64,000 bases of DNA from Hevea brasiliensis (lineage: Eukaryota; Streptophyta; Magnoliopsida; Malpighiales; Euphorbiaceae), in NCBI RefSeq assembly GCF_030052815.1, contig NC_079499.1:83305183-83369182 (forward strand), given 5' to 3'. The notes below the pieces were generated by a model. It worked only from the letters and a program-made list of their open reading frames with translations. It was not told where the DNA came from and did no database searches. The position numbers were made by a program, and so were the translations under genes. Positions 1-64,000 of the stretch are shown in pieces (position 1 is the stretch's first letter; every line of letters starts with the position of its first letter).

Positions 1-756
1 GCAAATAATATCAGAAATTAAGTCTACTAAAAAATGTAAACATGCATTCTGCATACTTATTTTTATTATATTTTATTTTATTTTATATTGTCACCACTAA
101 GCAGAATTGCTTAGCGCGTCGCTTTTGCCACGTGCAAGTACTGGAGACGTAGTTGGGGAGCCCAGCAGACATCAGACAGGGTGAGCCTTCAGAGCTGCAT
201 CCGGGGTCCAGAGTCACCTCACATATGCACTGCATATGGTAGGACATTAGGATTTTAGGTAGCATTTTGTATTTTGCATTTTGTATTATGTATTAGTTTT
301 GGGATTGTAACTATCAACTCTTGTAATTATGTAATAATGTAAATATATGAAATTTCATGTTATCGAAATTTTCTGTATAATGTATGTTGATAAATGAAAT
401 GTTGAGAAATATTTATGAATATGCTTCAAGTGATGAAGTGAATAGAAAAGTTTTGAAAATAGTATTGTGATTTGAGATTGAGATTTTGAGATTGACTTGA
501 AATGTGTATAATGGAGTTTGGATTTGGAAATTATATTGGAAGTGTTTTTAAACAGGTTCAGAAGAACTGTTTTTCCAATTTACAGCCGGCACTCTACCGG
601 ATTTTCTATAAAATTTGCGAAAAAATTCAGATTTATCAAAATTGAAAATAAATGAATTAAAAGGGATAAATTGTAATAGAAACATAAATTAGTGCTCCGG
701 CACACTGAGTGGCATAACTTGCTCGGCTACACTGTAAACGAGTAAGGGTGGTCACA
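1..756 (+). mobile_element. Gypsy LTR (family B), 3' part, cut by window start
   Basis: This is the last part of a long LTR in plus orientation. It matches the 3' part of the solo LTR at 16881-20995: a hairpin after CACCACTAAGC, a CAGGTACTG-like site, and the terminal block with GCTCGGCTACACTGTAA ending in a TG..CA-type terminus. The rest lies left of the window. The next five bases, ATTTT (757-761), could be its target duplication, but the left copy is out of view. Confidence 0.7.
97..114 (+). other. LTR hairpin (CTAAGCA / TGCTTAG)
   Basis: Seven-bp perfect stem with a four-base loop, preceded by CAC and followed by CG. It is the family B version of a hairpin found in all better-preserved LTRs here. 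TATA-like repeats precede it at about 65-90. Confidence 0.65.
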
Positions 757-1077
757 ATTTTAAAGCCATAGGAACCTCAATGACCCTTCTCTGGAGTCCC
801 AAAAATTATTTTATGAATTTTTCCCCTGGTCTAGGGCTCTTAGTTGCGAGAACCGCAACTTTTCACTGGGTTACCCATCACTAGGGCACCGACTCATTTA
901 ACTTGGTTGTATTTTATTTCTAAAATTTTTCCTAAATTTTTCTTGTTAATATTTGAGTTAATTATAGTTCCTCACTTTAGTTTAAATATTTTTTTTTCCG
1001 GACATTCTAGCTGTCTGGACCGACACTGGTCACCGAAGCAGTAGAATGTACGGTGTTGCTATAGGGAGGGTGTTACA
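757..1077 (-). mobile_element. Gypsy LTR (family B), 5' end fragment, minus strand
   Basis: Read on the minus strand, this begins with TGTAACACCCTCCC at 1077 and follows the first 320 bp of family B LTRs (compare 58080-58396). It includes the CTAGTGATGGGTAACCCAGTG block. It opposes the plus-oriented LTR ending at 756. The simplest reading is that the plus LTR inserted into this minus LTR and the rest lies outside the window. Confidence 0.65.
851..905 (-). other. 5S rRNA-like block in LTR
   Basis: On the minus strand the order is AGTTAAATGAG, CTAGTGATGGGTAACC, CAGTGAAAAGTTGC. It parallels plant 5S rRNA AGTTAAGCG ... CTAGGATGGGTGACC ... TGGGAAGT, but is more decayed than the copy at 9883. Confidence 0.5.
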
Positions 1078-1129
1078 ATCAAACTTGCCACAATAGTGGC
1101 AATGACCATTGAACCTTTTAGTTCTTGGT

Positions 1130-2298
1130 CTATATGCATGAGAGTGTACGGTGTGGTCTCATGCGACCATTCTTTTTGTGTCCATTATGTGTAAGTGAGC
1201 ATAAAGCATGGTGAGTTGGTTCTTGTCCTTTAGGATTTGACATTTTTGGACTAGGCACTTGGGGACTAGGCTCATTAGAACTAGTTGCTTTAATAAAGAT
1301 GGTCTTGGAAGGAGGTGTTTGGGCAAATTTGCTAGAGCCAAGTCCATACTTGATGCTAGGAGACCTTTGAGAGTCCAAAATTGCATTAAGTTTGTCCTTT
1401 TCTTTAGCAAATTTGGAAAGAGAAGTTTTTAGCTCAATAATTTCATTTCTCCACTTCTCATTTTCTAATGAGAGCTCATCTAAGGATTTTTACATATCAT
1501 TATCTAAAGGTCTACGAGGTCTCATTCTCCTTCCTTAAACTAGCAAGCTCACTTTTAAAAAGTTTATTTTTCTTGTGACTTAATTCTTATTCATCATTCA
1601 TAACTTTAGGAGCACTAACTAGTTAATCATAGGAAAATTCAGCAACATCATCATTTAAAGTTACCTTCATTAGAGCTTTCCTTCATTGCCATGAAGCACA
1701 TTTGGGCCACTTCATCATTGGTCTCTTCACCTTCACATCTTATGGATATTGAACATTCCACGCTTCTTGTTCTTCTTGATTCTTTTTCATTATCTTCTAA
1801 AGCAATTAAGTGCATGTCAATCATGTAGTGTTTTTTAAAGCTTTGTTCATGAGTGTTATCCACTTGTGGCACTTGCTCCATTTGTTGATGAGAGGAATAG
1901 TTTTTTATGTTCTCAACTTCATCAACTTGACAACAATGGTTAGAATTGTACATAGAATCGAGAGAATCCCATATATCTTTAGCATTGGAGCATTTAGAAA
2001 TTTTAGCATAATAAAAATCATTTAAAGAAATTCTCAATATATGCATAGCTCTTATAGTCAAAGAAAACATATACTTATCATGTATGCTCCATTCACCCTT
2101 TGTCTTTGGTACATGCTCACCATCTATTACTTTGATAGGAATGAAGGGACCATTTTCAATTATATCCCTTAAGTCCACTCCTTCTGACTTGAGGAAGTCA
2201 TACATCCTATTCTTCTAAAAGAGAAAATCATTTCCATCAAAGAAAGGGGGTTTTAATGTCAATTGACTTTCTTGAGCTTGTGAGTTGAGGGTTACCAT
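1130..2298 (-). pseudogene. Ty1/Copia gag relic
   Basis: From an ATG at 2298 the minus strand reads MVTLNSQAQESQ, then a PPFFDGNDF segment, then MYDFLKSEGVD and KGEWSIHDKYMFSLTIRAM. This is the N-terminal gag pattern of plant Copia elements (DUF4219/UBN2 type). The tryptophan expected before KNRMYDF is a TAG stop. Later pieces in shifted frames include DEVAQMCFMAM and KFAKEKDKLNAILDSQR, both typical of Copia gag. The expected zinc-knuckle region near 1180 is decayed. The reading is lost near 1078, where Gypsy LTR sequence begins, so protease and pol are absent. It is a broken fossil. Assignment to Copia is confident; finer lineage is not. Confidence 0.75.
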
Positions 2299-2343
2299 GA
2301 TCTTTGCTCCAAGATGGTTAAATCTTAAGAAAATGGAGACTCA

Positions 2344-2355
2344 GCTCTGATACCA
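2344..2355 (-). other. Copia primer-binding site
   Basis: The minus strand reads TGGTATCAGAGC, the standard match to the 3' end of plant initiator Met-tRNA. It lies 46 bp upstream of the Copia gag ATG. Its LTR lies across the A1 insertion, at 13574 onward. Confidence 0.75.
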
Positions 2356-2537
2356 CTGGTTGTGTAACACCCCTATGTTCGGTAGTGCGTTCTACTGTTC
2401 CGGTGACCAGTGTTGTCCGAACAGCTAGAATGCCTAGAACTACACTTCGATATGAGTGAGGAGACATAAAATAATGAAATACAAGAAAAGAAAATACAAG
2501 AAAAACAAAAGAAAAATAATAGCAAAGAAATGTAACC

Positions 2538-2595
2538 AAGTTAAGCGAGCCGAGAACCCTAGCGATGGGTGATCGCATCGGGAAGTCACGGCGTG
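2538..2595 (+). other. 5S rRNA-like block in A1 5' LTR
   Basis: AAGTTAAGCG, then CCTAGCGATGGGTGA, then GGGAAGTC, in the order found in plant 5S rRNA (box A to box C region), with a 7-bp shorter spacer. It starts 175 bp from the LTR start. Confidence 0.7.
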
Positions 2596-5555
2596 AACCG
2601 TTGACTAGCCCTGGACTGCGAGGAACCCTGAAAAATATTTTCAGGACTTAAATAGACCCCTATTGAAGTATAAATACCATAAGAAATATTAAATAAAAAT
2701 TTAATAGTTAGTACAAAGAAAAGTGAGAAATCGAAAAACCGATAAAACCCAGTGTTACCGAAAAATCGGGAATGCAACCCCAACAGGGGCATTGTGGTCG
2801 TTTGACACCCCGAGTTGTCTTTTGACCTAAATGTCCATTGAAAATACATGATATTACACTTGGAAAATATAATGAAACATTAAATTAGGGGTACCTAATA
2901 TAAATAGCAAAAATGGGATTCAAATTGAGTAATTAACACATTTAACTTATAATGTAATTAAATATTGGTGAGTGGAGCACTTTGGGGATTAAATAAACAT
3001 CATATGGGCAGGTGTACTTCCACTAAACACTTCACCATCTTCATCCATTCTTCCATGCCGAAAAGAAGAGTTCCAAATCCTCCATTGCCGCATTTATTCA
3101 AGCTTCCAAATCTCCTCCATTTTCACCTCCAAACACCAAAGTCACTTCACCAATCTTGATCCCCACCTCACAAGGAAGAAGTAGATACTAAATTTAAGGA
3201 GTTTGGTGAAGATTTAACAAGCCTCATCAATAGGTAAGTTTTTGATTTTTATTATTGTTTTGTTAAAGTTTGTAAGGATGTTATGGGTATTTGATTTATG
3301 GAGAGATTTTTGAGGTTTGATGTTGAATGGGGATGTGTACTTTTGGCAGCCATGAAAATTCCTTGAAGACAGTTTACTTTTGCTTGTAAATGGTGGATTA
3401 AAGGATTGATTAAATGTTTATGTGTGTAGGAAATTATTTGGGTGATGTATACTTAGTATATGTGAATGTGTATTGAAATTTGAGTGCTTGGAAATTTAGG
3501 GAATGTAATGCATGAATCGGCAGCCTGGTTTGGTGAACCATAAGGATGTTATTTCACATTTCGATTATGGAATATTAATGTTGAATTGTGTTAATTGTTA
3601 TGGCAGTTTGGGTATATGTGTGATGGTGTGAAGTTGGACATGTAAATGAGCATGAATAGGTGATTAAATTGTTGTAAATGAGTTTGACAAATTCTGCACT
3701 TTATGGTGTATGTTGAATGTGATTGTAAGCTGCCAAAATGATCAAAAATATGTGGTAAAATATGTTTAGGTTAGGGTACAAACCAGAATTGGCATGAAGG
3801 TAAAGTTTGGTAAGTCTTAAAGGTGATCTTGATGAGTATAAACAAAATGTAATAGGGCAGTTTGTGTTTTGGGCTTAAAACCTTAAGAGTGTGGCTCCAA
3901 TTGGTATGAGACCAATTGGAGTTGAAACTAGGCACAAAATGTGCCAACTTTCATGAAGGAAGCTTGCGAAAATTCTGCTTGCAAGGTAGCTTGAAAAATG
4001 ACCAAATCCGGATTAAGTGCAAATAAGGCCTGAAAATTGACCATTTGGGCGGCAGTTAGTGTTTTGGCCATAACTCACTCAAAACAGGTCCAATTGACCT
4101 GACATTTTGACCATGAATAGTTAAGACCTATATCTACAAGTCTTATGAAGACACTAAAGCTCTGAAATGACCATAAGCAAGTCAAACAGCTTGCACAAGT
4201 TCGGGTCCAAAAACTGGCCGAACCAAAATTGACCTAAAGTGACCTAAAGTGACTAATTTGATGCATTTCGACCAGCAATAGTAAAATAACCATAACTTAA
4301 TTTACATAACTCAGAATGACATGAAATTTTGCCCCACGTGCAATAAGACATAGAACTACAAGTTTTTAGTTTTGACCGAAACCCGAAAACTAAGGGAACT
4401 AGGTCGTCCGGCTAGGTCAAACTAGTATCCCGGAATCCAGCAAGTTGCAATAAAACGCAGTATACATGGAAATGAAATTGGTAACATGTACTAACCCTAA
4501 AACACTATCGAATGTGACATATTAGTAACATTAAAACCTAATTTACCTAGAACGCATTGAGGGTCGACATATTAGGTGATTAAGCAAATCATAGAATTCA
4601 GCGAATTAATTATCAAGCATTATCGTCAGAGACAGTTTAAATGAGTACTGAAACATCTCAAATTGTGTTTCTCAGTTAGCAAAGACTCAGGGAAAGGGAA
4701 GGAAACACTGAGTGAAGGCCAGGAGACAGTTATCAGAGGTTTGTGAGCAATAGTTATTTCTTTTGAATTTTTCAATTGAAATAATTTATGATTATCTGTA
4801 TGTCATTGTTTTAAATTATGTTTGTGCACAATAATTTTGACTTCTCATTTTCTACTTAAAAATTTAATTGAACATTATAGTTTTAAATTATGTCCGTGCA
4901 TAATACCTTTATATTCACTGCTTTTACTAGCAAATTGATTTAGAGAAATGAGTTATGAATAATTTTTGATTGCTTTGGTTTTGGGAATATTATTTGGAAA
5001 TTATTGTGTTGCCAACTTTGCAAATAGAAATTTTGAGATAAAATGTGATTTATGGTTTGTATGAAATATTATGATTTGAAATTGTTTTGATTCACACTTG
5101 GCATGACACTGTTACTATGTTCCTCCTCCATTTATGGGGTGAGTGTGATATATTCCTCCCTCTTTGACCTATTAGTCTGGGGTGAGTGTGATTATGTTCC
5201 TCCCTCTTTGACTTGCCAGTCTGAGGTGAGTGTGGATGAGTACTCATTATTCAGCTAGCTTCCTCCCTCCTTGATTTCGATTATTGGGGTGAGTGTGTCT
5301 TGTCGTGGTGTACAACACGGCATGTGTGGAAAAATTGTGTCATGGCTTAAATTGTGATATTGATCGGCAACACTATATTATTCAATTATTTGATCAAATT
5401 GTGTTATTGATGGGCAAAACTGTATTATTCAGTTATTTGATCAAATTGTGTTATTGATTGGCAAAACTGCGTTACTCAGTTATTTGATCAAATTTGTATT
5501 ATATGAACTTTGTAAATTTTGTGAACTATTTGATTTGTGAATTGTCAATAAAAGA

Positions 5556-5612
5556 TTTATATATATCGCATTTCAAATTGTTATTGTGCACCACTGAGTA
5601 AATTTTACTCAG
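5556..5612 (+). promoter_or_regulatory. Inferred Gypsy core promoter: TATA plus leader hairpin (copy 1)
   Basis: TTTATATATAT at 5556-5566 is followed 28 bp later by a perfect 9-bp hairpin (5594-5612, CTGAGTAAA/TTTACTCAG, one-base centre). RNA starting about 30 bp after the TATA would begin at or just before the hairpin. A CNGTCG(C/T)AGGTAGAC site follows near 5630. The promoter role is inference. Confidence 0.5.
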
Positions 5613-5759
5613 CGATAGCTTTTCATTGCTGTCGTAGGTAGACAGACTGACAGGGCAGCAGACTAGGCTACTAGTACTACATTGAGAGATCATCGGGTAT
5701 ATTGAGTATACCACATTTTGCATTTTGTAATGTATGTTCACTGTATGTATATATTGTTC

Positions 5760-6310
5760 TTGATTTTGATTATTGGGGTGAGTGTGTCTTGTCGTGGTGT
5801 ACAACACGGCATGTGTGGAAAAATTGTGTCATGGCCTAAATTATGTTATCGATTGGCAACATTGTATTATTCAGTTATTTGATCGAATTGTGTTATTGAT
5901 TTGCAAAACGGTATTATTCATTTATTTGATCGAATTGTGTTATTGATTTGCAAAACGGTATTATTCAATTATTTGATCGAATTGTGTTATTGATTTGCAA
6001 AACGGTATTGTTCAATTACTTGATCAAATTTGTGTTAGGTGAATTTTGTAAATTGTGAGATGGAATTGTGAATCATTTGATTTGTGAACTGCCAATAAAA
6101 AGATTTATATATCGCATTTCAAATTGTTATTGTGCACCACTGAGTAAATTTTACTCAGCGATAGCTTTTCATTCTTTATCATAAGTAGACATGACGAGCG
6201 TGACACTACTAGGTCGCTAGTACTACATTGAGAGATCATCGGGTATATTGAGTATACCACATTTTGCATTTTATCTTGTATTGTATGTTCCTTTGTATGT
6301 ATATATTGTT
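5760..6310 (+). repeat. Second copy of a tandem duplication inside A1 5' LTR
   Basis: Sequence from TTGATTT(C/T)GATTATTGGGG through TACAACACGGCATGTG, the 47-bp units, TATA, hairpin and TTGTATGTATATATTGTTCTTG occurs at 5271-5759 and again here. The 3' LTR has it once. The second copy also carries four 47-bp units (about 5845-6030) against about three in the first. Confidence 0.85.
6104..6158 (+). promoter_or_regulatory. Inferred Gypsy core promoter: TATA plus leader hairpin (copy 2)
   Basis: TTTATATAT at 6104-6112 and the same 9-bp hairpin at 6140-6158. Because of the LTR duplication, the 5' LTR has two promoter-hairpin sets where the 3' LTR has one. Confidence 0.5.
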
Positions 6311-6789
6311 CTTGGTTTTGAGCAGTTGTAAATTAAAATTGTACATTGAAGTTGTAAAGTAAATTATGAGTTATTTTGGCTTGTAAAATTTGTATTGTAT
6401 TTCTTTTATCTCAGTCTTTGAAAAATTATTGTGGATTTGAGTTGAAAAACATATTGTGTTAAATTATGTTGGAGTTTGAGATTGAGAAAAATATTGAAGT
6501 GCTTTTTACAGGTTTTTGACGAACTGTTTTGTCCAAAATACAGATGGCACTCTGCCAAAATTTTTAAAGAAATTATTAATAGTCCAAGTGTGTTAGCTGT
6601 TTTACTTCAGTTCAAAAAGGTTTTTAACACCTGTAAATAGTCCTCACCACTATAAAAAGAAGTAAGAAAAGTTTTAAAATCCCTTGTAGTGTATTTAATG
6701 GGTTATCAGTAGACAAAGTTGGTAATTCATTAGGTATACTACGGGATCATGTTATGCCTTACAGAGGGGTAGGGTGTGACATGTTTTAG

Positions 6790-6801
6790 TGGTATCAGAG
6801 C
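6790..6801 (+). other. A1 primer-binding site (iMet tRNA)
   Basis: TGGTATCAGAGC, 8 bp after the LTR end, complementary to the 3' end of plant initiator Met-tRNA. Confidence 0.9.
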
Positions 6802-7635
6802 TAGTTTTTAAATTCTATTTTCACAAGTTTTTTGAATATTCTTTCTTTATAGTACAACTGCTCAATGTCATTGTTTGATACATATAGTACATTACATTAT
6901 AAATATGCACTAACGGGAGGAAATCTCCTTGTGTTATTTGTTCAGGAGATCTAAGATCCTCGCATTGACCATGGAAGAGGGTGATCATTCAGTCGATCAG
7001 TCTATAGAGGCTGAGGTGCAAGGGGATGCCCCAGCCCTACACAATGTCAGAGGATCAGTAGCACCAGCCCCTGCAGTACCGCAGTTTCCTGCTCAGTTCG
7101 CTCAACAGATGGCTGCAATGTTCCAACAAATGGCTGGTAATGTGCCTACTCAAGTCCCAATACAGACACCAGTGGTACAACCACAGTCTTCTGCTAGATA
7201 GTATGACAAATTGATGAAATATGGGGCTACAGAGTTCAAGGGGACAGTAGATCCTCTGGAGGCAGAACAATGGTTAGAGAGGATGGATAGGGTATTCAAG
7301 AAACTACATTGCACGGAGGAGCTCAGATTTGAATACTCAGTATCTTTGCTACAGGGGGATGCTTATGACTGGTGGAAAACCATTCCCCACAGTCTGGTAG
7401 AACCTGCAGTGCTAACATGGAATGACTTTCTTAGGCAATTCAGACAAAAATATGTCCCCGATGCTTATGTAGACCAGAAGCTGCAAGAGTTCCTAAGTCT
7501 GAAACAGGGGAGTAGATCGGTGGCTGAATATGAAAGGGAATTTTTGTAATGGCCTGGCCCACTAGTGATATTATCCGCTTTGGGCCGAAGCCCTCATGGT
7601 TTTAAAACGCGTCAATAGGGGTTACGAACCACCAA

Positions 7636-7678
7636 CTTATAAACCCAGCATCTCTCCCGTGTTTTGCCGATGTGGGAT
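7636..7678 (-). promoter_or_regulatory. snRNA-type USE and TATA, TRIM-1 LTR copy 1
   Basis: On the minus strand ATCCCACATCG (7668-7678) is followed after exactly 24 bp by TTTATAAG (7636-7643). This is the upstream sequence element and TATA arrangement of plant snRNA genes; 24 bp is the U6/U3 (Pol III) type spacing. Confidence 0.65.
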
Positions 7679-7876
7679 TTGCCTAGGGTGTTACAATCCA
7701 CCCCCCTTATGGGACTCAGCGTCCTCGCTGAGGTTTGCCCCACCGTCGTTCAAGGTTGCATGCGGAGCGGCTCTGATACCACAAATGTAATGGCCCGGCC
7801 CACTAGTGATATTATCCGCTCTGGGCCGAAGCCCTCACGGTTTTAAAACGCGTCAATAGGGGTTACGAACCACCAA

Positions 7877-7919
7877 CTTATAAACCCAGCATCTCTCCCG
7901 TGTTTTGCCGATGTGGGAT
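7877..7919 (-). promoter_or_regulatory. snRNA-type USE and TATA, TRIM-1 LTR copy 2
   Basis: Same motif pair in the second LTR: ATCCCACATCG at 7909-7919 and TTTATAAG at 7877-7884, gap 24 bp. Confidence 0.65.
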
Positions 7920-8663
7920 TTGCCTAGGGTGTTACAATTTTCCCGCCTCAGCCATTATGCAGTAAGTCTACTTTCTACCAGTAGGGAGAGATGTAAGAGG
8001 TTTGAAACCGGCTTAAAGCCTAGTATCATATTACAAGTGGTCAGATTCAAACATAACAACTTCTCTGAACTTATTTCTCAAGCACTAGAATTAGAAAGAA
8101 TTGAATCTGAAGTGGCTCCTGAGAAAAAGAAATCAGAGAAGACAGAAAAAGAGGGAAAGTCAGTAGAACAGAGTTCTAGTGGTCCTACTGGAAAGAGGAA
8201 AAACTTTGGGGGATACAACCGAGGTAGTAAGAAGTCCGATAGAGATAGATTTTCTGGACAGAAACCACCTCGATCCAATCAACAAACTCAACAGAAACCC
8301 AGAAATGCGCTGTCAAATAGACTTTGTGAAACTTGTGGTAAACCACATAGTGGGGTATGTTATAGAGCCGTAGGAGCATGTTTTAATTGTGGAGAGAATG
8401 GTCATTTTGCTAGGGATTGTGTAAATCCATATTGTTCTGGATCATTTACTACACCAAAGGGATCAACCCAAGTTTCTACCCCAAAGAGTTCATCATCAGT
8501 TAGCAGAGGCAGAGGTAGAGGTAGGGGTAGTGCACCTAGAAGTCAGAGTACTGTGAATCAGCCAGAACAAGGTGATGCTTCAGCTGGAGTATACGCTATA
8601 CGGCAGAGAGAAGAGGCTGAGACTTTTGACATTGTTGCTGGTACTTTCTCAATTAGTAACTAA

Positions 8664-9692
8664 GATATATATATGTATTGTTTGACCTGGAGTTTGCATA
8701 ATTTTATGTTAGTATTAGAACTATATGTTCTGTTGTTATTCCTTTACAGGGGAATAAATTTTGATGCATTAGTGATTAGTCCTTTAAGATAAGGATTGTG
8801 ATAATAAGTGAAATTAGTTTTGAAAGAGTTTATCGGCGAAAAGTATTTTCTAACACACTATAAATTATAAAGCTAATTGGCGAGCCTACTTAAGGTAAGG
8901 CAAGAGGACGTAAAAGTAAGATGCAGTAATGGAATTGCTCTAGATGAGGGCAAGGATGTTACTGTTAGTAATTGCTAATAGATATTGTAATCAAAATAAG
9001 ATTCGAATATCAGTAAATTCAAAAAGGATAAAATATCAGAAAATTTGATCTATTGGGATGTATCGTAGTAACTATGCAATGTTCTTGATGTTTATACTGT
9101 AAGCTGCAGATTACAGTACTGACTTGAAATTATTTTATAGAGCTACGTACTACTCGATAATACACCAAGATGAGAATAGTTGCCAACGGCATCTGTTTTG
9201 GTATAGTTATTCCAGGACAGAATTTTATTGTTGGAAATAAGTTTGAAAATCCTACTTAGGGATTTAAAACTCAAAAGTTAGAATATCAAAAGGTTATAGT
9301 TTAGTACAAAAGGGAAGTAAGTTATAGAATATTGATAGATAAAAGGAGTTATGGAAGTAAAAATTCGAACAGTTGGTTCAGATATAACAAAAAAAATATT
9401 ACGAATGTGAGGAAGACTATTGACTAGAATGGTCAGAGGACCAACGAATAGATAAATCATTCTAACATGACCTCAAGGGTCATTCCAGAAGGAACATGAA
9501 CCAAAATATTAGACAGGACAATAGTAAGAGAAGATTGGTGTTATACAAACAAATTAAATGTTGTATTAGATTGTTAAAAGTCTTATACAAATTTGAGGAA
9601 AAGAAGATTATACGATCATATAGAAAGGAGAAAATAAACATATGACTATTGTAAGATGGCTATTGGGTAAAATTTCGTGGATGAAATTTATT
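8664..9692 (+). other. Decayed remainder of A1 internal region
   Basis: The first 150 bp retain faint protease homology in mixed frames (YVLFD, then CSVVIPLQGN, then a broken ALVISPL), matching the A2 protease region at 32890-32700. After that I find no RT, RNase H or integrase motif in any frame. The rest is AT-rich and purine-rich and looks non-coding. Whether it is decayed pol or captured filler cannot be told by eye. Confidence 0.6.
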
Positions 9693-9707
9693 TAAGAGGG
9701 GGAGAAT
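9693..9707 (+). other. A1 polypurine tract
   Basis: AAGAGGGGGAGAAT directly before the 3' LTR. Just upstream is a decayed form of the AAATTTCG..CGAAATTT dyad seen in A2 and B1. Confidence 0.85.
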
Positions 9708-9882
9708 TGTAACACCCCTATGTTCGGTAGTGCGTTCTACTGTTCCGGTGACCAGTGTTGTCCGGACAACTAGGATGCCTAGAACTACACTTCGATATAA
9801 GTGAGGAGACATAAAATAATGAAATACAAGAAAAGAAAATACAAGAAAAACAAAGAAAAAATAATAGCAAAGAAATGTAACC

Positions 9883-9940
9883 AAGTTAAGCGAGCCGAGA
9901 ACCCTAGCGATGGGTGACCGCACTGGGAAGTCACGGCGTG
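9883..9940 (+). other. 5S rRNA-like block in A1 3' LTR (best copy)
   Basis: AAGTTAAGCG, CTAGCGATGGGTGACC and CTGGGAAGTC appear in the same order as in plant 5S rRNA. GATGGGTGACC is an 11/11 match and TGGGAAGTC 9/9, one base further apart than in 5S. Confidence 0.75.
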
Positions 9941-12891
9941 GACCGTTGACTAGCCCTGGACTGCTGGGAATCCTGAAAAATATTTTTAGGACTTAAATAG
10001 ACCCCTATTGAAGTATAAATACCATAAGAAATATTAAATAAAAATTTAATAGTTAGTACAAAGAAAAGTGAGAAATCGAAAAACAGACAAAACCCGGTGT
10101 TACCGAAAAATCAGGAATGCAACCCGAACAGGGGAATTGTGGTCATTTGACATTCCAAGTTGTCTTTTGACCTAAATGTCCATTGAAAATACATGATATT
10201 ACACTTGGAAAATATAATGAAACATTAAATTAGGGGTACCTAATATAAATAGCAAAAATGGGATTCAAATTGAGTAATTAACACATTTAACTTATAATGT
10301 AATTAAATATTGGTGAGTGGAGCACTTTGGGGATTAAATAAACATCATATGGGCAGGTGTACTTCCACTAAACACTTCACCATCTTCATCCATTCTTCCA
10401 TGCCAAAAGGAAGAGTTCCAAATCCTCCATTGCCGCATTTATTCAAGCTTCCAAATCTCCTCCATTTTCACCTCCAAACACCAAAGTCACTTCACCAATC
10501 TTGATCCCCACCTCTCAAGGAAGAAGTAGATACTAAATTTAAGGAGTTTGGTGAAGATTTAACAAGCCTCATCAATAGGTAAGTTTTTGTTTTTTATTAT
10601 TATTTTGTTAAAGTTTGTAAGGATGTTATGGGTATTTGATTTATGGAGAGATTTTTGAGGTTTGATGTTGAATGGGGATGTGTACTTTTGGCATCCATGA
10701 AAACTCCTTGAAGACAGTTTACTTTTGCTTGTAAATGGTGGATTAAAGGATTGATTAAATGTTTATGTGTGTAGGAAATTATTTGGGTGATGTATACTTA
10801 GTATATGTGAATGTGTATTGAAATTTGAGTGCTTGGAAATTTAGGGAATGTAATGCATGAATCGGCAGCCTGGTTTGGTGAACCATAAGGATGTTATTTC
10901 ACATTTCGATTATGGAATATTAATGTTGAATTGTGTTAATTGTTATGGCAGTTTGGGTATATGTGTGATGGTGTGAAGTTGGACATGTAAATGAGCATGA
11001 ATAGGTGATTAAATTGTTGTAAATGAGTTTGACAAATTCTGCACTTTATGGTGTATGTTGAATGTGATTGTAAGCTGCCAAAATGATCAACAATATGTGG
11101 TAAAATATGTTTAGGTTAGGGTACAAACCAGAATTGGCATGAAGGTAAAGTTTGGTAAGTCTTGAAGGTGATCTTGATGAGTATAAACAAAATGTAATAG
11201 GGCAGTTTGTGTTTTGGGCTTAAAACCTTAAGAGTGTGGCTCCAATTGGTATGAGACCAATTGGAGTTGAAACTAAGCACAAAATGTGCCAACTTTCATG
11301 AAGGAAGCTTGCGAAAATTCTACTTGCAAGGTAGCTTGAAAAATGACCAAATCCGGATTAAGTGCAAATAAGGCCTGAAAATTGACCATTTGGGCGGCAG
11401 TTAGTGTTTTGGCCATAACTCACTCAAAACAAATCCAATTGACCTGAAATTTTGACCATGAATAGTTAAGACCTATATATACAAGTCTTATGAAGACACT
11501 AAAGCCCAGCAATGACCATAAGGAAGTCAAACAGCTTGCACAAGTTCGGGTCCAAAAACTGACCGAACCAAAATTGACCTAAAGTGACTAATTTTGATGC
11601 ATTTCGACCAGCAATAGTAAAATAACCATAACTTAGTCTACATAACTCAGAATGACCTGAAATTTTGCCCCACGTGCAATAAGACATAGATCTACAAGTT
11701 TGTAGTTTTGACCGAAACCCGAAAACCGAGGGAACTAGGTCGTCCGGCTAGGTCAAACTAGTATCCCGGAATCCAGCAAGTTGCAATAAAACGCAGTATA
11801 CATGGAAATGAAATTGGTAACATGTACCAACCCTAAAAGACTATCGAATGTGACATATTAGTAACATTAAAACCTAATTTACCTAGAACGCATTGAGGGT
11901 CGACATATTAGGTGATTAAGCAAATAATAGAATTCAGCGAATTAATTATCAAGCATTATCGTCAGAGACAGTTTAAATGAGTACTAAAACACCTCAAATT
12001 GTGTTTCTCAGTTAGCAAAGACTCAGGGAAAGGGAAGGAAACACTGAGTCAAGGCCAGGAGACAGTTATCAGAGGTTTGTGCGCAATAGTTATTTCTTTT
12101 GAATTTTTCACTTGAAATAAATTATGATTATTTGTATGTGATTGTTTTAAATTATGTTTGTGCACAATAATTTTGACTTCTCATTTTCTACTTAAAAATT
12201 TAATTGAACATTATAGTTTTAAATTGTGTCCGTGCACAATACTTTTATATTCACTGCTTTTACTAGCAAATTTATTTGGAGAAATGAGTTATGAATAATT
12301 TTTTATTGCTTTGGTTTTGGGAATATTATTTGGAAATTATTGTGTTGCCAACTTTACAAAAGGAAATTTTGAGATAAAATGTGATTTATGGTTTGTATGA
12401 AATATTATGATTTGAAATTGTTTTGATTCACACTTAGCATGACACTGTTACTATGTTCCTCCTCCATTTATGGGGTGAGTGTGATATATTCCTCCCTCTT
12501 TGACCTATCAGTATGGGGTGAGTGTGATTATGTTCCTCCCTCTTTGACTTGCCAGTCTGAGGTGAGTGTGGATGAGTACTCATTATTCAGCTAGCTTCCT
12601 CCCTCATTGATTTCGATTATTGGGGTGAGTGTGTCTTGTCGTGGTGTACAACACGGAATGTGTGGAAAAATTGTGTCATGGCTTAAATTGTGATATTGAT
12701 CGACAACACTATATTATTCAGTTATTTGATCAAATTGTGTTATTGATGAGAAAAACTGTATTATTCAGTTATTTGATCAAATTGTGTAATTGATTGGCAA
12801 AACTGTGTTACTCAGTTATTTGATCAAATTTGTATTATATGAACTTTGTAAATTTTGTGAACTATTTGATTTGTGAATTGTCAATAAAAGA

Positions 12892-12948
12892 TTTATATAT
12901 ATTGCATTTCAAATTATTATTATGCACCACTGAGTAAATTTTACTCAG
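12892..12948 (+). promoter_or_regulatory. Inferred core promoter and hairpin, A1 3' LTR
   Basis: TTTATATATATT followed 27 bp later by the perfect 9-bp CTGAGTAAA/TTTACTCAG hairpin. Confidence 0.5.
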
Positions 12949-13573
12949 CGATAGCTTTTCATTGCTGTCGCAGGTAGACAGACTGACAGGGCAGCAGACT
13001 AGGCTGCTAGTATTACATTGAGAGATCATCGGGTATATTGAGTATACCACATTTTGCATTTTGTACTGTAATGTATGTTCACTGTATGTATATATTGTTC
13101 TTGGTTTTGAGTAGTTGTAAATTAAAATTGTACATTGAAGTTGTAAAGTAAATTATGAGTTATTTTGGCTTGTAAAATTTGTATTGTATTTCTTTTATCT
13201 CAGTCTTTGAAAAATTATTGTGGATTTGAGTTGAAAAACATATTGTGTTGAATTATGTTGGAGTTTGAGATTGAGAAAAATATTGAAGTGCTTTTTACAG
13301 GTTTTTTAAGAACCTTTTTGTCCAAAATACTGATGGCACTCTCTCAAAATTTTTACAGAAATTATTAATAGTCCAGGTGTGTTAGCTGTTTTACTTCAGT
13401 TCAAAAAGGTTTTTAACACCTGTAAATAGTGCTCACCACTGTAAAAAGAAGTAAGAAAAGTTTTAAAATCCCTTGTAGTGTATTTAATGGGTTATCAGTA
13501 GACGAAGTTGGTAATTCATTAGGTATGCTACGGGATCATGTTATGCCTTACAGAGTGGTAGGGTGTGACAGGT

Positions 13574-14850
13574 TGTCCCTTATAGTAACCCAAAAGGGTA
13601 GGGGGGGGGGGGGAAGGTGAATTAAGTGTTAATTAAAAAATTTGAAGGGTAGGTGAATATTTTTGAGTAAGATGCACAAAGAGAAGGAAGGAAAGAAGAA
13701 ACACAATAGATTTTATAGAGGTTTGGCTATCCCAAGCCTATGTCCTCTCCTCAAGGCCCTCCTTGAGAGTTAACTCTACTAAAATTCTTCTTTGAGTGCA
13801 GAAGAAACACCTTCCAACCACCACAAGAGCAAACCCTTGCTCTTTTATAAATCCCTTTACACTCAAGAGTTATTTAAACTCTATCAAACTCAAGTAATAA
13901 TAAATATTCACAATAACTTTGAACTAACTCTCAGAATAAAGAAATTACAGCTCAAAATATCAAGCTCTCAATAATTAATTATGGTAGCTTAAGTTCTAGA
14001 AAGAGAGAAGAGGAAAAAATCGTTTGAACAGAATAAATTTTCAAAGAAATAGTTGTCTATTTTCTTCAGTCATAAATGGTCTCTATTTATTGTTTTGGCA
14101 AAAAAATTACCATTAGGGGTGCATTAAATACAAATATAACTGTTTAACCACCCAAAACCCCATTTTATCGAGTTGCAGAAATCTAGATTTGACTGTTGAA
14201 GGTTGGAGCTCCAAAAACCATTATTTAAAAAGTGAACATCAGCTGCCGAAGTTCCAAACTTTGGCTACTGAAGTGCTCTCTGAATAGAAAGAGCACTTAG
14301 GCTTTAAAAACTCAAAAATCATCATTTAAAGAGTGAACTTCGGTAGCTGAACTACCAAAGTTCCTAACTTCTACTGACAAAGTGCTCTCTGGAAAAAAAG
14401 GCATAAAAGGGCACTTAGGTTTTAAAAACTCATAACTTTTTTATCCGAACTCGGATTTTTGATCCGTTTAAACCATTAGAAAGCTAATTTAATAAACTTT
14501 TCAATGAAAAAACTTTCATTAACAAATTTGCATTTCTCAAAAGTGAAATTTTCATTTTACTTCCCTTGGTCAAGAAAAAGTTAAAAATAGAAACACTAAG
14601 AAATTTAGATAAACCTAGACTTGAACCATCATAACCAACCAATTGAGATTCACAAGATAAAAGAAAAAATTTACATTGTATTGTCTCCTTAGTCTTGGCT
14701 TCAATTTCTTACTTTCTCTTAATTTTGATTTGAAGCAATTTCTCAATTTTAAACTGGAGACCTACAATATTAACACAAATACTTCCAAGGAAGATTAGTA
14801 GCACACTAATTGTTTATTATCATCAAAACATTGATTAAAACCCTTAGGTA
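13574..14850 (-). repeat. Copia LTR (mate of the gag relic at 1130-2298)
   Basis: With A1 and its duplication removed, this sequence follows the Copia primer site directly. It has TG at 13574, a G run near 13601, the GGCTATCCCAAGCC / CCTCTCCTCAAGGCC block and the AAACATTGATTAAAACCCTTAGG end typical of plant Copia LTRs of about 1.3 kb. The outer border is approximate. Confidence 0.55.
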
Positions 14851-15603
14851 AAAAAAAAACCATTTAATTTTGAAAATTTTAGAAAAATTATTTACCACTT
14901 CTAATCCAGAGATCAAGGCTCGGGATCCATATATGTGTAGGAAATGAGCTAGGCACTCCATAATCGTCTCTAAATAGGGTAAGTTGATTTAACAGTATGT
15001 TCATAATAATTTACCAATAATGTTAATGGAGTTTAAATTATGATATTGGTTCCTTATATTTGATTTGAAATAAAGAAAATGCAAAAATATAAGAACACAT
15101 AAATATCTCACTATTATACTAAGTCAAATACAAAAGTAAGTGAAACGATCCTAAAAGTGGATTTTGACTCTATTTATTTTATTTTTTTTTTATAAAAAAA
15201 AATAAAAAGTAGTCATTTTTAGGTTGATTTTTATATAAAAGTGTAAGAAGAAAAGAGGCTTTGAAATTTGTCAATAAGTGAATTTTGATGAGAAAGAATT
15301 ATAATTCAAGAACATTTTAAAGAGGACCTAAGAGATAATTTTACAAAAAAAAGAAATTAGATCTAGAATTCTTTGCTGAAAATTAAATTTGCTAAAATTT
15401 AAAAAGTGTGCAAAAATGAAAGTGGACATTGAGCTGTTAACTAAAAGTTAAATTAAAAATGATGAATTTTGAAGATGGGACCATATAGTCAAAAGTGAAA
15501 GCTATTTTTGAACAATAATAAAAATAAAATAAAATTTTGATTTTTATTAAGTCTTATAATTAATACATTGTATTGACTTGACCGAGATTTCCATTCATTT
15601 TAA

Positions 15604-16272
15604 TGAGTATCCTGATTAAAAAGAATGTGTTAATTAATACCTAAAGAGTTCGATCTATTAGCAGGTACCCCACTTAACAGAATCAAATTCTCATCATCGG
15701 TACTAATTAACCGCAATCTTAATCTTTATTAATCCAATTTTAGTCAAATAATTAGTATTTATAAATTTTGCTAAAAAAATGCAGATTTTATTAGTTTAAT
15801 ATTTTAGCCACCATACACTTTATTATTCATGAATTAAACATCTTTTAACAATTACAAAAATAAAATAAAATTAATACAGGTCAAGACTTTTATTTTTTTA
15901 AATAGTACCCTAATTAAAAGAATGTGTCAATTAATGCCTAAAGAGTTTGACCCATTAATAGGTACCTCACTAAATAGAATTAAAGTCTCATTATTGGCAC
16001 TAATTACCCACAATCTTAATTTTTATTAATTCAATTAAACTAAAAAAATCATTTTATTAACAATAAGTTAAACATAATTTAATAATCATAGAAAAGAGAT
16101 TGAATTAATACAAATCAAGATTTTCATTCTTTTTAACTAGTACCCTAATTAAAATAAATGTGTTAATTAATGCCTAAAGAGTTTGACCATTAGTAGGTAC
16201 CCCACTAAACAGAATCAAAGTCTCATCATTAGTACTAATTCATCACAATCTTAATCTTTATTTAATTCAATT
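15604..16272. repeat. Three diverged direct repeats
   Basis: Units near 15604-15742, 15903-16036 and 16137-16270, each with GTGTTAATTAATGCCTAAAG and TAGGTACCCCACT or close variants. Origin unknown. Confidence 0.7.
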
Positions 16273-16804
16273 AAACTAAAAAAGTACTATAAACATTTCA
16301 ACATTCATAAGTTAAACATAATTTAATAACAAAAAGATTTAATACAATCCAAATCAAATATATCATTACTTATAAATTTGCTAAAAATTCAGCAGAGTTT
16401 CCTCTAAAAACAGAAATTTTTCCAAATTATCAACACAATACAATCTGCACAAAATTATCAACATGGCCTGCACATTTATTCATATATTCTCAACAAGAAC
16501 ATCACATAAAAAGATAAATGAAATTGGGCTAATCATGGGTTATCCTAAGCTTTAAACAAGACCTTAATCTGATTGAAATTAGACTAGACTTAAAAAGCTC
16601 TTATTTGCTCTTCTTTTTTAACTAATCATTTTATTTATTTTACCTCTCCAAAATTTTATTAGTAAAAACAAAGTGAATAGAAGAACCTCACCTAAACATG
16701 AGCTAATTCTTATAAAAGCTATTCTATTAGATGACTTGAATAAAAAACTTTAAGGTTACAAAAAAAAAAAGAATTAAGTATTTTCTTATAAAATAATTCA
16801 ATTT

Positions 16805-16875
16805 AAAAAAAGTTCAAGGGGTAACCACTATTTAAGTAGTTTAAGGGATAGCCTCTTTAACTATTAAAAGCAAAC
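16805..16875. repeat. First unit of the TTTAAGTAGTTTAAGGGG array
   Basis: It reads as a diverged copy of the units at 21041-21560. The solo LTR at 16881-20995 separates it from the rest. Confidence 0.65.
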
Positions 16876-17049
16876 ATTTTTGTAACACCCTCACTGTAGC
16901 AATTACGTACATTCTACTGTTCCGGTGACCGGTGTCGATCCGGACAGCTAGAGCGTCTGGAAAAATAATTAGACCAGAGTGAGGAGTCATAAAAAACTCA
17001 AATATTAATAAGAAAAATTTAGAAAAAATTTTAGAAATAAAATACAACC

Positions 17050-17100
17050 AAGTTAAATGAGCCGGTGCCCTAGCGATGGGTAACCCAGTGGGAAGTTGCA
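17050..17100 (+). other. 5S rRNA-like block in solo LTR
   Basis: AGTTAAATGAGCC, then CTAGCGATGGGTAACC, then GTGGGAAGTTGCA. Offset from the LTR start is about 170 bp, as in family A. Confidence 0.65.
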
Positions 17101-19546
17101 GTTCTCGCAACTAGGAGCCCTAGACCCAGGGAAAAAAATTATAAAATAATTTTTGAGACTCCAGAGAAGAGTCATTGAGGGTTTTATGGCATTAGAATGC
17201 CAAGAAAAGGTTTAGAAAAATTTTTCAATCGGTACAGACAATTTTAGTCTGTTAAGCCAAACGGAGGGCATTTTGGTCATTTCGTCTTCGGAGATTATTT
17301 TTGACCAACTTGTCCAATTAAGTAAATAATTATTATGACATAAAATAGGAATAAATATTGATGAAAATTAAATTAAAAATGAGTAAAAGAAAGAAGAAAG
17401 AAAGATAAACCGATAACTCGGTAAGAGCAAAATTTGGTTAATTAAATTTGAGGGTCCAATATTGACCAAAAATGATGATTATTAATTTAATGAAGCTAAA
17501 TTAATTTAATTAATTGAAATTATGAAAATTAAAAATAATTATTGAAAAGTCAAATTATAATGATTATAAACTTCAAAATAATTTCAAATTTGCCATTCTA
17601 CTTATTTACCATATTGCCTTTAAATATTTAATTATTATATAGGTTAATTATTGAACAAAAAATCTGCATTTTTTCCCTTCTTCTTCCTATCCATTTGCTT
17701 TCTTCCCTTCTTCTCTAAAATTTTCTATTAAAACCTAAAATCCAAAGCTTAAAACCCTAAGTCACAACCAAATTTTTTCTTGGAAAAATTATAGCTCACC
17801 CTAAACTAAAGCCTAATTAGTAGAAAGCACTCAAGAAAACCAAAAAAAAAAATTGAGTTTGGGGCAAGAGGAATTTCAGCCAAGGTGGACCAAGAAGGAG
17901 CTTCAAGTTTTTGATTGATTAGAAGGTTGAATTGAAGTTGAGTGAAGCTAAAGAATAAGGTTAGTGCTAGAAATTCTCTTGGAATTTAAAATTATTGCAA
18001 GTTAATTTAGGGTTTGTTCAAATATGGAATTTTGTGTTGTGACTTGAATTTGATGATGTTGACGTTGATTATTGACTATTAGAAGTGTTATAAATGTGAA
18101 TTGAAGTTTGGAAGTTGGGTGAAATTGAAAATTGGGAGTGCTTCTCTTATGCAGGAAATTTGGACCTATGAGTCCAGAGTATTGTTTGACCTATAATTGA
18201 GGTTGTGTGACTCCAATTGGTATGAGGCCAATTGGAGGTGAAACTAGACACATAATGGCACAACTTTGGTGAAGAACCATGCCCAGAAAATCAAACCAAC
18301 TTGACCAAAAGTTTGCCCTAATCCGGGTGACCTGCAATCTGCCTGGGCAAAATGACCAAAAGAATAGTGTTTGGTCATTTGGCCATAACTCAATGTAGCA
18401 AGGTCCAATTGACCTGAAATTTTACTAGAAACAAGTTGAGATATAGACCAACAACTTTTATGAAGAAACCTACCCAAATTATGACCATAATCTAGTTAAA
18501 TTGCCAACCAAACTTGAGTTACTAAATCTGGCAGAAACAAGTTTACCCAGAATTTTGGGTTCTGCCCAATCCGGCCAGTCATGGTTTTTAGGCCATAACA
18601 TGAGCTACAAAACTCCAAATGGAGTGATTCAAAAAAGGAAATTCAACTAGAAAAAATAAGGAACAACTTTCATGTTGAACATTTTTCCAAATTCCCACCG
18701 CAGAAGTGACAAATGGAACAGTAAAAACAAAGCATGAAAACTGAAAATTCTGCCCAATTAACATTAAGCTTGGAAATGGTATTGGCAACCAATACCAACA
18801 AATTTTGAATGCAAAATGTGATATCTTGGAGAACTTAGGTTCAATAAATTTATTATGTATTAAAAATTCAACAATTTGAATGAATAGTAATGTGAATAGT
18901 AGTATAAAGACACAAAGTATAATAACTAAATTGGTGGAGGAAATTAATGTATGAAATTTGGAATCCATAAAACATTCATGGATTACTTGAAATAGAAATA
19001 GTAATTCACCTAAATGACTTAATAAACATTTAAGTTATGTGAGTATATAGTTAAGATTTATTCCTATTACTAGTAGGTCTAATAAAACATGAGTGATACC
19101 ACTTGAATATGAAATGACATTAACCTAGATGGATTGTTGAGTATAAATGGGATGAGGTTTACATTAGGATTTATGTTTCCATTACAAATAAGATAATAAC
19201 ACCTTGTACGAGTTATGAATCCATATAAATATTGTAATGAATAAATGAATCACATAAAAATATGAATGGAATATTAGTTTTCTTTATAAGAGAAAGGAAG
19301 AACGTTTTGAGTACAATGGTATATGAACACCATTGTTATGAATTGTGATCAATATGAATGATGTAAGGAATGTATGAATATTATGATGAATGTATAAATT
19401 ATGAAATTTATCATGAAATAATAAACTCATAAAACAGAATATATTAATATTTAATGATATTATGTGCCCTTGTATTGCCTAGACATGTGTGTCAGATTGG
19501 ATAGTTTGGCATGCCAATAGGGTATTGTTTTAGCAGTACTGCGAAA

Positions 19547-19641
19547 GGCTTTATGCCTGTATTCATGGCTTTGTGCCCATATTCATAGCTTTATGCCAGC
19601 ATTCATGGCTTTATGCCAACATTCATGGCTTTTATGCCTGA
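19547..19641 (+). repeat. 20-bp minisatellite
   Basis: About 4.7 units of GGCTTTATGCCAGCATTCAT and close variants, just upstream of the inferred promoter of the solo LTR. A decayed relative lies in the B1 LTR near 56220-56290. Confidence 0.85.
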
Positions 19642-20253
19642 TTATGTGTTATCATGGCTTTTTAGCCATACTGACTGCATACGTGGTTGACATTCTGCGT
19701 CCCATGGTATGACGGCCTGAGACACCGCGGTGTCCAGTGCCAACAACCCGTTATCCAGTTTAGTCAACCTGTCATAGGTTACTTGGACAGTGAAATTTAT
19801 TGAAATAAGTTAAGAATATTAGTAATTAAAAATATTAGAAATTAAATAAATGAGTAAGATGACCTCAAATAAATTAGAATAGTTATTTATTAGAAATAAT
19901 CGAAATGAACTGGACAGATATTAAAATTTACTTATTATGAGATAATATGAGACAACCTAGCAAGTATGGAGAAAATGCTAAAAGATTAGCAAAGAAAATT
20001 ATAACATAAATAAATATTGCAAATGTGACTTATATAATAATTTAAGCATAAATTTATTATTTTCAGATCATTTTTCTTTGTACATTATTACTGTACATTG
20101 GCGAAATAAACACTTTCAAAGAAGACTAAATTAGGATAAAACATATTAAATTTTAGAAACCGCATGTGAAGTATAAATAAATCTTAATTATTTGAATTAT
20201 GTTTTATTTCTATCTTTATTTGTATATTATTTCCTTGTTATATTATTGCACCA

Positions 20254-20271
20254 CTAAGCAGCAATGCTTAG
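20254..20271 (+). other. LTR hairpin, solo family B LTR
   Basis: CTAAGCA / TGCTTAG, seven pairs and a four-base loop, with CAC before and CG after. A TATATTA-like stretch lies about 15-30 bp upstream. Confidence 0.65.
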
Positions 20272-21040
20272 CGCGATGGAATTGTTTCCTTCGCGCAGGT
20301 ACTGAAGCTAGAACCCAATGGACGTTTGACTGGGAATTTTGGGAGTTTTGATCTGCAGAAGTATCTGAAGTATTCAAGGTTGTCACCTCCTCAGCAATGC
20401 ATGTAGATAGGGCCCATATAGATCATATTTTATATTTTGTATAAAATGCTTAGATATTGTATTGTAATGTATATTACGAACAGGTAATTACTAGAAATGC
20501 GATGTAAATTAATAAATTAGCTTTTTCATATATAATTAATTTATATATCATGTAAATTATGAAATTTTGTAATTATTTTGTAAATTATGTAAATTAAGAA
20601 AATTTGAGAATGTTGCTTATGTAATTTGAGAATGTTTACATATGAATTGAGTATGAATGAAAATGTATGGAAATGATTATGAAATTGAAATGTATGGATG
20701 AGATTTGAAATATCAGAAAATTATGAGAATGATTGATGAGATAATTATGATTAGCATGGATAAGACTTTATTTTGGAAATATTGTTGAATTTCAAACAGG
20801 TGAATATTGAAATACGCCAAACGATAATAAAATAGGGGAAACTCCACTGGTTTCTCCGTCAAAAAATAATTGATATTAAATTAAATGAATTCAAAATTAT
20901 TTGGAAAAAAATAAAGTAAGGTAAGTTAGGGTGCTCCAGCACCGAATGTAGCACGCCTTGCTCGGCTACACTGTAATCGGGTGAGGGGTGTTACAATTTT
21001 TATAGAAAAAAAAATTTTATCTGATAATTTCATAAATTAA

Positions 21041-21558
21041 TAATAATTTAAGGGGTATTCCCTATTTAAGTAGTTTAAGGGGTACCCCCTTTAACTACTA
21101 AAAAGATATTTTCATAGGAAAATTTTACCTTGTCATAAATAATTTAAAAAATTGGTAACAATTAAAAGGGATATCCCCTATTTAAGTAATTTAAGGGTAT
21201 CCCTTAAACCACTAAAAAGAAATTTTTATAGAAATTAATTGACTTAAATAATTTTAGTAAATTAATATCAATTTAAAGGGCTATCCCCCATTTAAGTAGT
21301 TTAAGGGATACCCCTTAACTGCTAAAAAGAAAATTTATAGAAATTTTTTTTAATATATTTTTAATAAACTAGGAGAAAATTTAAGGGGTATACCCCTATT
21401 TTAGTAGTTTAAAGTGCCTTTATAATAACTTTTGAAAAGATATATACTTTTTGAAAAAAAAAATCCTGTTAACTTAATTTTTTATTAATTAATTTATTTA
21501 GATAATTTAAGGCCTGCCCCTATGTAAGTAGTTTAAAGGACTTCCCCCTTTAAGCATT

Positions 21559-21560
<2 letters not shown>
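21041..21560. repeat. Degenerate tandem array, period about 105-120 bp
   Basis: At least four more units, near 21050, 21165, 21275 and 21380, and a decayed one near 21500. Each has AAGGGGTATCCCC-type words, CCTATTTAAGTAGTTTAAGGGG and ACTACTAAAAAG. The GGGGTACCCC and GGGGTATCCCC cores are near-palindromic. Confidence 0.75.

Positions 21561-21561
<1 letters not shown>

Positions 21562-21591
<30 letters not shown>
21562..21591. repeat. (AT)n microsatellite
   Basis: Uninterrupted AT dinucleotides at the end of the degenerate array. Confidence 0.95.
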
Positions 21592-21594
<3 letters not shown>

Positions 21595-21599
21595 ATGAA

Positions 21600-23334
21600 A
21601 AAGGTAACATCACAACTAATAAAATGCAACACAAACTAACTCAGCTATCATGCTCGTACCAAAATAGTGCAGCAAAACACAGTTTTAGCAAAATGATTTG
21701 TAGAGAAAAACATCAAAATAGATTCCAATATTGACTATGGGAAGTACCCAAATAAAACCCTACAAGAGACTAAGTAGATGGAAGTGAGAGGTTGTAGAGC
21801 ATTAGATAATATTAATTACCTACACATTATCAATTTTACCTGAATAGATTCTATCAATAATAGCAATATACACATTTTAGGAGCAATATTCTCAACTTCA
21901 GTAATGCATTATTATTTGCAGTACCCATTTTATCAGCATTAGATACTAAGGCAAATAAAAGGCTTAACAAAGAAAAACAACTAATAGTATTTGTCGACAC
22001 GCCATTTATAATCAAGATGAGAAAAAGGTAATCATGCTACTGCTTAATCCCCCAAAAGGTAAGTGGATGTGATGATATGTTCATATTTCTACAGATCCAA
22101 GACTTTTGTTTACTAAAAACTCACACCAAAGTAACTTATTTCACATGATAGCCATTTGACCCGACCTTGAATGTAATAATCACAGAATTAAAATCAACAA
22201 GACTTGTAGATAAACTAAAATCAAATAGACTATTAGAGATGCTCAATTTAGCTCAATTTCAGTTTTTTGTTCAAATAAACTTAGAAGTTTCAAACTCAAT
22301 TTAGCCAAAATTAAAATTTTTGGACTAAATCTCTTAATTTCTTGATTTGAATTAAAAATAAAAAAGTTCAATTTCTTGAATTTTATGCTATATTTCTTAA
22401 TTTGTTGATTTGACCTAAAAAGTAAAAAGCTCAAATTTGTTTTTTTTTTTTTTTTTTTGGACTAAACTGTGTTTAAATTGAAACTTATAAACTAATTTGG
22501 ACAAAAAATTAAAATTAAGCTAAATTGAACTGTCCTAATAATTATAAGAGTGAAATTGAGCACTAAGCTAAAATTTAAGTTAACAGAAGAATTGATCACG
22601 AGACCAATAGATAAAAAGACAATTATTCCTACTTATGTTTTAGATATACAAATTATATAACTTAAGGAGTTATTATTAAATAAAAAATATTGTTATATTT
22701 TGAATAGCTTATAGAAAAGTAGAGTTTAGCATTAAAAAAATATATATTTTAATAAAATAAAAATATTTACTTGCAAAGTGTAATATGCCTTTGATAAATA
22801 TAAATGGTAGGATTTGAATCTATACGTCTCCATGCTTAACTCTTTCAAAATTTTTAATTTAATTTTCACTTTTTAAATTATTATTTTTTTTATGAGTTAC
22901 TTGTTCTAATAGTCTCCCATTGACATAATTTCATGTTTGGTAACTAAAATATTAAAATTCTAAAAAAATAACCACATTTATTATTTTTATATTAATGCAT
23001 GAATTTTCACCTTATCAAATTCATATTTCACTCGTGTTAATAATTTATCTTAAAAATTTTGAAAAATATTATATAACATAATTTATATTAATATAAGTAT
23101 TCATTTTCTTTAAATAAATAATTATTTACATAAATATTAATTAATTTATTTTGAAAACAATAAATTATAATACTTTAGTGATTCAAATCATATAGCTTCC
23201 ATTTTCTTAAAAATATTTAAAAAGTAATTATAAAAAACTTTCAGGTATAAGAACAGTTTATCATAACTCAAATTATTCAACAATTTATATTTTAAAGCTT
23301 AAACAAGTTTGGGTTGGTTAATAAAAAAATTATT
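21600..23334. other. Gene-free AT-rich DNA
   Basis: No convincing coding sequence or known element. A T run of about 22 bases ends near 22458. Short ORFs are chance. Confidence 0.6.
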
Positions 23335-23432
23335 TGTTAGAGATCTTGGGAGCCCAAAGCACCTAGAGAAAATCCTTCTTGATGGGCCTTGTGAAAGAAT
23401 ACACTTATGGGCTTAACACCACATCTAACCCA
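23335..23432 (-). repeat. Inverted half-LTR at the left end
   Basis: TGTTAGAGATCTTGGGAGCC and the following ~80 bp are the reverse complement of the last half of the LTR at 38726-38925. A mutated primer-like site (TAGTACCAGAGTC) follows two bases after its CCCA end. Confidence 0.7.
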
Positions 23433-24583
23433 AGTAGTACCAGAGTCGATGGTTCAGCATGAACGAGTTTGGAAACGGTGGTCAGTGATTCCTATGGTGC
23501 TCTGACATGTGGACGAGAAGAGTTGAGAGACTTTTGGTAGACCTAATGGAGTATGAAGGCACTCTTTTGGAACAGAGTACTCCGATGGAGTGGAGACTCT
23601 CGATACACATGATGATAGAATACATGACTAGGGGTGCAAATGAAACAAGCCGCTCGTGAGCTACTCGAGGTTCGACTCGATAAAAACTCGGCTCGGTTCG
23701 GCTTGATTTCTAAACAAGCTAAACTAGAGCTTGAATTTTAAGTTTGTTTAATAAATGAGCTGAACTCTAGTTCGAATTCAAGCTCGGGTTGTTTATAAGT
23801 TCACGAGCTGGCTCATTGAACAGGCTCGTGAGATGGCTCATTGAACAAGTTCGTGAGTAAGCTCGTTTTTAGGCTTGTTTACAAAAGCATTTATATTAAT
23901 TATTATGATCTTATAATATTATAAATATATTTATTTTGTTTATAATTATTTTTAAAATAATATATTCTTTAAAAATATGATATAAACAATATATAAAATA
24001 TATTTATAATTATATAGTTATTTATGCTTTAGATTTATTTTTTAAAAAAAATAAGTTAATTTTTATATGAGAATAAATTTAGAATATTAGATAATAAATA
24101 CATAAAAATTATTGTGAACTATTTTATCTACATTAAATTACTAAAGAAATTAAAATTTCATACTTTTGGAGTTTTAGTATGATTTGAAACATGAAGCATA
24201 TCTCCCTCTCTCTCTTCCTTCTCTATTAAAATTTTAAACTTTTAAAAGATTAAGTTTCAAAATTAAAATTAATATATCTAACAATTATTATTACTTTCTT
24301 TCTATATGTTGTCTCACTTTCAATCTCTTTGACTAGTTTTCTTTTATGTGAACTTTAAACTTTTAAAAGATTAATATTCAATTTTAATACTAAACTATTT
24401 ATCCATTATTGTTATTCTTCTCTCTCTCTAAGCACTTTCTCTTTATCTATTATTTAAAAATTTCTCTCTCCTAAATCTTTTTCTACTTAATATTGTCCAC
24501 TTATTCCCTAAAAATTAAATTGTTAATATGTTAAATTTAAATCATAATACTATTGAGTTTAGTTAAAAGCCATGAAATTAGAT

Positions 24584-24585
<2 letters not shown>

Positions 24586-24622
<37 letters not shown>
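24586..24622. repeat. (GT)n microsatellite
   Basis: About 18 GT units inside hAT copy 1; copy 2 lacks the expansion at the matching place. Confidence 0.95.
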
Positions 24623-24625
<3 letters not shown>

Positions 24626-25129
24626 CATTTGTATAATTGAGTTTATTATAATTGTCATTAATATATTGATATCATATAAGATATTGTATTTAAATTACAC
24701 AGTAATCTTTTTTATTAAATCATAATACTATTGAGTTTAGTTAGGTGTCATGAGATTAGATTGTGTGTGTATATATATATACACACATGAAATTGAGTTG
24801 ATTATAATTATATTTAATATATTGATATCGTACAATATCTTGAATTTGTATCATATGGTAATCTTTTTAATTAAATCATAATACTATTGAATTTAGTTAA
24901 GAGTCATGAAATTAGATTAAGCGTGTGTATAATGTAAATATGATTTTTAATCAAATTTAAACATTAAAAATTTATAAATGTAATAATAAATATGATAAAA
25001 TTTTAATTATACATTATTCTTGTGCCATTAGGCTTTTATTGTAGTAAATTATTTATATAAAATAAAAGTAAGTTAAAATTTAGAAATAAAAGCTAATAAA
25101 TTAAAAAAAAAAAATCTAATGTGGGACTT

Positions 25130-25180
25130 TTCCCACATCGGATAGAAAGGGGTGGGGGGGAGTTGTGACTTCCTTATAAA
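25130..25180 (+). promoter_or_regulatory. snRNA-type USE and TATA in hAT copy 1
   Basis: TTCCCACATCG ending at 25140, then TTATAAA at 25174-25180, a gap of 33 bp. This is closer to the Pol II snRNA (U1/U2/U5) spacing. ATGTGGGA lies just upstream and makes a dyad with TCCCACAT. Confidence 0.5.
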
Positions 25181-26343
25181 AGGGAAGCTACTCATCCCTC
25201 CACCCCAACTTAAATGCTTTTTGTTGGTTGGCTAGCAAGCTAACATGTGGGGCCCAAATGGGCTCGTTAGTATTTTTTTTTCAATTTTAAATATATTTTA
25301 ATTAAGATTAAATATATTTTAATTATAATTAATTTAATTTTTAATTTACTTTTATTTAAATTAAATTTTATTTTAATATAATAATATTAACGAGCTTGAG
25401 TTTAGTTTATAAACGAGCCGAGCTCGAGTTTGGTTCGTTTATTTTATAAATGATTTTAATACAAGCTAAGCTCGAGTTTAATATATATGTAACGAGCCGA
25501 GCTTAAGCTTGAATATTAAAGCTCAAATCGAGCTCGAGCTTAAACTATTCAAAGTTCGTCTCAGCTCGATTTATTTACACCCCTACACATGGTGGCTCTA
25601 GCGTGGCTCTTAGAGGTGCATGCTCGAGTGTGTTTGGTGGAATAATTAGGGCTATCTATGACATTGTAATACTCAAGTTAAGAAAAAAAGGTATTCATTT
25701 GAGGGAGAGCAAGCCCAATAAGTGTCACACCCTACCCCTCTGTAAGGCATAACATGATCCCGTAGTATACCTAATGAATTACCAACTCCATCTACTGATA
25801 ACCCATTAAGTACACTACAAGGGATTTTAAAAACTTTTCTTACTTCTTTTACAGTGGTGAGCACTATTTACAGGTGTTAAAGACTTTGGTGAACTGAAGT
25901 GAAACAACTAACTCATTTGGTTTATTTGGAATTTCTGTAAAAATTTTGGCAGAGTGCCATCTGTATTTTGGATAAAACAGTTCTTCAGAAAACCTGTAAA
26001 AAGACACTTCAATAATTTTCCAAATCTCAACTCCAATACATTTCTCAACACAATAATTTATCAACTCAATTCCATAGAAATTTTTCAAAGTCTGAGATAA
26101 GGAAATATAATACAATTTTTACAAGTCAAAATATCTCATAATTTATTTTACAACTCCAATGTACAATTTTAATTTACAACTGCTCAAAACCAAAAACAAA
26201 ATATACATACAGTGAATATACATTACAGTACAAAATGCCAAATGTGGTATACTCACTATACCCAAAAATCTCTTGCTGGAGGTATATGCAGCCTAGTCTG
26301 CTTTGTCTGCGTCTCTCTACTGCATGACAATAAAAGCTATCAT

Positions 26344-26360
26344 TTGAGACAATGTCTCAG
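26344..26360 (-). other. LTR hairpin, A2 3' LTR
   Basis: TGAGACA / TGTCTCA stem. The outermost C-G pair and the CG that follows are damaged here but intact in the 5' LTR copy at 34917. Confidence 0.6.
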
Positions 26361-29201
26361 TGGTGCACAACATTAACCAAATACAATTTAAATCACAATT
26401 CATAAGTCATGTAAATAGTGGATACTTAAAATCATAGTTAAATTCAAGACAGTAATTGTCAACAAGAATTTAAACTCCATTTGTCAATATCACAATAATT
26501 TTCATAAGTTAGATCATGTTTGAATTCAAAAGACAGTATATGTCAATGAGAGTTTAAATCCATTTCACAATCTCACAATACATATCAATAAATCACACAC
26601 AGCTTAATCATGATCCATAGTTCAATTCGTCCCAAAAGCCAATAGCTAATGAGGTATTCAATTCGTCCCAAAAGTCGATGACTAATGAGGAATAACATAG
26701 CTAGCCAGCAAAAATATGAGTACTCATCCAATTCGTCCTCAACAGGCACACACCTCAACACTTCAGCCAGAGAGGGAATTCAATTCGTTCCACTAGACAA
26801 GCTAACGAGGAATACAATCAATATACATGATAGCTGTGGTTTCAAACCATTTCCAATGCTTTTAAATCAATAAGTATCCATCAATGTCATTCAAACAATT
26901 TCTCACAGTTTCAAATCATTTACAATGCTTTTCAAGCAATAAATATTCATTCAAATACATTTCCACAATTTAAAACAATAATATACAAATATTCAATATT
27001 TATTTCAATTGAAAATAATTCAAAAGAAAAAGTTGTTGTGCACAAACCTCTGATATTTGTCTCTTGGTCTTGACTCAGTATTTCTTTCCCTTTTGTTGAG
27101 TCCTTGTTAACTGAGAAACATAATTTGAAGTGTTTCAGTGCTAAATTAATTTGCCTATAACGATAATGTTCGATAAACAATTCACTGAATACCTTTATTT
27201 GCTTAATCACCTAATATACCGACCCTCGATGTTTTCTAGGTAAATTAGGTTTTAGTGTCCTTTATATGTCACATTCGATAGGGTTTTAGGGTTGGTACGT
27301 GTTACCAAACTCAATTCTATGTATATTGCGTTTTCTTGCATTTCATTGCAAATTGCTGGATTTCGGGATACTAGTTTGACCTAGCCGGACGAACTAGTTT
27401 CCTCGGTTTTCGGGTTTCGGTCAAAACTACAAACTTGTAGATCTATGTCTTATTGCACGTGGGGAAAAATTTTAGGTCAATCCGAGTTAAGTAGACCAAG
27501 TTATGGTCATTATACTATTACTGGTCAATTGGTATCAAATTAGGTCAATTTTAGGTCAATTTGGTCAACTTTGGTTCGGCCAGTTTTTGGACCCGAACTT
27601 GTGCAAGTTGTTTGACTTGCTTATGGTCATTTCTGGGCTTTGGTGTCTCCATAAGACTTGTAGGTATGGGTCTTAACTATTCATGGTTAAAATTTCAGGT
27701 CAATTGGACCTGTTTTGAGTGAGTTATGGCCTAAACACTCACTGCTGCCCAATTGGTCATTTTTCAGGTCCTAATTGTACCTAATCCGAATTGGTCATTT
27801 TCTTAGGTCACCTTGCAAGCAGAATTTTGGTATGCTTTCTCAATGAAAGTTGGCACATTTTGTGCTTAGTTCCACCTCCAATTGGTCTCATACCAATTGA
27901 GGTTACACATTTAAACTTATTGGCTAAAATGTACACTGCCCTTAGTTACCTTGCTTAAACACACATCAATCACACACTTACCTTGCAATATGTTTACTTC
28001 CCTACCAAATCTGTTTTGGTACATTACCAAAAACATATTCCACTTTACATTAACATTACTTTGGGCAGATTACAATTATCCTCAACACACCAAATATAAT
28101 TCTAATTTCCAAAGTCCAAATACAATTACACATACACATAAATATTACTAGTTTTTACATACACTTTACACAACAATTTCATATACATATCCATCTATCC
28201 TTAATGCCACAATTCTGCCCATATCTTCATGAACACATATACTTATCCAAGGGTTCCAAGGCTGCCGAAAATGTTCTTCAACACCAAAGTGTCCTACAAT
28301 TCATCAATTCCCATCCAAGTGCAAAAATCACCATACACATATGAAGTAATTCACTAGGTTATTAAATCACCATAACCAACATCATTTCCCATCAAATATA
28401 TGCACAATTATCTCATCAAATACATGACTACATGGCTGTCCAAAATGAACACAACAATAACTCTTCAAACTCAAAAATTTTCTTCACAAATCCAACACCT
28501 ATAACATGCACACAAAATTTAACAAAGCCATCTTCAAAAATGCTAACTTACCTTATGGTTGGAGCTTGTTAAACCTTGCTTAAACTTCTCAAATTTGGTA
28601 TCAAACTCTTCCTTGTGATGAGTAGACCATTTTTCATGAAGCTACTTAAGTGATTAGAAGTGAAATGAGTGGTTAGATGAGCTTGCATGAAAAATGGCCA
28701 TGGTGGTTTCCATTTTCTTCAATTCGGCAATGTTGGGAGAACTTGGGGAAGATGAAGTTTTAGCTGGTTAGTGGACTTACACCTGCCCCAATATGTGTGT
28801 ATTTTATTTCCCTTAGTGGTCCACTTACTCACTTAATCATATAATATGTTAAACTTTCACTTAATCCCACATTAAACTCTTAATTCTCACTATTTACTTT
28901 AGGTACCACTAAATTAATTTTTCATTTTATTTTCTAAGTGTAATACTATTTATTTTTAATGGACATTTAGGTCAAAAGACAATTCGGGATGTCAAATGAC
29001 CATAATGCCCCTGTTCGGGTTGCATTCCCGATTTTTCGGTAACACCGGATTTTATCTGTTTTTCGATTTCTCACTTTTCTTTGTACTAATTATTTAATTT
29101 TTCTTTGATATTTCTAATGATATTTATACTTCAATAAGGGTCTATTTAAGTCCTAAAAATGTTTTCCAGGGTTCCCCGCAGTCCAGGGCTAGTCAACGGT
29201 G

Positions 29202-29259
29202 CACGCCGTGGCTTCCCAGTGCGGTCCCCCATCGCTAGGTTTCCCGGCTCGCTTAACTT
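29202..29259 (-). other. 5S rRNA-like block in A2 3' LTR
   Basis: Minus strand: AAGTTAAGCG, then CTAGCGATGGGGGACC, then CTGGGAAG, about 175 bp from the LTR start. Confidence 0.65.
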
Positions 29260-29436
29260 GGTTACATTTCTTTGCTATTATTTTTCCTTTATTTTTCTTG
29301 TATGTTCTCTTCTTGTATTTCATTATTTTATGTCTCCTCACTCATATTGAAGTGTAGTTCTAGGCATCCTAACTGTCCGGACAACACTGGTCACCGGAGC
29401 AGCAGAACGCACTACCGAACTTTGGGGTGTTACAAT

Positions 29437-29472
29437 TCTCTCCCCCTTAAAATAAATTTCGTCTCGAAATTT
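29437..29472 (-). other. A2 polypurine tract and adjoining dyad
   Basis: Minus strand AAGGGGGAGAGAAT next to the 3' LTR is the plus-strand primer tract. Just upstream (29454-29472) is a perfect dyad, AAATTTCG-AGA-CGAAATTT, also present in B1. Confidence 0.8.
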
Positions 29473-29475
29473 TAC

Positions 29476-32400
29476 CTAGCATGAGTCTCTGAACAGCTGT
29501 GGGTGCTGTCTCCTCATATCATCTTCACGTTCCCAAGTAGCTTCCTGGCCTGAATGATGGTTCCACAGCACTTTAACCAGGTGTATCTGTTTATTCCTCA
29601 GCTGCTTCACCTCATATGCCATAATTTCTATGGGTTCTTCCTCATATGAGAGGTCTGGATTTACTTCAATCTCTTCAACTGATAGTACATGAGATGGGTC
29701 AGATCTGTACCTCCTTAACATGGACACATGGAAGACACTGTGTATCCTTGCTAGTTCTAGAGGTAATGCCAACCGATATGCCAAAGGACCCACTCTTTCC
29801 AGAACTTCATATGGTCCGATGAAACGAGGACTCAGTTTCCCCTTTCTGCCAAATCTCATAATCCTCTTCCAAGGAGAAACTTTGAGGAATACCTTATCAC
29901 CCACTACATATTCAATATCTCTTCTTTTCAAATCAACATAGGACTTCTAACGGTCTGATGCAGCCTTGAGTCTATCTCTAATCAATCTAATATTTTCCTC
30001 TATCTGCTGGACAATTTCTGGCCCAATCATCTTCCTTTCACCTACCTCATCCCAACATAAGGGAGTTCTGCACTTCCTGCCATACAATGCTTCATATGGA
30101 GGCATCCCAATGCTTGATTGGTAGCTGTTGTTATAAGCAAACTCAATCAAAGGCAAGTGTGTATCCCAACTACCTTCAAATTCAATCACACAAGCCCGTA
30201 GCATATCCTCCAATATCTAAATAACCCTTTCAGACTAGCCATGCATGCGTGGGTGGAATGCTGTGCTGAAGTTCAATCTAGTTCCTAGGGCTCTCTGAAG
30301 ACTACCCCAGAATCTAGAAGTGAACCTAGGATCTCTGTCAGACACAATTGATACTGGCACTCCATGCAATTTTACAATCTCATATATGTACAATCTGGCC
30401 AATCTTTCCAGGCTATAGTCCATCCGAACTGGCAAAAAGTGAGCAGACTTGGTCAATCTGTCAACTATAACCCATACTGCATCATGACTACTCTGTGTTC
30501 TTGGAAGTCCTGTAACAAAATCCATAGTTATTCGTTCCCATTTCCACTCTGGTACTGACAAAGGATGTAACAAACCAGCTGGAACTTGATGTTCTACCTT
30601 TACTTGCTGACAAGTTAGGCATTTGGAAACGAATTCAGCTATATCTCTCTTCATGCCCATCCACCAGTAATGTTCCTTCAGCCCTCTGTACATTTTAGTT
30701 CCACCAGGGTGCATAGCAAATGGAGACTCATGTGCTTCCTTCATAATGATCTGTCTCAATTCAGCGTCATTAGGAACGCACATTCTGCCCTGATGTAGCA
30801 ATAAACCATCATCTCTCACAGAGAATTCAGGTTTCTTGCCCTGCTGGACTTCTTTCAGTAGCTTCTGATACTTTTCATCACTCTGAGCAGCCATTCTGAT
30901 CTGATCAATCAACACTGGCTGTACATGCCATGCAACTACTGTCTGTCCCTCATCATCAATCTCTAAACTGGCATGCTGTGCTTTCAACTCATATACCATG
31001 GACATAGGAGAAACTCTGAGATTTGCCATAGTCTTGCGACTTAAGGCATCAGCCACCACATTTGCTTTTCCTGGCTGATAGTCTATTAAGCAATCATAGT
31101 CTTTAATGAGTTCTAACCATCTCCTCTGCCTCAAATTCAATTCCTTCTGGGTGCCTAAGTACTTCAAGCTCTTGTGATCCGTGTAAATGTAGCATTTCTC
31201 TCCATACAGATAGTGTATCCAGATCTTCAGAGCAAAAACAATAGCTGCTAACTCCAGGTCATGTGTTGGGTAATTCCTCTCATGCGGTTTCAGCTGGCGT
31301 GATGCATAAGCAATGACATTCCGATCTTGCATCAGTACACAGCCTAGCCCATTGTGAGAAGCATCACTAGAAAATGTGTATTCTTTACCCGGAGTAGGTA
31401 AAGTGAGGACTGGAGCTTCAGTTAAACACCTCTTCAACTCATCAAAACTTTGCTGGCATTTATCTGTCCACTGAAATTTTACATATTTCCGAAGCAACTT
31501 GGTCAGTGGAGAAGATAACATAGAAAATCCCTTCACAAACCGACGGTAATATCGGCTAAACCTAAGCTGCGAATTTCTGTGATGTTCCTGGGCGGCTTCC
31601 AATTAAGGATAGCTTCTACCTTGCTGGAATCTACCTTGATCCCTTCAGCTGACACAACATGTCCCAAAAAGGAGATTTCTTTCAGCCAAAATTCACATTT
31701 CGACAACTTGGCCTATAGCTGTTTCTCCTTTAAAGTCTACAGTACAATCCGCTGATGTCTGTCATGCTCCTCTGCATTCCTTGAATATATCAAAATGTCA
31801 TCAATAAACACCACCATAAATTGATCAAGATATGGTTTGAAGATAGTGTTCATCAGATCCATAAAAGCAGCTGGAGCATTTGTTAACCCGAATGGCATTA
31901 CTAGAAACTCATAGTGGCCATATCGAGTTCTGAAAGCAGTTTTTGGAATACTCTGCTCTTGCACCTTCAACTGATAATAACCAGATCGCAAATCAATTTT
32001 GGAGAATACAGCTGCACCCTTCAACTGATCAAACAGATCATCAATGCGAGGCAATGGATATCTGTTCTTTATTGTCACCTTATTCAACTGCCGGTAGTCA
32101 ATGCATAAGCGGAGAGTACCATCCTTCTTCTTAACAAACAACACTGGTGCTCCCCAAGGTGACACACTAGGGCTGATGAAGCCCTTTTCAAGTAGTTCTT
32201 GCAATTGTATCTTCAACTCCTTCAACTCTGCTGGTGCCATTCTGTATGGCGTTATGGAGATTGGATCCACACCAGGCATAATATTAATTTCAAACTGCAC
32301 TTCTCTTTCCGGAGGTAATCCTGGCAATTCATCAGGAAACACATCTGGAAAGTCATATACTGTAGGGATGTCCTTCAATGCTGGACTCCCCACTTAGGTG

Positions 32401-32538
32401 TCTACCACATGTGCCAAATATGCTTCACACCTCTTTCTGATCATCTTTCTGGCTAGTGCAGCCGAAATGATGTTTGATGGCAATAACTGCCTCTCCCCTT
32501 GTATCACCACATCAGCATCTTGAGGAGACCAAAAGTGA
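29476..32538 (-). pseudogene. pol: A2 pol: reverse transcriptase, RNase H, integrase (broken)
   Basis: RT lies at about 32393-31600: [32 protein letters not shown] and the catalytic FIDDILIYS are clear. RNase H follows with DASHNGLGC and [10 protein letters not shown]. Integrase has the H-H-C-C knuckle ([11 protein letters not shown] ... KCLTCQQ), MDFVTGLP and VSDRDPRF. The glutamate region reads SERVI, with the neighbouring Gln codons now TAG. The C-terminus has GPYEVLERVG, VFHVSMLRRY and a weak chromodomain-like HLVKVLWNHHSGQEATWE. It is disabled by a TAG near 32397, a stop at 31737, a frameshift near 31575, stops near 30235 and 30213, and one near 29945. No intron interrupts the integrase at the point where B1 has one. 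Confidence 0.93.
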
Positions 32539-33312
32539 CTATCTTGACCTCTGATCAATCATGGCATGATGCCTAGCTAACCAATCCATGCCCAAGATGA
32601 TATCATAATCTCTGAAGGGCATTTCAATGAGATCGGACAGAAAAGTGTGTCCTTGGATCACCAAAGGACAATCTCTATACATTCTATTTACCCTGACCTC
32701 CTGTCCTAGTGGACTCATTACTAGCACCTCAAAGTCCATTTTTGTACATGGAACAGCAATGCAATCAATGATGCTAGTACTCACATAAGAATGGGTAGAG
32801 CCCGGATCAAATAGCACAAACACATTTTGGTTAAAAGTTGAGAAGGTACCAGCCACAACATCAGATGTCTCTGCCTCTTCCCTCTGTCTCATGGCATAGA
32901 CTCTGACTGGAGCACTATCTTGCTCTGAATGTTTTACTGTGCCTTGGCTGCCTGCTGGGCTACCTCTACCCCTGCCTCTACCTCTGCTGGGTGGTTGTGA
33001 ACTTCTGGTGACAGGGCTCTGAACTGACTCTTCTGCAGTAGTAGGAGGTGGTCCAACTCTGCGACTACTGGTGCAGTCCTTGGCAAAGTGTCCTGTGCCT
33101 CCACAGTTATAACAGGCTCCAATAGCCTTGTAGCAGATCCCACCATGATTTTTTCCACAAGTTTCACATTGGCGGGGAGGGTAGGAACCTCTGGTACTCT
33201 GCTGACCAGATAGGGGAGGTCTCTGTCCTGAATATCTTCCCCTACCAGATTTCTTGCCACCTCTGCCATGTCCCCCATAGTTCTTCCTCTTTCTAGTATG
33301 ACCACTGGAACT
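32539..33312 (-). pseudogene. A2 gag end (nucleocapsid) and protease
   Basis: The open stretch follows the TAG at 33313-33315. It carries the zinc knuckle CYNCGGTGHFAKDC at 33073-33114 and a GRGRGRG tail, then the aspartic protease with FVLFDPGSTHSYVS and, later, ILGMDWLARHHA. The active-site triad reads DPG rather than DSG; this variant is common in plant Gypsy elements. A frameshift near 32540 separates it from RT. Confidence 0.85.
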
Positions 33313-34102
33313 CTATTCTATGGATTTTCCCTCTTTCTCTGTCTTCTCTGATCTCTTTTTCTCTGGAGCAGTCTCAAACTCAACTCTTTCCAACTCTAGG
33401 GCTTGAGAAACAAGTTCAGAGAAGTTAGTGTGTTTGAAGCCGATCACTTGTACTCTGATACTGGGCTTCAAGCCAGTTTCAAACCTCTTGCATCTCTCCT
33501 GTGGTAAAGTAGACTCCTTTGCATAATGGCTAAGGCGGGAAAATTCTCTTTCATACTCGACCACCGATCTGTTCCCCTATTTGGACTTAGGAACTCTTGC
33601 GCACGGTCCACATAAGCATCGGGGACATATTTACATGCAATTCCTGAGAAAGTCATTCCATGTTAGCACCGCAGTTCCACGGCATCGTGGGGAATGGTTT
33701 TCCACCAATCATAAGCATCCCCCTGTAGCAAGGATACTGAGTATTCGAATCTGAGCTCCTCTGTACAATGTAGCTTCTTGAATACCCTATCCATCCTTTC
33801 TAACCACTGTTCAGCTTCTAGAGGATCTACTGTCCCTTTGAACTCTGTAGCCCCATATTTCATCAATTTATCATACTGCCTAGTAGGAGACTGTGGTTGT
33901 ACCACTGGTGTCTGTATTGGGACTTGAGTAGGTACATTGCCAGCCATTTGTTGAAACATTGCGACCATCTGCTTTGGCGAGCGAAGCTGCAGATGCTGCG
34001 AGGGCTAGTCTTCTTTGAACCACTAACATGTTGTAGGCCTGGGGCATCCCCTTGCACCTCAGCCTCAATAGATTGATCGACTGAACAATCACCCTCTTCC
34101 AT
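33313..34102 (-). pseudogene. gag: A2 gag, N-terminal and capsid part (broken)
   Basis: The start is the ATG at 34102 (MEEGDCSVDQSIEAEVQGD), matching A1 gag. A frameshift near 34000 is followed by MFQQMAGNVPTQVPIQTP, DPLEAEQWLERMDRVF and YDWWKTIP. A second break near 33670-33580 disrupts the KYVPDAYVD region. The frame resumes with YEREFSRLSHYA and ends at a TAG (33313-33315) that replaces a Gln codon in A1. Confidence 0.88.
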
Positions 34103-34272
34103 ATTCAATGCGAGGATTTAAGATCTCCTGAACCAATAACACAAGGAGATTTCCTCCTGTTAGTGCATATTTATAATGTAATGTACTGTATGTATCAAAC
34201 AATGATATTGAGCAGTTGTACTATGAAGAAAGAATATTCAAGTAACAGGTGAAAACATAATTTAAAAACTTT

Positions 34273-34284
34273 GCTCTGATACCA
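34273..34284 (-). other. A2 primer-binding site (iMet tRNA)
   Basis: Minus strand TGGTATCAGAGC, 8 bp from the 5' LTR end. Confidence 0.9.
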
Positions 34285-34916
34285 CTTAAACATGTCACAC
34301 CCTACCCCTCTGTAAGGCATAACATGATCCCGTAGTATACCTAATGAATTACCAACTCCGTCTACTGATAACCCATTAAGTACACTCCAAGGGATTTTAA
34401 AAACTTTTCTTACTTCTTTTACAGTGGTGAGCACTATTTACAGGTGTTAAAGACTTTGGTGAACTGAAGTGAAACAACTAACTCATTTGGTTTATTTGGA
34501 ATTTCTGTAAAAATTTTAGCAGAGTGCCATCTGTATTTTGGATAAAACAGTTATTCAGAAAACCTGTAAAAAGACACTTCAATAATTTTCCAAATCTCAA
34601 CTCCAATACATTTCTCAACACAACAATTTATCAACTCAATTCCATAGAAATTTTTCAAAGTCTGAGATAAGGAAATATAATACAATTTTTACAAGTCAAA
34701 ATATCTCATAATTTATTTTACAACTCCAATGTACAATTTTAATTTACAACTGCTTAAAACCAAAAACAAAATATACATACAGTGAATATACATTACAGTA
34801 CAAAATGCCAAATGTGGTATACTCACTATACCCAAAAATCTCTTGCTGGAGGTATATGCAGCCTAGTCTGCTGCCCTGTCTGTCTCTCTACCTGCGACAG
34901 CAATAAAAAGCTATCG

Positions 34917-34933
34917 CTGAGACAATGTCTCAG
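34917..34933 (-). other. LTR hairpin, A2 5' LTR
   Basis: Perfect 8-bp stem CTGAGACA / TGTCTCAG with a one-base centre, preceded by CAC and followed by CG. Confidence 0.7.
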
Positions 34934-37711
34934 TGGTGCACAACATTAACCAAATACAATTTAAATCACAATTCATAAGTCATGTAAATAGTGGATACTT
35001 AAAATCATAGTTAAATTCAAGACAGTAATTGTCAACAAGAATTTAAACTCCATTTGTCAATATCACAATAATTTTCATAAGTTAGATCATGTTTGAATTC
35101 AAAAGACAGTATATGTCAATGAGAGTTTAAATCCATTTCACAATCTCACAATACATATCAATAAATCACACACAGCTTAATCATGATCCATAGTTCAATT
35201 CGTCCCAAAAGCCAATAGCTAATGAGGTATTCAATTCATCCCAAAAGTCGATGACTAATGAGGAATAACATAGCTAGCTAGCAAAAATATGAGTACTCAT
35301 CCAATTCGTCCTCAACAGGCACACACCTCAACACTTAAGCCAGAGAGGGAATTCAATTCGTCCCACTAGACAAGCTAACGAGGAATACAATCAATATACA
35401 TGATAGCTGTGGTTTCAAACCATTTCTAATGCTTTTAAATCAATAAGTATCCATCAATGTCATTCAAACAATTTCTCACAGTTTCAAATCATTTACAATG
35501 CTTTTCAAGCAATAAATATTCATTCAAATACATTTCCACAATTTAAAACAATAATATACAAATATTCAATATTTATTTCAATTGAAAATAATTCAAAAGA
35601 AATAGTTGTTGTGCACAAACCTCTGATATTTGTCTCCTGGTCTTGACTCAGTATTTCTTTCCCTTTTGCTGAGTCCTTGTTAACTGAGAAACATAATTTG
35701 AAGTGTTTCAGTACTAAATTAATTTGCCTATAACGATAATGTTCGATAAACAATTCACTGAATACCTTTATTTGCTTAATCACCTAATATACCGACCCTC
35801 GATGTTTTCTAGGTAAATTAGGTTTTAGTGTCCTTTATATGTCACATTCGATAGGGTTTTAGGGTTGGTACGTGTTACCAAACTCAATTCTATGTATATT
35901 GCGTTTTCTTGCATTTCATTGCAAATTGCTGGATTTCGGGATACTAGATTGACCTAGCCGGACGACCTAGTTCCCTCGGTTTTCGGGTTTCGATCAAAAC
36001 TACAAACTTGTAGATCTATGTCTTATTGCACGCGAGGCAAAATTTTAGGTCAATCCGAGTTAAGTAGACCAAGTTATGGTCATTATACTATTGCTGGTCA
36101 ATTGGTATCAAATTAGGTCAATTTTAGGTCAATTTGGTCAACTTTGGTTCGGCCAGTTTTTGGACCCGAACTTGTGCAAGTTTTTTGACTTGCTTATGGT
36201 CATTTCTGGGCTTTGGTGTCTTCATAAGACTTGTAGGTATGGGTCTTAACTATTCATGGTTAAAATTTCAGGTCAATTGGACCTGTTTTGAGTGAGTTAT
36301 GGCCTAAACACTCACTGCTGCCCAATTGGTCATTTTTCAGGTCCTAATTGTACCTAATCCGAATTGGTCATTTTCTTAGGTCACCTTGCAAGCAGAATTT
36401 TGGTATGCTTTCTCAATGAAAGTTGGCACATTTTGTGCCTAGTTCCACCTCCAATTGGTCTCATACCAATTGAGGTTACACATTTAAACTTATTGGCTAA
36501 AATGTACACTGCCCTTAGTTACCTTGCTTAAACACACATCAATCACACACTTACCTTGCAATATGTTTACTTCCCTACCAAATCTGTTTTGGTACATTAC
36601 CAAAAACATATTCCACTTTACATTAACATTACTTTGGGCAGATTACAATTATCCTCAACACACCAAATATAATTCTAATTTCCAAAGTCCAAATACAATT
36701 ACACATACACATAAATATTACTAGTTTTTACATACACTTTACACAACAATTTCATATACATATCCATCTATCCTTAATGCCAAAATTCTGCCCATATCTT
36801 CATGAACACATATACTTATCCAAGGGTTCCAAGGCTGCCGAAAATGTTCTTCAACACCAAAGTGTCCTACAATTCATCAATTCCCATCCAAGTGCAAAAA
36901 TCACCATACACATATGAAGTAATTCACTAGGTTATTAAATCACCATAACCAACATCATTTCCCATCAAATATATGCACAATTATCTCATCAAATACATGA
37001 CTACATGGCTGTCCAAAATAAACACAACAATAACTCTTCAAACTCAAAAATTTTCTTCACAAACCCAACACCCATAACATGCACACAAAATTTAACAAAG
37101 CCATCTTCAAAAATGCTAACTTACCTTATGGTTGGAGCTTGTTAAACCTTGCTTAAAATTCTCAAATTTGGTATCAAACTCTTCCTTGTGATGAGTAGAC
37201 CATTTTTCATGAAGCTACTTAAGTGATTAGAAGTGAAATGAGTGGTTAGATGAGCTTGCATGAAAAATGGCCATGGTGGTTTCCATTTTCTTCAATTCGG
37301 TAATGTTGGGAGAACTTGGGGAAGATGAAGTTTCAGCTGGTTAGTGGACTTACACCTGCCCCAATATGTGTGTATTTTATTCCCTTAGTAATTCTCACTA
37401 TTTACTTTAGGTACCACCAAATTAATTTTTCATTTTATTTTCTAAGTGTAATACTATTTATTTTTAATGGACATTTAGGTCAAAAGACAATTCGGGATGT
37501 CAAATGACCATAATGCCCTTGTTCGGGTTGCATTCTCGATTTTTCGGTAACACCGGATTTTGTCTGTTTTTCGATTTCTTACTTTTCTTTGTACTAATTA
37601 TTTAATTTTTCTTTGATATTTCTAATGATATTTATACTTCAATAAGGGTCTATTTAAGTCCTAAAAATGTTTTCCAGGGTTCCCCGCAGTCCAGGGCTAG
37701 TCAACGGTGCA

Positions 37712-37767
37712 CGTCGTGACTTCCCGGTGCGGTCCCCCATCGCTAGGTTTCCCGGCTCGCTTAACTT
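37712..37767 (-). other. 5S rRNA-like block in A2 5' LTR
   Basis: Minus strand AAGTTAAGCG, then CTAGCGATGGGGGACC, then CCGGGAAGTC. Confidence 0.65.
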
Positions 37768-38282
37768 GGTTATATTTCTTTGCTATTATTTTTCCTTTGT
37801 TTTTCTTGTATTTTCTCTTCTTGTATTTCATTATTTTATGTCTCCTCACTCATACTGAAGTGTAGTTCTAGGCATCCTAACTGTCCGGACAACACTGGTC
37901 ACCGGAGCAGCAGAACGCACTACCAAACTTTGGGGTGTTACAATAAGCCTAAAATAGAAGAAATTTAGACTTAAGGGGAATATACAAGTGTGGAATTCTT
38001 ACATAAAAAAAAAGATGAGATGAGTGGGAGACATATACGTGAGATTGACTTATACACCCACTGCCTTAAGGTTTTGAATTAGATGTGGTATCAAGACCAT
38101 AAGTGTGTTCTTTCACAAGGTTCATCAAGAAAGATTCTCCTCAGGCACTTTAGGATCTCCAAATCTCTAACAAGTGGTATTAGTGCTGATGGTTTGGCAA
38201 GGACGAGTATGGAAATAATAATACATGATTCTCATGGTGCTCTGACATGTGGATGGGAAGAGTGTGGAGACTCTTAGTAGCT

Positions 38283-38380
38283 TATTAAAGATTTAGGAAG
38301 CCCAAAGCCCCTGGGGAGAGTCCTTCTTAATGGGCCTTATGAAAGAATACATTTATAGGCTTGACACCACATCTAACCCA
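38283..38380 (-). repeat. Second inverted half-LTR
   Basis: TATTAAAGATTTAGGAAGCC onward matches the left end at 23335-23432. It is again followed by a primer-like TGGTATCAGGGC (38383-38394) and GATGGTTCAG. Confidence 0.65.
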
Positions 38381-38725
38381 AGTGGTATCAGGGCCGATGG
38401 TTCAGTAAGGACGAGTATGGAAATAATGGTCGATGATTCCCATAGTGCTTTGATATGTGGATGGGAAGATTTAGGAGACTCCTAGTAGACCTAATGGAGC
38501 AGGAATGCACTCTTTTGGATAAGAGTACTCTAATGGAGTGGAGACTCTTAGTACACATGATGGCTCAGGTGTGGCTCTTAGAGATGCATGCTTGAGTGAG
38601 TTTGGTGGAGTAATTGGGGCTCTTGGTGACACCGTAATACTCAAGTTAAGAAAAAAGGCTTTCATTTGAGGGAGAGCAAGCCCAGTAATCCTAATATAGA
38701 AGAAATTCACACTTAAGGGGGAGAT

Positions 38726-38925
38726 TGTTGGGAATATACAAGTGTGAAATTCCCACATCAAAAAAAGATAGGATGACTGAGAGACATATAAGTGGGAAGG
38801 ACCCGTACACCCATTTCCTTAAGATTTTGGATTAGATGTGGTGTGCAGTGCATGAGTTTATTCTTTCACAAGGCCCATCAAAAAAGATTCTCCCTAGGCA
38901 CTTTGGGATCTCTAAATCTCTAACA
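38726..38925 (+). repeat. Small LTR (200 bp) with snRNA-type promoter motif
   Basis: TGTTGGGAATATACAAG to TCTAACA, preceded by AAGGGGGAGAT. TTCCCACATCA (38750-38760) is followed after exactly 24 bp by CATATAAG (38785-38792), the same spacing as in both TRIMs. Confidence 0.7.
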
Positions 38926-38930
38926 TTATT

Positions 38931-39797
38931 AATATAATTATAAGTGTAGTTTTAGACTCTAACTTGAACTGATAAGGGTTTTGAAATCCAAAGCCCAGTC
39001 CACAAATCTTATAAACATTAACATATACTTATTAGAATCTTTAATTTATATTTTATTCTTTTATTTTTATATTTATTAATCAATAAAGCCCAATCACTTT
39101 GCCCTTTCTTCTCAGGTTTCTTTTTCTCTCCATGAGGGCCTCTTCATTCTCAATTTCCTAAAGAAGATTGCTGGATTAACACAATCATATATTTTTCCCA
39201 AACCAATAATTAGTTGACAAGGGAATATAGCCACTAGTGAGAATTGAAAGTCTCTCACAGATCTTAGCCTTTGATTTTTTGATAGGTAAGACACTTATTT
39301 TACAACTAAATTTAAATGCTTTTCTCTATCTAATTGAACTAGAAATGCCTTTTTAGTTATTCTTTTAATCTTTTCCTTTTCATCTTTATGTTTTATTTGG
39401 GAATTTCACTGTCTGAAACATATATCATAGATTACTCAATGACATTGCCAACACTACAAATAATACATAGTGGATTTTATCTACTCTTAATTAGTTTATT
39501 TACTAGGGTGGGGGATATGGCCCTTATTACCATCAGTCTAGAACTAGTTGTAGATTGTTTGCTGTGAGAATTGGAGAAATATATATCACCAAGATGTAAA
39601 ATTTATTTTAATTTTTATATGCATCTTCCATATAATTTAGTAGGTTGTTAGCCAACTTTAATTAGCTTTGATTTTAAGCTTCACATGGCCTTAGGTTTTA
39701 CAAGCAAGGCATCTATGTATAGTGCACTAAACTTTTGCAACTCAAAAATCATATAATATATATTTCTTCTATTAAAATGTGAGACCAGCTTGTTTTG
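38931..39797. other. No gene recognised
   Basis: AT-rich DNA between the small LTR-like element and the CACTA transposase. It may be the CACTA 5' region, but I found no CACTA terminal repeat. Confidence 0.5.
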
Positions 39798-40481
39798 ATG
39801 GATAAGTTATGGATACATGATTCAAATAGATTAAATAGGAAGTATTTGCAAGGTGCTGTCAATTTCTTAAATTTTGCTATTAAATCTTCAAAAGATGGGA
39901 CGCTTGCATGTCCATGCACAAAATGTGTCAACGGTCTTAGATTATACAAGAATGTGGTGATGGATCATATATTAGAGTATGGATTCTCTCCAAGTTACAC
40001 CTAATGGTACTACTATGGTGAGCCACTATTGAGTGCCATGGAAGGTGATAAATCTAATAATCTTCGATCTAATAATGGAGAATGTAGTTCAGGTGTATAA
40101 GTCAGTATTCAATAATTCATAGAAAATATAGCAATTGGCCATGCAAATATTGGAGAAAGAGTTTTTGCTAATGAAAGGGAAGAATATTACGGTTTTGAAA
40201 ACTATCAAACCAATAATTCCCATAGTGAAGAGTTAAATGAGGAAGCAGAGAAGTTTTATGGATTTTTGGAAAACACTGACGAAGCACTTTTTGAAGGCAA
40301 CAAAAGTAGTAAACTCTCATTTATTCTTGATCTATTTCACAAGAAGTGGATGTATGGGTTGAGCAATAAATCTTTTAAAGATTTGCTTAGTACTTTGAGA
40401 GAAACATTGCCAGAAGGGGAAAAGTTACCAAAGTCATCTTATGAGACTAAAAAACTCACAGGTGAATTAGGTCTTTGTTGA

Positions 40482-40483
<2 letters not shown>

Positions 40484-40553
<70 letters not shown>
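40484..40553. repeat. (AT)n microsatellite inside CACTA
   Basis: About 35 AT units between the KKLTGELGLC end and the SNNCMLF segment of the transposase; it probably arose after decay. Confidence 0.95.
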
Positions 40554-40555
<2 letters not shown>

Positions 40556-42137
40556 ATGCTTGTTCTAACAATTGTATGTTATTTTCGAAGGATAAAGTGA
40601 ATGGTCAAGTATGTTCTATATGTGATGCCTCTAGATGGGAGATAGGTGAAAAGGTTTTGCTAGTTACTCAAGTACAATAATAAGAAAGAAGAAAATGAAG
40701 CCAAAAAAGGTATTAAGGTGTTTTCCCTTAAAACCAAGACTCCAAAGGTTGTTTATGTGTTCCAAAACTACTTCCTTAATGCGATGGCATTTTGATGAGT
40801 GCAAGGATGATAGGTATTTGAACATCTAGTTGATTCTATTTCATTGAAAGAGTTTGACAATCGATACAAGGATTTTTCAAAAGATTCATGCAATTTGTAG
40901 CTTAGATTAGCAAGTGATGGCTTTAACCCATTTCAGTCAATGGCATGCATTATACATAACACATAACCAATCATTTTAACTGTTTATAATTTGCCTCCAT
41001 TGTTATGTATGAAGCAACCCCCTTTCATATTATCTTTACTCATCCCTAGTCTTGAGTCACCTAGAGACAATATTGATGTTTTCATGCAACCTTTGATTGA
41101 GGAGTTGAATGACTAATGGACTAATGGTTTAGAAACTTATGATGCTCATGCCCGTAGTATCTTTCAGATGCATACCACTTTGATATGGACTGTTAATGAC
41201 GTCCTTGCTTGTAGTATGCTATCTGGTTGGAATACTAAAACTAAATATGCTTGTCCATCTTTTAATTTTGATACTTACTCTAAGTGGTTAGTTAAAAGTG
41301 GAAAATATTATTTTATGGATCATCATTAATTTTTGCCTCTACATCATCCATTTAAACAAGATAAGCATAATTTCAATGGTAATGAAGACTGGAGAAAAGC
41401 ATTAATTCTGACAACTGGATCTTTGGCTTTACAACAATTAGATGGTGAAGTAACTATATTTAATTCAGTTGGTTAGGTTGTTGACAAAAAAGTTTCTTAG
41501 AGAAAGAAAAGCATATTCTTCACTCTACCATATTAGGTGTTTAATTTGGTCCATCATAATCTTAATGTATGCATATTGAGATAATATATTAGGCACTCTA
41601 TTGAAGGTTTGACAATGCCTGAAGGATATGCGGATAAGGAATGAGCTTCACCTTGTGCAACTTGCAAATAGAAAAGTTTTACTACCACCTACTTATTTTA
41701 TATTGTCTTTAGTAGAGAAAGATCTTATGCTTGAAGTGTCGAAAGAATTGAAAGCACTGGATAGTTACTCCTCTAACATCTCAAGATGTGTGAAATTGAA
41801 GAAGAAAAAATTAATTGGAATGAAAAGTCATTATTGTCGTATTTTGATTTAACATTTGCTACCTATAGCATTAAAGGGATCTTTATCGAAGAATGTGTGT
41901 CAAGCAAGTTGATTTATGTTATTACTTTTGAGAGTTATGTTCTAAAGTTCTCAAAGTAAGTTTCCTTGAAGAGTTAGAAATACAAATAATAGAAATTCTC
42001 TGTCTCTTATAAAGGATCTTTCCCCCCCTCTTTTTTCACTGTGATGGTTCACTTGGTCATTCATTTGGCAACAAAAGCAAAACTAATTGGTCTCGTGCAT
42101 TATCGATAGATGTATTCAATTGAAAGGTGCTCTTTTA

Positions 42138-42144
<7 letters not shown>

Positions 42145-42193
<49 letters not shown>
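42145..42193. repeat. (TG)n microsatellite inside CACTA
   Basis: About 24 TG units within the last third of the first transposase part. Confidence 0.95.
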
Positions 42194-42195
<2 letters not shown>

Positions 42196-45112
42196 TCTAA
42201 TGTATGAAATAGAGCTTGTCCAGAAGGTTTAATTGTTGAGTGGTATATATCAAATGAATCTACCATACATTGTTCTAGAGATTTTGAAGGTGTTAAAACA
42301 AGATTTAATCAACCAACAAGAAATGATAATGATGATGTTAACCCTTTAGCCACACAAGATGCTCCCATGCTTATTATACATGTGATGCCCCTCACTCGTC
42401 TACAGTGTAGCCGAGTGATGAGTGCCATATTTGGTACCGAAGCACCCTATCTTATCTTATCATGTCCATTGTAAATTTTAATATCATTTAAAATTAGGTA
42501 ATCCATGTGTAGAATTTTTTTTTTGTATCTTAATTTTTGCAAATCAATTTGAACAATTTATTTGGGCAGCCTCTAATAACATTTAGGCCTAGTATTTTTC
42601 ATAGGATTTGTTTCCCTATGTCTTATAGTCATTTAGAAATTTTAATTGAAAATTTTCAAGCCTTATGGAATTATTTATAGTCACATTATTGGCTTGAATT
42701 CAAATAGCCTATATTAACATGCTTTCCATTTAGGTCAACAGTTTTGACCTTAAATTTAGACTTCATACATTTATAATTTGAGAATGATGTCTAAAACAAA
42801 GTTTTAGGTCTATTTCTTAGCTTTCCAGATTGGTATGACTCATTTCAATTGAAGACTTCTAGTGGGAAATGTGCTTAAATGAATATGCTAGATTTAATGG
42901 TCACTTGTACCATTCCTAGTTTTGTGCACTAACTTTTACCTATCCATTTGATCAGTTTGTAGCCATTGTTTGGCCACACTTCCTTCATAGAAATTGTTCC
43001 TCTATGTCTTATCTTTATTTTTCCTTTTGAATCATGTTAATTGGATGTTTAAACTCAAGTTATGGTCAGATAACCATAACTAATTCATTTCCAGATTCTG
43101 GTTCCTTAACTAGGCAACTTTTGGACTTAAATTTTGCCTAATTAATGGAACATATTGCAGTTACTTTTAGACATGGTGATCTTCATATAAATTGTTCTCC
43201 TTTGTCTTATGATCATTAAGAAATTTGAATCACAATTTTTCAAGTTTTGTGGAATTATTTAGAGCCAATTAACTAACCTGGACTCATGTACCCTGTGCTA
43301 ACAGGATTTCAGTTCAGGTCAGTGATTGCAGGTCAATTTTTAGGGTTCTTACAGGCAGAATTTGAGGGAGGTTTCTAAAACAAAGTTGGAGCCCTATTTC
43401 TTAGGTTTCTGGAAAGGTATGGCTCATCCCAATTGGATTTTTCTAATGGGAGATATGACTAAAAGACTGTTATGGGGTCAAATGAAGTTTGGTCAGATTC
43501 CAGGTTTTGATGTAGTGACTTGTTCCAACTATTTGACCTAGTTCTCTTGATTTATGGGTTTTGGTCAAAATACTAATTTTGTAGGTCTGTGTCTTTGGAC
43601 ATTTTACCACTGGTTTCATTACATTTGAGTTCTTGTAGACCATGTTATGGCCATTTTGCCAAAACTGGTCGGTTAAGTTTATATCCAGTAGTTTCTGGAC
43701 AACTTAATTCTGGGTAGTTTTGTGACCCAACTTGGGCCAGCAATTTGGTTTGGTTTAAGGCATTTCTGAATTATGTGGTCTTCATTGTAGCCCTATATCT
43801 AAGCTTTCCAATGGTATAAATTTCAGGTCATTTGGACCAGTATAGAGGGAGTTATGACCAAATGAATATGTACTGTTCATTTGGTCATTTTCTGGGTTTT
43901 GTGCAGAGTCATCCGGATTTAGGTAGTGTTTAGGTCAAGTTTTGGACAGAATTTAGGCATGGTTTCTTATGGAAAATAAGCTATTTTGGGTTTAGTTTCA
44001 CCTCCAATTGGCCTCATATCAATTGGAGTCACATAATTTCAGTTATGGTTCATCAAACACAATGGACTCATTGAGTCCCAACCTGCAGAAAATGGCACTC
44101 CCAAATATTCAGTCTCCTCCAACTTCCTTACTTCAATTTACATACATAACACTTTTATAAGCAACAATCTCATCTTAATTTGGTCAATCTCAACAATTAC
44201 ACAAAATCCTCAAATCATGTACACAAACCCTAGTTTCAATTGACCAATTTATACAAACACAACACATTCAACTCCTAATCATATCAACTTATCAAACAAT
44301 CCTCATGGAAACCATTTTCATTATTTAAAAGCATCAAACCCCAAGGGTTCCATGGCTGCCAAAATTAAGGTATTTAATTTTCTTATCATTTGTTTTCATT
44401 TTCATGTGATACTCACTCATCTCATCATTCTTACAAGATTTAAAGAAGAGAGGGAGGGGTATCTTGCACTTACCTTTGTGACCCAACTTGCAAACTTCAA
44501 TTTCCCTTCTTCTAATGGGTATCTAAAGCTTTCTTATGGAGTGGGGAGGATTTTTAGTGAAAAGGGCTAAGAGTTTTGGTGAGCGAGAGAGGAGAAAATC
44601 AAGCTTTAAGCTTGAATAAAAATGGTGGAGGAGAGAACCAAGCAGCCGGCTCATGGAGAGAGAGAAGAGGTGGAGTGGAGAAGAAGATGGGTTGGTAAGA
44701 TTTGTCATCTTGTGTCTTATATATATTTTATTTTTTTTGTACTTTAAATTTTTATAATTTGATAAACCCATTTCGTTTCTTTTCTCTTCTTTTCTTTTTC
44801 TTTTCTCTTCTTCTTCTTTCTAATTCAAATTCATAAATTTAATTTATGTTAATTATTTTATTCTCTCAATTTTATTTTGACATTTAGGTCAAAATTCACC
44901 TCTGGGGGTGAAATGACCAAAATGCCCTTCATGATGTGTAACACCCCTATGTTCGGTAGTGTGTTCTACTGTTCCAATGGCAATGTCTGTCCGGACAGCT
45001 AGAATGCTTGGAATTATATTTAAATATTAGTGTGGAGATATAAGATGGTGAAATACAATAGAGGAAAATACAAGAAAAAAATAAAGAAAAAAAATAAAAG
45101 AGAGAAAATGGA

Positions 45113-45171
45113 ACTAAGCTAAACGGACAAAACCGTACCGATGGGTGACAGTACCGGGAAGTTGCGGCGTG
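45113..45171 (+). other. 5S rRNA-like block, nested family A LTR
   Basis: ACTAAGCTAAACGG, then TACCGATGGGTGAC, then CCGGGAAGTTGCGGCG, about 175 bp from the LTR start. The box A-like part is weaker than in A1. Confidence 0.6.
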
Positions 45172-47194
45172 GGCTGTGCAGTAGCCTTGGACCGCGAGGA
45201 ACCCTAGAAAATATTTTTAGGACTTAAATAAACATCTATTGAAAAATAAATAATTATAGAAATATCAAAGAAAAATTAAATAAATAGTAAAAGAAAAGAG
45301 GTTAAATGTGAGAATTGTGAAAACCTTGGATTAAACAAATAATAAACTTACTTAGTGCTCCACTAACACCTTCAAAGTGGACTTTTTAATCAGTTTGGGC
45401 AGAAGATTCCTTCATCTTCTTCCTTGAGCAAACCAGCTGAATCCTTTGAGAGAAAACCTCCATGGCCGTTTGAGTGAAGCTCCATGCAACCCACTTGGAG
45501 CCATCCTTTCCACTAAGTCCTTTCTTTAAAGTTAATCCTTACCTTGCAAGGAAGATTTTGGTAGTAATTTTAAGGAGGTTTGGTGAGGTTTTGGTCAAGC
45601 TTCAAAAGTGGTAAGTGAGTATTCTCCATTCTTGTTTTATTAAACTTTGAGTGGATGTTGTGGTGAGTGATTTTGTAGAAGAAGTTTTGAAGTTTGATGT
45701 TTTAATGGTGGTACACCATTTCGGCAGCCATGGAAACTCACTATTTGTAACTTGTTTTTACTTATTAATGGTAGTTTAAGATGTTGGTATAAGTGCTTAT
45801 GTGTATAGAAATAATTTGGATAATGTTTACTAAGTGTATGTGTGATAGTGCACTTGGTTGTGGAAGCTTGGAAGCAATTTGAAGGAGATGTGTAATTCGG
45901 CAACTTTTAAAGTGTAGTTGAAATGTGTTGTTTCATGTTTTGATTTATTGAATTATGTTGTTTATGGTGGCAGCATGTATATGTGTATAATAGATTGGAA
46001 TTGGATATGTAAATTGGGTATGTTCATGTGGTTAAATTGTGTAAATGGACTTTGGAAAATTCTGAGTTATAATGTGTATGTTGAGAATGGTTACAAGCTG
46101 TCCAAAATGACCAAAATGTGTTGTTAAGTGTGTTAATGGTATGGTACAAACTAGAATTGGCATGAAAGAGTTAGCTTGGTAAGTATAGAATGTGTAATTG
46201 GTAAGTGATGAAGAATGTGTAGTAGGGCAGTGTAGGTTTTAGCTTAGAACCTTAAGTGTGTACCTCCAATTGGTATGAGACCAATTGGAGGTGAAACTAG
46301 GTACAAAATGTGCCAACTTTCATGGAGGAAGCTTACCTAAATTCTGTCCACAAAGTGACATAAAAATTGACCAAATCCGGAATAGGTAAGTGCAGGCCAG
46401 AATTTTTGACCATATGAACAATAATCATTAGGAGGACCATAACTCACTCAAAACAGGTCCAATTGACCTGAAATTTTTACCATGAATAGTTTAGACATAG
46501 ATCTACAATTCTTATGAAGACACCAAACCCAGAAATGGCCAGAACCAAGCCAAATAGCTTGCACAAATTCGGGTACCAAAACTGACCGAAGTGAAAATGA
46601 CCTAAAAATGACCTAAGCCTACCATTTTAGTGCATTCTATCCAGCATTGGTAAATTGACCATATCTTAGTCTACACAACTCAGAATGACCTGAAATTTTG
46701 CCACGCGTGCAATAAGACATAGACCTACAAGTTTGTAGTTTGGACTTAAGCCCGAAAACCAAGGGAACTAGGTCGTCCGACTAGGTTAAAATAGTACACC
46801 GAAATCCAGTAAATTGTAATAAAATGCAATACACTTGAAAATGAAATTGGTAACATATACCAACACTAAAGGGCTCTAAAATGTGACATATTAGGAACAT
46901 TAAAATTAATTCACCTAGAGTGCATTAAAGGTCAACATTATAGGTTGACTAATAAAATGAATTGAAGGAAATAGTATCAAGAAAATTTAGGTATTGGATT
47001 TTATTATTAGAAACAATTTAACTAAGTACTGAAACACTTTAAATTGTGTGTTTTAGTTGAAAAGGATATTGGGAAGCATAAGGAACATTGAGTCAAGGCT
47101 TAGGGGCAACTCAAATCAGGTTTGTGCTGTCACGACCCAGGGATGGGGTTGGGACATGCTTGTTCAACCAGCTACGCATTAGAGTGAGCTTCAT

Positions 47195-47237
47195 GTCCCA
47201 CATCAGAAATGGGAAGGAAAGATTTGGGCCATATATG
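47195..47237 (+). promoter_or_regulatory. snRNA-type USE and TATA, TRIM-2 LTR 1
   Basis: GTCCCACATCA (47195-47205), then 24 bp, then CATATATG (47230-47237). The last base of the USE has changed from G to A. Confidence 0.6.
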
Positions 47238-47497
47238 TGGGAGCCTTCCTCACCTAGTTAGCACGCTTTTGGGAGTGAAACCTCCTAAGGGACAAATCCA
47301 TGAGGCCCACAAGCCAAAGCGGACAATACTAACTAGAGATGGATTAGGCTGTTACATTGTGGTATCAGAGCTGGTCTCCCTCTAGTACGGTGTGTGGTGC
47401 GAGGAAGCACCAAGTGAAAGTTGGTGGGCTTGTCACGACCCAGGGATGGGGTTGGGACGTGCTTGTTCAACCAGCTACGCATTGGAGTGAGCTTCGT

Positions 47498-47540
47498 GTC
47501 CCACATCGAAAATGGGAAGGAAAGATTTGGGCCATATATG
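47498..47540 (+). promoter_or_regulatory. snRNA-type USE and TATA, TRIM-2 LTR 2
   Basis: GTCCCACATCG (47498-47508), a full match to the plant USE, then exactly 24 bp, then CATATATG (47533-47540). Confidence 0.65.
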
Positions 47541-48300
47541 TGGGAGCCTTCCTCACCTAGTGAGCGCGCTTTTGGGAATGAAACCTCCCAAGGGACAAAT
47601 CTGTGAAGCCCACGGGCCAAAGCGGATAATACTAACTAGAGATGAATTGGGCTGTTACATGTGCACAACTAGTTTTTAACTAATTTTGTTCTGAATATTT
47701 CATATGATTAAATGATATATTTTTCTTATGTATTATGTTTAACAAGCATTAGATTTTTTTCAATGATTATTGAAATTGTTATAATATGTATGAATTTAGC
47801 TTTGTGAAATGGTATTTCCACAAGTATTAAGCATTATTTTGGACTGAATAAATTATGTTTTGGAAAATTATGATAGAACATATTTTGAATTGTGATGGGC
47901 AATTTGCATGGAAAAATGCAAAATTATGATTTGAATTGTGATGAGCATAAAAATTATTGGATATTGGAATTGACTTTGAATCGAATTGTATTGTGATTTA
48001 TGCTCACTAAAAGGATTGTGATATTGTTTTATATCTCACTATAGATGCTTGACTAGGTTATTACCCATCTCTCTCATTTGTTAAGAAGACAATGGAGTTA
48101 GTTGTGTTTTGATTACCATGATGCGTGCACAGGCTTAGATTCTCCTCTTATTAGAGGTTAGATCTAAGTTTTATGTTATGGCCCTTTCGGAAGATTCATT
48201 ATTGTGATATGTACTGTGCATGATAATTCGACCTCCCCGACCATAGGGAGTTAGAATCACCCTGAAGATGGCCCTTTCGGATTAGTCTTGCATAGTTAGT

Positions 48301-48414
48301 GAGATAAAGAATGGTTTTTGAGATAAAAAATGGTTTTTGAGATAAAGAATGGTTTTTGAGATAAAGAATGGCTTTTGAAATAAAGAATAGTTTTCGAGAT
48401 AAAGAATGGTTATT
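48301..48414 (+). repeat. 19-bp minisatellite, six units
   Basis: Six units of GAGATAAAGAATGGTTTTT with few changes, upstream of the inferred promoter of the nested LTR. Confidence 0.92.
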
Positions 48415-48693
48415 GAATAGTAAAGAATTTCGATTTCAAATGGGATTTATGTATAATTGATTTTATTGGAATTAATCTTTATTTCCAATAAATTGTTGGA
48501 ATTACCTTAAATGGTTAGTTATGATTTGATAAATTGAATTTCGTGATCAAAGTCATTTTATACAAATGATTTATATTATTGGCAATGAATATTTTGAGTT
48601 TTGGAATTTGATGAGTATCCAGATTTCCAAATTATTTACTGTAATTTTGGTTAAGGTATATTGTACTATGTTTTAAATTATAGTTGTGCACCA

Positions 48694-48710
48694 CTGAGTT
48701 CACCACTCAG
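48694..48710 (+). other. LTR hairpin, nested family A LTR
   Basis: CTGAGT / ACTCAG, six pairs with a five-base loop, with CAC before and CG after. TTTTAAATTATA lies about 15-25 bp upstream. Confidence 0.65.
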
Positions 48711-49518
48711 CGATAGCTTTGTATGCTGTCGCAGGTGAAAAGAGCATTGAGCAATTGAGTAAGCTTCTTTGAAGAGACATTCAGATCAGCTCCAGGTATG
48801 CCCACGTACATAGGTTTTGATGTATGCATGTAATAATATATATGTAAATTATTTGAGCAGTTGTATAAAAACTCTTATAAAATATTTTGGTATGTAATTA
48901 AATGTAAATTATTGTGATATAAATGTTGAGTCTTGTAATCAATGAAATATTCTTTATGATGAGATTTGTTTGAAAATGAATTGATTTAATTATTGAGATT
49001 TGAATTGTGAGTTGAAATAAAGTTATTGGAGTTGTATTTGAGAAAACATATTGGGAGTGTTTTCCTTTTCAGGTTTGAAGAACTGTTTTCTAAAAACACA
49101 GCCAGCACTTTGCCGAAATTTTAAAAAAAAATTTATAACACCAGATTTTAATCGATGATTTAAATTTCACGAAAATTGTTTTAAAATCCCTTGTAGTATA
49201 TCTAATGGGTTATCGGTAGGCGAAATACGGTAATTCATTAGGTGTACTACGGGATCATGTTACATCTTACGGGGGAGTAGGGTGTGACATGATGCTCATC
49301 AGGTTATTATTATTATTTTTGTACCAGTTAATAAATTATCTAAATTTTATTTTATTTTCTCTAAATTTTTTCTATATTTTCTCAACATTTATTCCATCAA
49401 TTTATGCCTCCTCACTATAGTTTAAGTGTAGTTCCAGACATTCTGGCTGTCCGAACAGACATTAATCGTCAGAACAGTAGAATGTAAGGACTACCTACGA
49501 CAAGGGCATTACAATACA

Positions 49519-50560
49519 AGGCCTCCTAATTGGAAAAACATTTAATGTGACTCTAGATAAGCTAACACTAAAGTAAGTGCATCGCTATGTGATGTATAAT
49601 TATGATGCAATTACTCTATTCATTCAGTATGCACTGAATTTTAGTTTTCTTTTAATCTATTGTGATTTGTTTATGTTTTATCAATATTAGAATTATAATA
49701 CATATCATTGATGTTCTTGACAGGGAGCATAAAAGCATTATAAAGAGGGAACACCATAATAAAACACGCAATTATAGGGTTTCTAAGGTGGAAATAGAAA
49801 GAATTCATCATTCAACATTTGCGAGTGGTTTCGATCATATGTAAGTGTAATGTACCCTTTTCTTCCGAAGAAAGTGTTGGAACATTAAATTTTTAATTTA
49901 TTATACGTTTATTAGTTTGCTTGGTTACTAGAGTTAAAAAGTTCACAAGTTGTTGACCATATTAAATGACAAGCTCAAGGTCCAAATTTTGTGACAAGAA
50001 GATTCAAAGGGTAAGTCATTAAAGGAATTAGGTTCTATATTAAAGAAAGGGAGGCTCAAAGAAAAACCCAAAATAGTAGTGTCATAATCATGACAAAAAC
50101 ATCAAGCTCAAATGATGAGGTTGCATATTATGGTGTGCTTAGTCATATAATTGAGTTGAATTACTATGAGGTTTAAAGTTGTGTTATGTAAATGTGATTG
50201 GGTTGATGTAGAGTGGGCCAAAGGATTAAAAATAGATGCTGTTGGTTTCACACTAGTAAATTTGTTGAAATTTGTGCATAAAGGTGTTCATATAAATGAT
50301 GAACCATTTGTTTTTGCATCACGAGTGCAATAAATGTTTTATGTTAAGGATGTAATTTAGGTTGGTTGGCATATTGTTGTTAAGACAAAGCCCATTGTAT
50401 GAAATGGACGATGAGTTGATATTTGACTCTAATAATGACCTTTTCTCAAATGTTGATGGAGTTATTAAAGAATATGATGAAGATATTAATGGAGCAAATT
50501 GGATCAGGAATGGCATAGAAGGCATTGCCATAAGTGAACATGTTGATGAGGAATAATGAT
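49519..50560 (+). pseudogene. CACTA transposase relic, second part
   Basis: The frame of 39798-42375 resumes after the LTR and its duplication with GLLIGKTFNVTLDKLTLK and VHRYVMYNYDAITLF, the usual block before the C-terminus of TNP2-like proteins. Then come IHHSTFASGF (compare the family's FANWF region), NDEVAYYGVLSHIIELNYY, and decayed pieces up to about 50560. Several stops are present. Confidence 0.8.
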
Positions 50561-51936
50561 TGATTTTAACAGAGGTACTTTTATATTTGCATGGAAATAT
50601 TGACTATTAGTAAACTATTGTCATGTAATGTGGATGCAATTTTTGACCGTATTGTTTAATAATTTTAGTTTTACTTATTTGATTTTGTTATTGCTGATTC
50701 ATTTAGTTGGTATGCTATAGTTATTGCTCCTTCTATTTTGGTAACATCTTATTAGCCAATTGTCTTATGATACAAGGAGGTGCTTTCTTGATTCTTATAT
50801 ATTTCATTCGAGCTTGCTACTGCACTTTGAGATTGTTCTATATCAATTATTGCTAGCTTATTACTGAGATATTTTTGTCCTTCTTTTATTCAGCTATCCT
50901 TACTCCTTAGGTATGTATTTGGATACTTTCTATGCTTCTTTGGGCTTCTTGCTTTCTTTCTATTCCTTGGTGTTTTGCACTTTTTTCAAGTTTTTGCACC
51001 AAGAGATGTTTCCAAATTTGAATTTAATTGAATGTCCTGGAACACCATATTGATAGTTTCTATTTAATCACTTTGGATTAGCTTAGATTTATTTTTTAAA
51101 TACAACTGATGGCACTGATTATTAACTGTACTATAACTCATAAGGTTAGAACTTTACGCAATTATTAAATTACACTACAGCTCATTGGTTATTAATCATA
51201 AATGTATAATAGATTTTATAGCATTAACTAATATGATTATATGTATTGGATTGAAAACATAAATTAAGATTAAAAAGTTTTTATTTTAATTGATTTAGAT
51301 TTAGGCTAAATTTTGAAGATCTTATGGTCTTGAAGATGACTTCAGTTTTATTGAGCTAAAGCTCATTAATAATATTTAAAATTATTTTAATAATTATATG
51401 TCATTTATATAATAAGGTACTTTTATTTTATTTTATTTTAAGTAATTATTTCATTTATAAAATATAAGTTAATATTTTGAATTTTGATAATTAGAGATTT
51501 TAATGACTACAGTGCCCGAGAAAACCCTACCTAAATCCAAAGCTAATTAATAAATTTAAATTTAATATACAAACCCATCCCAAGCCCTATTAAAAGTCAT
51601 TATAAATTACCTTCACCCGTCCTAAATCCAATTACCATTACTCAAATATTATCCGAATCTATTTTATTTTTATATATTTTAATTACTAATTTATATAAAA
51701 ATATTTTTATTAATAATTTATATTTTAAATTATTTAATAATCTTACATAAATATTTAAAATCTAATTATTTAAAATATAATATTCCATAAATTTATAAAT
51801 ATTATTATAAAAACTATAATATTTATAAAAATTATTTATTTATATTAGTGGGTTTGGGTAATGGGCACCTAAAGCATAAAATCTAAACCCATCCTAAAAA
51901 GGATATGAATAATATTCCTCAAATTCAAATTTGTCC
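50561..51936. other. No gene recognised
   Basis: AT-rich DNA, possibly the 3' part of the CACTA element. No terminal repeat was found. Confidence 0.5.
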
Positions 51937-52009
51937 CAAATCTGTACGGGTGTAAATAAGCCCAGACGAGCTGAGCCGAGTCGAGCTTTGAATAGTTCAA
52001 GCTTAGCTC

Positions 52010-52011
<2 letters not shown>

Positions 52012-52074
<63 letters not shown>
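52012..52074. repeat. (AT)n microsatellite in hAT copy 2
   Basis: About 31 AT units close to one end of the element. Copy 1 has a short ATATATAT at the matching place. Confidence 0.95.
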
Positions 52075-52077
<3 letters not shown>

Positions 52078-52317
52078 AAGTATTCAAGCTTTAATATTCA
52101 AATTCAAGCTCGGCTTGTTATATATATACTAAGCTCAAGCTCGATTTGAGCTCGGCTCGTATCAAACTCATTTATAATAAACGAGTCAAGCTCGAGTTTG
52201 GCTCATTTATAAGCTAAACTCAAGCTTAAATTTGAGCACGACTCAAGCTTGTTAATATTATTATATTAAAATAAAATTTAATTTAAATAAAAATAAATTA
52301 AAAATTATAATTACCCT

Positions 52318-52372
52318 TTTATAAGGAAGCCGCAACTCCCCCCCCCCCACCCTTTTCTTTCCAATGTGGGAT
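52318..52372 (-). promoter_or_regulatory. snRNA-type USE and TATA in hAT copy 2
   Basis: Minus strand ATCCCACATTG (52362-52372), 36 bp, then CTTATAAA (52318-52325). The gap contains a G run longer than in copy 1, which explains the 3-bp difference. Confidence 0.5.
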
Positions 52373-53876
52373 AAGTCCCACATCCGATTTTTGTTTTTTA
52401 AAACTTACTTTTATTTTATATAAATAATTTACTACAATAAAAGGCTAATGGCATAATATAATAAATAATTAAAATTTTATCATATTTATCTTTACATTTA
52501 TAAATTTTTAAGTTTTAAATTTGATTAAAAATCATATTTACATTATACACACGCTTAATCTAATTTTATGGCTCTTAACTAAACTCAATAGTATTATGAT
52601 TTAATTAAAAAGATTATCGATCATGTCATACAAATTCAAGATATTATATGATATCAATATATTAATTATAATTATAATCAACTCAATTACATGTGTATAT
52701 ATATGCACATGCACAATCTCATCTCATGACTCCTAACTAAACTCAATAGTATTATGATTTAATTAAAAAGATTACTATGTGATATAAATATAAGATATTA
52801 TATGATATCAATATATGAATGATAATTATAATAAACTCAATTACATAAATGTGTATATATACTCATACACATAATGTAATCTCATAACTTTTAAATAAAC
52901 TCATTACTATTATGATTTAAATTTAATATATTAATAATTTAATTTTTAGGGAATAAGTGGACAATATTAAGTAGGAAATGATTTAAGAGAGAGAAATTTT
53001 AAAGGATGCATAAAAAGAAAATACTTAGAGAAAGAGAAGAATAATTATAATAGATAAATAGCTTAGCATTAAAATTAAATATTAAACTTTTAAAAGTTTA
53101 AAGTTCACGTAAAAGAAAACTAGTCAAAGAGATTGGAAGAGAGGTTACATATAGAGATAGTAACAATAATTATTGGATATATTAGTATTAATTTTGAAGC
53201 TTAACCTTTTAAAAGTTTAAAATCTTAATAGAGAATGAAGAAAAGGAGAGAGATATGCTTCATATTTCAAATCACACCAAAGCTAAATGTATGTAATTTT
53301 AATTTCTTTAGTAATTTGATATACATAAAATAATTCACAATAATTTTTATGTATTTATTATCTAATATTCTAAATTTATTCTCATATAAAAATTAACTTA
53401 TTTTTGTAAAAAAAAAACTAAGGCACAAATAACTATATAATTATAAATATATTTTATATATTGTTTATATCATATTTTTAAATAATATATTATTTTAAAA
53501 ATAAATACAAACAAAATAAATATGTTTATAACATTATAAAATTGCAATAACTAATGTGAATGCTTTTGTAAGTGAGCCTATAAATGAGCTTATTCATGAA
53601 CCTATTCAACGGGCGAGCTCAAAGCCTGCTCAACTAGCACGCAAATCTATTCAACGAGCCAACTCGCAAACCTGTTCAACGAGCCTAGCTTGAACTCAAG
53701 CTCGATTCAAATACTGCTGAGTTCGAGCTCAGCTTGTTTACAAAACGAATCTAAAATTCGAGTTCGAGCTCAAGCTCAGCTCATTTAGAAAACAAGCCAA
53801 ATCGAGCAAAACTTTTATCGAGTCAAATCTTGAGTAGCTCACGACCAGTTTGATTCATTTACACCCTACAAATCTG

Positions 53877-55264
53877 ATTATAAACTACTCAAACTTGTCC
53901 TAATAGGGTTCGATCCAATGAGATACCTGAAAATACTAGACTTGCTATCACCCCTATTAATAACCAATAAGCTGTTTCCGAATTTGTCATTATCAGAGCT
54001 CATAAAAAATTATAGACTTTATTATTTTTAAGAAGCAAATGATATGATTGAGTTATTCATAGTTAATTCTATTGACGTCAGCTATTTAACTCACCATGGG
54101 TTCATTCTGTATTATTTCTATCAACCGTGAATATTTGAATTGCTAAATTATTATAAAATTAATTAATTAATTACATAAATGAGTTTAGGTAACTAGTACA
54201 CAATAAATACAATACAAATCTAACACGATATTATTTTCTAAATCCAAATTATTTTCAAGTCAAATTATATATTATCAAATCTATCCCAATTTAATATATT
54301 TGGATGGCACACTAAAAATACTTGACTTGTTTACATTCCCAATTATAACATTAACAAATATTATATCTAAAGAGCGTAGTTTGTTTTTTTTTTTTTTTTT
54401 TTTTCTAGCAAACCATTTAAAACACAAATCTCTAAACTAATTTTTATAACATTAATTAAATTAATAAATTATATTTTTTGCTAGAAAAGGAAAAAATTAA
54501 AAATATACATTTTAATAATAGTACAAAAATTTAATTCTCTATAAACTATTTTAATGGCACATAAAATTTATAGATTCACGTTTTATTGAAAATCACATAA
54601 CAAACATTTTAAACAAGAATATAACATAATATGTTACATTATTAATTAATATTAAATATTTATGGGTAAAATTTTTAAATTGATAATAATTAGCCTTTTA
54701 TATATATCATAATATAAAAATAGAATGATCTATATTTAATTTTATATTGATTAATTAGTTGTAAAATATTATTGATTATTAGTATTTTCAATTTTAATCT
54801 TAAAAGTACGTAGACTCCTAGAGGGAAAAATTTTCCCTCTTTAATTTACCCTCCAAAATCATAAAAAATTCAAAGCCACCACCAAATATTTTAGAACCAC
54901 ACTACCCTTTTTAAGTTAGTGATTATCATAATTAACTCCAAAAGTATAATGTCATATATTCTCCAAGGTTTTCATCCCCAACCCTAACACAAACCCTACA
55001 TACACTTCTTTTCTATTCTTCATAAATACTAGGTATTGCCCAATTGTAATCTATATTTTGTCTCTTTTTACAGAAAATTTTTGGAGAGTGTTCACCATTA
55101 CTTGTTCTTTTGCAAGATTTTGTGATATTAGCTATTTTTAATTTCTAATGTTAACTTTTTTCATTCTTTACATAAAGTTATCTAATTGGAATACTTGACT
55201 CTTTAATTCCTATTGTTTGAATGATTTTTTCCTTTTTTCATTAAATCATTTTGTAAGGTTGATG
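53877..55264. other. No gene recognised
   Basis: AT-rich DNA with a T run near 54384-54403. No motif or ORF worth naming. Confidence 0.5.
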
Positions 55265-55925
55265 TGTGACACCCCTTACCCGTGTACAGTATACCCGAGT
55301 AAGTAATGCCACACGGTGTACCGGCACACTCTAATATTCCTCAATTAATTTATATCATGCTTTTGTATATAATTTATGAAATACAATTTATTTAAGCCAT
55401 TTATCAAAAGTATTATTCATTTAAGGTTCCGAAAATTTTAAAAAAAATCCGGCGGAGCACCGGCTAAAAATGGAGAAAACCGTTCTTCGGAACCTGTGAA
55501 AACACTTCCAAAAAAATTTTCAAACAAACCCAACTTCAATTCATCAACAAAGTCTCAATATCAAAAACTCAACAATATTTCTCAATTTCAGTTCTCAATA
55601 GCCTTTTCATTTCTCAAACATCCATTTCTCAGGGTTCTCATATATATATAAATAACAATTAAAAGCTCAAATTACTTCCATACATAACCATAAATCTTTA
55701 TTATTTACATGAACCTCAAAATACATTGCATAATCCCAAATACATATGAGAAAATAAAAATTTAATTACAAAATGACAAAATGACACCTAGTGCCCTACC
55801 AATGCACTGCAGGTAGTGAGGTGACACGGACACTGTGCAAATCTGCAGGATGAACTCACCCAGTCTGCGGTCTACTGGGCTCATGATCAGGATCTCCAGT
55901 ACCTACGCGTGGCAAAAGCAACGCG

Positions 55926-55943
55926 CTAAGCAATAATGCTTAG
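55926..55943 (-). other. LTR hairpin, B1
   Basis: CTAAGCA / TGCTTAG with TTAT loop on the minus strand, with CAC before and CGCG after. Confidence 0.65.
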
Positions 55944-58186
55944 TGGTGCAATAATATAATAAAAGAAAATAACAAGAAAACGAATATATAGTGAATGTGT
56001 ATGATTCATTTGTTTAGTATGGTTATATATACATTAATTCAGTAACTTTGTTCACTTTCATTCATTTGGTTGCCCAAGTAACCTACACTAGACGACTGGA
56101 CTGGATAACGGGTAAACTGGCACTGGGTATCAAGTACCTCAGGCCGTCACACCATCGGTCACATATGCATCTCCCGGTGTGCAACAGAACAGCTAACAAG
56201 CTGTAAATATATCAGGCACAAGGCCAAAGCTCAATACAAAGTCAGAATGGCTAAAAGCCATAAAATCACAGAATGGCATATTGCCATGTGCGATCGCTAA
56301 TCGAACCCTATTGGCATGCCAAACTATCCAAACCAATCATGTTAGGTATACTAGGGCATTTGAAACTTTCAAATTCTTCAATTTGTGAATTTCAAATTTT
56401 TAGTGTCACTATTCATCTTATTGGTCAACAAAAATGTTGACTTTTAGAATAAAAATATGTACATTGACTTTGGCACTCCCAACATACCACATTTGGCATT
56501 CCAAACTTGTTGGCATTAAGCATTTATACCATTTCAAAGTGTAAACCCACACAAGCAGAATTTTCAGTTTTGGTGAGTCAACTTCACTGTTCCATTGGAC
56601 ACTGTTACTGTGGCAATTTGAAGAAATGTAAAACATGAAAGTTGTTCCTTATTTTGTCTAGTTGAATTTCTTTTTTTGAATCACTCCATTTGGAGTTTTG
56701 TAGCTCCAGATATGGTCCAAAAACCACAGCTGGCCGGATTCCCATTCTGCAGAAAATACCATATCTATAGTAACAGGAACAGTAACTTCCACTACCATTT
56801 GGGTTAGGTTCTGACCATAATTTGGGGTAGGTTCCTTCATGAACGTTGTTTGTCTATGTCTTAACTTGTTGCTGTAAAAATTTCAGGTCAATTGACTATA
56901 TCTACAGTGAGTTATGGCCAAATGAACAGTTACTGTTCATTTGGTCAATTCTGCAGAACCAGTTGCAGGGTATCCGGATTGGGGCCAAGTTTTGGTCCTC
57001 TTGCTTTGGTCTTTTGGGCATGGTTTCTTCAGAAAAAATGTGCCATTATAAGCCTAATTTCATGTCCAATTGGCCAAACACCAATTGGACTAACACAGCC
57101 CAAGTTATGGCAGTGCAAGTGGACTGAAATTTCAGTCCCTATGCTGCTGTCCTAGGGCAGCCTGCAACCTCACTTTGGAATCCCATTCTTCAGTCCATTT
57201 GTTGGTCAAATTACCTAAAATGGTCACTAATTGACCATTAAAATGCTCTCTAATAATTTCCTAAACCAAGTTTACATTTTGCTCACAAAACCCTAATTCA
57301 AATCCATGTTTTTATACAATATGTCTTAGTTAGCTTTTTAATCATTGTTCTTGTATTTATAAACTTCCAACATAACTCTAATTCACTTCAAGCTCATAAA
57401 AACACTCCCTCCTATTCCATAGCTAGGGCAGCCGAAATTCACAAGCTCAAACACATAGGTTTATGTTCATTTAAATCACAATTCTCACTAAGTTTCAAGT
57501 CCCAAACCATGAAAATAAAGAGTTTAATGAATATAGGTGCACTAACCTCAAGTGGCAGAATTTTTCCAAGCCCCAAACTTCAATTTCCTTCCTCTTGTTG
57601 GCTGCCAAGAGCTTGTTTAAGGTGTGGGGTAAAGTTTTAATGAAGAGGGGTTAGGGAAATATGGTGGAAATGATGGAGATCTAAAGCTTGAAAAAGCTTG
57701 AATGGAGGTGGCTATGGAGGTGAGTTTCGGCTGGTCTTTTAGGGAGGGTGGCTGCTGTAATTTCTTTCTTATTTTGGTCTTCTTTTATGTCTTTTAATAG
57801 TTTAGTCAAATGGTAGATTAATTGTGATTGGTCATAGTTTATAAATGACATCATCAAGATGTCATAAATGAGCTTTTCTTGATTTTTCTTTTCTTTTCAT
57901 CACTACTCAATTTCAATTTAATTTCTAGTAATATTTCTTCATATTTATGTCATATTAATTATTTACTTAACTGGACAAGTCGGCCAAAAATCACCTCTGA
58001 AGGCGAAATGACCAAAATGCCCTCCGTTTGGCTTAACGGGTCAAAATTGTCTGTACCGATTGAAAAATTTTTCTAGGTATTTTCTTGGCATTCTAATGCC
58101 ATAGGAACCTCAATAACCCTTCTCTGGAGTCCCAAAAATTATTTTATAATTTTTTCCCCGGGTCTAGGGCTCCTCGTTATAGAACC

Positions 58187-58235
58187 GCAACTTTCCTCCG
58201 TTACCCATCGCTAGGCACCTACTCGTTTAACTAGG
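58187..58235 (-). other. 5S rRNA-like block in B1 LTR
   Basis: Minus strand AGTTAAACGAG, then CCTAGCGATGGGTAAC, then GGAAAGTTGCG; weaker than in A1. Confidence 0.55.
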
Positions 58236-58396
58236 TAGTAGTTTCTTTCTAAAATTTTTACTAAATTTTTCTTATTAATATTTGAGTTAATTTTGGTCCT
58301 CACTTAAGTTTAATTATTTTTCCGACGTTCTAGCTGTCCGACCGACCGATCCAGGAGCAGTAGAATGTACGGAGTTGCTACCGGGAGGGTGTTACA

Positions 58397-58440
58397 ACTC
58401 TTCCCCTCTAATTTAAATTTCGTCCTCGAAATTTACCTGA
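58397..58440 (-). other. B1 polypurine tract and adjoining dyad
   Basis: Minus strand AGAGGGGAAGAGT borders the LTR. AAATTTCG-AGG-ACGAAATTT lies just upstream, overlapping the end of pol. It is the same arrangement as in A2. Confidence 0.8.
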
Positions 58441-61384
58441 TGCAAACAGTTGAGGGAACTGTTGCCTCATCGTCTCTTCACTTTCCCAAGTTGCCTCCTC
58501 GGTGTTGTGGTGCCTCCAAAGCACTTTCACCAGTGGAATCTGCTTGTTTCTCAACTCTTTCACTTCCCGAGCTAGGTTTCGTAGAGGTTCTTCTTCATAT
58601 GTCAAATCCGGTTGTATTTCAATTTCTTCTCTGGAAATGACATGTGAAGGGTCTGAGCGGTATCTTCTAAGCATAGACACGTGGAACACATTGTGGATCT
58701 TGTCCAGCTCTGGTGGTAAAGCTAGCTTATAGGCCACTGGACCCACACGTTCAATGACTTCATATTGGCCAATGAACCTAGGGCTTAACTTACCTTTCCT
58801 TCCAAACCTCAATACCTTCTTCCATGGTGACACCTTGAGAAACACTTTGTCGCTAACCACATATTCTATTTCTTTCCTCTTCAGGTCGGCATAAGATTTT
58901 TGTCTGTCTGAGGCAACCTTTAAGTTGGCTTTGATTGATTTCACCTTCTCCTCAGCCTGTTTCACTGTGCAGCCCTACCGATTTGTCTTCGCCCAATTCA
59001 GTCCAAAGACTGCTGGAGTTCTACATTTTCTCCCATACGATTGCTTCATATGGGGCCATTTGGATGCTAGCTTGGTAGCTATTGTTGTATGCAAACTCGC
59101 TGGGAGGTATCTATCCCAACTTCCCTCAAACTCAATGACACAACTCCTCAGCATATCCTCAAGGACCTGACATATATTTCATGTTATTGTTATCATTTCT
59201 ATTCAATATTTGTATCAATTTCATTAGTTTCAATTGTTTACCTAGATTACTCTTTCTGATTGCCCATCCGTCTGAGGATGGAAAGCTGTGCTGAAATGGA
59301 GTTGTGTACCCAAGGACTCATGCAACTTCTTCCAGAATTTCGATGTAAACCTTGGGTCTCGATCAGATATGATAGAAAGTGGGATTCCATGCAGTCTAAC
59401 TATCTCACTGATATACAATTCTGCTAACTTCTCCAGTGAGTAGTCAGTCCTAACTGGCAGAAAGTGTGCTGACTTGGTCAATCTATCCACTATTACCCAT
59501 GCTGCATCATGCTTCTTCCGGGTGAGAGGTAGGCCACTTACAAAATCCATGGTGACCCGATCCCATTTCCATTCAGGTATGCGTATAGGCTGTAGCAAAC
59601 CCGATGGAACTTGATGTTCTGCCTTGACTTGCTGACATGTCAAGCATTTAGTCACATAGTCAGCTATGTCCCTCTTCATACCAGGCCACCAATACTGAAG
59701 CTTCAGGTCATGATACATCTTTGTACTTCCTGGGTGCATAGCATATACACTAGTGTGCGCCTCTTTCAGAATATTAGCTTTTAATTCCCCATCATCTGGT
59801 ACACACAGTCTTCCTTTGTAATACAGACACCCATCTGCTTTCACCTCATAGTCAGCTGCTTTTCCCTCTGGGATTTTGCTCATAATAGCCATTAGCTTCT
59901 CATCTACCTTCTGCCCATCTAGTATCTGCTGTAGCAGGTTTGGCCTCACTTGCAACTCAGCCAAAATAGCTCCATCTCGAATCAAAGATAGACGGGCATT
60001 CAATGATCTCAAAGCTGTGATGGATTTTCTGCTCAAAGCATCAGCAACTACATTTGCCTTCCCAGGATGGTAGTCGATTACACAATCATAATCCTTCAGG
60101 AACTCAATCCATCGTCTCTGTCTAAGGTTGAGCTCCTTCTGGGTTGGCAAGTATTTCAGGCTTTTGTGGTCTGTATAAATGTAGCACTTTTCACCATACA
60201 AGTAGTGCCTCCATATCTTTAGTGCGAAGATAATTGCCGCGAGCTCTAGATCATGGGTAGGGTAGTTCTGTTCATGTGGCCTTAGCTGCCTGGAAGCATA
60301 GGCGATCACTTTCCCCTCTTGCATCAATACACACCCTAAGCCATTATGTGAGGCATCACTGTAGACCACGAAGTCCTTTCCTGACACTGGCTGTGTTAAC
60401 ACTGGTGCCTCTATCAACATAGCCTTCAACTTCTCAAAACTGGTCTGACACTTGTCATTCCAGTCAAATCTAACATTCTTGTGTAACAACTTGGTCATTG
60501 GAGCAGCTATTAGGGAAAATCCCTTCACAAATCTTCTATAATACCCAGCTAGCCCCAAGAAGCTTCTGACTTCAGTTGTATTCCCGGGAGGCTTCCATTC
60601 CATCACTGCTTCTATTTTCTTGGGATCCACCCTAATCCCATCAGCTGACACTATGTGTCCAAGGAATGCAATTTCATTCAGCCAAAAGTCACACTTGGAC
60701 AACTTAGCATACAGCTTCTTTTCCCGCAGGGTTTGCAGAACAATCCTCAAATGTTCATCCTGTTCTTCCCTGGTCTTGGAGTACACCAGAATATCATCAA
60801 TAAAGACCACTACGAACCGATCCAGGTATGGATGGAAGATACGGTTCATAAGGACCATGAATGCCGCTGGTGCATTTGTTAGGCCAAAGGGCATCACCAG
60901 AAACTCATAATGCCCATACCGAGTCCTGAATGCAGTCTTGGGCACATCTACATCCTTCACTCTCAACTGATGATACCCTGATCTGAGATCAATCTTAGAA
61001 AATACTCCGCTTCTTCAACTGATCAAACAGATCATCAATTCTAGGCAACGAATATTTGTTCTTCACAGTCACTTTATTCAACTGCCGGTAGTCAATACAA
61101 AGTCTCAAAGTCCCATCCTTCTTTTTCACGAACAGCACTGGAGCTCCTCATGGTGACACACTGGGGTGTATGAACCCCTTATCCAGCAACTCTTGCAACT
61201 GAGTTTTCAATTCCCTCAATTCAGTAGGTGCCATCCTATAAGGAGCAATGGAAATGGGTGCTGTACCCGGCAGTGTCTCAATAGCAAATTCGACTTCCCT
61301 TTCTGGTGGCAAACCAGGCAACTCTTCAGGAAATACTTCTGGGAAGTCTCTCACTGTGGGTATGTCACTCAAGTTTGGCTTAGC
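58408..61384 (-). pseudogene. pol: B1 pol: RT, RNase H, integrase, chromodomain-like end
   Basis: RT begins with [20 protein letters not shown] and SPYR-type motifs near 61370. A TGA at about 61149 replaces the Trp before [13 protein letters not shown] one-base shift near 61010 disrupts the [14 protein letters not shown] region. From 60966 to 59242 the frame is open for 574 codons: [21 protein letters not shown] (RT catalytic), DASHNGLGC and [10 protein letters not shown] (RNase H), [11 protein letters not shown] and KCLTCQQVK (integrase zinc knuckle), [16 protein letters not shown] and HPQTDGQSE (DDE). It then stops at a TAG next to a possible 75-bp intron. The C-terminal part (about 59166-58408) has one or two frameshifts near 59090-58970, then KVSPWKKVLRFGRKGKLSPRF-type and VFHVSMLRRY motifs and PLVKVLWRHHNTEEATWE (chromodomain-like). 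Confidence 0.92.
59167..59241 (-). other. Possible 75-bp intron in B1 integrase
   Basis: On the minus strand this starts GTAAACAATTG and ends ATATATGTCAG. It separates codons for GQSERVI and VLEDMLR, which are contiguous (apart from one Gln codon) in A2. It is AT-rich, has in-frame stops, and fits GT..AG rules in phase 0. The preceding codon is TAG where CAG (Gln) is expected. Confidence 0.6.
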
Positions 61385-64000
61385 CTGTCACACCTTACCC
61401 CTCCGTAAGGCATAGCATGCTCCTGTAGAATACTTAATGAACTACCGAACTTCACCTACCGATAACTCATTAAGTACCATACAAGGGATTTTAAAACAAT
61501 TTTCTTACATTTTGGAAGTGGTGAGCATTTTGGTAAGAATTAAAAACCATTTATTTAAAGTTTAAATACTAGTAAAAATTTTTGTCCATTCAAATTTTGT
61601 CTCAAATTTTATAAAAATTTTGACAGAGTTCCCTCTGTATTTTGAGAAACCAGTTCTTCAAATACCTGTAAAAAGCACTTCCAAAACTATTTTACAACTC
61701 CCAACCTCCAATAATTCACAATTCAACTCAAGTCAATCCATTTCAAAACAGTTTCACAATCCAAGTCAAATTTGTCAACTCAGTAGGTTCAATAATTCCA
61801 TTCACAAAACATAAGGCAGAAAATCCATATGTACAAATATCAAATTTACAGAAGAAAATCTAAAATAATATTATTATAGTTTATTTACAACTGCTCAATT
61901 TACATTGATACTTATGACATTACAGTATTTACATCAAAATAACCATAAGGGTATAAAACAATACCCGCATAAAAAAGGGATCAAAAATATCTTGTCAATC
62001 CCGCACTCTCACTCGCTTTCTCCTTGCTTTTATCTCATGATAAGAAATTAAACTATCGCTGAGTATAAACATACTTAGTGGTGCACAATAAAGATTTAAA
62101 ATGCGATACATAAATCATTTATTGATGAAACATAATTTGAATACTTCACAATCACATTTCGCAAATATCAAAGCTCATAACAACTCATTTTGTCAAATAA
62201 TATATTAAACAACAGTTTAGTCAAACAATTGCATAAACACAGTGTTGCCAAAGTCGCACACAACTTAAGCCATGACACAAAATTTCCGATCAATGCCGTG
62301 TTGTACACCACGACAAAGCAATCTCAACCCCATTAATCGAAACCAATGAGGGAGGTGGCTAGCTAGCTAATGAGTACTCATCCGATCTACAACCTCAACT
62401 GGCAAGCCAGAGAGGGAGGAAAATAAACGATCTCAACCCCATAAATGGAGGAGGAATAATAAGTAATCACATGCTAAGTGTGAATCAAAAATTCGTTTCA
62501 AACATTTCATTCAAATATTGCATACAAAAATCAAATCCATTTCCAAAGTTACAATTTGATCACAAGGTGGCAACACAAAAGTTCATAAATTCATAATGCG
62601 TAATAAATCAATTTTTCAAGGATAAAATGCTTAAATAGGGTTTATTGTGCACAAACCCTGCGAGTCGCCCCTTAGCCTCGACTGCTTTCCTCGGTTCCTT
62701 CCCGAAATTCTTTTCAACTGAAACACAAAATTTTACAATGTTTCAGTACTATAACTTAACATAAATCCCAAAATAAATTTTAACTTCGCATTTACCTATT
62801 TCTAACGTGTTAAATTCGACGTTTTCGAACTTTTGTGTTTCGGGTTACTATTCACTGCACTATTTAAGTCAAATAATTGACTTTCTAAGGATTAATAGGT
62901 ATGGGAACTCCAACTTCACCCACATACCACATTTTGTTCATTAAACTTGTTGGTTTTGGTTACTTTTTCAAAGCATAGGTCATTTTGGCAAAATTGCCAA
63001 TTTTCGGTTTTGTGCTACGAAGTTGCACTATTCCATTGGTCGATCTACTGTTGGAATTTGACAAAACTTCCTTCATAGAAAATGTTCCTTATTGTCTTAA
63101 GTGTATTCTCATTTTTGGATCACCTCAATCGGAGTTTTGTAGCTCAAGTTATGGCCAAAATAAGTTTACTGTTCACGCAATCGCTCATACTGAGATTTTG
63201 GTGCTGGCAGATTTTTGGTCCAACTTTGGTTAACAATTTGATCAAGTTAAGTTCATAATTTGGTCTCACTTTCTTCATATGAAATGTTGTACTATGTCTT
63301 AGGTTTCTATCGGTTCAAGAATCTCCTAAATCCGAGTTTTCTAGAGAGAGTTATAACCATCCAAACATTGCTGCTCAATGAAAAATCTGCAGAATCTCAG
63401 TACAGTAAATTTAACTTTTCTCAATGATTTGAATGAGTTAATGGCCTAATTTGGGTTGGTGTTCTTCATGAAAGTTTTAGGTCTATATCATATCTAATTG
63501 CTGGTAAAATTTCAGGTCAATTTGACCAACCTAGCTCGAGTTATGACCAAATGAACAGTTACTGTTCATTTGGTCAGTTTGGTGCAGGGCAGCCTGCTAT
63601 CAATTCACTTTGGTCAATTGTTTCACCAAGTTTTCGTCAGTTTTTGGTCATTGTTCCTTAATGAAAATTGTGCTCTTTTATGTCTATTTTCATCTCCAAT
63701 TGGTGGCATATCAATTGGACTTGTAAAATTTGAGTTTTGGTCCTTCAAAGTGGGTTTGGTCATGCTGCCAAAGAAGATGACCATTGACCTACGAATTTAG
63801 CTAAAATTTCCACCATTCCCATACACTTTATTTGGTCCTAATTGATCATTATTTCATTTCACAATAGGTCAAATATGCCATTTATGCATTTCCCAATTTT
63901 TGGTTCATAAACCCTTGCATTGAAACCCTAAACTCACTAACTCTTGCATTTAACCATAACTAGTGCACTTAACCTTAACCATTCAACTAATCAAAGCTTT
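61385..64000 (-). mobile_element. Gypsy LTR (family A variant), cut by window end
   Basis: It starts TGTCACACCTTACCCCTCCG, the inverted 3' terminus of family A LTRs, and continues through the hairpin (62059-62078), the CCTCATTGG minisatellite region (62320-62460), repeats of TGACCAAATGAACAG type and a dyad at 63694-63720. It interrupts B1 pol before RT. Whether it is solo or part of a full element lies outside the window. Confidence 0.85.
62059..62078 (-). other. LTR hairpin, right-edge LTR
   Basis: Minus strand CTAAGTAT / ATACTCAG with GTTT loop, eight positions with one mismatch, CAC before and CGATAG after. A TTTATGTATCGC TATA-like word lies about 30 bp upstream. Confidence 0.55.

What the first reader, a model, noticed from the sequence alone, without database searches (positions are those of the whole stretch)
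7545..52382. snRNA-gene promoter modules (USE + TATA at fixed spacing) in four unrelated small mobile elements
Seen: TRIM-1 (7636-7678, 7877-7919), TRIM-2 (47195-47237, 47498-47540) and the small LTR (38750-38792) each carry (A/G/T)TCCCACATC(G/A), exactly 24 bp, then a TATA word (TTTATAAG, CATATATG, CATATAAG). The gap sequences are unrelated but the length is constant. The two hAT-like copies have the same pair 33 and 36 bp apart (25130-25180, 52318-52372). Known: plant U-snRNA genes use the element RTCCCACATCG plus TATA. U6/U3 genes (Pol III) have them about one helical turn closer than U1/U2/U5 (Pol II), and the Arabidopsis U6 promoter has a 24-bp gap as I recall it. Inference: these non-coding elements converged on, or captured, SNAPc-type promoters, with Pol III type in the TRIM/small LTR group and Pol II type in the hAT group. 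That could explain how tiny elements are transcribed independently of Gypsy LTR promoters.
Basis: partly seen in the sequence, partly recalled or inferred. Interest (0 to 1): 0.88.

Follow-up and report, generated by a model that had tools for sequence, protein, structure and literature searches.

The report
U6-type promoters in plant mini-retrotransposons
Several families of tiny non-coding plant retrotransposons carry, at U6-gene spacing, the two promoter words that plants use for U6 small nuclear RNA genes, which suggests that they are transcribed by RNA polymerase III rather than polymerase II.

Summary
TCCCACATC occurs 7 times in the window against 0.37 expected. Genome-wide, TCCCACATC-N24-36-TATA has 11,393 places against 226 for the reversed pattern.

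Host genes calibrate the spacing. Nine of 9 U6 genes (Pol III) have 26-27 bp; 12 of 12 U1 genes fetched (Pol II) have 33-34 bp. TRIM-1, TRIM-2 and the small LTR have 27, matching U6.

An unpredicted feature: in 9 of 9 families with two-LTR units a TTTT lies 33-39 nt after the TATA, just past the inferred start, in 66 of 75 units. This would fit a Pol III terminator. Depletion of other TTTT runs is weaker: 3 against 6.3 expected in one copy per family, P 0.09.

The hAT-like copies have gaps of 25, 34, 35 and 39 bp, so that half of the claim fails. TRIM-1 and TRIM-2 are homologous downstream of TATA, so they are not independent. There are no RNA data.

The parts
7545..7936 (-). TRIM-1: two 151-bp LTRs (7786-7936 and 7545-7695), 5-bp target duplication AAAAT, 392 bp, non-coding
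7910..7918 (-). USE TCCCACATC, TRIM-1 5' LTR
7879..7882 (-). TATA of TTTATAAG, 27 bp after the USE, TRIM-1 5' LTR
7845..7848 (-). TTTT 34 nt after TATA, TRIM-1 5' LTR (possible Pol III terminator / R end)
7669..7677 (-). USE TCCCACATC, TRIM-1 3' LTR
7638..7641 (-). TATA, TRIM-1 3' LTR, 27 bp after the USE
7604..7607 (-). TTTT 34 nt after TATA, TRIM-1 3' LTR
7770..7781 (-). primer binding site TGGTATCAGAGC (initiator tRNA-Met by recalled knowledge), TRIM-1
47128..47659 (+). TRIM-2: two 229-bp LTRs (47128-47356, 47431-47659), target duplication TGTGC, 532 bp, non-coding
47196..47204 (+). USE TCCCACATC, TRIM-2 5' LTR
47232..47235 (+). TATA (CATATATG), TRIM-2 5' LTR, 27 bp after the USE
47267..47270 (+). 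TTTT 35 nt after TATA, TRIM-2 5' LTR
47499..47507 (+). USE TCCCACATC, TRIM-2 3' LTR
47535..47538 (+). TATA, TRIM-2 3' LTR
47570..47573 (+). TTTT 35 nt after TATA, TRIM-2 3' LTR
47360..47371 (+). primer binding site TGGTATCAGAGC, TRIM-2
37971..38880 (+). small LTR element (approximate ends); upstream LTR-like copy near 37971 has a decayed USE, downstream LTR copy begins about 38727
38751..38759 (+). USE TCCCACATC, small LTR
38787..38790 (+). TATA (CATATAAG), small LTR, 27 bp after the USE
38825..38828 (+). TTTT 38 nt after TATA, small LTR
25131..25139 (+). USE word in hAT-like copy 1; TATA 35 bp on (25175-25178); judged not a fixed-spacing module
52320..52371 (-). USE-like TCCCACATT and TATA 39 bp apart in hAT-like copy 2; judged not a fixed-spacing module

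Best explanation
TRIM-1, TRIM-2, the small LTR and several further families in this plant genome use a U6-type (gene-external, type 3) promoter inside their LTRs. Inferred mechanism: the plant SNAPc-like factor binds the USE near the start of the LTR; the TATA box 27 bp on recruits TFIIIB with Pol III; transcription starts about 28-29 nt after the TATA, as in the host's U6 genes; the RNA runs through U5, the tRNA primer site, the internal part and the second LTR's U3, and ends at the TTTT about 5-10 nt past the second start. R would then be about 10 nt, bounded by start site and terminator, and an autonomous LTR retrotransposon would supply the proteins. Shown here: the words, the spacing, the match to host U6 and mismatch to host U1, the TTTT position, the TRIM anatomy. 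Inferred: factor, polymerase, start, stop, and that Pol III passes the promoter-proximal TTTT of the first LTR.
Against: No RNA evidence. Depletion of other TTTT runs is weak: one raw copy per family gives 3 against 5.35 expected in 8 families, P 0.17, and 3 against 6.27 in 9 families, P 0.09. Only if TTTT runs private to single copies are set aside does it become marked (0 against 6.2, P 0.0005), and that is too generous: in F4 a second TTTT near TATA+74 to +77 is in 3 of 5 LTR copies, and F10, known from one unit, has a second one; with 2 counted P is 0.03. A TTTT at about +6 should also stop Pol III early in the first LTR, and TTTT is a minimal terminator. The small LTR's TATA context (CATATAAGTGGGAAGG) resembles host U1 genes (CATATAAGTAGGAAGC) more than U6. 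The TRIM-3 family (unit about 363 bp) has USE to TATA of 39-42 bp, outside both host classes, yet the same TTTT position. Junctions of palindromic TRIM-1 copies do not single out the TTTT as an RNA 3' end. Of modules seen singly at 27 bp, L050, L048 and L160 lack the TTTT in the stretch looked at, L051 has it at +22 and L159 at +50.
Confidence: 0.6

Rival explanations
1. The USE and TATA are a SNAPc-assisted Pol II promoter; the TRIM RNA is an ordinary capped, polyadenylated LTR transcript and the TTTT is part of some other conserved R-region element.
For: LTR retrotransposon transcripts are Pol II products as a rule; a TATA in Cassandra-like TRIMs was read as Pol II by its authors (PMC10853983). 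The small LTR's TATA context is U1-like. A TTTT at about +6 is awkward for Pol III. TRIM-3 keeps the R region with a 39-42 bp gap. Depletion of other TTTT runs is weak.
Against: Spacing differs from host Pol II U1 (33-34) and equals host U6 (26-27). It gives no reason for a TTTT at a fixed place after the TATA in 9 of 9 families.
Confidence: 0.27
2. The words bind another, non-snRNA factor, or are kept for a non-promoter reason (for example LTR end recognition by integrase, since the USE lies 18 bp inside the TRIM-1 LTR), and the U6-like spacing is inherited from one ancestral LTR.
Against: F3 and F4 show no homology to the others downstream of TATA, and none to F1 or F2 in the gap, yet have the same 27 bp and the TTTT. 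The USE lies 18 bp in for TRIM-1 but 68 bp in for TRIM-2, while its distance to TATA is the same.
Confidence: 0.1
3. Chance or compositional artefact.
For: None of weight; some listed N24-36 places look like scattered chance hits.
Against: Reversed-pattern control 226 against 11,393; 0 of 100 shuffles of the window reach 7; spacing peak at 27.
Confidence: 0.03

Closest known systems
TRIMp3: Cassandra, Helenus, Ajax (Kojima 2024, PMC10886601; outline with abstract and the discussion section read)
   Same: Small non-coding LTR elements with PBS and PPT whose LTRs carry a (proposed) Pol III promoter.
   Different: Those carry gene-internal promoters (5S or tRNA-like sequence). Here no small RNA gene body was found; the promoter is gene-external USE plus TATA. 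The discussion section names 5S and tRNA types and speculates on 7SL; it mentions no snRNA type.
Plant U6/U3 snRNA gene promoters (type 3 Pol III; passages of PMC9845283 seen)
   Same: USE RTCCCACATCG, TATA one helical turn closer than in Pol II snRNA genes, T-run terminator; in this genome 26-27 bp, the TRIMs' spacing.
   Different: The promoter lies in an LTR and would drive a retrotransposon RNA; a TTTT comes just after the inferred start.
Cassandra-like TRIMs of Asteraceae with a TATA box 48 nt from the LTR 5' end (PMC10853983, passages seen)
   Same: TRIM LTR with a TATA close to the LTR start (TRIM-1: TATA starts at base 55) and no 5S promoter.
   Different: Its authors read the TATA as Pol II; whether a USE lies upstream there was not checked here.
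Plant TRIM families of Gao et al. 2016 (PMC4717578, passages and outline with abstract seen)
   Same: Ubiquitous small LTR elements, with tandem and inverted arrays.
   Different: The words 'promoter', 'TATA' and 'snRNA' do not occur in its main text as held.

Membership tests
[quoted passage not shown]
   TRIM-1 LTR 151 bp, TRIM-2 LTR 229 bp, internal 90 and 74 bp
[quoted passage not shown]
   AAAAT and TGTGC; TGGTATCAGAGC in both. Small LTR: ends and target duplication not settled
[quoted passage not shown]
   clear in TRIM-1 (AAGGGGGGTGGA); less clear in TRIM-2 (by eye)
Type 3 (U6-type) Pol III promoter | USE word RTCCCACATCG | tested here: met
   TCCCACATC exact in all five modules; flanking bases vary, as in the host's own U6 genes
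Type 3 (U6-type) Pol III promoter | USE-TATA spacing of U6, not of Pol II snRNA genes | tested here: met
   27 bp against host U6 26-27 and host U1 33-34
Type 3 (U6-type) Pol III promoter | T-run terminator and T-run-free transcribed body | tested here: inconclusive
   TTTT at TATA+33 to +39 in 66 of 75 units, but raw depletion elsewhere not significant and the TTTT also lies just after the first start
Type 3 (U6-type) Pol III promoter | Transcription by Pol III with uncapped 5' end at about TATA+28 | not testable with these tools
   no RNA data
[quoted passage not shown]
   U6-type promoter geometry met; no small RNA gene body; derivation from a U6 gene not shown
Cassandra | 5S rRNA-like sequence in the LTR | tested here: not met
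   no Rfam match at gathering threshold in the window
Pol II snRNA-type promoter in the hAT-like element | fixed 33-34 bp USE-TATA spacing as in host U1 | tested here: not met
   35, 39, 25, 34 bp in the 4 copies found

The most novel reading that the evidence does not exclude
A class of LTR retrotransposons transcribed by Pol III from a U6-type promoter, in which the R region is set by start site and TTTT terminator (about 10 nt), so that the same TTTT must be ignored next to the start in the 5' LTR and obeyed in the 3' LTR: a Pol III counterpart of promoter-proximal poly(A) occlusion.
Probability: 0.3. Interest if true: 0.88.

Novelty: new variant of a known kind. Interest (0 to 1): 0.73.

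Why it matters
How plant TRIMs are transcribed is largely open, and the Pol III TRIMs proposed so far use internal 5S or tRNA promoters. A gene-external U6-type promoter in LTRs would add the missing third promoter type, could explain thousands of copies made without a Pol II LTR promoter, and would mean that genomes hold thousands of mobile USE-TATA modules able to start short RNAs. It gives exact, cheap tests: cap state, start at TATA+28, U-ending 3' end, and a 7-10 bp spacing change that should swap polymerases.

Tried and rejected
1) hAT-like Pol II module: rejected, spacing 25-39 bp in four copies.

2) Palindromic TRIM-1 junctions as a read-out of RNA 3' ends: not supported. One search gave 8 matches within 12 nt after GCGTTTT, of which 4 are TRIM-1 (and L044) and 4 are not. 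One search gave 31 matches within 25 nt after TGAGGGCTT; 8 of these carry the complement of the primer site; their contexts were not fetched.

3) TTTT depletion by single copies: not significant (with five families, gave 0 against 2.7, P 0.04, before F4, F10 and TRIM-3 were added). Ignoring private runs gives P 0.0005, but that count missed a TTTT in 3 of 5 F4 LTR copies; with F4 and F10 counted P is 0.03.

4) U2 as Pol II calibrator: the Rfam search did not complete. The one exact match to a U2 word has no USE upstream and was not used; U1 was used instead.

5) Viral contigs: 76 stretches, not examined and not used.

6) Whole-genome count at 33-34 bp: asked, not answered, so no genome-wide Pol II-type count exists here.

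7) Papers: in searches no listed title or abstract start describes USE/U6-type promoters in TRIMs or LTR retrotransposons. I saw listings, plus passages of PMC4918200, PMC10853983, PMC7215508, PMC9845283 and PMC4717578 and the outline and one section of PMC10886601. The library holds open-licence papers only.
Full report
WHAT WAS CHECKED. The window lies in a 1.88-Gb genome held as G000; that it is a plant follows from its U6 promoters and TRIM elements. TCCCACATC occurs 7 times in the window, 0.37 expected. Genome-wide the N24-36 pattern has 11,393 places against 226 for the reversed pattern. In 99 first-listed places, all on the first contig, 74 are at 27 bp and 92 at 25-28. A second pattern, which drops most copies of the main families, gives 2,800 against 290, and 83 listed loci peak at 25 (22), 27 (31) and 40 (10). 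The 40-bp peak is the TRIM-3 family by its gap sequence.

HOST CALIBRATION. Of 48 U6 matches scored (the first look had 146,055 loose candidates, so counts are lower bounds), 9 look like real U6 genes. All 9 have a USE-like word and a TATA-like box 26 or 27 bp on, box to +1 28-29 nt; several boxes are degenerate (TTTATTTT, TTCATAAG) and four USE words carry one change (sequences). Eighteen exact U1 5' ends exist; the 12 fetched have 33-34 bp and TATA to +1 31-32, three with one change in the USE. So in this genome the two classes lie about 7 bp apart and do not overlap, and the three window families fall in the U6 class. That plant U6/U3 promoters have the USE about one turn closer to TATA than Pol II snRNA genes is stated in PMC9845283 (passages).

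ANATOMY. TRIM-1 (7545-7936, minus strand) has two 151-bp LTRs, PBS TGGTATCAGAGC, a purine tract and the target duplication AAAAT; TRIM-2 (47128-47659, plus strand) has two 229-bp LTRs, the same PBS and TGTGC. The small LTR is the downstream copy of an element whose upstream LTR-like copy, with a decayed USE, lies near 37971.

THE TTTT. With the U6 rule (start 28-29 nt after TATA) every family with two-LTR units has a TTTT 33-39 nt after the start of the TATA word: F1=TRIM-1 37 of 43 units at one column, F2=TRIM-2 3 of 3, F2b (L046) 1 of 1, F3 (L047) 1 of 1, F4=small LTR 2 of 2, F9 (L041) 3 of 3, F10 (L052) 1 of 1, F11 (L153) 6 of 7, TRIM-3 12 of 14; in all 66 of 75. Units were taken by a signature match and a length of 180-800 bp; some come from overlapping loci but are distinct sequences. 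The downstream LTR of L049 (F4) lacks it, and that of L052 (F10) reads CTTT there. Elsewhere in the units: F1 has other runs at two places in 3 and 1 of 43 units, F4 three in one of 2 units each, TRIM-3 one of 14, F10 one of 1. Looking at five F4 LTR copies, a second TTTT near TATA+74 to +77 is in 3 of 5, so F4 is not a one-TTTT family. Shuffles of one copy per family expect about 6.2 body runs; the chance of none is 0.0005-0.001, of at most two 0.03. Counting raw single copies gives 3 against 6.27, P 0.09, in 9 families and 3 against 5.35, P 0.17, in 8, where AAAA runs are as expected (15 against 15.2). Families seen as single modules are mixed: L053 has TTTT at +37 (and a second at +63), L158 at +36, L161 at +34, L157 at +32; L051 at +22, L159 at +50; L048, L050, L054 and L160 none in the stretch looked at (other F11 copies, related to L054, do have it). 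The position is the strong signal; depletion elsewhere is only suggestive.

MECHANISM. Best reading: U6-type Pol III promoter, RNA from TATA+28 of the first LTR to the TTTT of the second. Inferred steps: SNAPc, Pol III, start, stop, read-through of the first TTTT. The Pol II rival is kept at 0.27, chiefly because the TTTT lies so close to the start, the small LTR's TATA context resembles U1 genes, depletion of other TTTT runs is weak and TRIM-3 keeps the same downstream layout with a 39-42 bp gap.

THE hAT HALF. Only 4 copies with the same TATA context were found; gaps are 35, 39, 25 and 34 bp.

KNOWN KINDS. Pol III TRIMs (TRIMp3) have been proposed for 5S and tRNA promoters (PMC10886601). A U6-type member would be a new variant. 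A TATA-bearing Cassandra relative was read as Pol II by its authors (PMC10853983). In my ten searches no listed title or abstract start describes the USE in TRIM LTRs; the library is open-licence only.

SIDE FINDING. Of the 48 U6 matches, 39 are not U6 genes by their upstream sequence; many sit between TRIM LTR ends. In 21 places genome-wide the U6 T-tail is followed within 0-4 nt by CAAATGTAA, the complement of the TRIM-1 LTR/PBS edge, with 0 in the reversed control: 17 at the edge itself, 3 with one and 1 with two extra bases of the PBS complement (the 0-4 limit is set by the pattern). In 34 of the 39 the U6 copy starts at nucleotide 3-15, in the 5' hairpin. A reverse transcriptase jump from the plus-strand cDNA end, after primer tRNA removal, onto the 3' end of U6 RNA would fit; other LTR families show such joins too, so this does not test the promoter claim.

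Noticed in passing
L018, L019, L021, L022, L025, L029, L030, L032, L034, L038, L135-L137, L139, L140, L149: U6 snRNA copies, mostly 5'-truncated, joined to TRIM LTR ends; the U6 T-tail meets the TRIM-1 LTR/PBS edge almost exactly (21 places genome-wide with the pattern), often as LTR>U6<LTR palindromes. Looks like template jumping from cDNA ends to U6 RNA.
   Followed up: partly
L141, L143, L147, L150, L152: In the TRIM-3 family the U6 T-tail is joined to the sense LTR start region (AAAGGTCCYTTNGGCAAATCCC) instead, so either cDNA end may be the partner.
   Followed up: no
L014, L027, L035, L037, L144, L146: Another small LTR-like family flanking U6 copies contains, in several of these loci, GGTTCGAATCC and a GCTCAATTGGTAAGAGG stretch, like tRNA B and A boxes; possibly a Helenus-type Pol III TRIM. 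ARAGORN finds no tRNA there.
   Followed up: partly
L044, L168, L169, L172 and places: TRIM-1 copies are often palindromic, joined at the PBS edge, with junctions at many LTR positions and apparent short microhomologies.
   Followed up: partly
[not shown]
   Followed up: partly
G000:C6:102039507-102392337: Ten exact U1 5' ends within 0.35 Mb, most with near-identical USE-TATA promoters.
   Followed up: no
window 25110-25140 and 52360-52390: Both hAT-like copies carry the USE as a back-to-back palindrome (ATGTGGGA...TCCCACAT).
   Followed up: no
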